From positions 24,819,711-24,883,710 of the forward strand of contig NC_088650.1 in assembly GCF_964019385.1 (NCBI RefSeq): DNA of 64,000 nt. Reading direction: 5' to 3'. A program made the translations under genes and the position numbers. Shown here piece by piece: positions 1 to 64,000 of the stretch. Each line of letters opens with the position of its first letter. Within the stretch, counting starts at the first letter, position 1. The notes under the pieces were generated by a model. The model did no database searches, was not told the origin of the DNA, and saw only the letters and a list, made by a program, of their open reading frames with translations. The DNA is from Sycon ciliatum (Eukaryota; Porifera; Calcarea; Leucosolenida; Sycettidae).

Positions 1-1
1 C

Positions 2-2698
2 CAGGGCCTTGGTGACATCTGAATATTCCGCCAGCTCGCTGTTCAATATGACGGTGGCATTGAGAGCTGCTAGGTAAATGCAGGCCCCGAGGAACATGGC
101 GAGGGTCTTCAGAACACCGAAGCGAACTGGGTAGTGTTCACGGAGAATCTGGTCGAACACCTCCGCGGGAACTTTCAACTGTGCCACCCTACGCTTGGAC
201 GCCGTGTTTGATCGCAAGTCTGTGGCCACGGCAGAGGCAATTCTCTGCACCAGTTTCTCCTCGTTCATGGCTTTATGGAAATGTGCAATCACGGATGTCT
301 GGATATCATTATAGCCCTCAATCAGGCGATTCCAGAAGTGGAGGAAGTACAGCAGGAAGGAGGCAACCGGAATGAGATAGTCAATGTACTTGTGAATGTT
401 GTAGAATATGCCCACGATGATGAACTTGACGGTGGTGATGATCCACGTGCCCATGAGCAGGGTGAGCAGGATAATGGCTAACAGTGTGACACACCACGCA
501 GCGGAGATTGCAAGTTTCAGGGCACTACGCAGCTTGGGAGTACTAGTGAGCAGTGCAACACTCGCTCCAGCTGCGATGCTCCATCTCATAACCAGATAAC
601 CCAGTGGAGTGTTATATATGCACCCCACGAGAATAATGGCGCACAGCAGGGCAAAGTCAACAATTGACAGCAGGGTGCATAGAGCGAGCCAGGGGTAGGA
701 AGTTTTCAATGTCCGCGGCTGAATGCGATCTTGGTAGATGCGGTGTAGCAGTGAGTAACGTTTGAAAACACCCACAACGTGTTGGACAAAGCCTTGTGAT
801 TGCTTTTCAGGCAGTATTGGCTCTCCGTCGATGGCATTGCTTGAGGACTGGCTGCTTAACGGAAAACGATATCCGCTGGGAAGGACCGGAAAAAGGGCGG
901 ACTTTTGCTCCGCATTCGAGCTGGGTGCTTCTTTCAGCTTCTTGTCGAGCTCCTGCGGGTTAGCCAGTTGACAGAATGCACCGACAACAAAATACGTAAC
1001 CAGCAGTATATAGTCAGTGCCGGTCAGAAACAGGAACCATGGCGTTGATGCATCCACCTTCACCATGCACTTCAGCTCTCTGTTGGTGCTGGACAAGCGA
1101 TAGGCAATTGCTCTCAGCGCCACCAGCACCAGTGGAAAGCTCAGTGTGCACAGCCATCGCAGTCGCCTTGGCAGCTGATACTTACTGAACCAGTTGCGCA
1201 ATGCCATGCAGCCGGGGTTCTCCACGACCAGAGCCGGTTCCTTCAAGAATGGCGAAGTGTTTGTGTTTTGAACAAAGTGCCTGCTCAGCCTGCCATGTAG
1301 GGTTGATGACAGAATCTGCCAGGTTGTAAAATTCTTCATCCCAAGAGCCGGACTCAACTCCTGGCCAAAGTCTTCGGAGAAAACGTCGTCTTCAGCCGGC
1401 TGAGCTATTAGTGGTGTGCGATCGGAAGTCATGGACGAGTTCAACGCAATACGGTGCTCAGGATCACTGGGCTGCTGGGATGCCGCACTCAGCTCAATGC
1501 CTGCCATGCTACCAACGCCTAGCCCCGTTGCTCCATTGTCAGTGGGTGTTGTGTTCTTTGCCGCCGCTGCTGCTTCTCCGCTGGGTTTGGACGCTGGTGC
1601 CAGACTAGACATGAGTGGCAATGGTGCAAGCAACATGGCCAGGAACAAACCCCAGAACGTTGCAATCGTGTTGCCGTCGTACCAACGGGAAAACGACATG
1701 GACGTCTCACACGACACCACGCCGCCCGGTGCATCGGCATAGCAGCAGGAGAATGCAAAGCCCTCGTTGCTGCTGTTGGCCTCCGTGTTGGTGTTCAGAA
1801 CGGCAAAGTCTCGCTTGCTGGCGTAGCGTAGCTGACACAGCTGCGCCGTGCCATTCTGGATACCCGGTGCTGCTAAACCAGCATCCTCAGAGAGACTGAG
1901 TTCCAGAGTGATTTCCGACTGCTGCGCTTGCGAGAGGTTCCTCCAGCACGCCAGCGAGGAGACGGCGAGGGGAATGTAGACATGTTCTACGTGCAGATGT
2001 TTGTTAGACAGAAGTGTTGCCGACAGGGCCACTCTGTCTGGCGGTAGCTTCAGGATAGGGCATGGCTTGCCGCGCCGAGACCAGATCTGCTGCAGTGGGT
2101 GGAAGTAGCGGACCGCTATTGTAGCGTTGCCACGCAGCTCAGTTTTACCGGCAGTAAAGTCCCTGGACATTGTGGCATCACATTGTTCCGTGTCAGCCCT
2201 GCTCAGGCTGGTGAAGTTCTTGCACTCCTCAAGGCTACCACCCAGTACTCTGTCGACCTCGCATGGATTGCGTGGTTCATACAAGCTAAACTCTATCACA
2301 ACGCCCGTGATGCTTTCGTCGTCCGTTAGTGTCCGGAATGCCTCGGCGTACTCCCAGCGATCGATTAGTGATGCATTGCACGCCAAGTCAGTTTCATACG
2401 GAGGTTCCGACCAGCCAGCACTGTCCCGCAGTGTGTAGCCATAGTCGACAGCCGAAGCGCTTCCCACACTGCTGTGTGTTCCTGGGACCTTACCGGCGCG
2501 TTCCGCGTGTGAGCCGAAAGCTCTTCCACTCGATGTGGCACCGGAGAGCCGATCATCCGGGCCAGTAGCACCGATGTCCAGTGGAGCGGCGCGCCGAGAG
2601 GCTTCCACCGTGTGGTATGCAGCACATGCCAAGAGAAACAACAGGCCAAACTTGGTGTTAGACGCTTGAGCCCGGGTAGGCGCTGAGCTACTTTGCAT
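2..2698 (-). CDS. Orphan multi-span membrane protein, C-terminus beyond window
   Basis: One uninterrupted reading frame of 899 codons runs from the ATG at 2698-2696 off the left edge. An in-frame TAA lies upstream with no earlier ATG between, so this start is well placed. Residues 1-33 look like a signal peptide (hydrophobic FGLLFLLACAA core). Residues 34-343 form a Cys- and N-glycosylation-rich lumenal or extracellular domain. A first span lies near 344-366, then a polar Ser/Ala-rich loop to about 510, then hydrophobic spans near 515-532, 552-577, 667-694, 700-720, 728-765, 769-786 and 869-892. The gene is intronless although its neighbours are split. I do not recognise the family: no seven-helix receptor, transporter or channel signature stands out. 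Confidence is high for a real gene and low for any function. Confidence 0.8.
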   Translation of the reverse strand, partial: MQSSSAPTRAQASNTKFGLLFLLACAAYHTVEASRRAAPLDIGATGPDDRLSGATSSGRAFGSHAERAGKVPGTHSSVGSASAVDYGYTLRDSAGWSEPPYETDLACNASLIDRWEYAEAFRTLTDDESITGVVIEFSLYEPRNPCEVDRVLGGSLEECKNFTSLSRADTEQCDATMSRDFTAGKTELRGNATIAVRYFHPLQQIWSRRGKPCPILKLPPDRVALSATLLSNKHLHVEHVYIPLAVSSLACWRNLSQAQQSEITLELSLSEDAGLAAPGIQNGTAQLCQLRYASKRDFAVLNTNTEANSSNEGFAFSCCYADAPGGVVSCETSMSFSRWYDGNTIATFWGLFLAMLLAPLPLMSSLAPASKPSGEAAAAAKNTTPTDNGATGLGVGSMAGIELSAASQQPSDPEHRIALNSSMTSDRTPLIAQPAEDDVFSEDFGQELSPALGMKNFTTWQILSSTLHGRLSRHFVQNTNTSPFLKEPALVVENPGCMALRNWFSKYQLPRRLRWLCTLSFPLVLVALRAIAYRLSSTNRELKCMVKVDASTPWFLFLTGTDYILLVTYFVVGAFCQLANPQELDKKLKEAPSSNAEQKSALFPVLPSGYRFPLSSQSSSNAIDGEPILPEKQSQGFVQHVVGVFKRYSLLHRIYQDRIQPRTLKTSYPWLALCTLLSIVDFALLCAIILVGCIYNTPLGYLVMRWSIAAGASVALLTSTPKLRSALKLAISAAWCVTLLAIILLTLLMGTWIITTVKFIIVGIFYNIHKYIDYLIPVASFLLYFLHFWNRLIEGYNDIQTSVIAHFHKAMNEEKLVQRIASAVATDLRSNTASKRRVAQLKVPAEVFDQILREHYPVRFGVLKTLAMFLGACIYLAALNATVILNSELAEYSDVTKAL

Positions 2699-4410
2699 TG
2701 CTGATTGCAGCCAGATCAGTGCTGCGATGATAACGACATAATAATTATTATGAAGTACTTGTCCACGATGATCGGTAAAGGAGTGCGACTCAAGGAGGTT
2801 AGTGGCTTCTAGATCATGAAATTCTTTCGTTTATTCTACACAGACGTCTACATGGTCTACACGAGCCACGATATTCGATAAGTCAGCGACATCGAGTTCT
2901 TCAATCCATTCAAACTGTCATTTCTTTAGCCTAGTTTAGGGGCCAGCCTAGTACTACTAGTACTACTAGTAATCATGGTAATATTAGCGCCTGGAGCCCG
3001 GAGAATCATTAGTTTGGCTTTTATTTTGCCATGATTTTTCGCAGTGAGACATGTCGGCAGCCTGCCATCGATCACTATCGAATCCATGGTATCAGGTATC
3101 ATCACACTATCGCTGACTCAGTGACCATGGTGACTGACAGGACGGTAGTCACGATGACGATAGACGGACGCTGCGTCACTCCATGCATGCACTCCGAGTC
3201 CGAGTCCGACACTGGCGACAGTCGACACTGGCGAAAGTCATTGACCCATAATAAAGGGCCATATCAGGCATATGCCATGGGCCATGGCGACTGCAAGCTG
3301 TAGCATACCGGTAGATCTTGTACACAAAATCATCGAATTATTTGTTTGCATGTATTTTCCATGTACATGTATGATGTGATCATAAAAATAATGATTTACA
3401 GTAACTGTTTTCTCTGCGACCATACCCGGCCCAGTACAGACGTTGTATACTAGTACCATAAAGTAGTATATCGGTACCTCGTATTCAGTACTAGTAGTAG
3501 TGCACAGTCTGCCTTGTTTGACGACGGCATGCAGCATGCACTGACTACTGTGGGGTGCGGTTGACAGATTGGCGGACCGATGTTGAAGTATCGGTGAATT
3601 CAGAATAGCTCTAACTGGTGTTAATGCTTCAGTTCACCTTTTCGAATATCCACGGGACCACGAATGAACAGAAAAACCCTTTGTGACCGGACCAGTGCAG
3701 GACGTTGTCGGCGCGACAAGTGGTCGCTGTCATCCCCACACTGATCACAACATAACAGACCGAACAAACTCGAACAATCATACCCAAAAACCCTGAGTAT
3801 CCATATTCCAGCACATGCATGAAATCCCCAAACTCTGGGTGGACTTGCAAATGATCCTTATAGATGGGCTCACCAAATCTCAGTAAGTGGGTGAGGATAA
3901 GTTGCAGAAAACCGGATTGACGGCATCAGGGTGTCCTTCCCTGGATCCAACTGCATTTACCCCTGCGGCCCTGCCCCCAGTGAAGGTACCAAACACACAT
4001 GTACCAAAGGCGTCGCCGCCTGTTGGGAATCGCCCGTCGCAAGAGAAGCACGCAAATCTGCAAATGCACTGGATGTGCACCCACAGATTTTCTGTTTATA
4101 GCAAAGATAGCGGATCTGATTCTGAATGAAACAGATCAAGACAACTGTCTAATCCACACTGGCGAAGCCATGTGAATCGCCCCCCCCCCCCATGCACACC
4201 TGGTCTACACCACGCGGAGTCCATCGGAATAACGTTATGAGTGTATATGACGGCCAAGAAAGTTCCCTATGCACACCCTAACCAGTACAGACAGCACGCT
4301 GCTTTGATAGAAGCAGACACTAGAAGAGTAGATGCACTGGTAGTAGTACCTTGAAGTGCAATTGGAGTTAGTTTACCAACCAGCCTGGTGCAACTGGGTG
4401 CTGGGAACAC

Positions 4411-4515
4411 GAACACACACACACGCACACACACACGCACACACACACGCACACACACACGCACACACACACGCACACACACACGCACACACACGCACAC
4501 ACACACACACACACA
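4411..4515. repeat. (ACACACACGC)n microsatellite
   Basis: About 105 bp of alternating AC with a G substituted at regular intervals, giving a higher-order unit of roughly ten bases. The Thr/His-rich and Val/Cys-rich frames across it are simple-repeat artefacts. Confidence 0.9.
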
Positions 4516-6890
4516 GAACATGCACCGCTTCTTTGAATGAAATGGGTTCGACTGGACATTGTACGATCATGTAGAATTATTTCCCCGTAACCATGCGGGC
4601 TCCGGGTCCGTATAGCCGATCTGGTGTTCTTTAGTCGTGGTCCTGGCTTCTTCCTGAATTCCTAGTTCGGCTCCCAGATCCTTTAGCCTCAGATCATTGC
4701 AGCATAATGTTTTTAAGCGATCCTCACTCTTCGTACGTGGTGTCTGACAGGAGTTGGTTCCCGTCGCAAACCCTGGCGGTCACTCACCCAGAACTGATCT
4801 AATTCAGCGGTTCTGTCAAGTGAACGCACATGTTATTCTTCACGCTGTTAGTATGCGTCTTACCATCTGATGCCCGTGGACGTGGTTGTTCGTGTTATAA
4901 CGTGCTGGCCTGATGCATACATGCTCTTGTGTTGAGGTCGGTCATGGATTCCCCTTCAGCGCTCTTCTTTCCCCTCGCAGCGCGCGAATCCGATCCTGCT
5001 GTGCTCAGGAAACAACCGATTGTGACAAAGAGCGTGATCAGGTGCAAAAAAATTCGCCATCAATCATTTCTGACCTGTCAGTTCGTTGACAGGTGGCAAG
5101 CGTGCTGGCCCTCTTGCCAACTGTCTCACGAGATCTTGACAACTGTCCTGGCGATAATCTGATACCGGCGTCTATTAGTATTAGTATCCTAGAGCATTAG
5201 GCCTCCTTTCACGAACTGCTACTGGAAAGGAGTGACTTGCAGCGAGTGTGTTTTGGCAAAGCGGAGAGGCAACAGAGGGCCTCAGAGGATTTGTCTACTA
5301 TTCGGATCCACATCGAGTTTCAGAGGATTTCCGTCTACAGCTGCCGTCTTCTTCCCGCTCAGCAAACCTTGACGACACCCACGTAACACACGTCTGGCAT
5401 GGTATCCAATTTGTACTTCTCGTGAATTTGTTTGTCCATTGGACATTTGGATCACTGTGGTTAATGATCTCCTGATTCTGTACACCTCCGTCTTCCTCAA
5501 CTGAACAATGTGTCGCCATTCAATGACTTGTTTGGTTTATCGCAGACTTGTTTGCGTCGAAGTTGCCCCATGGCAAGACCCCACCCGATGATTGCTCCGG
5601 TTACAGCTCTAATGACACGAAGATGGGGCCTTCAATCTTCATTGATTGACAACAGACTAAATGCCCGACCATGCTCACTGCGATGCAACAGTACCCTAGG
5701 TAATCATTGTTCTGCTTGACACTGATGAGTTTGGGGCAGGAGTGTACTTGCGAGTAGTATTACAGGTCGTGTGAAAATCGTCGAGCCGAGACCTACATAT
5801 CTCACTGATGAACCATTATTCAACACATTGCTGTCAAATTCTACAGAATGGAAAAGAGATGATAGTTTGGACGGGGCATCACTGAGCTTGTTCATATTTC
5901 TGACCACATCAATATTTACATGCACCATGACCTTGGTAAGGTGTGAGTCCTGTGCTGTGAGCGACCCCGAAGAAAGGCAGGGTGTTGAACTTCAGATGGC
6001 GCTGGACATTGCAATCATCGTAGAACGCTCAGCGCTTTCATCCGTTATAATTATGTGTAGCCGGAGGCCAACGTGAGAACACATCAGTGAAGTCTCCGTC
6101 CCAAACACGGTGAGCCAAGACGATTATCGTAATGCAGATCGTGGCTACTTCACAGGTTTTCTAGTGGCAGCAAGCAGGGGTTGCTGGGGACGGCTCATCG
6201 AGTACATGAGTCCCCAAGGCTTCTCCAGCTAGGGTCTGCAAAAGGTAGGCCGGATTACTGCTTGCTGATGGGCACTGCTTTGGCGCTTGGCATCCTCTGG
6301 CCGGCAGTGAGCGGGTGATGGCGCCTATGGTGGCATCCTGCGCGTGATCCTTGGATGATGGTACGTGGTGGAGAGAGTTCCACTGGCTGGCAAGCAAAGG
6401 CGGAAAACCGTAGCGCCTGGGTGCAATGGTGCTGTCTCATGACCAACCAGTCTGTAGCTGTGTGGGCCGCCGCTGACAAGCTAGCCAGAGTCCTCTGAAC
6501 TCATTCTCGAAACAAGATCATTTCGCTGATTGGTGAGGCTCTGTGGTCACGCTGTGAGAACACAAGTGTTGTGACCACGTGAGGCCGACAGTATAAACAC
6601 TTTGCCGTTCGCCAGGGAACGTACTGGACCGAAGAATATCCACAATTTAACTTTATGATATGCAGCACGAGTCCAGCGTTCCCTGTCATCGGGCCCCCAC
6701 TCGATTCCACCCCTAGCACCTTCTAGTTCTAGGAGAATGTATATGTTTTCAACTACTCCTGTCGGCCTCCTACTGGCAAAGCGAAAGAGTAAGCCTTGCT
6801 GTGACTGGAATACATCAAGCAGGCACCCTCCTCGTGCGCGCACAACCGCAGCAGCGAAACGGCCCATTCGCCACTGCCCAGTGTGTGTTG

Positions 6891-6918
6891 CAGCAGCAGC
6901 AGCAGCAGCAGCAGCAGC
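6891..6918. repeat. (CAG)9 trinucleotide repeat
   Basis: Nine near-perfect CAG triplets about 410 bp upstream of the TNF-like start codon, in non-coding sequence. Confidence 0.85.
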
Positions 6919-7330
6919 TCAACCTCTAGTATAGGCCTATCTATGCTGTACGAAGGGAGAGCTCGCCCGCTACGCAGCTCTGCTCACAGCCGACACAGGC
7001 ACGGAGTCCTGGACCGGTCCCAAATTGCCAGACTGTATCTGATACAGTCTAAAGCTAGAAGCAGCACAGCGACTCAGCCGGAGGAACCATGCTACATGTG
7101 CGGGCCACAGGGCACAGGGCACGACCAGAGCCGAGCGCTCGGAAAGAGAACCGAAACCAATGCCTTGGCCGTTGGTCAGACCATACCAGGCCTCTTGGCG
7201 ACCACCGGACCAAGCGCAATAAAACCACTGGCGCTCAGTGCTCTTCCACACACCGTCGCCTTCATCTCAACTGGTAACGTTCTGTAAATACTGTCCTCGA
7301 AAGAAAACAAAGAACAGAAGAACAAGAAAG

Positions 7331-10300
7331 ATGGGTTCGGTAAGCGACGCAGAGAAGCAAGCGATTGATGAGAGTCCTACCTCGAGGTGCCGTTCTCAGC
7401 CTTCGTGTCAAGCAAGATTCACGTTGGTGATTAGCATCTTGGCCCTCATAATCTCACTGGCAACTCTTACTACTGTACTCGTCTCCCGATACCACGACTA
7501 CGACGACCATCATCACCTTCGTCCCCAGTGGCAAGGCTACAATCGCACGACCGGCGACCAACTCGCACGACAGCCACAGGAGGAAGTCCCCAGACAACTA
7601 CAAGCGGTGAGTGAAATTTGATAATGCTTGTGCTGTTCGCTGTGCATGTCTGGTTTTATAACCCCGGTGCGAGAGCTTTGTTCGTGTGTCGGCTGGCCGC
7701 AGCGAGGGGAGAACAGGTGGTCGAAGGTGCAACAATGATTCGATTGAGCCTCTTGAACATTTTGTGTCGTCCGGCGAAGCTAGGGGCTTGCCCCCGGAGT
7801 TGCACCCCGTTTCCCTTCTGTCAACACGTCCTCAGCGCGTTTTTGCAACAACTGACGAGCTGTTTGCAGTGCCTAGCGTCTGGCCTTTGTTGCATGCTAA
7901 GCGTTCACTCGTTCTCCATCTCTAAGGCAACAGTCGACACGACAGACAGCACAGTTCACATCACGCCTCGACCTCCTACTACTACTACTACTCCTAGTCC
8001 TCCATCCAGTACAACCCAGTAGCATGTGATGATCACATGACAGATTTCTCCGGGTGCACACGCGCACGGCCCACGGAGGCGTCGGCGGCGCCAAACAGCC
8101 TACTTTGGTTGCAGTTCTCGCTGCAAAGTCCAGTGTCTAGTTCAGTCATTGACATCTACTCTAGGTGGCACGACTAGCGCTAGGCCGCCCAGTGGCTAAT
8201 TAGCACAAGTATGGGTTAGATATGGTAGTAGGCACGTGCTTCCAGCGTGAATTACAATTCTGTGTCATGCACACCAGCCATGTTATGTTGGCGCCAGGCC
8301 AGAACTCAGACTAATTAATTAGCTGTAGACAGCTGTACCTTTCCTTCTGCCTTAAGCGGACCTTGCTGGCTACTCAGGGCCTGGCACAGGCAGTTTAGCA
8401 GTCCAGAGCTGCTCAGGGCCTGGCACAGGCAGTTTAGCAGTCCAGAGCTGCTCAGGGCCTGGCATAGGCAGTTTAGCAGTCCAGAGCTGCTGTCAGAAAG
8501 TGTCACGTTGCAGGTTGTTGTACATGATGGCACTGGTGAGGTGTTTACAACTTTGCCTACACTGAGCTAGTGTCACCGGGTCTGGCAGCTGTCTCTCCAG
8601 CAGACATCACATGCTCCTCCTTCCCAGGGCAGTAGCAGTAGCACTGGTTGTATTGTCATACAGGCCCATTGGATAGCTCCCTGCCCTGTCCAACACCACA
8701 ATGGTTCTGTGCTGCTGTCCTATAGTATAGGCTAGAGTCTGCCATGCAGACTACTCATGCAATGACTATGATTGTACTGCGAGCACATGGACAGTGAGCA
8801 TCAGGGAGTCGTAAACCAACGGTATTTTACGACTCCCTGGTCAGCATAATATGTACATGTATATCAGGGAGTAGAGAGATGTCATGTATTTTGTTGGAAC
8901 GTTCTCCATTTGTTAGTGTTTGTCTTCGTTTAACATGTATATTACTCAGTATGTCGTAATTGGACACTGCTCGATTATTCTTACCTTGTGCGATTCACTA
9001 TTTGTAACGTGGCTCCTCTGCTTCAGTTTTCGTTCTATCTCTCTGGCAGGGGCAACCACCACCCGTCTGGTGGGTGCCAGCATCCTCCGGCAGTTGCGCT
9101 GGGACTCTACGATACATTCTTGTTCTTCGATAATTAGAAATCTGCCTTTCTAGTTCTTCGCTGTTTGAATTATTATTTATTTGTGTTGTTTCTTGCGGCA
9201 CTCGCTTTTGTGTAGATTTGACCTTTTTGCATGTCGGCCGCGTGAGTACAGATGACATCATGCATTATTTTCTGTCACGTGTTTTGCTTTGAGCGTGTCG
9301 TTCAAGATGTTTGAACTGCGCCCGCTGGCCGATTTTCTTTGCTTGCTGTTTTCTTTGCCAGTCAAGCGTGGGGACGCTACGGTGTCGTCCTTCTTGGCTG
9401 TGTGTCCGGTACGGGGCCGGGTACGTGCGTCCCCAGCTCTCCGTTCTTTGTTCTTTTTTGGGTTAGATTCTTCAATGGTGTTTTTGAGAACATGTTTGGT
9501 AATACAGTCTTCTAAATAGTTCGATGCTTCCAATGGTTGTGTCTGATGCAAGTGTGGATTTGCGAGGGAACCGGTGAAACATATTTACTACTCTCTGACA
9601 ACAAAAGTTCACTACGACGGGGAAACTTACTTCGGTTGTACACAACCCGTCGAACATTCAGCAGTATGACATGAGTTCCCTTCTACCAGAGTAGGGCCCG
9701 GATACGGCTTGATATTCTGTTTAGGCTGTCTTTTCCTCTCTTGCCGTCTTGGTCTTGCTCTCATCTACTTATCTCTCATTTGTGATTATTCCTGCGGCTT
9801 CCATGCAATACCTGGGTCTCCATGCATAGCCTGTGTCTCCATGCAATACCTGGGTCTCCATGCAATACCTGGGTCTCCTTGCAAAGCGATGCAATACCTG
9901 GGTCTCCATGCATAGCCTGGGTCTCCATGCTATACCTGGGTCTCCATCCAAAGCCTGGGCAAAGCCTTTGTCCGCAGGAAACGCTCATTTTCAACTGACA
10001 CTATCAATAATGGTATCATTATGCTGTAGTTTGAGGGGGTGCAAAGGAAAACTTGTGACTTTCAAAGAAAATTTGACAATACCCGTACCAAGTTGTTGCA
10101 TACTGGGGGATGAGATCGACGGCAACACAACACATCTCAAGATACATGACATTGTATTAACCTAGCTGGCCTGTAGTGTGTACGGTTGTAACTTAGAGTT
10201 TACACGTGGCGTTCAAAAACTGATTCAGCTTGCCTTTGTGGATTTTTCTCTTGTAATATACACAGCGTGTGCTCACTAAACGGTCGCAGGCAGCGCCACA

Positions 10301-11473
10301 GCAGAGTACATGTAATATGAGTCGCTGGAGGGAGGTTTGCCACCGCGCACCAAGACACCACCATCACACGATCGCCACCAAGGTCACCCTAGTGCACAAA
10401 CGACCCTACGTAAACGGCTTGCGTGAGTACATACATATAGACTTATGCGCAGTCATCGCTGTACGATTGTATGTTTTACAGGGGATGGGGGAGGATAGGT
10501 CTTTGAAGCAGTGTTCGGAGTATGCGTCTAAAAGCATGCGTGTATATAGAGCCGTCCATGACGAGGGAAAGACCTACACTTGAAAGTACACGCGTATAGT
10601 GTACACTAGACGCATACAGTTGTGGATAACAGAGTGCCACCAGGCCTCTGACCCCTTCCCCAAAGGTCGGATCACCCTGTCTCCTCACAGAGGAAGAAAT
10701 ACACATAGAAATAATGAAATGTACATGTACATATAATGACATTATAATTGTACTGTAGCTATCATGATAAACAATTCGCTGTTCGCTTGAGACTCAGTTG
10801 GACTGTGTTTCACTTTTCAGCATCCATAGGAACCCCGCTCCCATCCATATGCATAATGTATTCGTACGTAAATGTATGAACTGTCCACCATGCCTTCTGT
10901 GTTATGATGCAAGACATGTTCTTGGCTTACAGAATTTTTGTGCTGTCCATCTCTGCAGAAAATCTCATGTGGAGTTATGACCAGCAGGACTGTGTGGCCA
11001 CCTGTATGGGGATAAGCCGCGACGACAGCAGCAGTGTCGTCATTCCGAAAGATGGCGTATACATGATCCGAGTCGACCTGCGAGCGAACGAACCCTTCGC
11101 CAATGAAATGATAGTAGATGTCCGAGTGGACAATTCCAGGAGCCTGGGTATTGTGCGGTTTCCAAACACTGCTCTATCCAATGCTTCTGGTAACATTGAA
11201 CATGCCAAGATGACGATGAAGGAACCGCCGGCACATGGCCGAAACAACAACATTGAGCCGCCAAGAGCCGCTGGTCTCTCCGAGCATCAAACACGCTCCC
11301 TGTACGTACCTCTCTACTATGAGAAGCTTGAGTACTTGAAGGCTGGCAATCGCATTTCGGTGCGAGCGCGGTGGTTTCAGGTGCTGTACAATCGGCACGA
11401 GGTACGACCAATCCATCTGGACCAGACGACAGGGAACACTAGGAGCAACACACTGCAGATATTCCGCGTCTAG
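7331..11473 (+). CDS. Candidate TNF-superfamily ligand (type II membrane protein), three exons
   Basis: Proposed exons are 7331-7606, 7927-8008 and 10959-11473; the splice phases agree (0, then 1) and give 290 residues. Exon 1 encodes a short cytosolic head and one span near residues 34-56 with no signal peptide, which is type II topology. Exon 2 encodes a Thr/Pro-rich stalk. The last exon encodes about 170 residues resembling a TNF homology domain: a Trp-containing start, a strand like IPKDGVYMIRVDL where TNF ligands have G-Y-x-I, a late LKAGNRISVRA strand, and a short hydrophobic C-terminal strand LQIFRV. Such ligands trimerise and bind TNF receptors on neighbouring cells. The exon 2 donor (A|GTACAA) is weak, and small exons may be missed in the 2.95-kb second intron. 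The TNF call rests on motif resemblance only. Confidence 0.5.
8374..8495. repeat. 39-bp tandem repeat, about three copies
   Basis: Three near-identical 39-bp units, each containing GGCCTGGCA and GCAGTTTAGCAGTCC, lie in the second intron of the TNF-like gene. The minus-strand frame through it repeats 13 residues per unit because 39 is a multiple of three, so it is not evidence of coding. Confidence 0.85.
8802..8839. repeat. 14-bp perfect hairpin
   Basis: CAGGGAGTCGTAAA and its exact reverse complement flank a 10-base loop. A related CAGGGAGTAG follows about 30 bp later. It is probably the remnant of a small fold-back element. Confidence 0.6.
9800..9962. repeat. 19-bp minisatellite, about eight imperfect copies
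   Basis: Units of the type CCATGCAATACCTGGGTCT recur with small changes (ATAGCC, AAAGCC variants). The location is the long intron of the TNF-like gene. No coding role is supported. Confidence 0.85.
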
Positions 11474-12237
11474 ATCCCAGTTGGAAATGTGGTCGACGAG
11501 CAGACCCACTCACATGCCCTACACCTTGCCAGTTTAGTGTCAGCAGTGCCAGTGGTAGTGAGCTCAGATGCCAGCCAACAATCATATCCGACCTCTGACT
11601 AAAACAAATTCCATTTACGATGCATCGAGGATTCGAGATAGATGACGACCGCATTGAACATGAACTTGGGAACCCTTTGCTTGCCAGCTACAATTACTGG
11701 CCTTATTTGAGCTCACGGAACCGCACTTTTCTATTTTGTTTTTGTACTATCTTACTTAGATTTGTCCGCTTTCCTTGTCAAACACAAAATATGTCTCCAT
11801 GCTGCGATTGTTCAGTAATCAAACACGTTCAAGTAAAGTGAATATCAGGTGGTCTGGCTAGGAAGCATTCTATTTTTAAAGTAGGTGAATGCATTTTGGA
11901 ATGCAGTCTTGAGAGTGACATTCCAGCTGGCTTGAGCAACCCCTAACCATACGACATGCATGTACATGTACCTGGCGTTGATTAACCTTGATCAGCTGAT
12001 GATATCTGTTATTCACTAGTTTTGGCTGCATCGCAGAAGTCCTTGACATTTCTCTCTACATAAACTTGCGTCTTCTCGTCATGCGCCTGCTGTATTTATG
12101 ATGAGGATTTTATTTTAAACTCGGTTGGTGAACCACTATAGTTAGGATAAAGAAAGGTAAAGGACAACAATGTTACGAATGAATGTCTCAGTACTCCTTG
12201 TCAGTTTTGTGCCATTTTGTCGCACTTGCTGACTGTA
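11474..12237. other. 3' flank of the TNF-like gene
   Basis: AT-rich non-coding sequence after the stop codon. It ends at the family 1 ribozyme repeat. I see no other gene. Confidence 0.5.
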
Positions 12238-12420
12238 TAAGATCTAGTTCGCTCCTGCTCTTGTAGCAGTTGAGCACTCTTGCGTGGGGTAGTGCCTTTG
12301 CTGTTTGCGTTATGCAGAGCTCACTGACTTGTCAGTTTGAGCACTCTGGCAAGGTACGTTCGGGCCTGATTGGAAATTTTTATTTCCATTGCTATCAGGT
12401 TCGGCCTCATTTCCTCTGTG

Positions 12421-12466
12421 CTGCGCTGATGAGTTCAAAAAGAACGAAACAGTATGCTGTCCGCAG
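12421..12466 (+). ncRNA. Hammerhead ribozyme, type I (family 1, unit 1)
   Basis: All conserved parts are in order: stem I CTGCG/CGCAG (12421-12425 with 12462-12466), core CTGATGA (12426-12432), stem II GTTC/GAAC around an A5 loop, core GAAA (12446-12449), a short stem III CAG/CTG with a TATG loop, and the cleavage triplet GTC with the cut after 12461. The ends emerge from stem I, hence type I. Stem III is very short, as in retrozymes, where efficient cleavage often needs a dimer. Confidence 0.9.
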
Positions 12467-12648
12467 ATTGAGTATTTCGCTCCTGCTCTTGTAGCAGTTG
12501 AGCACTCTTGCGTGGGGTAGTGCCTTTGCTGTTTGCGTTATGCAGAGCTCACTGACTTGTCAGTTTGAGCACTCTGGCAAGGTACGTTCGGGCCTGATTG
12601 GAAATTTTTATTTCCATTGCTATCAGGTTCGGCCTCATTTCCTCTGTG

Positions 12649-12694
12649 CTGCGCTGATGAGTTCAAAAAGAACGAAACAGTATGCTGTCCGCAG
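12649..12694 (+). ncRNA. Hammerhead ribozyme, type I (family 1, unit 2)
   Basis: Second copy exactly 228 bp downstream of the first with the same stems and core; predicted cut after 12689. Together the two cuts would release one 228-nt monomer. Confidence 0.9.
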
Positions 12695-13400
12695 ATTGAG
12701 TAAGATCTAGTTACGTTGGTGGACAGTTTATCATAACTCGTAACATTTTTGTCCTTTACCTTTCTTTATTTTATTTTAACCACATACTTTAATAGTGGCA
12801 GTTGTGCTATTGACCGTCATCTGTGCATTTGTATCTGCACAACTCCGCAGCTTTGTCAATACTGCTCTTGGCCAGCGGCTGACTGGTTGCATGCGCTGCA
12901 GCAGTGCAATCCCTTTTTACCATGCCCTGATGTTCGCCGTCAGGCAAGAGAGTGTAGTGAAGTTTTCTTGCGGGTGAAATGTAGTGATTCAGTATCGGGA
13001 GAGTGTTTTGCAACATGAGGCCATGAGGTGGGGGGTCAGATTAACCCAAATGTACACTTCGTGAACATGTGGGGTCATGAAAACCATCTGAAAAATGCCG
13101 TTTTCCTAGGAAACTTACGCCCGCTTCAATATGAATAAATTATTTGTCTAGTTTGGGCATATTATTGTATTCTACAGTGTACCCGATGCTGTACATGTGT
13201 ATGTGAATCGTTTTTAAAGATACACGGCGTTAAAATGCTGATGTGTACTGAATCTACAGATAGCTATTAAACTCCTTATATTATTGGGTTTGCGTCGTTC
13301 TTGCATTTTGTCGGTATTTCCTCTGATGGATTCTTTCTTTTTCGCTGTTTCTGTGAACCCTTGCGCGTTTGGCCAATTGATAGAATAGAAACTCTTATTG

Positions 13401-13815
13401 TGGCGGACGCACTGTGTTTGGGAACCGTGCTCCTTACTAAAATCTCCATTGTTGGTAGAACCCTTGTCCGGGCCCAACATTTTTCAACAAATAGTTGCTT
13501 TGTCGACTGAACTGTGCTCATTTCTGCTGGAAGTTCGTTGTGAAGGGATCAGAAAATTATCTTCCGCAGAACAGCTGGTAAGTTCAGCACCTGACTCCAA
13601 ATCCTCTTGTCTCAGTATTCAGCATTGCGATTAATTTTCCTTCCTTGCTCTTCAACTGCTTGTTCTTCAACTGCAAAAATGAGACAGCCCGATGTACAAC
13701 GGATCCAGTGATACGAGAGCCGTATGATTCAAATGGTCGCAAGACAAGGGTTCTACCAACAATGGAGATTTTAGTGAGGAGCACGGTTCCCAAACACAGT
13801 ACGTCCGCCACAATG
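13401..13815. repeat. Fold-back element with about 70-bp arms
   Basis: The stretch beginning GCGGACGCACTGTGTTTGGG at about 13401 recurs reverse-complemented at about 13740-13812, including the AATCTCCATTGTTGGTAGAAC block. This is a stem-loop of about 410 bp. No transposase is encoded, so it is probably a non-autonomous DNA element. Confidence 0.7.
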
Positions 13816-14055
13816 TAAATCTGTACGTTCTCCTAGGAGTTGGCTGAGGCCAGGGCTGGCAGGGTATAACAAGGTTTAACTTCGCCAGTTGACATCGGAG
13901 GTAAGAAGTAACCACAGCTTGTTAAACTTTAAGGTCAAAAGTATTACACCGGAGGATGTACCCAGTCAAAAGTATTATACAGACATAGCTAGGAACCATG
14001 TGTGATGAAATTGAGGCAAAAATTATAGAATTGAAGATTAAAAAGCAGTAGAATA

Positions 14056-14120
14056 TCAAGAGTTTGTTGAAAACTACTAGATTATGGCATAATCTAGTAC
14101 TTTTCAACAAACTCTTGATC
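14056..14120. repeat. Near-perfect inverted repeat
   Basis: Arms around AAGAGTTTGTTGAAAA and TTTTCAACAAACTCTT meet at the centre TAGATTATG-GCATAATCTA. It would form a long hairpin, and no function is evident. Confidence 0.65.
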
Positions 14121-14783
14121 TTTTGTTTCGTTATTGTTGATGTTATTGCTGTTGTTACATTGTAACAACAAAACAAATTCTCAGCTGTACTATTAAAAAC
14201 TACAGCCAACGTCTAGCAGGGGTGTTCCGACGTGGTGATGGCCTACCCATGGCCGCGCCGGGACATCACCAACCTCGTCTACAGAGAGCACGTTCTCACG
14301 ACAGTGTCATGGTGGTGACAGTAACTGTTGTCAGTTGACGAGCTGAGAGATGGACACCATAGGCAGAAGTTGGAAAAAGAAAGATAAAGAGTATAATACT
14401 CATAAAAAGGACACACTTCAGAATAAAAGAGTATAAAAGAGAATAGTAAAGTCGGCGGAATAGCGCGAGCTCCGGTGTGGGGAGCAAACCTTTCTTACAA
14501 ATCATCGCCGAAGTCGCAACCACTACTTCGTACTGTTGTGCCCAGCGCGGGCTTGCGACTAGTTGGTTTGGAGGTGACAGCGTTGCGAATGACCGAGGGT
14601 CCTCGACGTCTGTCTCACCGTCCAGGAGCGACACTGACTCACGCTGCTATCTGGTGTTCACGAGGTGTTTATCGCGCTGGAAGCGGAGCGTCTCTGTAAG
14701 TTTGTATCCCTGGTGATGTTTGTGCCTGGAGAGCACTATATAAGTGGTGCTCTTCAGGCACAATCTTCCTCAGCCTACTCAAG

Positions 14784-14827
14784 CTCAACTGATGAGGGGT
14801 GAATTCCCCGAAACACTGTGTATTGAG
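14784..14827 (+). ncRNA. Hammerhead ribozyme, type I (family 2, unit 1)
   Basis: Stem I CTCAA/TTGAG (14784-14788 with 14823-14827), core CTGATGA (14789-14795), stem II GGGG/CCCC with loop TGAATT, core GAAA (14810-14813), stem III CA/TG plus the 15.1-16.1 A-U pair around a CTG triloop, and cleavage triplet GTA with the cut after 14822. GTA is a permitted NUH site. Confidence 0.88.
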
Positions 14828-15260
14828 CAGGGAGTGGTGCTTTCTTGCAGGTTTGCCGAGTCGAAGGTTCGATGGACTTCTCGTGTGCTCTGGATGGCAG
14901 TCGTGAGTCAGTCAAGTGTCAAGTAAAGTCGGCGGAATAGCGCGAGCTCCGGTGTGGGGAGCAAACCTTTCTTACAAATCATCGCCGAAGTCGCAACCAC
15001 TACTTCGTACTGTTGTGCCCAGCGCGGGCTTGCGACTAGTTGGTTTGGAGGTGACAGCGTTGCGAATGACCGAGGGTCCTCGACGTCTGTCTCACCGTCC
15101 AGGAGCGACACTGACTCACGCTGCTATCTGGTGTTCACGAGGTGTTTATCGCGCTGGAAGCGGAGCGTCTCTGTAAGTTTGTATCCCTGGTGATGTTTGT
15201 GCCTGGAGAGCACTATATAAGTGGTGCTCTTCAGGCACAATCTTCCTCAGCCTACTCAAG

Positions 15261-15304
15261 CTCAACTGATGAGGGGTGAATTCCCCGAAACACTGTGTAT
15301 TGAG
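15261..15304 (+). ncRNA. Hammerhead ribozyme, type I (family 2, unit 2)
   Basis: Identical to the first copy and exactly 477 bp downstream; predicted cut after 15299. Confidence 0.88.
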
Positions 15305-15737
15305 CAGGGAGTGGTGCTTTCTTGCAGGTTTGCCGAGTCGAAGGTTCGATGGACTTCTCGTGTGCTCTGGATGGCAGTCGTGAGTCAGTCAAGTGTCAAG
15401 TAAAGTCGGCGGAATAGCGCGAGCTCCGGTGTGGGGAGCAAACCTTTCTTACAAATCATCGCCGAAGTCGCAACCACTACTTCGTACTGTTGTGCCCAGC
15501 GCGGGCTTGCGACTAGTTGGTTTGGAGGTGACAGCGTTGCGAATGACCGAGGGTCCTCGACGTCTGTCTCACCGTCCAGGAGCGACACTGACTCACGCTG
15601 CTATCTGGTGTTCACGAGGTGTTTATCGCGCTGGAAGCGGAGCGTCTCTGTAAGTTTGTATCCCTGGTGATGTTTGTGCCTGGAGAGCACTATATAAGTG
15701 GTGCTCTTCAGGCACAATCTTCCTCAGCCTACTCAAG

Positions 15738-15781
15738 CTCAACTGATGAGGGGTGAATTCCCCGAAACACTGTGTATTGAG
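15738..15781 (+). ncRNA. Hammerhead ribozyme, type I (family 2, unit 3)
   Basis: Third identical copy, 477 bp further on; predicted cut after 15776. Cuts at all three sites would release two full 477-nt monomers. Confidence 0.88.
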
Positions 15782-16899
15782 CAGGGAGTGGTGCTTTCTT
15801 GCAGGTTTGCCGAGTCGAAGGTTCGATGGACTTCTCGTGTGCTCTGGATGGCAGTCGTGAGTCAGTCAAGTGTCAAGTAAAGTCGGCGGAATAGCGCGAG
15901 CTCCGGTGTGGGGAGCAAACCTTTCTTACAAATCATCGCCGAAGTCGCAACCACTACTTCGTATAAAAGAGAATAAAAAGAAAAATTCAGAACAAAAGCT
16001 ATTACTGCAAGTGTACGAGGACTGAGAATCAAGAAGACATCCAGGAGTGAACAAAGAATACACGACTGACGGTGCAACAACAAGAAGTCTTAGGCAACTC
16101 CCCTAGAATACAGAGGGTCAGAACCGGGTCCAACGTTTTAAATACCTTTCCAGATCCTGCCATCGCTGCTACATCCGCAACCTCCGCGCCACGATATCTC
16201 CCACAAACCCTCGCCTCCCATCCCTCCCTGTGCTCATTCGTCAACAACGAAACCCTATAGCAGCGCCCGGGTCATACCTTCGAAGATAATGGGCCCCACT
16301 GGTCGGACAAGCACCTCTCCGGCATCTATTGGTAACGTCTTGAACCACCACTTCGGCAGTGCAGGCGTACAGGTTGACCCTGATGCTCCCATTCCCACTA
16401 TTTCCCCCCTACCTCCACCAGCAACTACATTGCACTCCCTGATCATTACCTCATCGACTGTTTACAAGTATATCGCAAGGCTGCCTCTGAACAAATTCCC
16501 CGAAGCTGATAGGATCACCAATGAGATTATCAGAAAACTGAGGTACTCAAATGCCCGCCCACTCTCTATTCTTTTTAACCTATCCCTCTCCTCTGCCACA
16601 TTCCCGTCACGATGGAAGTCAGCCACTGTCATTCCAGTGTACAAAAATAAAGGCGACAAGAACAACCGACCAATCTCCCTCCTGTCCTGTGTCTCTAAAC
16701 TGCTAGAGAGAATAGTGTACGACCACTTGTAACGTTATGACCATATCTCCCCTCTTCTTCACCTCTGACAATCTGGCTTTCGTCGTAAGGACAACACATC
16801 CCTGCAATTGTCCCGCGTAATTCAAGACCTCGGCTCTCTAAAAGACCAGCGACAGGTCTCCTGCATCTGTTTCTTTGACCTACCCAAGGCCTTTGACAC

Positions 16900-17110
16900 T
16901 AGGGGTGTGCGGATAATGCTCGAAAAGGTGGCAGATTCTGCTCGAAAAGCAGTGAAATTGGCAGAACCATAAAAACCTTATGGCGGGCAATTCCTCGAAT
17001 TCTGCTCCATTTCTTTATCTACATTAGTACATACCAAACATGCATGAAACTTATCAGAAAAAGTACCGAATTCTGCCAATTTTTCTGCCGGCAGTATCCA
17101 CATATGCCTA
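16900..17110. mobile_element. hAT-like MITE, 211 bp
   Basis: Inserted in the LINE fragment with an 8-bp duplication TTTGACAC (16892-16899 and 17111-17118). The ends TAGGGGTGTGCGGATA and TATCCACATATGCCTA form imperfect terminal inverted repeats. An 8-bp duplication and TAGGG-type ends are typical of hAT elements. Removing the insert and one duplication restores the AFDTVW motif of the reverse transcriptase, which confirms both boundaries. Confidence 0.88.
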
Positions 17111-17337
17111 TTTGACACCGTGTGGCACAAGGGCCTCATCGCCAAACTTCGTGCTCACGGTGCTTACGGTGCTCCCCACTGGCCTGGATAACTAGTTACC
17201 TCTTCCACCGAAATCAGCGCGCCACAGTGAATCGAACTTTATCTTACTTCGAATCTGTGACGTCCGGAGTGCCCCAGCCGCCCAGGGCTCCGTTTTAGGT
17301 CCCCTGCTCTTCCTCACATACATGTACATGTCCGTTA

Positions 17338-17400
17338 AATGACCTTTCCTTATGCAATTCCCAATATTTAATATTGGGAATTGCATAAGGAAAGGTCATT
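17338..17400. repeat. Perfect 31-bp-arm palindrome
   Basis: A 63-bp sequence reads identically on both strands except for its single central base (AATGACCTTTCC... to ...GGAAAGGTCATT). It sits just before the FADD motif of the broken LINE and displaces the reading frame. It may be a tiny fold-back insertion or a hairpin-mediated duplication of LINE sequence. Confidence 0.85.
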
Positions 17401-17783
17401 TTCTTTGTTTGCAGATGATACCACTGTCCTTGCGTCCTCCCCATCTCGCACCACACTGTACCCCAAAGTTCAGACCCGCATCAACAACATTGTCCACTGG
17501 ATGAGCACTTGGTAACTCAAGCCAAATGTGACAAAAACCGAGCTCCTCCTTTTCCCCATCCCACAGATCCAGTGCCCATCTTCCACTTTCCCGACGATCC
17601 CGGTCACGCTATTTCTGTAGCGCCCCATCATAAACACCTTGGCATTGTCATAGATTCCGCCCTCTCCTGGTCTTACAATACTGACCATGTGTCCTCCCGA
17701 GTATGCCGATCTGTCGGTATAATGGCAAGTCACTTCTCCCATTTGCCTCACAATTGCCGGATTAATTTTTATAAATCATACAT

Positions 17784-18783
17784 TGATAAGAGAAAAGGAC
17801 CAAAGAGCTACAAGTTACGCTATAAGTATCCACTAACACCACCAGTTACTTTACAATCAGCTCATGCGATAACATTGCACGACACTGACCAACGGTACTG
17901 ACGTTCTTCATCTGACTGGCAATCAGCTCTAGCACATCTAGGATGCGCACTCCAGCAGCCTTCCAGCTTGGAAGGTTCTAAGTTATAGAAATAACATAAG
18001 GAGGTCCCCTCTAATCGATCTTCGTATCTCTATAGCCACACAGGTTGTGTGGTATGTTGCCATGCGTCCTTGAATCGTGGTTTGACCGTTTTGTCTGATG
18101 GTCTTGCCAGGATCCTCCTCGATATACATGTACATGTACATCCGCCAGCGTCCTTCACAGCTGAGGCTTTCAGCTCGTGATTTTCTTGGTTGCGCTCACC
18201 TTCCCCTCCTGATGTTATTTCTATACCTTAGAACCTTCCAAGCTGGAAGGCTATTGGAGTGCGCATCCAAGATGTGCTAGAGCTGTTAGCCAGTTAGGTG
18301 TAGAACGTCAGTACCGTTGGTCAGTGTCGTCACGGCAATGTTATCGCATGAGCTGATTGTAAAGTAACTGCAGTGGTGTTAGTGGATAATAATTATAGCG
18401 TAACTTGTAGCTCTTTGGTCCTTTTCTCTTCTTATAAATTTTTCCTTGGCTCTCCACCTGAGTCTAACTATGGGCGCGTTCGAATTGTCACTCTTTGACT
18501 TTTCGAGGAGCTTCGTTTTTCTGAAGAGGTGGCCTTATTGGCCTCTTCAGAAAAACGAAGCTCCTCGAAACTCATCCGATGGGAAGGTGGATTAGTTTCG
18601 AAGAGTTTGGAATAGCTACGTCACGTAGTCCGTGGAGATGGTCGATCTGATCGGACGTCATCATCGCCATGACAATTCCACTGAAAAACTCTAAAATAAT
18701 AGAAACCGTTCTAATGGGACACTTCAACTAATCTCTTTATAAAATTTGTTAGAACAGTTGATGAAGACAATTCGAACGCGCCC
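17784..18783. mobile_element. Two fold-back elements inserted in tandem within the LINE fragment
   Basis: The LINE frame stops at TAAATCATACATT near 17783 and resumes after the same 13-bp sequence near 18795, so about 1 kb was inserted. The first element (about 17790-18445) has arms of about 210 bp starting AGAAAAGGACCAAAGAGCTA and ending in the reverse complement. A related end occurs near 61110. The second element (about 18473-18783) begins GGGCGCGTTCGAATTGTC and ends with the exact reverse complement. Inside it a palindrome with 29-bp arms lies near 18505-18572. Neither encodes a protein. Confidence 0.75.
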
Positions 18784-19079
18784 TAAATCATACATTCTTC
18801 CCCTCTTCACGCACGGCTTCCCTGCTTGGTCCACCATTAACAAAACCCAAATTGCGAAATTAGAAGTTTTTCATCGCCGTATACTGCTCATAATATTTCG
18901 TTCTGGTCGTTACACATCTCAAATCCAGACTTGTGTGCTGCTGCATCCACTACCACTTTGCAACGCTACCTTGATGCTTCCAAGAGCATCCGGGGTCATT
19001 CCATTCTTTTTGACCAGCACCCTGCTCATTTGCAGTCACTTTTGTATTTTTTTGTTGTATTTATATCATTATCTCATGG

Positions 19080-22000
19080 CACATCATGATGACGGCCAGT
19101 AAAACTGAGACAAGGGTGAAAGCCAACCACAGCAGTAAAACAGATAAAAGAATACAAATAAAAGGCAAAGAAGGCAAAGGAGGAGACAAACCAGCAGGAT
19201 ATACATGAAACCTATATTTGAGCAGAGATTTTAGCAACAAAATTAACCATCGACGTGCTGGTCTTGGCCTGCGTTGGTAATGTTGCCCAAAACACATAGC
19301 CAGCAAAGATCGGGGATCTAGTGAATAGGGTGGAGGCAGCGCGTGGGAGACTGAATGAGTTCCGGGTATTCCGTGTTTCGGAGAACCAATTATAAGCCTG
19401 CATATGCAAGGGTATTTTATTTAGTAATATTTTATGTATGAGAACACAGAGGTGGTACTTATGTCGAGTGGAAAGGGGACTGATCTTGGCAATTTCGCAA
19501 AGACTAGCGGAGGGAAAGCGGCGATCTTTGCTAAATATGATTTTAAGGAGCATGCGGTTATTGGTTTCTAGCTTGTTCAATACAGTAGTAGTTATGCCAG
19601 ACCAAGCAGTATCACAGTAGTCAAGTAAGGGCAATATTATAGCAGCGATAAAACAAGCGTTTGCAAGAAAGAGGAAGATGTCTACAGTGGGCTTGAAGAG
19701 CCCCAAGGATGGAGCTTGTGCGCTTGCAGACATACTGCACATGGGGTGACCACGACAATTTAGAGTCAATGACAACGCCAATATGCTTATGCTCTTCAAC
19801 ACTACGAATAGCAACACTTGAAGAAGGAAAACAAAGTGGCAGGGAAGGGGGAGAAGGGGAAATGTACATAGCTGCCGTTTTATCAACGTTTGGCTGCAAC
19901 TTCCAATCATGCATCCAGGTTATAACCTTGCCAATGCTATCTTGCATGGCTTCGTGCAGTCGTATAGGGCAAGCATTGGAGCAAAGCAGAGCTGTGTCGT
20001 CAGCGAAAAGGCTGACACCAGGGGCAATATCGGGGAGGTCATTAATATACAGGAGAAATAGCAGTGGCCCAAGGATTGAACCCTGGGGGACTCCAGAAGT
20101 ACCGGGTAAAGGCTCCGATAACACAGTTGAGAGGCGTACAAGCTGATGTCGGTGAAAGAGATACGATGAGAGCCAGTCGATAGCCTTGCCATCAATGCGA
20201 TATACTGTTCGCAGCTTAGCTAAGAGAACCCTGTGCCAAACAGTGTCGAAGGCCTTTGCAAGATCGAAGAAAACTAAACCAACATGGTTATGGGCGTTCC
20301 GGGCGGTGTGGATGTCTTGCACGAGGCGGGTAACCTGGTACCTGGTGGAGTCACCCCGACAAAAGCCCGACTGTGCTGGCGAAAGTGAAATGCGAACATG
20401 ATCATAAACGATGTCATATACAACACGTTCGCACACTTTTGATAAAGTAGAGCAATGAGATAGGGCGATAGTTGCTGGGGGTGGTGCGTGGTCCTCTATT
20501 TTCGTAGGTGGCCACGACTACCGCAGTTTTCCACATGGCTGGGAATTTCCCTTCGCGAAATGACATATTCAAGATAATTGACACAGGATAGGCAACAGAC
20601 GGAGCAAGAGCTCTCCAAACTTCGTTGGTAATGCCGTCTTGACCAGGGGACATGCCAGTTTTCAGATTACGGAGATATTTCCTCACTTGGGCTGTACCAG
20701 TCGACAATGATAGGAGGGACGCAGGTATTGAGGGTGAAGGGGTGAGTGGTGGTATAGGCCACGTAGGGTCGTCAGGAAGTCCAAACGACGTAAACTGCGT
20801 GTTCAATATGTCTGCTATGTCTGCGGGATCTGTTGCTACCTTGCCGTCTGAAGCTGTCATTGATCGGATCGGCTCCCGACTACAGTTCTTACGGAGATGG
20901 CGGAGAAATTGATGGAGACTAGGGCGATCATGGGAAGACAGGGTGGCATGAACCGACTGTACATACTGACGATGGAGGGTACGTGACAAACATTTCACTT
21001 CGTTACGCTTGCGCTTAAAGGCAATGAAGTTTTCACTGGTTGGATACTTCCTATAAATCCTATACAAATCTCGCTTCAGTTTCACAGCACACTTGAGGTC
21101 TGGAGTGATCCAGGGTCGGGATGCATCCCGCATAGTAGGATGAGGCCTAATGTAGTCTCCTGTGCGCGGAATAACTTTGTAAGGCAATAGATGACGATGG
21201 AATGCTGACTGTAGTAAAACATCAAACAGGACAATGGCATCATCAACATCAGAATGCCGATGAAGTAATGACCAGTCCAACCTAGACAAGTCTTCATTCA
21301 CAACCTGCCAGACACGGGTAGGCACTTGTTTATACATGTACTGAGCCTGGGGATGGAGGGACGATTTAGCAGTCGCTTGTGGTGTCGAGTACGATGCATA
21401 GTTGAGCGTACAAACAACCAGCAGATGATCAGATGTGCCAGGAGGTCGACTGAGAGGACATGTCGGTGTTTGTTTGTTACCAACAAGTCAAGACACGAGT
21501 TGGCACCCGCTGATGAAGTGTATGTTGGGAAACTCACTAGTTGTTGGAGCCCAAGCATTGAAAAACTGTCTGTAGGTTGGTACCGGCTGTAGAGGTGGAG
21601 TCAGAAGAGCACCAATCATTATGTTTGGCATTAACATCCCCCGTCAGGAAGAAGTCACACTCGTCATAGCAAGAGGACCGTATAGCATCGACCAGCATAT
21701 CCGAGAAGAAGGACAATTGTTCCACCGTTTGGGAAGGGGGTCGATACATGCAACATACAAGAATAGGGTTAGGGGTGCATTTAGACTTAACTTCCACCCA
21801 GGCAGATTTACAGCCCTGACGCTGCAGATCGGGTCTGTGGAGAATATGTTGAAAAGCATCAGTCCGGACAAGCACGGCGACACCACCATATCCTCGGCTT
21901 CGTGCTCTCCAGAACAATCGAAAGTTCAGCTATTTTATTGACGAGAGACCGACAATTCATGGTTATCAGCGTTAGGTCGGATTCTGATCTGGGGTAGAAT
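19080..22000 (-). pseudogene. Non-LTR retrotransposon (CR1/L2/jockey-like LINE), endonuclease plus reverse transcriptase
   Basis: Read on the minus strand the order is as follows. First an endonuclease start (MNCRSLVNKIAEL) near 21960, joined by a deletion to an endonuclease C-terminus at 21917-21537 (GDVNAKHNDW motif). Then a linker at 21558-21298. Then reverse transcriptase at 21337-20414 (GQDGITNEVW, NYRPISLL) and 20436-19621 (FFDLAKAFDTVWH, GVPQGSILGPLLFLLYINDLP, catalytic SLFADDTAL). The C-terminus is at 19910-19212. Frame changes near 21320, 20430 and 19640 and the endonuclease deletion make it inactive, but it is much better preserved than the plus-strand copy. A 3' untranslated part runs to about 19040. 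Such an enzyme could have mobilised the ribozyme repeats in trans. Confidence 0.92.
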
Positions 22001-22133
22001 GGGGTAGCATGCAAGTTGAGGGAAGACATAGACAACATGATTATGACGAGGAACTATCACCACCACGTTCAGTCACGTTGGTACCGTCGGCAATTTAATT
22101 GGCTTCAGTCAGGTGGCATCACCCGAAGCTGCG

Positions 22134-22330
22134 TTCGTCTGCGTTCGTCTGCGTTCGTCTGCGTTCGTCTGCGTTCGTCTGCGTTCGTCTGCGTTCGTCT
22201 GCGTTCGTCTGCGTTCGTCTGCGTTCGTCTGCGTTCGTCTGCGTTCGTCTGCGTTCGTCTGCGTTCGTCTGCGTTCGTCTGCGTTCGTCTGCGTTCGTCT
22301 GCGTTCGTCTGCGTTCGTCTGCGTTCGTCT
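22134..22330. repeat. 10-bp minisatellite GCGTTCGTCT, about 20 copies
   Basis: About 20 perfect head-to-tail copies. All three forward frames stay open and encode the same 10-residue period, so the frames are artefacts. Confidence 0.95.
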
Positions 22331-22371
22331 CCCCCTAACTACAGGACATGTAGCTCTACCCTATTCGTAAA

Positions 22372-22570
22372 TTCCCCTTCCCCTCTTTTCCTCCCCTCCC
22401 TGTCTTTTCCTCCCCTCCCTTTCTTTCTTCCTACTCCCTTTCTTTTCTTCCTACTCCCTTTCTTTTCCTCCCCTCCCTTTCTTTTCCTCCCCTCCCTTTC
22501 TTTTCCTCCCCTCCCTTTTCCTCCCCTCCCTTTCTTTTCCTCCTACTCCCTTTCTTTTCCTCCTACTCCA
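22372..22570. repeat. Pyrimidine-rich low-complexity tract
   Basis: About 200 bp of C/T with recurring CCCTTTCTTTTCCTCC motifs, strongly strand-asymmetric. Confidence 0.85.
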
Positions 22571-22763
22571 CGTGGCTCCTACTGCCTCCCAGTGTTAGGC
22601 AAGCTCCAGATATGCCCAAATTCCGTACCCTCGTCAGACAGCACTTCAGTATTCATGTATTCCAGTAAACAAAATCACAGTTACCACTTCCGCTGCATAG
22701 CTCGCTGGGCATCCCATTGCTTTGTAACTTGCTCATCCCTCCCCCTTTTGTGTACTTCAAGTA

Positions 22764-22944
22764 CAGTCAAACCTCTTTAGGACGAACACCAAGGGACTGA
22801 CGGGATTTGTTCGCAATAACGGGTATTCTTCTTATCCATAATACCGAGTGAATACACAGTGATTTATCCAATAGAGGTAAACATACCAGTTTTTCTTAAG
22901 CGAAAGTTTGTTTTATCAGTGTTCTTCTTAATGAGGTTTCACTG
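22764..22944. mobile_element. pogo/Tigger-like MITE, 181 bp
   Basis: Begins CAGTCAAACCTC and ends GAGGTTTCACTG, with inverted ends of about 28 bp, flanked by TA on both sides. CAGT ends and a TA target site are the hallmark of pogo-type Tc1/mariner elements. There is no transposase. Confidence 0.8.
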
Positions 22945-23198
22945 TACGTGCTTTTCATTTTCTTTTTTCTCTTCTTCCGTGGTTGGTCTCACCCTCTCCT
23001 CAATTCAATTGGCTGTCTCGACATGCTAGGAGGTGCAGAAATAAAAAAAAATTAATAAATTTAATACAATAACACCCATAGGGTTGTTGTTGTTGTTGTT
23101 TATTTTACTTCGCAGATTCTAACGGGCAAGTTGCCCAATAACAAGAAGGTTCAGATGGTCGCAAGACCGGGGCTCTACCAACCGTGGATGGCTGTATA

Positions 23199-23386
23199 CA
23201 GTCAACTTCGCTAATAACGACTGCGAATATAACGACAATTCGCGAATAACGACAATATTTCCATGCCCAGAGCAAAGTCCTTTCCAACTGTAATACATAT
23301 AATGAGACTTCGGGTATAATGACACTTCGCGAATAAGGACACCTTTTTGACGCCCCGCCGAGTGTCGTTATAAGCGAAGTTCACTG
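23199..23386. mobile_element. pogo/Tigger-like MITE, 188 bp
   Basis: Begins CAGTCAACTTCGCTAATAAC and ends with the near-perfect complement GTTATAAGCGAAGTTCACTG, flanked by TA duplications. It is nested in a dispersed repeat (about 23110-23460), related reverse-strand copies of which lie at about 24770-24910 and near 25440-25490. It is a different subfamily from the element at 22764. Confidence 0.82.
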
Positions 23387-23474
23387 TAAAGGTCACTGTT
23401 TCCGAACACGGTGGTCCTCCACCTTGTTACGTGCTGTCAACCAACAACATGTTTTAACGAAACAAGGTTTATCT

Positions 23475-24068
23475 GGATGGCAGTCGTTAGTCAGTCAAGT
23501 GAGAATTCAAGTCGGCAGGAATAGCTCAAGCTCCCACGCAGGGAGCAACACACAATTACCCAAATATCGCCGAAGTCGCACCAACCTCTTCTTCACATTG
23601 TTGTCTCCGGAGCGGGCTTGCGAATTACATGTAGATGGTTTGGAGGCAACAACTTTGTGAATGGCCAACCAACGGTCCTCAGCGTTCGTTCAGCATCTCC
23701 ACGAGCGACACTGACTCACGTGCTATCAATTTCTAGTGTTCACGAGGTGTTTGTCGCGCTGGGAACGGAGCGCCTCTGTAAGTTTGTATCCCTGGTGATG
23801 TTTATGCCTGGAGACTCAGTGGAGAGCATTATAAGTGGTGTGCCTCAGGCACAATCTTCCTCAGACTACTCAAGCTCAACTGATGAGGGGTGAATTCCCC
23901 GAAACACTGTGTATTGAGCAGGGAGTGGTGCTTTCTTGCAGGTTCGCTGAATGGATTGTTCGATGGACTTCTCGTGTGCTCTGGATGGCAGTCGTGAGTC
24001 AGTCCAGTGAGAATTCAAGTCGGCAGGAATAGCGCAAGATCCCAAGTAGGGAGCAACACACAATTCCC
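23475..24068 (+). mobile_element. Family 2 hammerhead retrozyme, diverged 1.2-unit copy
   Basis: The sequence aligns to slightly more than one 477-bp family 2 unit with many substitutions and small indels, and both ends fall in the same part of the unit. It is flanked by an imperfect duplication around GTTTATCT. An uninterrupted relative of the target, AACAAAGTTTATCTAAT, is present on the minus strand at about 24738-24785 and serves as an empty-site control. The 44-base ribozyme is unchanged although the rest has drifted. Confidence 0.82.
23875..23918 (+). ncRNA. Hammerhead ribozyme, type I (family 2, diverged copy)
   Basis: All 44 positions match the ribozymes of the 14446-15961 array, including both cores, all stems and the GTA cleavage triplet. 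The surrounding repeat differs at many sites, which suggests selection on the motif before insertion. Confidence 0.88.
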
Positions 24069-24200
24069 AAAGTTTTATCTAATCAGGTTCCTCTGAGACA
24101 AAAATGCGATAATACTCATAAAAAGGACACAAACACAAACCTGACGAGAAGGCTTGAAAGTATACTTGTGAAGACAAAAACTTTCAAGATGTTTGTAATG

Positions 24201-24505
24201 TAGCCATTGGCGGACTATGCTCGACCAATCGTCAAATTATGCTTTTGATTATGCCACAATTATGCCAACAAATATGCTGAATTGTGCTGAATTATGCTCG
24301 GTTCCACTATGTATTCACGCTGTACATAGAGGATTGAGAAACCACGCATACACACACGGCCATGCCCTAAGCATAATTTTTGTCTAAACCGAAAGATTAT
24401 GCCAACCTTACACGTTGGAATCCGTATATTATGCCGGAGCATAATTTTTTGACGAAATCTCAAGATTATGCCAAATATTATGCCGGCATAATCCGCCAAG
24501 GGCTA
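24201..24505. mobile_element. hAT-like MITE, 305 bp
   Basis: Exact 8-bp duplication TTGTAATG (24193-24200 and 24506-24513). The ends TAGCCATTGGCGGACTATG and CATAATCCGCCAAGGGCTA are inverted repeats. The interior is rich in ATTATGCC motifs and encodes nothing recognisable. Confidence 0.88.
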
Positions 24506-24999
24506 TTGTAATGAGCCTGCAGTGTGTCCTTTTTATGAGTTTTATATTATAATTAAATACCATTTACAGTACCAGGATCCACCTTTAATACTTCGGCTTT
24601 TCTTATTCGTTTTAATCATCTTTGTGTCTTTCTACACAGTTTAGTACCGGAGTCCAGTAGCACTGCTGGAGTGTTTTTCTAACGGGTACATGTACATGTA
24701 CATGTACTGGGGTACTACATGTACATGTACATGTACCTGTATTAGATAAACTTTGTTTCGTTAAAACATGTTGTTGGTTGACAGCATGTTTACAAGGTGG
24801 AGGACCACCGTGTTCGGAGACAGTACCCCTGGCCTTACTACAAGTAGTCCAACCATCCTTGCCTGGACCACGGTTGGCAGAGCCCCGGTCTTGCGACCAT
24901 TTGAACCGTATGGGTGCTAGCCCTGGTTCTGACCCTCATCCCTCATTAGGGAGTTGTTTGAGTCGTCTTGTTTTTTTTTGTTTTGTTATTGTACTGCCA

Positions 25000-25330
25000 G
25001 TGTCGTGTATTCTTCGCTCGTTCTTGGATGTCTTCTTGAGTCATCTTGACACTCAGTCCTTTGAAACTTTGTAGCGTTTGTTCTGAATTGTTATTCTTTC
25101 TTTCTTTTTACACTTTTTGCTTTATTTCTCTAACTTCTGCCCATGGCATCCTTCTCTCACTCTCAGTCTAAGCTCGTCAGCTGACAACAGTAGCTGTTAC
25201 CATGGTTACTGTCACCACGATGACACTGACGTGAGAAGGTGCTCTCTGTAGTCTGTAGACGAGGTTGGTGATGTCCCGACGCGACCATGGCCATGAGTAG
25301 GCCTTCACCACGTCGGAGCACCCAGGCTGC
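25000..25330 (-). repeat. Dispersed repeat, uninterrupted relative of the family 2 target
   Basis: In reverse complement this matches about 14215-14445 followed by 15962-16065 (the GGTGATGTCCC, GAGAGCACCTTCTCAC and CAATTCAGAACAAA blocks). The family 2 array in the other copy is therefore a later insertion. Confidence 0.65.
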
Positions 25331-25630
25331 GCATTGGCAGTCCTTTACTACTAGGCTAGTACTACTACTACTACCACAACGTGTAGTACAACTGTTACGG
25401 TTATACATGTAGATAGTGAGGCCCTAACTACCTAGCCTAAGTTTCCGAACACGGTGGTCCTCCGACTTGTAACATGCTGTCAACCAACAACAATTTACAT
25501 GATTTTTACTGTATATTCTATAGGGTTTACAGATCATGAGTGGTATTATGACACATGGAAGACGATCAGCTTGCCAGATCAGAATCAATGAAAGACTTAC
25601 ATGTACATGATTGTACATAATAATACAGAC

Positions 25631-25774
25631 TTGTCAGTTTGAGCACTCTGGCAAGGTACGTTCGGGCCTGATTGGAAATTTTTATTTTCATTGCTATCAG
25701 GTTCGGCCTCATTTTCTCTGTGCTGCGCTGATGAGTTCAAAAAGAACGAAACAGCATGCTGTCCGCAGATTGAG
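25631..25774 (+). mobile_element. Family 1 hammerhead retrozyme, 5'-truncated copy
   Basis: 144 bp corresponding to the 3' part of a 228-bp unit, ending with the same GCAGATTGAG as the other copies. It is flanked by a 13-bp duplication TAATAATACAGAC (25618-25630 and 25775-25787). A constant 3' end with a variable 5' end and a 10-15-bp duplication is the signature of target-primed reverse transcription. Confidence 0.88.
25723..25768 (+). ncRNA. Hammerhead ribozyme, type I (family 1, truncated copy)
   Basis: Complete ribozyme with stem I CTGCG/CGCAG, both cores, stem II GTTC/GAAC, a CATG stem III loop and GTC cleavage. It is intact despite the 5' truncation of the element. Confidence 0.88.
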
Positions 25775-25810
25775 TAATAATACAGACATGTACATGTATT
25801 TCGAAGTAGT

Positions 25811-25849
25811 TTCCAGTACTAAAACTTTTTAAAGTTTTAGTACTGGAAA
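25811..25849. repeat. Short palindrome
   Basis: TTCCAGTACTAAAACTTT and its reverse complement flank two bases immediately downstream of the family 1 copy. Confidence 0.7.
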
Positions 25850-26040
25850 AGTCTTACTACATCCATGTACAATAGTCATGTACATGACTGTACAGCACTA
25901 GTATCTCCTTTACTCACGTCATCCACGCCATATACGGTCAGGACTTAGCACAGACGAGAGCAATGCATGTACAGTATGTGGTAAGTGTAGGAGGATTTAC
26001 GCAGTTGTCACCCCCACCGCGTACCGCGGCTCGTTCCACT

Positions 26041-26080
<40 letters not shown>
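26041..26080. repeat. (GT)n microsatellite
   Basis: About 40 bp of GT repeats, downstream of the minus-strand gene. Confidence 0.9.
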
Positions 26081-26456
26081 TATGCGCACGCATGCGTATG
26101 CGCCTGTGACTTTGTTTGGCGGTTGGTTGTCAATGGCAAATATCGACGATCTCGTCACGCCTAACAACAGTGGTATGACATCGCCCGTAGTGAAGTAGTT
26201 ATCGCTATCACTATCACTACTAGTGTCAGTTTCGCAGCTCGATTTCATGGGATACGGGCGTCAATCAGCACGTGGTGAATGGACTTGTAATAGCTACACC
26301 AGTGTGGTGGACAGGCTGCACTTGTCAGTGGCCTTTTTTCTTTTCTTTTTTAATTAAATTATTTATTTGCAGTGTGTGCGTTTTGCAATGCAGTATGCTT
26401 ATGTATTAGTGTTTTAAAATTCAACCCCTGAGCATCCCACTGAAGTGTGTGCAGTG

Positions 26457-28496
26457 CTAGTGGGATGCACATGGGCTGTTGTTATGGCAATTGCCGTCAA
26501 GGAGTAACGGAGCTAGAGGCATGGGTCTTCTGTAAACATAAGGCGCTGCGGTGCAGGTGCGAATGTCGCCGAAATATGCCACAACCAGGGGAAATCCACC
26601 AATAAACAACATGATTGCAATGCTAGTGATTGCCATCAGATAAGAAGATGATAGAATTCCTGTACCCTCCTGAGACTCAGTATAATAATAATTATGTGTT
26701 GCATTGTCGCTTGGTTGATGAAGTGCTTCAGTGTCCAGCACACGGCCAGCAGACAGCAAACCATGCCTTGGTAAGCTCACATTGAAGCACACCTTCGTAG
26801 GACAAGAATACTGTTCACAGCATGATGATGATGATGTTTGTTTGGGTTTTGGTCATTTTCTCTATGAGGTCTTCTCCCATTGGTGGCCCCATGCTCACTG
26901 AGTTCCAGTGCACTTTGCGTTCCTTTTTATATTGAGTTCCAGTGCACTTTGTGTTCATTTCCCTCTCTTTTTTCATTCTAATTGAATTTTGATGTATTGC
27001 GTTTTTACTTGCCCATACAAGAGGCTGTTCATATGATGATGATGCCATTCTCTGCCAATACGGTAACTCCTCTGTTCCTTCTTTTAGCAGTTTTACCTAC
27101 CGGTAAATATTGTCCTTTTTGTGTTCCGATTGATCTGCTGGGACTTGCATTGATGTTTGTAGAGTTGGGTGAACTACTGCGTACGTGAGTTTGCTTGATG
27201 ATATGCACAGTCATTTTGGCCGTACAAGCGGCTATTTGCAGAATGACACATGCAATCCAGGCACTGGAATTCCGTCTTTAGTCTATTTAGCGGAGGCATG
27301 TGGAACACTGGTACATGTAGCACTCAATGCTGTTTGTCAGTTTAGAAACCATCCTGCGAGTCAGCAACAAACAACAACACAACAACATTCACGATAATGT
27401 AAGATATCCCCTTGTTTACAGAAGGTCCACTGGCGACTGTTCACTCATGCACCTGCTGTAGTTGCATGACCAATGTATTCCAGGCTGGCCACGCTACCGC
27501 TGCTCTGGGAGGACTCAGGCATTATGGAGATCGGTCTCCACAAGCACACACACTCTTATCTGACTACGGTGGAACTCACTTTAAATAGTCCGTACTCTAA
27601 TAAGACATACTCTTGCTTAGTTCGGACATTGTCCGGAGCACAATAAATACAATACAGGTGTATTGGTCCGTACTGGACTACAATGTACACAATGTATATG
27701 TACGTTGGGATAAGAAGTGCCTCGAATACTGAGTACACTTTCCTATTGTCCATGGGTGTACGTTCTATCAGGATTCTACTAGTCTGTAGGCTCTAGTCTG
27801 AGGTACTGTCTGTGATCATGGTGATTGATATGTAAATAGAGAGTCTGGAGAGTGGTAGCCAATAATTTTCTCGATCTCGTGAAAATGGCCAATCAACACC
27901 GGTGTTGTTTATTGAGCAGTGGTGAAATGCCTCATCTATGCCAAGATCACATATTTCCTTGACACCGTGCAGTCATCTTTCTGATGTGTTCTTTCTGGAA
28001 GAGTGCACGTAGCATTTTCACACTGTGGCAATAGCACTGGCAGTAGTCCCTTACACCATGTACTATTGATGTACGATGCTATTATAATAAGGCCTACACT
28101 ACAGGCTAAAATCAATAACAAACTACAAACTACAGTAGTTACTAAGTACTTGCACACTCTTGAAAAGTAAAACTGTACCAGGACAGACACATCAGGTGAC
28201 GGTCTCAAGGGATTGCGAATGACGACTTGTTGACAAAGCAAGGAAATCGCAAATGCTCCAGGATTAGTACACAAGGGCATCCTCTCGAACAATTGCTTAG
28301 GGAAACAGTTCCTGTACTGCCCTTCTCCTGTTCTATCAATATCAGTCTGCAGGTTTCGTGTGGCTGCACCAGAGATATCGACGGACAGGGTAATACTGAC
28401 TTTGTTTGGATTGGAGGGTTTTGACCACAGAAATCGACCGTGGGCGTGACTGTACCTTGCAGTGCTGAAGATACAGTAGTTACACCTGTAGGTCAA
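26457..28496 (-). CDS. Candidate two-span membrane protein, two exons, BK-channel beta-like layout
   Basis: Two minus-strand frames join in phase: 28496-27966 (177 codons, donor ACG|GTGTCA) and 26810-26457 (118 codons to TAG, acceptor AACAG). The first contains a strong span (LVTTVVCSLLLILACSVGLI) followed by a Cys- and Asn-glycosylation-rich segment. The second continues the loop with CPTKVCFNVSLPRHG and then has a second span (AITSIAIMLFIGGFPLVVAYF) and a short tail. Two spans bracketing a Cys-rich glycosylated loop with a VxxNVS motif is the layout of BK potassium-channel beta subunits. That is a weak resemblance, not an identification. The donor is poor, the N-terminal start is uncertain and a further 5' exon is possible. 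It may not be a gene at all. Confidence 0.35.
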
Positions 28497-28499
28497 CTG

Positions 28500-30513
28500 G
28501 CTACTGAGTCTGCGTGGGTGTGTGATTTAGCCTTTTAGGACGACCAGAGACTGAGTTTACTGATAACATGTCTGCTGTGCGTTACATGACCACAGATCCC
28601 CATCTAGCCAATCACCAGTGGACTGTGTTAGTTTACCAGTAGTACTCAGCTTGGAAGAGATTCGCCTTTCTTGAGTTTTTTTGTGCTTTTCCGACAAAGC
28701 GGTCGCACATGAATCCGGGTGGTGCATGTGCAATGTAGATCTACATCATGTGACATGTATGATGTACTACCAACACTACACGGACTGCCGGGACTGGTAC
28801 ATGACTGCATGTACAGTGTGTACTTCACAGTGTAACGTGTTACTCGTGCAGACTGACAAGTCGTTTTGTGCGTGAACGTCCGCAGTTTCGTATGCGCTGC
28901 TTGTGAGTTGTGGTGATCAAGGCGATGACCAAAAAAAGAGTTACAGGTATGAATGATCGTGTAACAGGCCAGCCGGCCGGATCGTCTGGCCTGCGTGGTT
29001 TCGAAACCGCAGCACACATTGCTACACAAGAATGCGTTGCGTTTTACTGTGAAAGCGCAGTCTGTCCAAGACGTCCCGTGCCATGCATGAAACTACATTG
29101 TAACTATAACTGTTACTTTGAAAAGTGTATCGATATCACTGGAGCACTAGCTAGGTTACGCACTGTCCTGTAGTCTGTAGACTAGACGTGGATAGTTGAC
29201 GTCTTTTCTCTTGCTCCCCGCCTAACGCTTAGATCTAGCATTGATTCACTGACAGTCGCTGCAAGTCATGCAAGATATCTCCGGGTTCAGCAGTACAGAA
29301 CAGGCAGTACTGCATGGAACTGGCATGATTGCGTCTCATCCGTCTTGACTACGCACACTCATATTCTGTAGACTACTCTAAGTCTCTATGCTCCGCATCT
29401 ACTATGTCTGTGATCTAGCTGACTGCCCGTTGACTCTTGTTGGTCTATTACTAGAGCGATGACAGTTTCGGAGCACGGACTGACATTGTGTTCGGTCAGC
29501 CTCAGACCAACCTTCCCACATCATCTTGAATGGCAGAGATGGGCGAAGTGACAGCCTGTCTGACACGCACACATGCCGTACATAGTCGCGCTAGTCCCAT
29601 TCGCCTCATGACTAAGTCACTTGGTCAGTTTCGCCGACTGCCAACATGAATCACGCATCTTCACAACACAATGGCACGCTCTCGCACCGAACGCCAACCT
29701 CCTTTTCTTTAGGTATGCTCTCTCCAGGTGATTCCTTCAGGCACCAGCTGGCCGTGCGTGCGTGAAACGAGACCCCAAGCCGCGAATACAAAACTCCCTC
29801 GGCCCTCGATCTGTGTGTGGCTGCAACAAAGACTGAAAGGTCGGCTGTTGCCTGTGTAGATTTTCTTCCACACTACCACAGTTGGCAAGCAGAAGTGAGT
29901 GCAAAGGAGCAGATGCGTATCGGAAGCTCCAGGTGATAAGGCAAAACTACTGCGTGCCTGATTAGATGTAACACGTTTGCAGCACTGGTGTTGTTTCCTT
30001 CGAACACTTTTCACCGTTTACAGGTGAGAACTAGCAGAAGCCAGGCCAGTTTGCACCCGTGACCAGACCTCGCGGTTTCGAGTACACGCATCGACCGTGT
30101 ACTCCCGAGCTGACCGCGGGAGCAGCTCATGCTCACCCAGCTAGATTATCGCCGGTTTGTGCGCTGTCCGACTGGTCTCCGGATGAAATTATCATCCTGG
30201 GCAGTCTCTCACACCGGACTGTAGTGTAGTAATTGCTCGGCCTGTGGACTCCCTGGAATCAGGCGCTTCAGGCGTTAGTTGGAGGTGAGAGTTTTGCTGG
30301 AAGTAGCTTGCTGGATCTGTGCTGTAGGAGCTGTCTGCACGGGTCGTTTGGGAGCCAGGTCGGCAGCAGTTGTGCCTGTAGTACCGGACGATGGAGAGTC
30401 CTCCGTCACGCTGAACCCACCGGTAAGCCGAGCGGAACGGCCAAGTAGCAGTTGTTACGGAGTCTAGTGTGACTGTGAGTGAAGGAGCCGCTCTGGAACT
30501 GTGCTGAGTTACG
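28500..30513. other. Intergenic region including the Notch 5' flank
   Basis: No frame with a recognisable domain. The last few hundred bases (about 30230-30513), GC-rich and free of repeats, precede the Notch start codon and probably include its promoter and 5' untranslated region. Confidence 0.5.
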
Positions 30514-30580
30514 ATGGATGTGTGTTGGAGGATCTTGCTGGCGACGCTTGTGGCTGTTTTCTGCAGCTATGTTTGCCGAG
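30514..30580 (+). CDS. NOTCH: Notch exon 1: signal peptide
   Basis: Encodes 22 codons plus one base: a charged start and a hydrophobic core [14 protein letters not shown], then donor GAG|GTAAGG. The phase 1 exit fits the next exon at 33882. This is the only upstream ATG-signal-peptide-donor combination I could find that fits the EGF exons, though an additional small exon cannot be excluded. Confidence 0.75.
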
Positions 30581-33177
30581 GTAAGGCAGGCACACGATCA
30601 TTGTGTGTATTTCCGCGCCGCATCGAACGGTATGCATTATTGTCATACCGATACGATTACTCGGATTAGTAGTAACGTGTCGTGAGTTGTGATTTAGTGT
30701 CACTTCTCTGAATAAACGACTCCGCGCTTGGTGGAATATGTACACAATTACTTCGTTAGTATAGGAGTAAAAGAGAATAGCCAAAGTGTCACTGTGTGTC
30801 TCCACGTAACAATTACATGTACGTAGTTTAGAGAAAGGAAAGGAGTTGTTAGTACTGCGGCTGTAAGCATGGTAAGTGGTCGTCAATGTTGCGGTGTCTC
30901 TACATGCTCGATGCGACAAGCTTTTCTGATTCTGTGCTTGTGAAGTGGTTTGAGCATGTAGCAGAATGGCAGGGCTTGCATTGGCTCCTGAATGGTGTTG
31001 ACTTTGTCGAGAGCTGGGTACAGTTATGTGGTTTCGTGTTGTAAATTGCTATCGCGATAAAGTTTGGGAAATTTCCGCACCCGTAGTTGTTTGAGTTCGA
31101 CAACAGACGTGGATATGCATGTTCTTCGCATAACAAGCCAAGATAATACATACGGTACTTCTGGATCCGGACTCCTTCCCCTGACGTCGGCCTTTGTTGC
31201 ATGAGGGTCGTTTGTGCTGTTCTTCTGGGCCGTTTCCTGATGTTTCGGGCAGGCTTGGTGGACACCTGTGACGTGTTATTGCGTGGATTGGGTCGCGCCT
31301 AAGACATAGCTAGTGTCGTGATCTGAACCTGGCTGGGTCATCACTCATTCTCTCGTCTTTGCAAAGCTGGCGACCAGGCACATGTTTTACTCCACAATGG
31401 CATAAATTTGTTGGCACACATGCGATACAACTGGGCCCTACATTCTGGAACTGAATGGAATCGTGCAAGCCTGATGCTGCAAACATGACCCTATAATTAC
31501 TATAATGGGGTGCTGAAGGGAGGTGGATAAAGTGGGAACGCCCTGTCCATGTGGCCAACACATCTCCAGGGTGTAAAATAATAAAATTGTGCCAGACACC
31601 AATACCATGCTTGGAAGGGAGATAATTTGCGCTGCAATATCATCAAGGTGTTGGTGTCCATCCCTGCGATGTGTGCTTGAGGCAATCGTGTTGGCAAGAG
31701 GTCAGGTCAGGTTCATCCAGCACCCCCCCCCCCCCACACACACATACGAGTAAGCTGCCTCACCATTTGAAACGTGAATACTGAGCTGTGGTTCGGCTAT
31801 CAATCTCAACAGAATCTTGACCTGTGTGTGTGTGTGGGGGGGGGGGGGGTACGTAGGAATGACATCAGTGGGCTAAGCTGTGCCTTCAGAGCCTCCATAA
31901 TTATGTTGTGGAGCATAGCCCAGGAAAAACCGTGACAGAAAGAGATAAAATTGGTGACACTTGAAGAGCAAACAAAGACGTCGGGAGCGGACGAAGTGCT
32001 TTGAACATGGATTACTTCCCATACACAGACTAAGAGAGATCATGGAGAGATCATGGAGAGATCATGGAGAGATCATGGAGAGCTATCGTGTGGGCACTAT
32101 TAGAGGGCGACTTAGAAACCTTTAAAATCTACTCAGTTGTAGTGAGGTATATTCTAACTGCGCTAATAGCCTATGACGTGTAGTGACATTCTGTAGACAC
32201 GTAAGTTACCTGTGCAAGGGATATTGGCATAACATCTACATAACTGTATCTCTAGTTGGTCACGGGAGTTGAGTCGAAAACGCACTCACCCCATCTTGAT
32301 TCGCCAAGTCTTGATTGTCTTCTACCGTGGACATAATTGCTGTGTTGAAGCAAAGGCAATTCATGTATGTGAATGTGGCGATTGGTGCTTGGTGGTGGAC
32401 ACTTGTGTGAATTGCATGCTCATTGCGTCTTTCTACTGGCGACCTGGCACTGCATCTGCTTGTGAATGTGCATGCGCTAGTGAGTGCTTGGGCCATAGTA
32501 AGGGGGGGGGGGGTGGAAGGATCGATATGCGCAATGTGATTTATTCGGCTATGCTACGAGTGTACTTTTACATGCCCATGGGCGACGGGTATGACATACT
32601 GCCTCTGGGCACCTGACATGTGTATGGACAATGTGGTGTCTACTGTGTGTGGTACGGAAACACACACACACGTTTAGGTTGGCAGTGATCAGGTGATCGG
32701 TGCCAGTACAGCACGGCATCTCCGTGGTATGTATGTACATAATTGTGTAACGCAGATTGAGTATTTCGCTCCTGCTCTTGTAGCAGTTGAGCACTCTCAT
32801 GTGGGGTGGTGCCTTTGCTGTTTGCGTTATGCAGAGCTCACTGACTTTTCAGTTTGAGTACTCTGGCAAGGTACGTTCGGGCCTGGTTTAAATCTGGCTT
32901 TGGAAAATATATTGTTCATTGCCATCAGGTTCGGCCTTATTTTCTCCGTGCTGCGCTGATGAGTCCGCAAAGGACGAAACAGTTCTGTCCGCAGATTGAG
33001 CATGTATGTATGTATGTATGTATGTATGTATGTATGTATGTATGTGTGTATGTATGTATGTATGTATCACCCATAACAATATTGGTCGTAGGGGCATTGA
33101 ATTGTCATTGGCAATAGAAGAAGCTACGTACACTCATAAACAAGCTGTCTATATTCGACGCGCTCAGCAGCAGCGAG

Positions 33178-33256
<79 letters not shown>

Positions 33257-33273
33257 GAGACAGAGAGAGAGAC

Positions 33274-33318
<45 letters not shown>

Positions 33319-33328
33319 CAGAGAGAGA

Positions 33329-33388
<60 letters not shown>

Positions 33389-33401
33389 AAGAAAGAGAGA
33401 G

Positions 33402-33472
<71 letters not shown>

Positions 33473-36400
33473 TGCATGACATATTGGACCATTCCTTTTT
33501 ATTTTATATTTTATACTGAAGTACACAGTCCAGCAGAGAACGGAATGGGAAGACAGAACCAAAGAGGAGACATAACAATACAGCGGGTAGCGGGAGGAGC
33601 GTGCTGGTGAATTCGGCCTACCTCCCCTGACCATGGGTCTCGGGATCCTTTAAATTCGTAAACCAGTGGCAATGCACATAAATAAAAGGAATACGCACAC
33701 TATTAAACAGTAAAATGCTTTAAGCACATGTGCTGGATTATGCAGGCACTGGGTAGCGTCAGTGTTTCCGCTGCATGCCAGGCATTGATTTCCGGCACAG
33801 GTCTCGACTCTTTGAGCCTAGTCAAGTGATCTCTGACATGTCTATGTGCCCCCCCCCCCCCCCTGTACCTGTTTCTCTCAGCACAACCAGGAATCTGTAA
33901 AAACTGTTCTCCTGGGAGTGTGATCCACATCGGCAGCCTCGCACTCTGTCAGTAAGTATGGTGCGATATTCAGCTGTGGAGTTTAAAACGAATGTATGGG
34001 TACCTACATAATTCTAATAGTTCTCCCGGCACGATTTAGACAGAGTTGTGTTATGTACTCCTGGTGTTGATCTCAAAATCCTTTGCCAGTTGGAGAGCTT
34101 AATCCAGACCTACGTTATGCCATCGGTTGTGGGACACATACCCTCATCCAGGGGCGTAGCTGGTCCCCCTTTTAGGGGGGGGGGGGGGGGGGGGGGTGCA
34201 CGGCCGCTTATGTGTAGTATGGCTGGTGCATGTCATTCATGGTCATTATGTGCATGCTGAACCTAGGTCGAAATTTTTAGGCCCAGTGGGGGGGGGGGGG
34301 GGTGCATGTGCGCCCCTTGCGGGCTACGCACCTGCTCATCCCTACCTTTAGGCACCGCATCTATTGCTGGGTCATTCCGGGTGTTAGCGACCGTCGTGAG
34401 TTCCGTTGGGAACGGAGACGAAGATTAATCTTCTTCCCCGTGGGTTCGGTATCAGACCTTACGCCATCTATTGGAGAAAAATAAAATGACTGCATCATTG
34501 TGATCATTTTGTATGCATAGATGATGATGGAATTGTAACTGGCATTGTAACTGTCAATTCTGGGACTGGCATAGTGCATACTGTTATTGGATTGGATTGT
34601 CCGTCTTCTACCCTGTTATCTTTTACAGGTGCCCAGCTGGGATTAGCGGAGAGTGCTGCAAGGAACTGCTCGCCAACTGCTCCGATCAGCCGTGCGACAA
34701 CTATGGGCTCTGTAACCAGACCAGCACAGATCTTGTGGAATGCCACTGCCTGGCAGGTAATGTGTGCCAGCACTCCAGGCCTTTACCTCTGGATTTACTT
34801 CTGTATCAGTTCTTTCACTTCCAGCATGTACTAGGAGAGTTTGGATGGATTTCCAGCAATTTTGGATGGCCCACCTTGGTGAAGTACAATGTTGCATCTT
34901 CGCTTACAACTGATTGGTTGCCCGTGCATGCATGGGCTCCCCAGCAAGTTGGGCGCTCACCTGTGGATCAATTGTGTCTTGGGCTCAATGGGCAAAGCAA
35001 AGTGCTTCATGCCACTCTTCTGCTGATTTTCAGCGATTCCTGCTTTAGTAGCACCTCTCATCCACCCCGCACCGCCCCCACACATAATGTGAACATAGTA
35101 AAAAAAACAAAAGCAAAAAACACACTTCCACCAATTTTCGAATGTTGGCTAGGTACTAATCTAGGCTACGAAATTGGCCAGATCAGTTGTGAAGAGGGTG
35201 CTAGGTCGTGCCTACTTCGAAGTACAACTCAGTATGGTCTGTAGACCAGTGGACACTCTGGAAAGTTGAGTGGAAACCCATTGTTCAATGTACTCCAAAG
35301 GCTAGGTTGAGTATCAGGTTACCCATGTCACAGAAAGACGCACGACATCACAGCATACCTGCCAGTAGCTTTCGCTCCTTCCAGATCTGCTCCTGGCGAA
35401 TATCAGGCCTCTGAAAGGAACACTGCCAACGCAATGCTGCTACAATCACTATACTCACCTGTGGGCAAGGGCTCATCTCTGATGTTGAATGCTTCTCTGT
35501 GCGGTTCCTACGCTCTGTGCAGGAACTAGTGGTGTGAGCTGCAGCATCAATGCGGACGACTGCGCAAGTAATCCGTGTCCAGGGAATGCCACGTGCAGAG
35601 ACGGTATCAACAACTACACCTGCCAATGTAATCCGGGAATGACTGGTGAGTGTACCATTATGACCGAATGCAAGCGACGTTGCTGAAAAATATTCAAAAA
35701 AAATCACGGTCCGCGCTAGACTCGGCTGGAAGCCGACTTTTCCGCATCCGTAGGGACGCCACCCACCTCTGTGGATAATAGGTTGCTCAGCCCTTGCAAA
35801 AGTGCTCAATGCCACGAGGGCAGAACCTAAAACACAAGTTAGCACTGGAATTAGGCTGCATTAAGCTTTAACTCAACGTCTCATGGCTGTCCACCAATCC
35901 AACCTCAGACAACATGCTAACTTTCGGCATTCGGACAATAGGTACTTCAGGAACTACTAGTAAGCACTTTCTTCTTCAGTGTATTGTATCGGCAAAGCTT
36001 AGGGTAATGCAACGAAAGCCTTGTTCTTGTCCCTGCTGGTATTTTAAACTCATTGTTTTAAAACATTTCCACGGCGAGAGCCTTGTTGACCCAGATGTTA
36101 TCATCAGTATAAGATCATGTGTACATGGTTTGTTCTCTCTGTTCCCTGCGACCCGTATGCAGGTATTCACTGCACTGAAATCGACCACTGCCATGGATTT
36201 GTGTGCCACAACAATGGCGTGTGCGTGGTCAACGGGACAATGCCGTATTGCCAATGCCTGCAAGAGTAAGCCATAGACTGTGTAGTAAACTAGTATCGCT
36301 GAGCTCACTATACCATTCACTCTACTGAGTATGCCTGAAATTTAACCGCGGCCAAAAGTGAACCACGAAAGCAGGCTATGGTCTAGTGTATGTTTTACAT

Positions 36401-39400
36401 GAGCGAGTTTATGCATAGATTTTTCTTGATTTAATGGCTGCTTTATTGTTTGAGTATTGCATGAGTCGTGTTACTCTAAGCTACTAGTACTTGCGAATTA
36501 GTGTGCGTGTGTGTGTGTGTGTGTGTGTGTATGTAAATAGTGGCGGTCATTTAATGAGCCCTGCAAGCTGTTGAATGGTGTAATCCCAGCACACATTGCT
36601 ATGTCTAACATGGCTGTTCGCTGTCATCGCTTCCGAGATGGGCATGCCGTTGTCTGAGTCTGAGTGTGTGTCTGATTATGCTGTGCTTCCGCAGTGTGTA
36701 CTACGACGATATATGTCTGAATACAGACCCGTGCATGTCCACGCCGTGTCACCTTGATGCGACGTGCACGCCGGTGCATTCACGAATTGAACCGTACTAC
36801 CTGTGCACGTGTCGGGCAGGTCTGACTGGCAGTACTTGCAATCAGGTAACTACTTAGCTCAGTAGCACTGCTATTCATGCAAACTTGACGCCCTCTTTCA
36901 AGCTCAGGTTTAGATGTATCCATAATGTAGAACGTGTGGTTAGTTTATTAGTATGAAACAAATGAAACAAATGAAACAAATGTAAAAGGACACTTGGATA
37001 TGGCTCATTGGTATGAGGGAAAGATGCGAACGGGAAAAGTCCGAAGAAAAAACTGACTGTCACCACCACTGGATTTGAGTTATTAGTTATTCATTAAATG
37101 TACATGTATTTGTATCTTATGTAGGATCTGAATGAGTGCTTGAATGAGGAGCTGTGCCGCAACAATGGCACCTGCGTCAACAATCATGGTAGCTATAGCT
37201 GCTCCTGCAAGCCTGGCTTCACTGGCAGCCAGTGCGGAACTAACGTGGATAGATGTGCTTCGCAGCCGTGTGTACACGGTACTTGTCAGGATCAGACTGC
37301 TGCCTTCTCCTGTTCTTGTGCTGCCGGTTATACTGGTGAGTGATTTATGATCTCATCTACCTATCTCAAACTCTCTCACTTTCTCTCTCTATCCCCCCCC
37401 CCCCCCCTCTCTCTCTCCCTCTCTCTCTGCGCGTGTGACTACGGTTGATATCATAATAGCTATGTGATAAGTGATGCAGTGAAGAGTTTAGCTGTACTGT
37501 GTGCTTCCAAAGGAGTAAATTTGCTGCACGTTTTGATGCATTTCTCAAGTGCACTGTAGTGTGTACAGTGGTCCGAACTAGCAGTTGTGTTTCACTTATT
37601 CTAGCTCCATGGACCTGCAAGGTTTGGTGAAACGGCCAGCTTGCCTCTAATACTCACGCCTTCCACCCCTTCACCGCACCATGGTGCCCCTGAAGGTGGT
37701 AGCTGTGTTGAATTATTGTGCAGCTCCTGTAGGTCGTAGCGCTACATTCACCAGGAGGTGTGACTAAGGTGAAAGGTTATCATCTTGCTGCTGCCCTGCT
37801 AGATGCAGCCATTAGCTGTTGTTGACACTTTCGACGGGCGCAGCTGCTACATATGGCTTGTGTTGGCCGGTCTATGGGTCAGTTGTGTAATGTTACTGTG
37901 CACACTATGTGTAGTGTGTGTCTTCCTTTAGTCCCTGACCGTTGGTGACGTTTCAGTTTCCTGCTGTCGCTCCGCCGCTCTTCCTCCCTCGTGCTTCGTC
38001 AGTTCATCCGTGAACCGTCTTCTTCGTTGCTGCAAGTGAGCCAGCAAGCAAGGTCGCTCAGTGTTAGCCTGCTTCATGATGGTTTCCGTGTCCACCATTG
38101 TTTGTCCTCGCTCCGGGCAGAGGCAGCAGCCGCAGCAAATACCAGGCGCCACTGCCAGCAATGCCGTTCAGGCCGAGAAGCTTCGCTGGCAGGCCCGCCG
38201 TGCCTACATGGCCAGTGATTGGCACCGCCTGCGCGAGTGTGTGCTCAGCATTGTCCGGCTTCAACCGGGCCTGAACGTCGAGGAACGTTTCTACTTGGCT
38301 GTCAGCCAGGATAGCATCTGCCAGTCGTTGCTGGATTCGTACACCGATCTGTGTGCATTCGACAAGCGAAATGCTGATGGCGGTGCAGTGTTTCTGGAGA
38401 AGGACCTGAATCATGCGTATCGTGTGGAGGTTGCCAATGAGCTGAAAAAGATGTGCCAGGATTTGCTTGGCTTACTGCTGACTACTCTCTTGCCCTACTC
38501 CCTGGACATGGAGGCTAGAGTAGACTTTCTAAGGATTAAAGCCTCCCAGCACGTCTTCCTTGGATTGGTTAGCAAGGCAGATGAAGAGTTTGAGTGGGCT
38601 CGGCTATCCTTCACGTCGGCATGGCGCAAGGCTCAGGCACTTTCGGCGACCAGCGTGAGCCGTCTCACCACTGCTCGTAGCCTCTCTGAATTTCTCCTGA
38701 CGCATCGCAAGCGGCCCGACCTGGCTTTGAGTGTAACGCTTGAAGCGCTGCGTTCCTACGACAACTCCTTGAAGATTCTGAATATCTACTTGCCCGAGCC
38801 GCTTCATCCGGTTTCCACGCATCTGGTTATGTGTATGCGTCATGATGCGGAACGCTGGGCCACGGCACGGGACCAGCGCCGTTTGTCACTCTCCTCCTTA
38901 CGTTCAGTGGTGCGTTCCTTGAGTCGGCGGCGGGCAAAAAGGGCATCAGCGAGTTGATCTTTACCCTGGCCACATGGCATGACATCAGCGTGTTGATTGT
39001 TTCCCCGACTAGAAGTAGTTCAGTTCACGTCCTGACCTGCTCAGTTCCATACTCTTCATGTCCAGCTTAGTCAGTCCATGTGTTGTAAGAAGGTGAGGCA
39101 ACACATGGAGTACACATGTTTCCTGCGCTGTATTGCCTTTTCGTTGCACTACACGTTTGCAGGGAATGTACACTGTAGCATGTACCCTTGTCACCCTCCC
39201 CCCCCTCCCCCCCCCCCATTCCTTCTTGGCTTCGACCCGTCCCATACCTGCCATACCTGCAACCTTGGTTCGAGCCTGACCCCACATGATCCCCCCTCTC
39301 CCTTTCCTTTGACCCACCTCGTACATGCACGCCTCTTCCAGCCCAACCCCACATTATTTTGTGTATTGCCAAGCACCGATGGCTGTATCCTTTCAAGAAC

Positions 39401-40987
39401 TCGAATAGTACTTGCCTCAAGTCAGCGCAGCATTGTTGTCACAGTCCAGGCCTATTGTTCATGGTTGAATTCTACTATCCTGAAGTATGCTCTTTTCTGT
39501 TATGCATATCTAGTAGGAATGGGGCAAAGTCTTCAAATTTCAATCATACATTTTTCTGTAGACTGTATGTTTACAAACAGTCCATGGTAAAACTTGTGCT
39601 CATTTTCTGCAGTGGTGATTATGTGCATTATTTGGTACATTACAAGCTCTTTGCACTGAAACAATTGCTGTGTCTTGGATCAGTGTGCATATTCACTGTG
39701 AGCATACTGTACAAGTGACAAGCTGCCTGCGTCTGCCTCCACACCGCGTTAATATGTGCATAATAATTCTATGCTGTACAAACCCGCTATCAACTGTTTG
39801 TGTGTGCGCTGTGAGTGGTTTAGAAGAGTCTTACACCTCTTCAGGAGATATGACTCATATGAGCCACATCTGCCGGCTCATTCAGTGGATGAATGTCGTC
39901 AGCTATTCAGTTGAAAAACAAGAGAGTGTGTGTGTGTGTGTGTGTTTGTTTGTGTACTCAATATGTACCTAGGTGTGCACTGTGAGACATCCGTGAACGA
40001 CTGTATCGAGAAGGGTTGTTACAACGGAGGAACGTGTGTGGACGTGCACAATAACTACACGTAAGGTTTTGAGTCTGCGCTGTCTTGCACTAGGCTAGAA
40101 CACAACCCTCTGGCAGCTTAATTCGTTATTTCAGGCTCAGGAGCCCACCATTATGCGCAAGGGAATTCACCTATAGGTAGTCCTGCACCAACAAGAAAAG
40201 GATGAAAATCGTGTTGTAAATCCGTAATGGGCTTAGTCTGTATGCTGGTTTAGATGAGTTGTGAGCCACAGCAGTGCACTACATAGCGCGATTTAAAATA
40301 GTTCAACAAGCGATAAGCATAGTAGCTGGTTGTCTGCCACTTGATCAGGTGATGCCTGTTGAAGGTTCAAAGTTGGAAGGTCGTACTTGGTTTCGTGACG
40401 GCACTTTCAGACAAGTTCACTCCTTTTGTTGACGGATACTGTGTACGACTTGGATGAATGCGCGATCACCAATTTTCCTGCGAGGCGTAAATTGCACTTA
40501 ACCAAAGGTGCAGTTTATGCCTTGCAACTTCGAGCCTTCAACAGGTATCACCTGATCGAGTGGCAGACAACCAGCTACTATGCTTATCATGTGTTGAACT
40601 ATTCTTCACGCTATGTTGTGCACTGCTGTGGACCACACCTTTACTTTGTGGGTATGTAAACCAGCAACCATATTTCTCTCGTTACTGTTGTCTAATGATC
40701 GCCTCGTGCATGAAACTCTGAGTTACGACTCAATATCCATCTTTTCTTGTTGTAAGTAGCTCTGCCCTTTGGCATCAAGCACTCAATTTTTGACCTACCT
40801 GGAACCTTTCTCTTTTGTTGTTGTGTAGTTGTGCATCTACTTACACATCGTAAGTCAGTGGCTGAAGATCTGCTGTTGTTGTTGCTTTAGATTGTTGATG
40901 CTCGGATAGCCAGCATGCTTTTTTTTTGTGTAATTGTCTTAGCAAAGACATGTACTGGTATGTATGTGGAACATGGCCCTCTCACGC

Positions 40988-41031
<44 letters not shown>

Positions 41032-42312
41032 GTGTATCTGTGCGCTGGGATACACCGGGCCATTCTGCGCTGATGATGTCGATGAGTGTCTAGCAGCGCC
41101 CTGCCAGCGGAATGGCACGTGCGACAACTACCCGGGAGTCTACCGCTGCAAGTGTGTCAGTGGCTTCACTGGCAAGCATTGTTCTCGTGACGTGGACGAG
41201 TGCAGCACAACGTGAGTGTGCATTTGTCAAGAAATCCCGTATGCATGATCCATATTGGCTGCCATGACGTATATGTATTCAAGGAACCAAGGTGTGGTAG
41301 TTTCACATGAAGCAATCATTCAGGCTTAGTTGTCTATTGTTCGATTGTGGGTGTCATATGCCAGTTACTGGTAGTTAGACAGACTATTAACATCAGTCAT
41401 CAATAATTTGGTGCTTTCATGTTCATTTCAAAATTGTACTTGTATTTTGTACTCCTGCAGTTTTCCTGTACCATTCACATGCAGGCACTGATTTCCCATC
41501 TCTAAACTTAGGTTGCAATGGTGAATGTCTTCGCATGGGTATATTTCATGTCCTGTATTGCTGTGTGTTGTCTATCATTTTATGTCTTGTATTCCTGTGT
41601 GTTGTCTGGCATCATGTCCTGTGGTAGTCCTTGCAAGCACAGCGGCGTGTGCAGTAACACGGTCGGATCCTACACGTGTGCTTGTCTGGCTGGTACCACC
41701 GGTGATGACTGTGCTGTGGACGTGAACGAATGCTCTTCATCACCGTGTCTCAACGGAGGCACGTGTCAGCAAAGAAACTGGACCGTGTCGATTACCAGTA
41801 CATACCACTGTCTGTGTCCACCGCAATACACAGGTAGGGCGACTGGTTCAATCTGGACTAGTGCTGCATGGCTTCTCTCCAGGCGTGTCTCTGAGTACAT
41901 GAATGCAGCTCTCACTGGGGATGTTTTTCTTTTTGCCTTTCCTCTCCACTCTCCCTTGCCCCCAATATCCTTCTTTACTTTGCCCCTTGCCCCTTGCCCT
42001 TTCTCCATTAACCTGTCCCCTGGAAAATCGTAACAGTATGTATACCCAGGTCTAGTGGGTATGTCAATTCAATGACGTCATGAGGAGACGATGCACATCC
42101 AGAGTCTAACACAGTGGACTTCGTCTCATAGTAGGTGTGATGTACCTTTTTGCCTCCACAGACTAGTAGGTGAACTGTATTCAGAGGGGCAGTTCTGCAG
42201 TGTTCATTCACTTATAACAACACCAGCATGTCACAGACAGTCCAACAAGATGATCCTATAGTAGCTACAAATTATATCTGTGTGATGTGCTTTAGAGTTG
42301 GAACAGGAACGT

Positions 42313-42381
<69 letters not shown>

Positions 42382-42695
42382 CCAGCACTGCACGCTTCTT
42401 CCGACGCCTTTTCAATACCGTACATTTCACTTAATTCGGTGGTACTGTGCCGGCCATGTGCAGGTACGCGTTGTGAAACTCTCTGGGATGACTGCTACGT
42501 TGATGCTACGCACACACATTGCCTGAATGGTGGCACGTGTCATGATCAGGTTGGGACATTCCGGTGTTCATGTCCTGCTGGCTACACTGGCGTTCATTGT
42601 GAGACGGATGTCGACGAATGTCTTCCGTCACCGTGTCTCAGCGGTGCGACATGCCACGACATGGTAAGACCTCGGTGGATCCACACTGCATCCGC

Positions 42696-42749
<54 letters not shown>

Positions 42750-45137
42750 GTGTATATGTGTGTGTGTGTGTCTCAGTTTAGGTCTGTCCAGAACTACACG
42801 TGTCTTTCTGCCTCCGTGAGCAACTTTGGCCTTGGGATTAGACACAGATATAATAGGCTGCATAGATGTCCATGTGGATTTGTTGTACAGTAACACTATA
42901 CTTTAAACGTACTCCCCAGAGTGTTCAGGGAGACTGGACGCACGATGTAGAGCAGTTTTATGTGGCACTCATCTAGATTAGCTTCCACTGCATGTAGTCT
43001 GATGTTTTCAAGTGGCTTTCCTCCAAGTAGCTAGTTATCAAGAGCCTGCTTCAATGGTACACTATAGAATAATCACCGATAACGTGATGTTGGAAATTGC
43101 TGTTCGATTATGCTGTTGTTCTTGTCCTTTCCTGGTCCAGGTCAACGCATTCCAGTGCACATGCCCTGCTGGGTTCACCGGGTCGCAGTGCCAGAGCAGT
43201 GTCATAGACCATTGCCGTACAGCACCCTGTCCACACCATTCCAGCTGTACAGACACACCGAGTGGCTACACTTGCCAGTGTGCCAGCGGTTACACCGGCG
43301 TACAATGCCAGATTGACATCAACGAGTGTGCGTCACAGCCTTGCCGTAACGGTGGTCAGTGCAGCGACTTGCCTGGAGGTTTCAGTTGCTCCTGCACCGG
43401 AACACGTTACGCGGGCGATCGGTGCGAGATAAGCCTCTGCGACCGGCACTGCACCGCGGACAACACAAACAAGTGCATAGCGGACACGGCAATTCCAAAT
43501 GGTGTCCGCTGCCAGTGCCTGTCGGGCTACACGGGGTCGTCATGTGACAAGGAAACGGACGAATGCAAGCCCGACCCGTGTCACAATGGCGCTGTCTGTG
43601 AGGACAAGGCCAATGACTTTAAGTGCAAGTGTGCACCGGGATTCATGGGAAAGATGTAAGTAGTCATGTAGTGCACCGGTCAGCTGCTTGCTACTATCTC
43701 CTCTGTGTGAGCAAAAGTCTGGCCATCAGGGTTTTGTGTATTGGAATGATTTTGAGATACATGTGCAGAGGGATTTGATATACCTGTATTGAAGCTGCTA
43801 CTATCTCTTCTGTGGGCATCTGATAGTCATAAGGGTTTAGTGTTTTGGAATGATTTTGAGATACACCTGTACGGAAGAGTTAGATAGACCTGTATGGAAA
43901 TGTACTTGTGAACACCTCCATTCCCTGTTATATACAAGTATACGATATCTTGTATATAGCTATCCGTCACTGCAGCAACGGCATCCCGGTACATGTCAGG
44001 ATTAGTGCGCATGCGCAAGGAGTCAGGTTGGTTCTTGTTCATGGAGTAAGAGTTTGGAAATGTACCTTGATTGAGATTCCCTTGTTGTGTCTTTGGAAAG
44101 ACATAAAATTCCCCGAACAGGCTCTGAGCTGCACGAAAGCCTGTTCCGGGAATGGAGGTGTTAACAAGCGGAAAGAAAGCGTTACAGTGGAGTCGGAGAG
44201 TATTAAGGAATTGTATTGAAATGATTGTGATATACCGGCTGTTAGTAATAATAGTAGTACTGAGTGCAATGCATTTGCTAGCCTGTATCAAGCTGATACC
44301 AGTGTTACACGCACTTGGATGTTGTGTCGGTGTTTCAGGTGTGATGTCGACGAGGACGAGTGTGCACTGCTGCGTCCCGCGTGCGTTGTCGGCTCCTGCA
44401 ACAACCACCACGGTTCCTACAGCTGCATGTGCCCGGACGGATTCAGCGGCTCACGCTGTGAGAACAATCTGGACAACTGTGCTGCGGCGGTGGCAGCAGT
44501 GACAACGTCCGTACTGTGTCAAAACGGCGGAAGCTGTATTGACGGCGCTGACCATCATACCTGCATCTGCTCGGCTGGCTTCATCGGTGACGAGTGTGAG
44601 AAGCGAAACGAGACGGTTTCCGGTAAGCCCACTTCGCCATGGTTAACGCATGTCCCTGTTCAGGTGTGTCGCACATTTGCTGTCTGGATATTAGCAACAA
44701 GCATCATAATGGATGCATGCTTGGAATAGTCATTCGATTTTTGTGGGATACTGCTCAGCTCAGTGTCAAGTCAGTCGGCAGGAAGCGCGAACTCCGACGT
44801 TTGGAGCAGACACTTTCTTCACTACTCAGCTCATTCAAGCAAAACATCTCTTACCCCTTGCCCTCCAATGGTCAGACTTGACTGTATCTTTCAGATCTTT
44901 ATCCTTTATTTCAAGTCTTGGAAGGTCCTTTAGTTAGGCGTAGCATTTACCTAGTGAGGGATCACCAATTCAGCGTTTTACTGAAACAATGTTGAGTTAC
45001 GAAGAAAGCTGCATAATTATGTAATGGTTCGCTGTGTTGTCTGATGTATGCGTGCTTGGTATTACAGCTAACAGTATCTGCCCAAGCAGCTGCAAGTCAT
45101 ACTCGGATAACTATTGCGACGTAAGTCTTCCCATTGC

Positions 45138-45228
<91 letters not shown>

Positions 45229-48200
45229 ATGTGCGTGCGTGTGTGTATGTATGTATGTGTGTGTGTGTTTGTTTGTGTGAGTATGCGTGCGTGCTTCCAA
45301 GTATATGTATATCACAGTACCATTAACACAGTACCATGGCCACCGGTCTCCTGCATGGTACTGTTTACACACCATTCTGCAGATCATGTGTGCGGCAAGT
45401 AGGCCACACATCCCGTACTCTGCACTGCGCTTTTGGAAATGGTCCCTTCATGCTATAGTGTGAGTCAACCAACAATTCATTGAACTGTTTTGAAACAGTT
45501 GCGTCGGGATAGGTTTGATATTTCTTCCCTCACATGGAGATGTGTAGACAGCACTGGTGATGTGTTTTCTGACTCTGTTTGCTTGTTATAATAGCACTAT
45601 GACAGTTTTCTAAGGAGTCTTGTAGCACTTTGTGTGTGCGGTTTCACTTCTATTTCTGGCTCATTGATGATCCTTTGCTTGTCTCTGCTACATGCAGCAA
45701 GCATGCAACAGGGCAGCTTGCTCGTGGGACCGTATGGATTGCTCCCTGCACTTCAATCCCTGGCTGCAGTGCGCCCATGTAGCAACCTCTGATGGCAAGA
45801 AGTGCTGGGAAGTGTTCGAAGACGGAGTATGCAATCAAGAGTGTAACTGCGATGTGTGCAATTTCGACGGAAGAGACTGTGAAGCCATGGAGCGGACATG
45901 CAAGTAAGAATATGATTCCTAAGTGTCTTTAGTCGTTATGTCAAAGGCAAGGATGCATACAGGCACCAGCTTTGCCTCACTTTTCTGTAGACAAACATTT
46001 CTCCAGCGTTCCGCTTTGATTTTTGGGAAATGCATGATTCTTCATGTCACTGCTCTCTACGTTCCTTGCATGCCACATTCATTCACTTTGATGATGATTT
46101 TGATATGCTTTCTGCAGTGATTTATCCACATGCGAGAATGACTTCAACAATGAGAAGTGCAACGAAAACTGCAATTCTCTGGCCTGTGGCTGGGATGGTG
46201 GCGATTGTGTCGATGCAACAATACTGGTAAGATGCTGCTGTAATCGCCGATGTTGGTTTGATTTCCGGTGTGTGTGTGTGTGTGTGTGTGCGCGTGCGCG
46301 CGTGCGTGTGTTGTAGCACTTTGTGTGTGAGGTTTCACCGTCATTCCCTGCTGCCAGTTTGCCTGTTTTCCGTGTACTAACGTTAGAATGTGTGGACGAG
46401 CCTGTTTGAGCAGCACTAACTTGCTTGAAGGAAGACTTATAGTTCACCTGTGTGTGGCATCTGTGTTTCATGCAGTTGGAAGGAGAGCTTTGGATGATAG
46501 TGGATGTTGATGTCAAGCACTTCACCCGAGAGTTTGCCCAGTCGCTGCGCTACAACTTCAGCAAGTTGCTGCGTGGTATCGTTGTCATCGAGGCAAACGT
46601 ATCTGTCGACGGCAAGGCTGTAGAGGAGATGGTGAATGAGGTGAGACCGGCGCTTCGGGATCTCACAGGATTCCACAGAAAGTCATAGCATGCAGTATTA
46701 GGTCATTTCCAGGTGTATAATAGTGACTTCAGCCTTGGCTTTGGGTTCTTTTGAAAGGCAAGGAACAGTGCAACCCTAGGACCTCAACTACTGGACTGTG
46801 AACTGGCTCAGAGCACTGGACTGGGAACGGGATGGTGTTGTGTTGCGGAGCACTAGCATGTTCATAATTCCGGATGCCATTGGACACCGAATCATCGGAA
46901 TCATCATGCACACACATGCCTAACTCAGAGTGATAGCTGCAAGTAGAGTGAGACTGTTTGCTCCCTGCTCATGATGATCGTCAATTGTACTCACTGTAGT
47001 AAAGCTTTGTGGCTATACGTACGTACATATTTCGCTCCTGCTCTTGTAGCAGTTGAGCACTCTTGCGTGGGGTAGTGCCTTTGCTGATTGCGTTATGCAG
47101 AGCTCACTGACTTGTCAGTTTGAGCACTCTGGCAAGGTACGTTCGGGCCTGATCGGAAATTTTTATTTCCATTGCTTTCAGGTTCGGCCTCATTTTCTCT
47201 GTGCTGCGCTGATGAGTTCAAAAAGAACGAAACAGCATGCTGTCCGCAGATTGAGTATTTCGCTCCTGCTCTTGTAGCAGTTGAGCACTCTTGCGTGGGG
47301 TAGTGCCTTTGCTGATTGCGTTATGCAGAGCTCACTGACTTGTCAGTTTGAGCACTCTGGCAAGGTACGTTCGGGCCTGATCGGAAATTTTTATTTCCAT
47401 TGCTTTCAGGTTCGGCCTCATTTTCTCTGTGCTGCGCTGATGAGTTCAAAAAGAACGAAACAGCATGCTGTCCGCAGATTGAGTATTTCGCTCCTGCTCT
47501 TGTAGCAGTTGAGCACTCTTGCGTGGGGTAGTGCCTTTGCTGATTGCGTTATGCAGAGCTCACTGACTTGTCAGTTTGAGCACTCTGGCAAGGTACGTTC
47601 GGGCCTGATCGGAAATTTTTATTTCCATTGCTTTCAGGTTCGGCCTCATTTTCTCTGTGCTGCGCTGATGAGTTCAAAAAGAACGAAACAGCATGCTGTC
47701 CGCAGATTGAGTACATACATGTATGTGTGTATGTGTGTTTCTGTTTTCCGCGCTGTGTTGGTGCCTAGCTAATGTCCTCGGCTGTAGAATCTGGATCACG
47801 CTCAAAACGAAGCAAACAACAGACCAATCTGCTGGCGCGTTACTCTGGAAGGAACTTGTAAGTGTTTGTGTTTGCTGGTTACGCCCTCTTGATGTGTTCT
47901 CGGAGATGAGTAAGCACATCTTTGCGTGTGCTTATAATATTACCGACGCGCGCGCACGCGCGCTTGTGTGTGTCTATTCATGTGTGCGTTTGTCTATGTG
48001 TGTGTAAGTGCATAATTATGTGTGTGTGTGCCCATTCATGTGTGTGTATACTTGATTTGGTGCATGGATGTGCAAGCATGCGGGTCAATAGCACTTGTGT
48101 GGCTTGGCAGATTATCCAGCCATTTGAACCACCAGGGCACTGGTTTAGTCTGATGCATGCATCTGTTTTGTTCTATTATTCTTTGTGTGTGTCCACAGTA

Positions 48201-51200
48201 CCAATGTCAGCATGACACTCAACGTTGCCCCGTGCAAGGCTGACCCGTCCACCAAGGACACGTGTTTCATTGATGTCCGGGAGGTAAGGACTAAGCCGCA
48301 GCTGCGATACTAGTGGGCACTTCATTCATCCAGCTTGTCACATGACCAAATCTGCGTAGAATCTGTGCTTGGCACATGGACTGCTGATGCATATGATTAT
48401 GGTCTGGATCATGACTGTGTCCTTTGGATTCAGGGATTAAACTGTGCTTGGAACATGGCTATCCCATCTAATATATGTGAAGCATCTCTGTTAGATTGAA
48501 ACAAGGAAAACCGTGGGGCACAAGTTATGCGTTAGAGTCCACCAACTAAACCAAGTTTTGAACAGCCAGACATGCACAAGATAGCACCAGACTGACAAGG
48601 AGTACTGAGACATTCCACGGCAAGGAAGTGAGCTTGAGGACTGCTCGATAGCGCTAACCAACGGCCTTCCAACTTGCATGGAAGGTTCATGGATATTAGT
48701 GATTAATTCCAATCTTAGTAATTACATCTCTGTTAGGTTATAATTTGGCTGGAAGGTTAGGATCCAGACTACAGAGGAAGTGCAATGTCAGTGTACCTGA
48801 CCACCAGTATAGCTGATGTACAAGTAGCACATGTACTCATGTATGTTTGTGTGCATGCATATAACATGTGTGCGTGTGTATGTGTGCGTGTGTGTGCGCG
48901 CACGTGCGTGCGTATGTATGTCGGTGTATGCTGTACAGGTGGCTAGTTTTGTCTCTGCAACAGCTCAAGTATCTAAACTGGGCAGTGATGAACACATCAT
49001 CTCCGTTGGAGGTAAGTCATGTGACAACACTGCTCTTGAGTCATGTGACAACACTGCTCTTGAGTCATGTGACCACACTGCTCTTGATGTGCATGGTAGG
49101 CTGACAAGTCTTGTGTGCACTGCATTGGACAACCTGTTGTTCTATGTTCATGTACATGCAGTGTGGCATGTGTGAGTTTTTGTACTGTACAGAGACAACC
49201 TCTTGAATAAAGTAGCGCCGCATTGCTATTTGCTATTTGCTATTTTATTCATGAGGTTGCATTTCTTTGACCAGTACTGTAAACTCCGCTGATAATTTGC
49301 TTCATGGGATTGATTTCCTTCAGCTGCAACCAGCAAGACCAACACACCAGAGAAGGAACCAGGATGGATGGAGCACTTATACAAGTACGGTTTACCAGGA
49401 ATTGGCACCGTGCTACTGGTGGGGGTGGCTGCGACCGTCGTGTTTAAGCGCAAGAAGCGGCTCCGAGCCCGCACCGTCAAGATCTTCCCGGAGCCAAGCC
49501 GTAAGCGGGCCTCTTCGGGTCGCAAGTCTCCAGCCGGTGCTAGTGCCTGTGGCCAGGATTCAAGCATGGAGATGAAGTGAGTAAAATGTAGATATCCAGT
49601 TGTACCCAGCACCGTTATGCAATCCTTGACTATATGAAAACAGTATCTGGACCATGATTATCCAACCCTGCCTTTCCACCTACCGGTTATCCACACACAC
49701 GACTATTGGAATACAGTATGCAGTAGAGGTACTACATGTACCACAAAGGAGAACACAAAAGTCTGTCCCCGGGGAAAATTGCGATTCCGCGGCCGCGTTT
49801 TTTTCCGCGTTTTTTGCGATTTTTTAAAAGACCGCGTTTTCCGCGATTTTCCCGCGTTTTTTGAACTTTTTTGTTGCACCACACGTACACACAGTGCACT
49901 GTTCGGTCAGCAACGTCTCATCGTGGCGGCTTTTTACTCAAATATGACCAGTGCTTACACCAGAGACTTGTAACTGATTGATTTCACTACATACTCACTG
50001 AAAATTGCCGCACATCAATATTATTCACCGCATATTTACCGCATATTTACCGCAAATTCACCGCAAATTATGCCATATTATGCCGCGTTTTCCCCCGCGT
50101 TTTTTTGCGATTTTTTCCGCAATTTTCCCCGGGGACAGAAAAGTGTACTCGGGATCAGGAGTACTTCTTATCCAAACCGTGATTCATGGTCTACACAATC
50201 TTGGGCAATGCACCGACGCCCCGGACAATGTGCACCTAGAGTATTGCACCTGAACTGGCAAGCAGCCATCGACGCCCTATGAAACGGTTTAGACCAGTGC
50301 CTCACTAGCAGTCGTCCCTCCCCCTTTACCACAATGTGATGTTATCTTTCACTCTGCTTCTTTCACGACCATCTACCCATTGTCGTCACTATTATTCATT
50401 TCCCCTCCTCCTCCCCTCCTCACGCTTTTACTGCATTATGCATATTCGGGAATATAGTAAAAAAATAAAAAAATAAAAAAATCTGAATGCTGTCGCAATG
50501 TTAGAATAGTGTTTTTTTTGCTTTCCATCTTGTTCTTACCCTACTTTGTTGAGAGGTGTAACCTTTACTCACCAGATAAAGCTTTCTACCCAAATTGTCA
50601 CTGGGACTCTTGCATTTACAATCCTTCTTGATTCAACCACTCACAAGTATACAAGAGATCCACAACTTCCAAATTTTGCCATAGGGAAGTTCCCTGCAAT
50701 GATAGTAACAGCAATTGTAAACTGCAACATGCTAAGCCAGCGACAGAAATTAATTGTGGACTAAATTACTTGCCCTGCCCTTGCTTGATCTTTGACCACA
50801 AACCCTTTAGTTGCTCTATTTCAAAATTTGTGTGAAAACATGCTGCTCATAGCAAAAGAATCATAATTATGATAATCAGAGATGGATCCACGCTATCTTG
50901 AAACAAGCCAAGAAATGTGCTGTGAAATATCAATTAAAATCAGGATACCGACCGACCACCTTACCTGAAAAGTTACTTATATAGCCTATCCTGGCTCTGA
51001 ACTTCACACCTGAAATGATTGGTCAACTGCCTTTGCCCAATGAGAGTTCAGTGAGTGTTTGAGTGATGTGTTTGCAAGCCGAGAATAAGCAGAGAATATT
51101 CTAAAAGCGCGTGTGTGCGTTCATTTGCTGCATGTGTGCTTTACAGGGATCCGAAGTCTCCCAAACCCATCAAGGAAGGTGCGTGGATGACGGAGAGCAA

Positions 51201-54200
51201 CACGGAGCCCATCAGCATGCACCCTGGTCTCGTTCACTACCGTATCAACAAGCCGAGCGGCGCTGGCGGTCGACGCGTGTCTCCAGTCGGTATGAGTGGC
51301 GATGGCGCTGACACTGCTATTAGCAGTTCCCAGCACTCACTCAGACACACTGGTGGTCAGACAAGCTCAGGTGGCAACACTATGGGGGATCCTATGACGA
51401 TAATCGGCAAGCCGCCGACAACGTCACTAGCCAATTGGAGTACGCTACACAAGCAAGCGGCCAGTGGCGGCGGTGTAGGTGGCCACTTGTCAGGACCCAT
51501 ACTCACACCGCCCAGCGACACCAGCAGCGAGGATCTGGACCGCGTGCTGTCCAACGTCAACTCGCGCGGCCCGGACGGCATCACGCCTCTGATGCTGGCT
51601 GCTTGCAATCCAAGCCAGTACGCCGACATGAAGCCGCACCACGCCCATCGCATGATGCCACCTCAGTCCCATCTGCCCCCGGGCATGGGAAACCCGTTGG
51701 ACCCGCATGGCATCATGTTTGCCAACCCGATGGCGATGACAGCAATGACGACGGCACACTCCGAACTCTTCTACGGCATGGGCCCGGCGGCACCAGAAAG
51801 CTTCCTGCAGAGACTGCTGACCATGGGTGCCGACTGCAACGCCAGGACGTACTCGATGCAAGAGACGGCTCTTCACCTGGCGGCCCGCTGCGGTGTGGCA
51901 GATAATGTCAACGTGCTTCTCCACTACGGCGCTGATCCAAACGCAGTAGATAAATACGGTGCCAGCCCACTGCACGCTGCTGTGTCGGCCGGGGCTACGG
52001 CTGTTGTTCAGGTTAGCTACAATGGAAAATAGAACACAAACCAGAATACAGAAATACTGCCTCGACATGATTCCAACGAAAAAGAACTCTAATAATGCAC
52101 GTGTTCTGTATCAAGAACATCCCCGGGATATGAGAACATTCTACATTCTGAACTTAATTGTCCTATGGAACTTGTGACGGTCTTGACAAAGGAACCTCTC
52201 AAAAGGCGGAAGAGACCAAAGTAGATTGGTTTCAGGTCCTTATCATGATTATTAACTGAATGCACGTGGACAGTATTCATTGTATGAACAGTGGACAGGT
52301 GGCATTATGTGATCCATAGGCGCAGTGGTCAACTGGTCTGGAACCAACATGACTGCATTGTTATGTGGTCGATGTGCAGCAGCTCTACATGAGGTGCATC
52401 AATCAAACACTATTTTTCATGTTTGCGTGTTGCACCCATGCTCCTTTCCCTTACGTCCAGGTACTCCTGGGTCATGAAGCCACCAACATGGATATCCAAG
52501 CAGAAGACGGCACCACTGCCCTTATGGTGGCTGCGCGCAGTGCCGACGAAGTTGAACTGAATGCGATCACGGATCTCCTTCTCAGGCATACCAAGCCACC
52601 TCATCAATCTATCAACGCCATTGACAATGAAGGTAAGCTATCAATTCCCCTTAGTCGAAACTCAGATTTTGAAATGCACACCCAGTTGCAGCAACACAAA
52701 ACATACATACTTGCCCATATGTATCATGAATAACAGGGCATGTTGCACCCAGTACAAGACTGAGCCCATTTTTTAGTGAGGAATTATTTTCAGAGTAGAG
52801 GTATGGTGGCTCTTACATTTTTTACTTCCGCTCTGTTCTCTCGTTTCGGTGGCCAGGTCGTACTGCCCTTCACTGGGCAGCAGCAGTTGACAACGAGAGT
52901 GCAACAAGACTTCTGCTCAAGTATGGAGCACAGAAGGATGCACAGAACCACAAGGTATGTCTATCGCGGCATATCATGGACTGCAATCATAGATTTGATA
53001 AGTGAATCAGTGCAAAAAAATAATACAACTTGCACATGCATATACATGCTTTCCTCCTGTCGGAAAACATAAACACATTCCTAACATCCTAACTCATCTC
53101 ACTGCTGGGATTCATTGTGTGTGTGTGTGTGTGTGTGTGTGTCAGCTAGTTCGGTTGGTGGGTACACTTATGCCTGATTGTGTTGGGTCTGTTGCCAACG
53201 GGCTCGGCTACTTGAAGGTGTAATGTTGTACCTGCCACCTTTGTTGGTTCCAGGGTTCATATACTTTCTATTTGAAGTATACATACCTGTTAACCATGGA
53301 CTGCTTCTGGCTAGATTAACTCTTGTGTAATCAATGGTGCTAGTGAAGCTAATATCAGATCCACTCTGATTTAGCCACCCACACTAGTAGCACGTATTAC
53401 CTTCACTGGGGGCAGGGGTAACTGCAGTTGGATCCCAGGACGGATACCCTGATGCCGTCAATCCTTTTTCTGCACCTTGTCCTCACCCACTTACTGAGGT
53501 GTGGTAAGCCCATAAGTGGGATCATTTTCAAGTCCACCCAGAGTTTTGGGGATTTCAGGGGGTGTCGGCCGTTGGGCGGTTCAATAGCCAATTGAGTCAT
53601 CTTTCCAAGATTCCTTTTGAGTCTCTCTCCCCTCTCCCGGGGAGACCCACGTGACCAGTTTTGGCAGTGTGCAACAAGTACAACAAGTACAAGTGTGTGT
53701 GTGTGTGTGCGCGTGCGTGTGTGTGCATGTGTTCCTGTCTACCTCACACAGGGTGAAACACCATTATACATGGCAGCGCAAGACGGCTCACCTGCAACGG
53801 CCAGAGTCCTGCTTGAGAACTTTGCTAGTCGCAACATCCTGGACAACATGGAACAGTCTCCGCTGGATATTGCACGCAAGTTGCATGCCCGTCAGGACAT
53901 CATCCAATTGCTGGAGAACATGTCAATCGGGACGGTTGCTATGGCACATGCAAATGCCGCCGTCACCGCCGCTGCTATGCCCACGTCGGTTGCTGCAGCT
54001 GCGGAGTATGCCGCTCGCTTTGCACCGACCAGCAACTTCAGCATGATGATGGCGGCCAACGCGGCTGCGTCCGCTGCACAGGAAGCTGTCTCCTCCTGCC
54101 AGTCTCCATCGGAGCAGTTCTCCAAGCCAACACCACCGATACCGATGCAGCAACGGCCAGAGTTCAAACGTTCACTCTCGACTTCCGGCCAGGCAATGTC

Positions 54201-55782
54201 CGGAGGAATGGCGTTCCACTCGGCTAACATAGGCCATGCGTCAAGAGGCCAGCAGTCGGCCAAGGCCTTCCAGCCTCACCCTCCACCTCGTCAACACTCC
54301 CTGCTGCAGAAGCAGATACGCAATTCACCGCCACCCAATAGTATTGGTGCGAGTGCACCTGCATCGTCGCAGCTCAGGAGAAACGTGACGTCGTCTGCTG
54401 CGGCTGCCCATCTCACGGACTTGCAGCACCAAAAGCAGCAGCAGCAGCAGCACCAAAAGCAGCAGGTACTGTCACACTCGCACACCGCCGGTAGTAACAC
54501 TCTGCACTACCTGCAAGCGAATAAGATATCCTGCCGGCGGTCACCTGACAGTCAGGACAGTAGCAAGAGCAGTCACGGTAGCAACATGCAGCAAAACTTG
54601 AGCCCCGCGCCCGGCAGTGAAGCTTCCCATGGCAAGCTGCTGCATCCACGGCATGCATCCGTGTCTGGGTCGTCCGGTACAGAATCTTTGTCGCCACCAG
54701 CCCAGCACTCACCACAGAGTTCCATCACAAGCCCGAGAAGCGCTGGCTCTGGGTCTGTGAGTCCTAAGTCGCACTCGGATGCGTCCAGTCAACAGCAGAG
54801 GAACCTTCAGGACCTTGCTCATCTCCGCCATGTGCAGCAGCAACGCCTGCAACAGAAACAGAAACAACAAGTTATGTTGGAATGCAGGCGACAGCAGCAG
54901 GAAGGCCTGATGGCCATGTGGCATCAACAGCAGCAGCAGCAACAGCAGCAACAACAGCAGCAGCAGCAACAACAACAACAGCAGCAGCAGCAGCAACAAC
55001 ACCACCAGCAGCAAGTTGCCTCCCTAGCTAACCGCTCTGGCATGCACGGTGACAAAATTGACCCATCCTTGCCGTTGTGCAGCGAGTCGAATGACCCCAT
55101 GCGACTGGACAGTCAGTTGTATCAGCAACTTAGTACTGCGGCTGCTGGACTGCCTGCACTTGATGGCAACGTGGATGCTGGGCTTTTGCAGGAGTTGGAG
55201 AATAGTGACATGATGGCTAACTTTCTACCTGCGTACCCACAGGTCGGCATGGCCGCCGCGCAAGACCTGATGAAGATGGAGCAGCAGCTTCTGCTGCCCC
55301 TGCCCGAGGAAAGTGCATCTATTCCCGGTGCAACTGTTGCAGCAAGTTCACAGCCGTTTGCAGCTCCGTTCAGTGTCGCTGATTCGTATAATGTGGCAGC
55401 AGGTATGAATAGCATGATCATGCAGCAGCAACAACAGCAGCAGCAAACACACCACTCTGCGTCCGACTCCGGCACTAGCACCGACCACGGGCACCTGCTA
55501 TCTAGCGATAGCTCGCATCACTCTCCCGCTGCATCTTCCTCGTCACCATGGCGATCCCTGTCGCCGCAGACAGCCTTCTCGGACAGTGGCGGGAGCAGCT
55601 CCACAAGCCCACCGCAGTCCGATGACAGCCTGAAAACGCACTGGACGCAGCCGGACTCCGCGCTCGGTCCCTCCGCTCGCCATAGAGCACCTGCAATTGG
55701 AGCAGAGGCATCTAAGCTGACTCACAACCAGCAAATGCAGCATGCAGCAGCACCACAGGTGCCCTTGCACAAGAATCATTAG
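30514..55782 (+). CDS. NOTCH: Notch receptor (gene-level model, 25 exons, 2174 residues)
   Basis: Exons: 30514-30580, 33882-33951, 34629-34756, 35523-35645, 36163-36265, 36695-36845, 37125-37335, 39973-40060, 41032-41211, 41628-41833, 42464-42663, 43141-43655, 44339-44622, 45068-45120, 45698-45903, 46118-46226, 46476-46640, 47769-47857, 48199-48283, 48939-49011, 49324-49576, 51147-52011, 52461-52632, 52857-52954, 53752-55782. All boundaries are GT-AG, all phases match, and the 6525 nt divide into 2174 codons plus stop. Module order is signal peptide, about 19 EGF repeats, three LNR modules, NOD, furin site, NODP, one span, RAM, ankyrin repeats and a polyQ/Ser-rich C-terminus. It is a cell-surface receptor activated by DSL ligands, and its released intracellular part acts in the nucleus with CSL. 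The ectodomain is much shorter than in bilaterians. Confidence 0.95.
32033..32079. repeat. 11-bp minisatellite, four copies
   Basis: Four exact copies of AGAGATCATGG in Notch intron 1. Confidence 0.85.
32751..33000 (+). mobile_element. Family 1 hammerhead retrozyme, single unit with processed 5' end
   Basis: The element starts with CGCAGATTGAG, exactly the sequence that follows the ribozyme cleavage point, continues through one full unit, and ends with the family 3' terminus ATTGAG. The 5' end therefore coincides with a self-cleaved RNA end. It is more diverged than the other copies and carries a compensated stem II. It lies in Notch intron 1, sense strand. Confidence 0.85.
32951..32994 (+). 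ncRNA. Hammerhead ribozyme, type I (family 1, covarying stem II)
   Basis: Stem I CTGCG/CGCAG and both cores are unchanged. Stem II is GTCC/GGAC here against GTTC/GAAC in all other copies: a U-A pair has become C-G by changes on both sides. The loop is GCAAA, stem III is CAG/CTG with a two-base loop, and the cut is after GTC at 32989. The double change is direct evidence that the RNA structure was selected. Confidence 0.9.
33003..33470. repeat. (TATG)n and (GA)n/(GATA)n microsatellites
   Basis: A TATG tract at about 33003-33067 and a purine tract of nearly 300 bp at about 33180-33470 with GACA and GATA interruptions. The long Arg/Glu and Ser/Leu frames across it are artefacts. Confidence 0.95.
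33882..44622 (+). CDS. NOTCH: Notch exons 2-13: about 19 EGF repeats
   Basis: Twelve exons give residues 23-775. Each module shows the six-cysteine EGF spacing with a C-x-C-x-x-G-[YF]-x-G-x-x-C end. Many carry the calcium-binding D-x-[DN]-E-C start (for example [40 protein letters not shown]). These regions bind DSL ligands and receive O-fucose at C2-x4-[ST]-C3 sites such as CQRNGTC and CLNGGTC. Introns mostly enter modules in phase 1 or 2, and splits inside modules are common. The first module (QPGICKNC...) is atypical, with extra cysteines. The largest exon (43141-43655) holds more than four modules without an intron. Confidence 0.93.
34149..34333. mobile_element. Probable hAT-like MITE with poly-G tracts
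   Basis: Ends AGGGGCGTAGC and GCTACGCACCT are inverted repeats, and the flanks CCTCATCC and GCTCATCC agree at seven of eight bases. The interior has two long G runs. It lies in the intron between Notch exons 2 and 3. Confidence 0.65.
38076..38957 (+). CDS. Divergent 14-3-3-family protein, intronless, nested in a Notch intron
   Basis: A single frame of 293 codons starts at the first ATG of a tandem pair at 38076. Residues 32-280 follow the whole 14-3-3 fold. Residues 46-77 align without gaps to helices B-C, including L-N-x-E-E-R and the xLAV signature. Residues 115-165 align without gaps to helices E-F ([20 protein letters not shown] then LRIK). Later helices keep RLTTA..LSEFLL and the [17 protein letters not shown] pattern. 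Normal 14-3-3 proteins are dimers that clamp phosphoserine peptides. Here the four pocket residues are all changed: Lys49 to Asp79, Arg56 to Leu86, Arg127 to Val160, Tyr128 to Phe161. A basic Arg/Ser tail follows. It lies between Notch exons 7 and 8, same strand. Lack of introns suggests an old retrocopy, and the open frame suggests it is kept. Confidence 0.88.
   Translation: MMVSVSTIVCPRSGQRQQPQQIPGATASNAVQAEKLRWQARRAYMASDWHRLRECVLSIVRLQPGLNVEERFYLAVSQDSICQSLLDSYTDLCAFDKRNADGGAVFLEKDLNHAYRVEVANELKKMCQDLLGLLLTTLLPYSLDMEARVDFLRIKASQHVFLGLVSKADEEFEWARLSFTSAWRKAQALSATSVSRLTTARSLSEFLLTHRKRPDLALSVTLEALRSYDNSLKILNIYLPEPLHPVSTHLVMCMRHDAERWATARDQRRLSLSSLRSVVRSLSRRRAKRASAS
42312..42380. repeat. (GT)n microsatellite
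   Basis: About 68 bp of GT in the intron before Notch exon 11. A similar imperfect tract follows at 42698-42775. Confidence 0.92.
44758..44822 (+). mobile_element. Family 2 retrozyme fragment
   Basis: About 65 bp resembling the GTCAAGT..GTCGGC..GGAGCA..TTTCTTCAC part of the 477-bp unit, in the Notch intron before exon 14. The ribozyme itself is absent. Confidence 0.6.
45068..46226 (+). CDS. NOTCH: Notch exons 14-16: three LNR modules
   Basis: Exons 45068-45120, 45698-45903 and 46118-46226, residues 776-898. Three Lin12/Notch repeats show paired cysteines and the acidic calcium ligands: [18 protein letters not shown], then [20 protein letters not shown], then [21 protein letters not shown]. 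Together with the next domain they form the negative regulatory region that hides the juxtamembrane cleavage site until ligand pulls. The first module is split by a phase 0 intron after its third cysteine. Confidence 0.93.
45139..45228. repeat. (GT)n microsatellite
   Basis: A long GT tract starts about 19 bp after the donor of Notch exon 14 and runs into mixed GT/TATG sequence. Confidence 0.93.
46476..49011 (+). CDS. NOTCH: Notch exons 17-20: NOD, furin site, NODP
   Basis: Exon 46476-46640 encodes the NOD core ([29 protein letters not shown]-like pattern). Exon 47769-47857 encodes a loop with the basic motif SRSKRSK, whose R-S-K-R (residues 964-967) fits the furin S1 site. Exons 48199-48283 and 48939-49011 give the NODP part ([21 protein letters not shown]). 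The start of exon 18 is chosen at the CTAG acceptor at 47767-47768 because the alternative AG 19 bp downstream breaks the frame. Together with the LNR modules this makes the heterodimerisation domain. Confidence 0.88.
47204..47249 (+). ncRNA. Hammerhead ribozyme, type I (family 1, Notch intron, unit 1)
   Basis: Stem I CTGCG/CGCAG, CTGATGA and GAAA cores, stem II GTTC/GAAC, stem III CAG/CTG with a CATG loop; predicted cut after GTC at 47244. Confidence 0.9.
47432..47477 (+). ncRNA. Hammerhead ribozyme, type I (family 1, Notch intron, unit 2)
   Basis: Same sequence as unit 1, 228 bp downstream; predicted cut after 47472. Confidence 0.9.
47660..47705 (+). ncRNA. Hammerhead ribozyme, type I (family 1, Notch intron, unit 3)
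   Basis: Same sequence again, predicted cut after 47700, 68 nt before the first base of Notch exon 18. The branch point and acceptor of that exon must lie downstream of or next to the cut. Confidence 0.9.
49324..49576 (+). CDS. NOTCH: Notch exon 21: juxtamembrane, span and start of RAM
   Basis: Residues 1036-1120. A short juxtamembrane stretch is followed by the span at about 1057-1075 ([19 protein letters not shown]) and a basic stop-transfer FKRKKR. Small and valine residues at the inner end suit gamma-secretase cleavage. The following KIFPEP (1087-1092) occupies the place of the RAM motif that contacts CSL, but the usual tryptophan is an isoleucine (1088). Basic runs RKRASSGRK may serve as a nuclear localisation signal. 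Confidence 0.93.
49763..50138. mobile_element. Non-autonomous DNA element, 376 bp, with 21-bp perfect terminal inverted repeats
   Basis: Starts CTGTCCCCGGGGAAAATTGC and ends in the exact complement, with a 6-bp duplication AAAAGT on both sides (49757-49762 and 50139-50144). The interior alternates CCGCG and T runs. It lies in the intron between Notch exons 21 and 22. The superfamily is uncertain. Confidence 0.82.
51147..52954 (+). CDS. NOTCH: Notch exons 22-24: rest of RAM and most ankyrin repeats
   Basis: Exons 51147-52011, 52461-52632 and 52857-52954, residues 1120-1498. A Ser/Gly-rich linker leads to the ankyrin domain, which begins near 1256 with [16 protein letters not shown], a motif shared with bilaterian Notch. 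Later repeats show [35 protein letters not shown] and [14 protein letters not shown] 60-residue Met/His/Pro-rich insertion separates the first and second repeats. The domain binds CSL and Mastermind. Confidence 0.93.
53752..55782 (+). CDS. NOTCH: Notch exon 25: last ankyrin repeat, polyQ region and C-terminus
   Basis: Residues 1499-2174 on one large terminal exon. It opens with [13 protein letters not shown] and an N-R-D-I-like [10 protein letters not shown] cap, ending the ankyrin domain near 1557. An Ala-rich stretch is followed by Ser/Pro/Gln-rich sequence with an almost pure Gln run near 1890-1919, comparable with the OPA repeat of insect Notch. The last 100 residues are Ser/Thr/Pro/Asp-rich ([21 protein letters not shown]), consistent with a PEST degron for turnover. 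The stop codon is TAG. Confidence 0.95.
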   Translation, partial: GETPLYMAAQDGSPATARVLLENFASRNILDNMEQSPLDIARKLHARQDIIQLLENMSIGTVAMAHANAAVTAAAMPTSVAAAAEYAARFAPTSNFSMMMAANAAASAAQEAVSSCQSPSEQFSKPTPPIPMQQRPEFKRSLSTSGQAMSGGMAFHSANIGHASRGQQSAKAFQPHPPPRQHSLLQKQIRNSPPPNSIGASAPASSQLRRNVTSSAAAAHLTDLQHQKQQQQQHQKQQVLSHSHTAGSNTLHYLQANKISCRRSPDSQDSSKSSHGSNMQQNLSPAPGSEASHGKLLHPRHASVSGSSGTESLSPPAQHSPQSSITSPRSAGSGSVSPKSHSDASSQQQRNLQDLAHLRHVQQQRLQQKQKQQVMLECRRQQQEGLMAMWHQQQQQQQQQQQQQQQQQQQQQQQQQHHQQQVASLANRSGMHGDKIDPSLPLCSESNDPMRLDSQLYQQLSTAAAGLPALDGNVDAGLLQELENSDMMANFLPAYPQVGMAAAQDLMKMEQQLLLPLPEESASIPGATVAASSQPFAAPFSVADSYNVAAGMNSMIMQQQQQQQQTHHSASDSGTSTDHGHLLSSDSSHHSPAASSSSPWRSLSPQTAFSDSGGSSSTSPPQSDDSLKTHWTQPDSALGPSARHRAPAIGAEASKLTHNQQMQHAAAPQVPLHKNH
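54925..55013 (+). repeat. Coding CAG/CAA repeat (polyglutamine)
   Basis: About 29 codons of CAG and CAA mixed, interrupted by two histidine codons near the end, inside Notch exon 25. Mixed codons suggest the amino-acid run itself is retained. Confidence 0.95.
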
Positions 55783-56448
55783 TGAAATGAGAGAGACATA
55801 GAAATGTAGATGCTCTGACTGGCCCAATGTTGGCCTATATCTTACCTTGAAGATTTTGGTATGAATGAGAACTTCAACTGGTGCATGCAAACCCAAACCC
55901 GAGCCAACACACATCGGCCAAAAACAATCGGTACGACATTGTAGTGTTTTCCACTTTTCCCACTATTACGGATTCTTGACCGCAATGAACTCATTCTAAG
56001 TGTTTTGATGTAACAAACATGTCTTCATGTCATTGTTTTCACCATACAGTAGCTTCTTTTTCTGATCTATTCTGGCCTTAGAACACTCATATCAATTATT
56101 AACTGCTTCAGTACACACAGCTATCTCACCCATCATTTCTCACCCATCATTGTCAATATCTATGCTTAGTTTGTTTGCCCGTTGATTGGAAATGGCTATA
56201 TTCCGCGCATGCTCCGCTCAGTGAAAGATTCCTTGTTCCTCATCGTTCAGCTACGCATATGACCGCGTCACTTTACGAGCGTACATTGTCCTCACCATGC
56301 ACTGGTATACAGTGTTGCACTGCTTGCGCAATCAGTGTGTACCATGCTTGCGCAATCAGTGTACCATGCTTGATCCATCACATATTGCTCGATCGCTGAA
56401 CTCCGCACAAAAATCGACACGAAGATGGGTCTGGTGAAAACTGGATAA
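55783..56448. other. Notch 3' flank
   Basis: AT-rich sequence after the Notch stop codon, presumably the 3' untranslated region, up to the start of the inverted repeat. A direct repeat of CTTGCGCAATCAGTGT occurs near 56320-56360. No gene is seen. Confidence 0.5.
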
Positions 56449-57181
56449 GCAGTCCCTCGCGGTGGTCGGCTACTACTTTTTTTATGACACTATTGGCGAT
56501 GCCGAAAAGTGCATATCGACTTAGAAATTTTCGACAGCAGCAGGGGCACGGAACGCGAAAAAATCTAAGTAATAGCCGACCACCGCAAGGGACTGCAAGC
56601 CCATACGATTAGGGTTAGGGTTATGGAGTAGGCGCAAGGCAGATCGTTGTATGGCTGCATGACGGTGAATATGTTGTACTACTATACTGTATTGTATAGT
56701 CCATGTCCCGACCGGTTTCGCTGTATATAGCTCATCAGGAGACGCTTTAGAAAGAGCCGTGGACTAAAAATGTATAATGTGGGCATATAGTGGGATTAGA
56801 TTGGTTTTGGTTAAGCTGAGATGTAGGATATAGTAAGGACTTATACTTGGGCTGGCAATAGTGTGTAAGTATGGACTTACGCCAAAGCTGCCAATGTGAT
56901 ACACAGACTTAGACCTAAAGTTGACGAAAAAATCAAATCGTTATACAGAAATCGATACAGTCATAATTATACTGTCCTATTGAGCATTGAGAATGAGTGA
57001 GAATCGTTACCTTTGGTGCACGTAAACTAGTCAATTTTGGGAAATCGTTATATATGCGCCTCGTTAGAATAATGGCTTTTACAGTAGATAGTGTCTCCCG
57101 TGCTCCATGCTGCTGTTGAAAATTTCTAAGTCGATATGCACTTTTCGGCATCGCCAATTAGTGTCATATTTTGGCTGTTAC
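56449..57181 (-). mobile_element. Left arm of a long inverted repeat with hammerhead, Penelope-like candidate
   Basis: The region about 56515-56930 is the reverse complement of about 60590-61040. The outermost 148 bp (56449-56596) form their own fold-back with 26-bp arms (GCAGTCCCTCGCGGTGGTC). Adjacent is TTAGGGTTAGGGTTA (about 56608-56622), two and a half telomere repeats, then a minus-strand hammerhead. A 90-bp block with GTCGATATGCACTTTTCGGC occurs once inverted and once direct in this arm and again in the right arm. Hammerheads in terminal repeats, inverted repeat copies and short telomeric tracts are known features of Penelope-like retroelements. No Penelope reverse transcriptase is present, so the assignment is inference. 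Confidence 0.55.
56705..56743 (-). ncRNA. Hammerhead ribozyme, type I, minimal (inverted-repeat family)
   Basis: Read on the minus strand: stem I GTCTC/GGGAC (one G-U pair), core CTGATGA, stem II GCT/AGC with a six-base loop, core GAAA, a two-pair stem III within CCGG, and cleavage triplet GTC. Stem III is the shortest of the three families. Its mirror copy at 60782 is identical. Confidence 0.8.
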
Positions 57182-57434
57182 TTAGGGGCCGTCCGTAAAT
57201 ATCGAACTTTTTTCACCAAACGAATTATTTTAGTTTAGACCCAACCCCTCCCACCCTCCCCCTCAGAACGTAAAGATTGTTGACATATACATGCATATAC
57301 AACAAAGTCGCAAGTGTGTCACTGCTCCTATGGCCATGTACATGTATCGAACTTTTCTGAAATGAAATAGACCGATCCCCTTATTATACTGGGTTCGAGC
57401 ACGGGGGCAACCTCTCTCGCGATCGAGCTAGTTT

Positions 57435-57653
57435 TTGAACGTGACAGCATCTTCGACAGTGTGTTTCAGGTTTGTTTTGGAATGTCTTCTGCTTAGTTCA
57501 AGTGGTTTGCGATGGCTTCGAGCGGTGCTGAACCTCCTGCTGGTAGGAGCAGAGTCTCCGAGAGAGACATGGACTCTGATGCAGCTGCAGGATTTTTTCA
57601 AGGCGCGGGAGGGAACGATCTCGGGCTACAAACAGGAGTTACTCCAGAGGTGA
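57435..57653 (+). pseudogene. Transposon-encoded SAP-like fragment
   Basis: The frame contains LMQLQDFFKAREGTISGYKQ followed by a Leu-Leu-Gln-Arg end, matching the SAP pattern of two helices around a short G-containing turn. A good donor (CAGAG|GTGAGT) follows at 57650. The only nearby plausible ATG (57512) is in another frame, so a frameshift or missing exon is likely. SAP domains bind DNA, and in transposon accessory proteins they often precede nuclease domains. No nuclease domain could be read downstream. Confidence 0.4.
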
Positions 57654-59439
57654 GTGTTTTTGTTGTTGAAATATTCGAATCGCGAATCGTGTTGTGAGAT
57701 TTATTTTGTGCCTAGGCTACAGCAGACCGTATTTCTTTCTCCTTGAGATCGGTGCTGAAGATAATAGTAACCTTTTTCTGGTCTGCCTTTTCCTCTCCAG
57801 GGCCATCTTCTATGAAGGTAACCGTGGTGCTGCCTAGTCACCAAGTCGCGATCGCGATCAGCAGCCCTGAAGTGGAGAAATAGATTTTTCAACGATCTGG
57901 TTGGACATCAGCCACTAAAGTACTTCTGATTTGCTTGTAGTGACAACAGCAGCCATCCTTGGACACCTTGCAAAAACAGGAAAAGCCACTGGTGGAAGCG
58001 ACTGCTATGAGGTGACGATAGCAGTGGTGATCGCTGTTTTGTCAAGTCGAAGAGCTAGCCAACCCAGAGGAAGCATTAAAAAAAACGATGAGCAGTGCGT
58101 GGTATTTGTTGAGCGTGAAGAGCTAGAGGAGGACAGTGCAAACACATGGAAGGAGTGGATGGTGTTTGAAGAACAGTGTGCTGTGTGCCGGCTGGTGGTG
58201 ATGGTGGTTTTTGTCATGTATTCGTGCTGCTTCTTGTGCTGGAACACTTCTCGCCCAGGAAGGCAGATTGCGTGCTCCCTGGCCCTCCGTCGGCAGTGGG
58301 GCATTTGTTCCAGGAACATTACCCCAGCCCAGAGCCAGTGATGAGTCGTACCTTTGAAAAGTCGAAGCTTGCTGTTAATCGCAAGCGTAGCGCAGTGGAT
58401 TGCTCCCTATTCGAAGCACGAGGGCCAAAGCTTGCCGCTGTCTGCAGCAAAGTGTGTGTGCGGTTCTTTCGAACCTATGAATATACCCCCCCCCCCCCCC
58501 TCTCTCTCTCTTAGGGAGACTGCATGTTCAGAGTGAACTATTTTCTAGTATATTTAATGTAAGACGAGCTTGTTTACGCCCAAGATGAAGATACAGTTTT
58601 TTTCTGTTTCTATACCTTCCTAATAAAATACATTGTGACAGAGCTTTCGGTCATACTCCGCTGTACTACATCCTCAACCCGCCACCACCATGCGCTCTTG
58701 GCCGAACTAATGCACGAAGCATAAACGCACCAGCACAGCAAGGACACTTCCGTTGACAGATATTGTTTACGCCTCTAGACAGCTGTTTAGTTTCTTCGAG
58801 CTCATCGTTAGAGGAGGATAGTAGCAGGATACTAATGATGATATAATATAAGATGATAGACGGTTTATGGTCCAATATTGATGATTGGAGATCTAAGAAA
58901 GCAATGACAGTGATTGCGAAATGGATAATATCATGATTATACTTCGAAGTAGTATGCCAGTCTGGTAATGCGTTGTACTGGTGGACAGTATTGGAATCAT
59001 CACTGCATTCGATGCAAATATTGGTATACCTTTGGTTTCAGTATTGGAAAAAAAAGAGTAAGAGAACCTGGTTGATTTGGTTGCATCTGCGACTGGCTAC
59101 CGGGTGTTGTGATCAGCAATCTTACCATGAGAGAAAATAAGAGCGCGAGGATCTGTTGGGTCTTGTGCACCCTAAGTGCATGGCAAAATGGAACTGTTTC
59201 ATCCACAATGCAGAATGTCTTGCGGTACATGGCATTGATGACTGAACATCTCGCCAGCTCGCCCAAATGGGGATCATGCCCAAACGGAGGAACAAGACAT
59301 CTTCCAGCTCAGCTGGCTATATACCGTGAAACGGATGATTAACTTGTGCCACGCATGCCAGCTTCTGTTCCATTCGGCCCAGGCTTAGACACATCAATGC
59401 CAATAGCAGCTGATCCTCCATTACATGCTCATTGGCGAT

Positions 59440-59751
59440 TTACGGCCACCTCCAACTGTATCCGCCGTCCCTCAGCTTCCGTCTTCGCAGATCTGGCGCG
59501 GCGCAGTACACATTTTCTCGGCTAGGCTCAAAGAAGTCCCACAGAGCGGTCCAAACACCTGAAGGCAAACCAGTCAGAAACTGGAGCGGCTCAGAGTCTT
59601 TCTTTATGTTATTGTACGTAAGCTGTTTTTCGGCTTTCTTCACCCCAGTCCTCACATCGTCCAACTGCTCCACGAGACTCTGTACACGAGCTCTACTTGC
59701 TGCCAGCTCCTGATGCAGATGCTGCACTTCCATTACAGGACCAAACTGCAC
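59440..59751 (-). pseudogene. Transposase N-terminal fragment (DDE_4-type helix-turn-helix region)
   Basis: 103 codons with a coiled-coil-like start (HLHQELAASRARVQSLVEQL) followed by SEPLQFLTGLPSGVWTALWD and FFEP. The L-x-F-x-T-G-L-P-S ... L-x-x-F-x-E-P pattern is the conserved leader before the catalytic core of DDE_4 transposases. I cannot follow the catalytic DDE core with confidence downstream (about 59340-58680), so the gene is probably broken. Confidence 0.5.
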
Positions 59752-60522
59752 TAAGCCAGGTTCCTTTCCAACTCAAAGTACCGTTGCCTCCTAGCAAAAT
59801 ACTGGTTTGGGAGCATGGGGAGCTCGTGATGCAGACGCTGCACTTCCATGACCGAACTGCACTAGGCTCAGCAAATACTGTTTTGCGAGCATGGGGAGCA
59901 GGGCGTCCAGACTCCACTCTCTTGCGAAAAGCAAACCTGGTACCGTAGGACAGCTGTTTGGGTTCCTGGACTCATCCTGCCCTTGTAGAGCTGGGCAAAA
60001 CGATTTCGATTTCGGGATCGAAATGATCGCTGCAACTCAAATATTCAAAGTGACCCTAAAACTACGTCCTTCCTCACGGGGCATAGCCTGGATCCGCTTG
60101 CTCCAGGCCGCTGTGGCTCCACACGAGGAAAGGAGTGAAATGACTTGTTTGCTTCGTCCTCCTGTTCTGACAGTGAGGAACGCAGCAATGATCCTGAGAA
60201 GGCATCCTGAAGTCGTAAAAAGGAAGACGTCTAAACAAAAACAAAACAGCTCAAATCAAAAGTCCTTGTGACATTTTTTGTAGACAGGCTTGCACTGCAT
60301 GTAGATTTCGCGTGCTCTGCACTTCGCAAGCGAGAAGTCACGCACAGCCGAGGTGAGGTTGGTCGCGTGTGTGCAGCAGGATCCCACGCGACTGCGGAGT
60401 TGCCCCCTTGCTCGAACCCAGACAATAATAAGGGGATCGGTCTATTGGTCAACCCCCTCCCACCCCATAACGAAATTATTTCGTTTCGTGAAAAAAGTTC
60501 GATAATTATGGACGACCCCTTA

Positions 60523-61100
60523 TCTTTCGGAATCTTCGGTAAGCCTGGCTACTGAATTATCATTCACTTATAATTTTTTCACAAAGATACTTTCGGCAAC
60601 TTAGGTCCAAATCCGTGTACTAGTATCACATTGGCAGCTTTGGCGTAAGCCCATACTCACACACTATCGCCAGCCCAAGTATAAGTCCTTACTATATCCT
60701 ACATCTCAGCCTAACCCAAACCAATCTAATCCCACTATATGCCCACATTATACATTTTTAGTCCACGGCTCTTTCTAAAGCGTCTCCTGATGAGCTATAT
60801 ACAGCGAAACCGGTCGGGACATGGACTATACAATACAGTATAGTAGTACAACATATTCACCGTCATGCAGCCATACAACGATCGGCTTTGTGCCTCCTCT
60901 ATAACCCTAACCCTAATCGTAGGGGCTTGCAATCCCTTGCGGTGGCCGGCTACTACCTAGATTGTTGTCGCGTTTCGTGCCCCCTGCTGCTGTCGAAAAT
61001 TTCTAAGTCGATATGCACTTTTCGGCATCGCCAATTAGTGTCATAATATCTTGGCTGTTACGTATCTTTCAGCATTTTCGGTAAGCCTGGCTACTAAATT
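60523..61100 (+). mobile_element. Right arm of the long inverted repeat with hammerhead
   Basis: Mirror image of the left arm. In order it has a block matching the left arm around TGGCAGCTTTGGC, a hammerhead, the ACAATACAGTATAGTAGTACAA block, CCCTAACCCTAA (about 60903-60916), the GCGGTGGCCGGCTAC block, and the 90-bp GTCGATATGCACTTTTCGGC block. It ends beside GGTAAGCCTGGCTAC, which also flanks the DNA transposon. The AAAAGGACCAA..CTACAAGTTAC motif at about 61110 is the end of the fold-back family seen at 17790. Confidence 0.55.
60782..60820 (+). ncRNA. Hammerhead ribozyme, type I, minimal (inverted-repeat family)
   Basis: Stem I GTCTC/GGGAC (60782-60786 with 60816-60820), CTGATGA (60787-60793), stem II GCT/AGC, GAAA (60806-60809), stem III in CCGG and GTC cleavage with the cut after 60815. 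It is identical to the minus-strand copy at 56705-56743, while adjacent sequence differs at several sites. Confidence 0.8.
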
Positions 61101-61359
61101 ATCTTATAAAAAAGGACCAAGGAACTACAAGTTACACTATAAATATAAGTTTCCGTGCATGGCACGGTAAGTGAAGTTAGCAACCCACCAACAATAACAT
61201 TCCTAACATAATTTGCACGTACTTGCCATAGCGCATCACGTGCCCGTGCAGAACACGCACTCCGAACTCCCGCGCCCCGGCACGGGACCACGCGGAGCAT
61301 GCGCATTACTCCGGCTCTCGATGCTGCTTCTTCTTCATCCTTGCTGCGCCAACAGTCAG

Positions 61360-61735
61360 ATCGCTTGACAACCTTGGCCAGTTTTTGAGCTTGCTCTTCG
61401 CTTTGCTGTGCTGACGGTCAAATTGTTTGACTATCGCGGCCAGTTTCTGATCAATATCCGATCAACCAGGTCTCTGTCAGTGAGCGATGTCCAGCCAAAA
61501 CGCTCCGTTTGCTTTGCTGCGCTGACGCAGTGACGGTCAAATTGTTTGACAATCGCGGCCAGTTTCTGATCAATATCCGATCAACCATGTCTCTGTCAGT
61601 GAGCGATGTCCAGCCATAACGCTCTTTGCTTTGCTGCCTTGACGGTCAAATTGTTTGACAATCGCGGCCAGTTTCTGATCAATATCCGATCAACCATGGC
61701 TCTGTCAGTGAGCGATGTCCAGCCAAAATGCGCTC
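61360..61735. repeat. Tandem repeat of about 120 bp, three copies plus a degenerate one
   Basis: Each unit contains GACGGTCAAATTGTTTGAC, GCGGCCAGTTTCTGATCAAT and GTCAGTGAGCGATGTCCAGC. It may be the expanded end of an element associated with the recombinase that follows. Confidence 0.85.
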
Positions 61736-62199
61736 TGCTGACGAAACGCACTGGCATCCCGCAATTATTTAGACCCGACAGGAACAACCTACTCCGCGGA
61801 CTCGCCTGCTCGAGTTGAAGTTGGCTCCAGACTACTGTACGCGAGGACTTGGCCGCTCCGGCAGCGGAGCAGAACCTAGCCGAGGCAACTGCAGCCCCAT
61901 CCCTGGCCTGGGAGACTTTAGTCGGGAGGAGGTTCGCGACGCTTGGAGCACGTATTGTGCGACTGACGCAGCAGCACACCCCTCCAGGGCCCCCGGAGCT
62001 GTTTTCGCACCAGCCCATAATCTTGAAGATGGCTCGGAAATTTAGGTCCCTGATGCTGAGCTCTCCTCTCTAAAGCTGACACGAAGTATGCCTGGCGGCT
62101 TTGGTCTGTTTCCCCTCATGTCTGGCCCCGGCTTGGCATTTTTTGGAAGGTTCGTACCATGTAGATAAGGCACCACCATTTGGCCTTAGATCCTCCCCC

Positions 62200-63290
62200 T
62201 TCCGTTCAACAGACCGGCTGATGTGGACTCTCAGCCCAACGGCGACTCTGCAATGATCCTGCTAAGTCTCTTACTCGTCTTCGAGTACAGCGCTTCCGGA
62301 CTCTCAGCCCATCTACCGACGCAGTGCTGACACACCCTGCACAGTCCACCCTCCAGCAGTTGACGACGCAACCATGGACCTCATCCGCCAGGGCCTGGCG
62401 GCCAGTTCCAGCATAACATGCGCTTCGCTGCCGCGCTCCAAACACTTGTCGCCCTGCGCCAGGGCAAGCCACACTCAGGGACTGATCAGCGCCGGCAGCA
62501 TTGTTCCAGATCCTGTACTTTGAGTGCATTGCCCACTGCGCTAATGGCTAGCCGCATTGGACGGCACTCACATCAAATGCAGTGTAATAGTAATGCAGAT
62601 AAATCCTGTTTGGGTCAGGTTGTCAGCGCTGCCGGACTCGCATCCCAACTGCCGAAGTGGTGCCGACACAACCAGCGCAGTCCACCCTCCAGCAGTTGAC
62701 GACGCAACCATGGACCTCATTCGCCAGGGCCTGGCGGACAGCTCCAGCATGGCATGCGCTTCGCCGCAGCACTCCGAACGCTTGTCGCCCTGCGCCAGGG
62801 CAAGCCAACCTCAGGGACTGATCAGTGCCGGCAGCATTGTTCCAGATCCTGTACTTCGAGCACATCGCCCACTATGCTAATGGGCAGCCGCATTGGACGG
62901 CACTCACATAAATTGCAGTGTAATAGTAATGCAGATAAATCCTGTCTGGGTCCGGTTGTCAGCGCGTCTGGACTTGCAGCCCAACTGCCGAAGCGGTGCC
63001 GGCACAACCAGCGCAGTCCACCCTTCAGCAGTTGATGACGCAACCATGGACCTCATCCGCCAGGGCCTGGCGGGCAGCTCCAGCACAACATACGCTTCGC
63101 TGCAGCGCTCCGAACGCTTGTTACCCCGCACTAGGGCAAGCCATACCCAGTGACTGATCAGTGCCAGCAGCATTGTTCCATATCCGGTACGTTGAGCGCA
63201 TTGCCCACTATGCTAATGGGCAGCCGCATTGGACGGCACTCACATCAATTGTAGTGTAATAGTAATGTAGATAAATCCTGTTTGGGTCAG
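62200..63290 (+). repeat. Tandem duplications of about 340 bp derived from a recombinase gene
   Basis: At least three successive units share GCAACCATGGACCTCATCCG, CAGGGCCTGGCGG, CATTGTTCCAGATCCTG and ATGGGCAGCCGCATTGGACG. In one frame they read like the N-terminal domain of a tyrosine recombinase (DLIRQGLA.SS..YASLQRSER, FEHIAHYANGQPHWTALTSI), interrupted by stops and shifts. The same block also precedes 63282 and recurs after the recombinase at about 63955-63990, so the whole locus expanded by unequal exchange or repeated insertion. Confidence 0.8.
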
Positions 63291-63947
63291 GTTGTCGACG
63301 CTTCTGGACTCGCTGCCGACGCAGTGCCGACACAACCAGCGCAGTCCACCCTTCAGCAGTTGACGACGCGGGCCGCAACTTTGGACGATCTGGCTGGCGT
63401 ACAGCACTACCTGCAGTCCACCGTGCCTAGCCCGCACAACCACGCCATGCTCTGGAGCGCCGTGACTCTGGCCTTCCACGGGCTGCTCAGAGTCAACGAG
63501 TACACCTTCATGGCACGGGGCGCCAGCCTTGAGTACAGCGATGCGACCATGTACCCAGACCGCGTGGAGCTGCGCCTGCGTGTGACAAAGACGAGCCAAT
63601 ACGGCAGTGGCCAGGACATTAGCGTCAGGAGGACAGGCTCGCCGACATGCCCGCACACGGCAGCCACCAGCTACCTAGCAGCCCGTGGCTCGGCACCTGG
63701 CCCGCTCTATCGCTATGATGACGGCACGCCCCTGAAGCCGCATAACATCAACAGGCTACTACAAACAGCCTTGCCTAACAAAGACGTGCGCAGCCACAGC
63801 CTCAGACGAGGCGCTGCAACGTTGGCAGGCAAAGCTGGCGTGCCTGAGTACGTGCTGAAGACCGCCGGCAGGTGGCAAAGCTCTGCCTACCTCCGCTATG
63901 TCCGCACCCCTGTCGCAGACAGAGCATTGCCAGCGGCATTGTTCTAG
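63282..63947 (+). CDS. Tyrosine recombinase catalytic domain (Crypton/DIRS-type), N-terminus degraded
   Basis: Open frame of 221 codons. Catalytic residues are visible in order: Arg70 (GLLRVNEY), Lys103 (RVTKTSQYG), His172-x-x-Arg175 (SHSLRRG), Trp198 in the second-His position (GRWQS) and Tyr206 (YLRYV). These enzymes cut and rejoin DNA through a phosphotyrosine and mobilise Cryptons and DIRS-type elements. The frame opens at a TTG and the first internal ATG lies inside the catalytic domain. The N-terminal DNA-binding part survives only as decayed sequence in the tandem units upstream, so the gene is probably inactive or a fragment of a spliced gene. No reverse transcriptase is seen next to it, but the element may continue past the window. 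Confidence 0.8.
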   Translation: MGQVVDASGLAADAVPTQPAQSTLQQLTTRAATLDDLAGVQHYLQSTVPSPHNHAMLWSAVTLAFHGLLRVNEYTFMARGASLEYSDATMYPDRVELRLRVTKTSQYGSGQDISVRRTGSPTCPHTAATSYLAARGSAPGPLYRYDDGTPLKPHNINRLLQTALPNKDVRSHSLRRGAATLAGKAGVPEYVLKTAGRWQSSAYLRYVRTPVADRALPAALF

Positions 63948-64000
63948 TCTCTGCCCGTTATGCTAATGGGTAGCCGCATTGGACGGCCCTAGCAACAGCT

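Follow-up and report, generated by a model that had tools for sequence, protein, structure and literature searches.

We have identified, in the genome of the calcareous sponge Sycon ciliatum, a 228-nt repeat that is very probably an animal non-LTR retrozyme copied by target-primed reverse transcription, together with a 477-nt repeat that would, at the same level of confidence, be a second retrozyme with Penelope-like tail signals. The window (the whole stretch of DNA analyzed, 64,000 nt) contains four insertions of the 228-nt family that together carry seven intact type I hammerheads, as the original prediction held, and the copy coordinates it gave were correct to within a few bases. The features of this family, and a further hammerhead motif in an inverted repeat, are as follows.

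12250..12700, + strand: dimer insertion, 228-nt family, ending at GATTGAG (locus L009 is the same insertion)
12238..12249 (left) and 12701..12712 (right), + strand: target site duplication of the dimer, TAAGATCTAGTT
12421..12466, + strand: type I hammerhead 1, stem I CTGCG/CGCAG, core 12426-12461, predicted cleavage after 12461
12649..12694, + strand: type I hammerhead 2, core 12654-12689
25631..25774, + strand: 5′-truncated insertion, 228-nt family, with target site duplication TAATAATACAGAC at 25618-25630 and 25775-25787
25723..25768, + strand: type I hammerhead 3, core 25728-25763
32751..33000, + strand: diverged single unit (239-nt form) plus 11 nt, 228-nt family
32951..32994, + strand: type I hammerhead 4, stem II GTCC/GGAC, core 32956-32989
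47030..47711, + strand: trimer insertion, 228-nt family, with target site duplication TACATA at 47024-47029 and 47712-47717
47204..47249, + strand: type I hammerhead 5, core 47209-47244
47432..47477, + strand: type I hammerhead 6, core 47437-47472
47660..47705, + strand: type I hammerhead 7, core 47665-47700
56559..56902, - strand: 344-nt inverted-repeat arm bearing a minimal hammerhead motif, core 56710-56738
60623-60966, + strand: partner arm of the 344-nt inverted repeat, core 60787-60815

The motif CTGATGA..GAAAC..GTC matched seven times in the window, compared to a mean of 0.08 and a maximum of 1 in 100 shuffles, and the type I hammerhead core and stems were present in 7/7 of the window units of the 228-nt family that hold the 3′ part. 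The reading of this tandem, protein-free repeat as an animal non-LTR retrozyme is supported by its length of 228 nt (within the short-unit range of about 150 to 450 bp), its GC content of 47.8%, its tandem units (a dimer and a trimer in the window and five complete units at locus L019), the lack of any open reading frame of at least 150 aa across the window copies, the type I core, and target site duplications longer than 4 bp; cleavage, circles, and mobility are predicted. Frames of 62 to 88 aa in the trimer were rejected as genes, since their recurrence merely reflects the divisibility of 228 by three. The trimer sits, in the sense orientation, in what is presumed to be an intron of a Notch-like gene, and its target duplication reads GTACATA if the G of GAG is counted in. 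The copy at 32751 adjoins an ATGT microsatellite and is without a clean target duplication; it begins at the predicted cleavage site, a single event.

Metazoan non-LTR retrozymes are known from the coral Acropora, mussel, and axolotl (Cervera and de la Peña 2020, PMC7229834). These elements share with the 228-nt family one type I hammerhead per unit, dimers and trimers, a GC content below 50%, the lack of a long open reading frame, target duplications longer than 4 bp, and coexisting Penelope-like elements, and coral retrozyme units are of similar size, at 220 to 240 nt. Plant LTR retrozymes (PMC4918200, PMC7761336, and PMC11722881) resemble the sponge repeats as small non-coding retroelements with hammerheads, but they have type III rather than type I ribozymes and 4-bp duplications rather than ones of mostly 10 to 15 bp. 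Among the papers searched, none joined hammerhead ribozymes with sponges and Porifera, or hammerheads and retrotransposons with Porifera.

The Rfam search proposed with the original prediction gave a divided answer. No window copy reached a gathering cut-off: six scored 29 to 31 bits with Hammerhead_HH9 (cut-off 52; E 8e-4 to 3e-3), and the 32751 copy scored 25.1 bits with Hammerhead_1 (cut-off 34; E 0.099). Elsewhere in the genome, Hammerhead_1 exceeded its cut-off in 4/21 scored matches, and all eight loci returned by the genome search matched the 228-nt unit, three of them (L001, L005, and L007) only over 50 to 59 bp. Since nothing in the window passes the threshold, the case is carried by the motif statistics and by the genome copies. 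The 3′ half of the 228-family ribozyme had 3,567 zero-mismatch matches in the genome, compared to 0 for a reversed control, and the 477-family ribozyme had 2,615. With the 3′-half pattern, nothing matched among the viral, bacterial, and archaeal records of viral_contigs and genome_contigs.

The strongest evidence for the retrozyme reading came from the insertion junctions, on which the original prediction had not drawn. We compared 78 insertions, from an initial 82 that included four near-duplicates (L029, L030, L031, and L034). In 74 of these the 3′ end lay at most 6 nt from a single point of the unit, GATTGAG|TA, where 4.4 would be expected if ends were uniform; this point is 11 nt beyond where cleavage is predicted, and the same end was found in 28/29 of the subset drawn from the whole-unit query and the window. 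The 5′ ends were scattered. Among the 74 insertions with the common 3′ end, six began at unit positions 1 to 5 (1.6 expected) and six at 218 to 228 (3.6 expected), but the joint excess at whole turns (12/74 in a 16-nt stretch, 5.2 expected) was not significant after a scan of all stretches (p 0.30). Target duplications of at least 8 bp flanked 49/78 insertions, compared to 2 to 7 of 78 when right flanks were swapped between loci; most were 10 to 15 bp long (39 tallied for length) and most began with TA. Where such a duplication and a readable TTGAG were both present (43 insertions), the first two target bases in both copies were TA in 29, TG in 4, and other in 10. In the 69 insertions with a readable TTGAG, the base after GAG was T in 63 and the next base was A in 61.

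The fixed 3′ end and the TA rule are in keeping with target-primed reverse transcription that starts at a UA within an RNA circle or multimer, and spread through circular RNA, as originally proposed, is consistent with this anatomy. We envisage that in tandem read-through transcripts of the 228-nt repeat each unit's type I hammerhead would cut once, and that the monomers, as in known elements of this kind, would be closed into circles. A reverse transcriptase from another element would nick AT-rich DNA and expose a 3′ end ...TA, which may anneal to the UA after GAUUGAG inside the RNA; the enzyme would then copy leftwards, presumably around the circular template, until it falls off. Priming at an internal UA and fall-off of the enzyme would thus fix the 3′ end, scatter the 5′ ends, and leave one to several tandem units between target duplications of mostly 10 to 15 bp. 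The kind of element is already known; what is new is the insertion anatomy, as the sections of PMC7229834 at hand describe neither a fixed priming point nor a TA rule for metazoan retrozymes.

It is possible, if on the unlikely side, that the 228-nt repeat is SINE-like, with target-primed reverse transcription copying it off linear multimeric RNA that was never cut, and that ribozyme cleavage and circles are irrelevant to its mobility. Because copying starts within the monomer and runs across the cleavage site, a multimer would serve as well as a circle, and ribozyme mutants of the Anolis Penelope-like element were unaffected in insertion in vitro (PMC11167929). In a check for a single circular template, six variants private to one array were present in all its units and 72 in some units only, 52 of the latter in one poorly aligned array. 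Against the SINE-like reading stand the abundant circles reported for animal retrozymes (PMC7229834) and the state of the ribozyme itself, whose fold is largely kept across diverged copies. The core and cleavage site were intact in 160/195 ribozymes and not intact in 35, in a sample that favors intact ones because 58 of the 88 loci behind it were fetched by ribozyme sequence (50 with the 3′-half pattern and 8 with Rfam).

The original prediction took a compensatory change as direct evidence of selection on the RNA fold. In the 32751 copy, stem II has indeed changed from GTTC/GAAC to GTCC/GGAC, but the claim was overstated for one copy, as one double change in a single copy is weak evidence. 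Alignment of 70 distinct ribozymes, with five carrying larger indels omitted and the remainder trimmed at the 5′ side, gave 58 distinct rows, and over these the sequences provide fair evidence for a conserved fold. Changes on both sides of a pair occurred in 19 cells, compared to 9.0 in shuffles, a count reached in 0/500 shuffles; 17 of the 19 fell in a single pair of stem II, a pair broken in 12/58 ribozymes. Further pair types in these 58 (9 against 8.3) were not above shuffles, and the covariation score was 0.067 compared to 0.066 for one slid structure. Minimum-energy folds of the isolated window ribozymes kept stem II and lacked the full three-way junction.

The window also holds the second hammerhead family.

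14446..15961, + strand: array of 3.2 copies, 100% identical, of the 477-nt unit, ending ..CACTACTTCG
14432-14445 and 15962-15975: target site duplication of the 477-nt array, TATAAAAGAGAATA
14783..14828, + strand: type I hammerhead of the 477-nt unit, stem I GCTCAA/TTGAGC, stem II GGGG/CCCC, present again at +477 and +954
23472..24056, + strand: diverged copy of the 477-nt family (81%) with an identical hammerhead sequence, core near 23881

This family looks built like a retrozyme, although its unit length and its GC content of 53.7% fall outside the metazoan values given in PMC7229834 (RNAs of 170 to 400 nt, repeats of 150 to 450 bp, GC below 50%); its high GC recalls plant LTR retrozymes. 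The window array contains no open reading frame of at least 150 aa and is thus not itself an element encoding a reverse transcriptase and GIY-YIG. Among the first 100 of the 2,615 matches, neighbors within 1 kb were arranged minus-then-plus 16 times and plus-then-minus 0 times (17 and 2 when the limit was 8 kb); in the 228-nt family, the first 100 of its 3,567 matches gave 0 and 1. The 477-nt family has two classes of 3′ end, with CTACTTCG at the long one, and 4 of 14 tabulated ends fell elsewhere. Of five head-to-head loci examined, three (L026, L094, and L096) had unlike arms, ending at unit positions 46 to 53 and 86 to 92, and two (L095 and L098) lacked this pattern. Five 477-family arms ended at CTACTTC[GA], a motif whose eight occurrences comprise these five ends and three unrelated ones (L094 and L027). 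In the genome-wide count of the family at the tail end, 974 were read-through. Inspection by eye also found GGTTCGR, a candidate Pol III type promoter element, in both the 228-nt and 477-nt units; in the 228-nt unit, a run of five Ts between the candidate boxes argues against it.

The genome harbors a Penelope-like element with an 807-aa frame containing a GIY-YIG domain (E 3.4e-5) at locus L092. Among the first 100 of its 103 matches, neighbors within 2 kb were minus-then-plus 13 times and plus-then-minus 0 times. Its tails at L092 and L093 contain CTACTTCG, three bases from the end in L092; the motif occurred 21 times in the 363,555 analyzed bases (11 expected), and the tail comparison, made after these had been seen, covers five arms of the 477-nt family and two copies of the element. 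The 477-family and Penelope-like tails can both be drawn as a hairpin followed by a 32- to 37-nt stem-loop that has CTACTTCG at its end or close to it. A TATATAA lies 52 nt ahead of the hammerhead core in the 477-nt unit, and the Penelope-like element has a TATA 42 nt ahead of its core at L092 and at L093 but not at L090, the third copy checked. According to PMC11167929 and PMC3846280, Penelope-like elements have an optional 3′ tail of 31 bp in Adineta and 30 to 40 bp in Drosophila virilis, corresponding in Anolis to the stretch between two start points; head-to-head arms, a 3′ tail on one arm, and start points inside the template are thus common to them and the 477-nt family, which differs in having no protein, a longer-stem instead of a minimal hammerhead, and a 477-nt unit. 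The shared tail and head-to-head anatomy suggest the Penelope-like element as the partner of the 477-nt family, which would then be a second retrozyme probably copied by the Penelope-like protein.

We consider it unlikely that the 228-nt family uses the Penelope-like protein as well, restricted to its first, tail-less start point. The tail-less Penelope-like arm, CTTCGAG|TT, shares GAG|T with ATTGAG|TA of the 228-nt family, insertions of both have short duplications, and Penelope-like elements are a published candidate partner (PMC7229834); however, the common end is only three or four letters long and comes from one element copy, and the 228-nt family is without the tail and without minus-then-plus pairs in the sample above. 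Plain satellite DNA, spread and homogenized by unequal crossing-over or reinsertion of extrachromosomal DNA circles with the hammerhead as a passenger, is highly improbable: units inside one array are often identical or nearly so and several 228-nt copies lie in microsatellites, but the insertions are dispersed, many are 5′ truncated and of sub-unit length, they have one fixed 3′ end and exact target duplications, and breaks in DNA circles would fall at any position.

Returning to the reading of both repeats as retrozymes, we see about even chances that the two families use different machines: the 477-nt family as a Penelope-like satellite that, via its similar 3′ tail, would be primed on both strands with each arm from its own start point, and the 228-nt family by rolling reverse transcription from the UA in an RNA circle. 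Both the priming point and the target rule can be read from the 228-family junctions. The 477-nt family is like the Penelope-like element in the length of its tail, the bases near its end, the head-to-head arrangement, and, in two of three copies, the TATA spacing. According to a 2020 review, no motif was known; the reading with two machines, if true, would give, as far as the literature consulted goes, the first signal in sequence to identify the partner of an animal retrozyme. With templates known, the partner question could be put directly to an in vitro test, and the 3,567 and 2,615 ribozyme matches make this sponge genome a rich natural data set on ribozyme variation.

The window, at C9:24819711-24883710 of the 538-Mb assembly G000, carries a family of 228-nt repeats (228 family) and a second hammerhead family with a 477-nt unit (477 family) that the original prediction left out, located as follows.

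Copies of the two families in the window
12248-12702: 228-nt unit, 2 copies, 100% matches (Tandem Repeats Finder)
14445-15963: 477-nt unit, 3.2 copies, 100% matches (Tandem Repeats Finder)
23472-24056: diverged 477 copy (BLAST)
25625-25776: shortened 228 copy (BLAST)
32751-33003: diverged single 228 copy (BLAST)
47028-47713: 228-nt unit, 3 copies, 100% matches (Tandem Repeats Finder)

The seven intact hammerheads claimed for the 228 family in the original prediction were recovered: the strict motif CTGATGA..GAAAC..GTC occurred seven times, always in 228 copies, compared to 0.08 in shuffles. The type I assignment also held: in every 228 hammerhead, stem I (CTGCG/CGCAG) is open, stem II has four pairs, and stem III is short. 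The 477 unit likewise contains a type I hammerhead (stem I GCTCAA/TTGAGC, stem II GGGG/CCCC), with predicted cleavage after GTGTA. The proposed Rfam check succeeded only in part, as nothing in the window reached Rfam's own thresholds, but four Hammerhead_1 matches elsewhere in the genome did. Below threshold, Hammerhead_HH9 matched the six similar window copies at E 8e-4 to 3e-3, and Hammerhead_1 matched the one at 32751 (25.1 bits, E 0.099). Across the whole genome, Hammerhead_1 gave 21 matches from 74 candidates scored, 4 of them over the 34-bit cut-off, and none in 14 control genomes; the loci returned by this search (8/8) all matched the 228 unit, three of them (L001, L005, and L007) across 50-59 bp only. 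Minimum-energy folds of the isolated ribozymes kept stem II and did not draw the full three-way junction, and circle folds were stabler than shuffles (z of -2.8 for the 228 unit, -3.2 for its 226-nt form, -1.2 for its 239-nt form, and -6.3 for the 477 unit). In the genome, the pattern ACGAAACAGN{2,4}CTGTCCGCAGATTGAG occurred 3,567 times and GAGCTCACTGACTTGTCAGTTTGAG 2,571 times (reversed controls, 0 each), and the 477-family hammerhead, 47 nt long, had 2,615 exact matches (control, 0).

Other repeats were noted alongside these. A 234-nt subfamily (L028-L031 and L034) recurs with similar flanks five or more times on contig C3, as if this insertion had multiplied along with its surroundings. Both arms of a 344-nt inverted repeat (95%; window 56559-56902 and 60623-60966, minus then plus, 3.7 kb apart) contain a minimal hammerhead motif, whose exact core has only four genome occurrences, forming two such pairs. 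A 336-nt tandem repeat (62288-63369) runs into a 230-aa frame (63255-63947) that resembles a tyrosine recombinase by eye, with no Pfam match, and long hairpins at 17337-17401 and 18497-18574, with sub-threshold microRNA matches in Rfam, are possibly small inverted-repeat elements.

A Notch-like gene with EGF, LNR (PF00066, E 1.2e-12 and 4.4e-9), and ankyrin repeats occupies the right half of the window. Its NOD match was under the cut-off. Notch genes are not known outside animals. The 228 trimer (47030-47711) lies on the sense strand in a presumed intron between the LNR/NOD and ankyrin parts, so the gene's own transcription could yield retrozyme RNA.

A compensatory change in stem II had been read in the original prediction as selection on the RNA fold. 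From the loci of the 228 family, 195 ribozymes were extracted (70 distinct), and the core and cleavage site were intact in 160, in a sample biased toward intact ribozymes because 58 of the 88 loci were fetched by ribozyme sequence. Over 58 distinct trimmed rows, pairing cells made up 95.2%, versus 94.1% in shuffles and 26-52% in slid structures. Both-side changes were found in 19 cells versus 9.0 in shuffles (reached by 0/500), and the covariation score was 0.067 versus 0.051 (0/500), with one slid structure reaching 0.066; base pairs with a both-side change numbered 3 versus 1.4 (29/500), and further pair types 9 versus 8.3 (133/500). The stem II pair spotted originally accounted for 17 of the 19 cells, and it was C-G in 29 rows, U-A in 17, and broken in 12. 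By these counts the 228 fold is largely kept; one pair covaries strongly, and quite a few copies are broken.

We read 82 insertions of the 228 family (88 loci plus the window; 78 once near-duplicates were removed); the analysis as a whole covered ∼300 kb of one genome. In 74 of the 78, the 3′ end and the unit end GATTGAG were no more than 6 nt apart; 50 of the 88 loci came from a pattern that includes this end, but in the subset from a whole-unit query plus the window the proportion was 28 of 29. The 5′ ends were spread across the unit, and an excess at whole turns of the unit failed when scanned. Target duplications of at least 8 bp were present in 49 of 78 insertions, compared to 2, 6, 6, 7, and 4 when right flanks were swapped between loci, and measured from the GAG junction they were 10-15 bp long in 35 of 39. 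Both duplication copies started with TA in 29 of 43 cases (TG in 4, other in 10), so the TA belongs mostly to the target. Since TA also directly follows GAG in the 228 RNA, a nicked strand ending in ..TA could pair with the internal UA of this RNA. The start point (GATTGAG|TA) lies within the monomer, 11 nt downstream of where cleavage is predicted, and copies run across the cleavage site, which argues that the template was circular or multimeric rather than a cut linear monomer. The original prediction of a retrozyme family is right. The mechanism best supported by the sequences would be target-primed reverse transcription that starts at a single internal point of a self-cleaving RNA, either circular or multimeric.

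The 477 family was arranged differently. Among the first 100 places listed, opposite-strand neighbors were minus-then-plus in 16 cases and plus-then-minus in 0 within 1 kb (17 and 2 within 8 kb), versus 0 and 1 at both distances for the first 100 places of the 228 family. By BLAST (14 rows), 477 3′ ends fell at unit positions 43-53 in 4, 86-92 in 6, and other positions in the remaining 4, of which two belong to L095, a diverged locus, one to L098, and one to the edge of a locus; five arms ended exactly at CACTACTTC[GA]. Of the five head-to-head loci, three (L026, L094, and L096) had one arm per end class, the two classes being 33-37 nt apart (L096 and L094). The window array showed the long end, with a duplication of 14 bp.

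When 150 of 944 GIY-YIG candidates in the genome were scored, 13 matched at E ≤0.001. In the Penelope-like copy L092, an open frame of 807 aa matched GIY-YIG (E 3.4e-5) and has what we take to be RT motifs, with no Pfam match to RT; L092 also has a minimal hammerhead motif at 3402. The copy L093 is 97% identical to it across 2.65 kb. A 25-nt piece of this hammerhead occurred 103 times in the genome, and minus-then-plus neighbors outnumbered plus-then-minus ones 13 to 0 within 2 kb and 16 to 0 within 8 kb (first 100 places listed). The 7-bp repeat GTCTTCC stands on both sides of the whole L092 element, whose direct arm ends CTCTTCGAGTT and whose inverted arm is 32 nt longer, to CTACTTCG plus TTA. 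In another locus, L089 (G000:C291), a 588-aa frame resembled bacterial UvrC by eye, which would make the contig symbiont or contaminant DNA.

The 477 tail, 33 nt long when measured from the L096 short end, has as its last eight letters the CTACTTCG that stands before TTA in the L092 tail; 5 of 200,000 shuffled tail pairs agreed likewise, in a comparison picked after the ends were seen and based on two Penelope-like copies with readable tails. In the sequence read, CTACTTCG was found 21 times versus 11 expected. A hairpin is predicted ahead of the short end in both the 477 family and L092, and TATATAA lies upstream of the hammerhead core by 52 nt in the 477 family and 42 nt in L092 and L093; neither the 228 unit nor L090, a third Penelope-like copy, has this motif.

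Penelope-like elements have already been proposed as retrozyme partners on general grounds (PMC7229834); a 2020 review knew of no motif, and a 2024 review (PMC11722881) again names both LINEs and Penelope-like elements as possible partners. Among the matches listed, titles and abstract openings reported no partner of animal retrozymes. Two papers give head-to-head arms and an optional ∼31-bp tail as Penelope marks (PMC3846280) and describe the tail as the stretch between two internal reverse-transcription start points (PMC11167929). The 477 family is like Penelope elements in its head-to-head arms and optional tail, and, judged from its sequence, it is probably a Penelope satellite.
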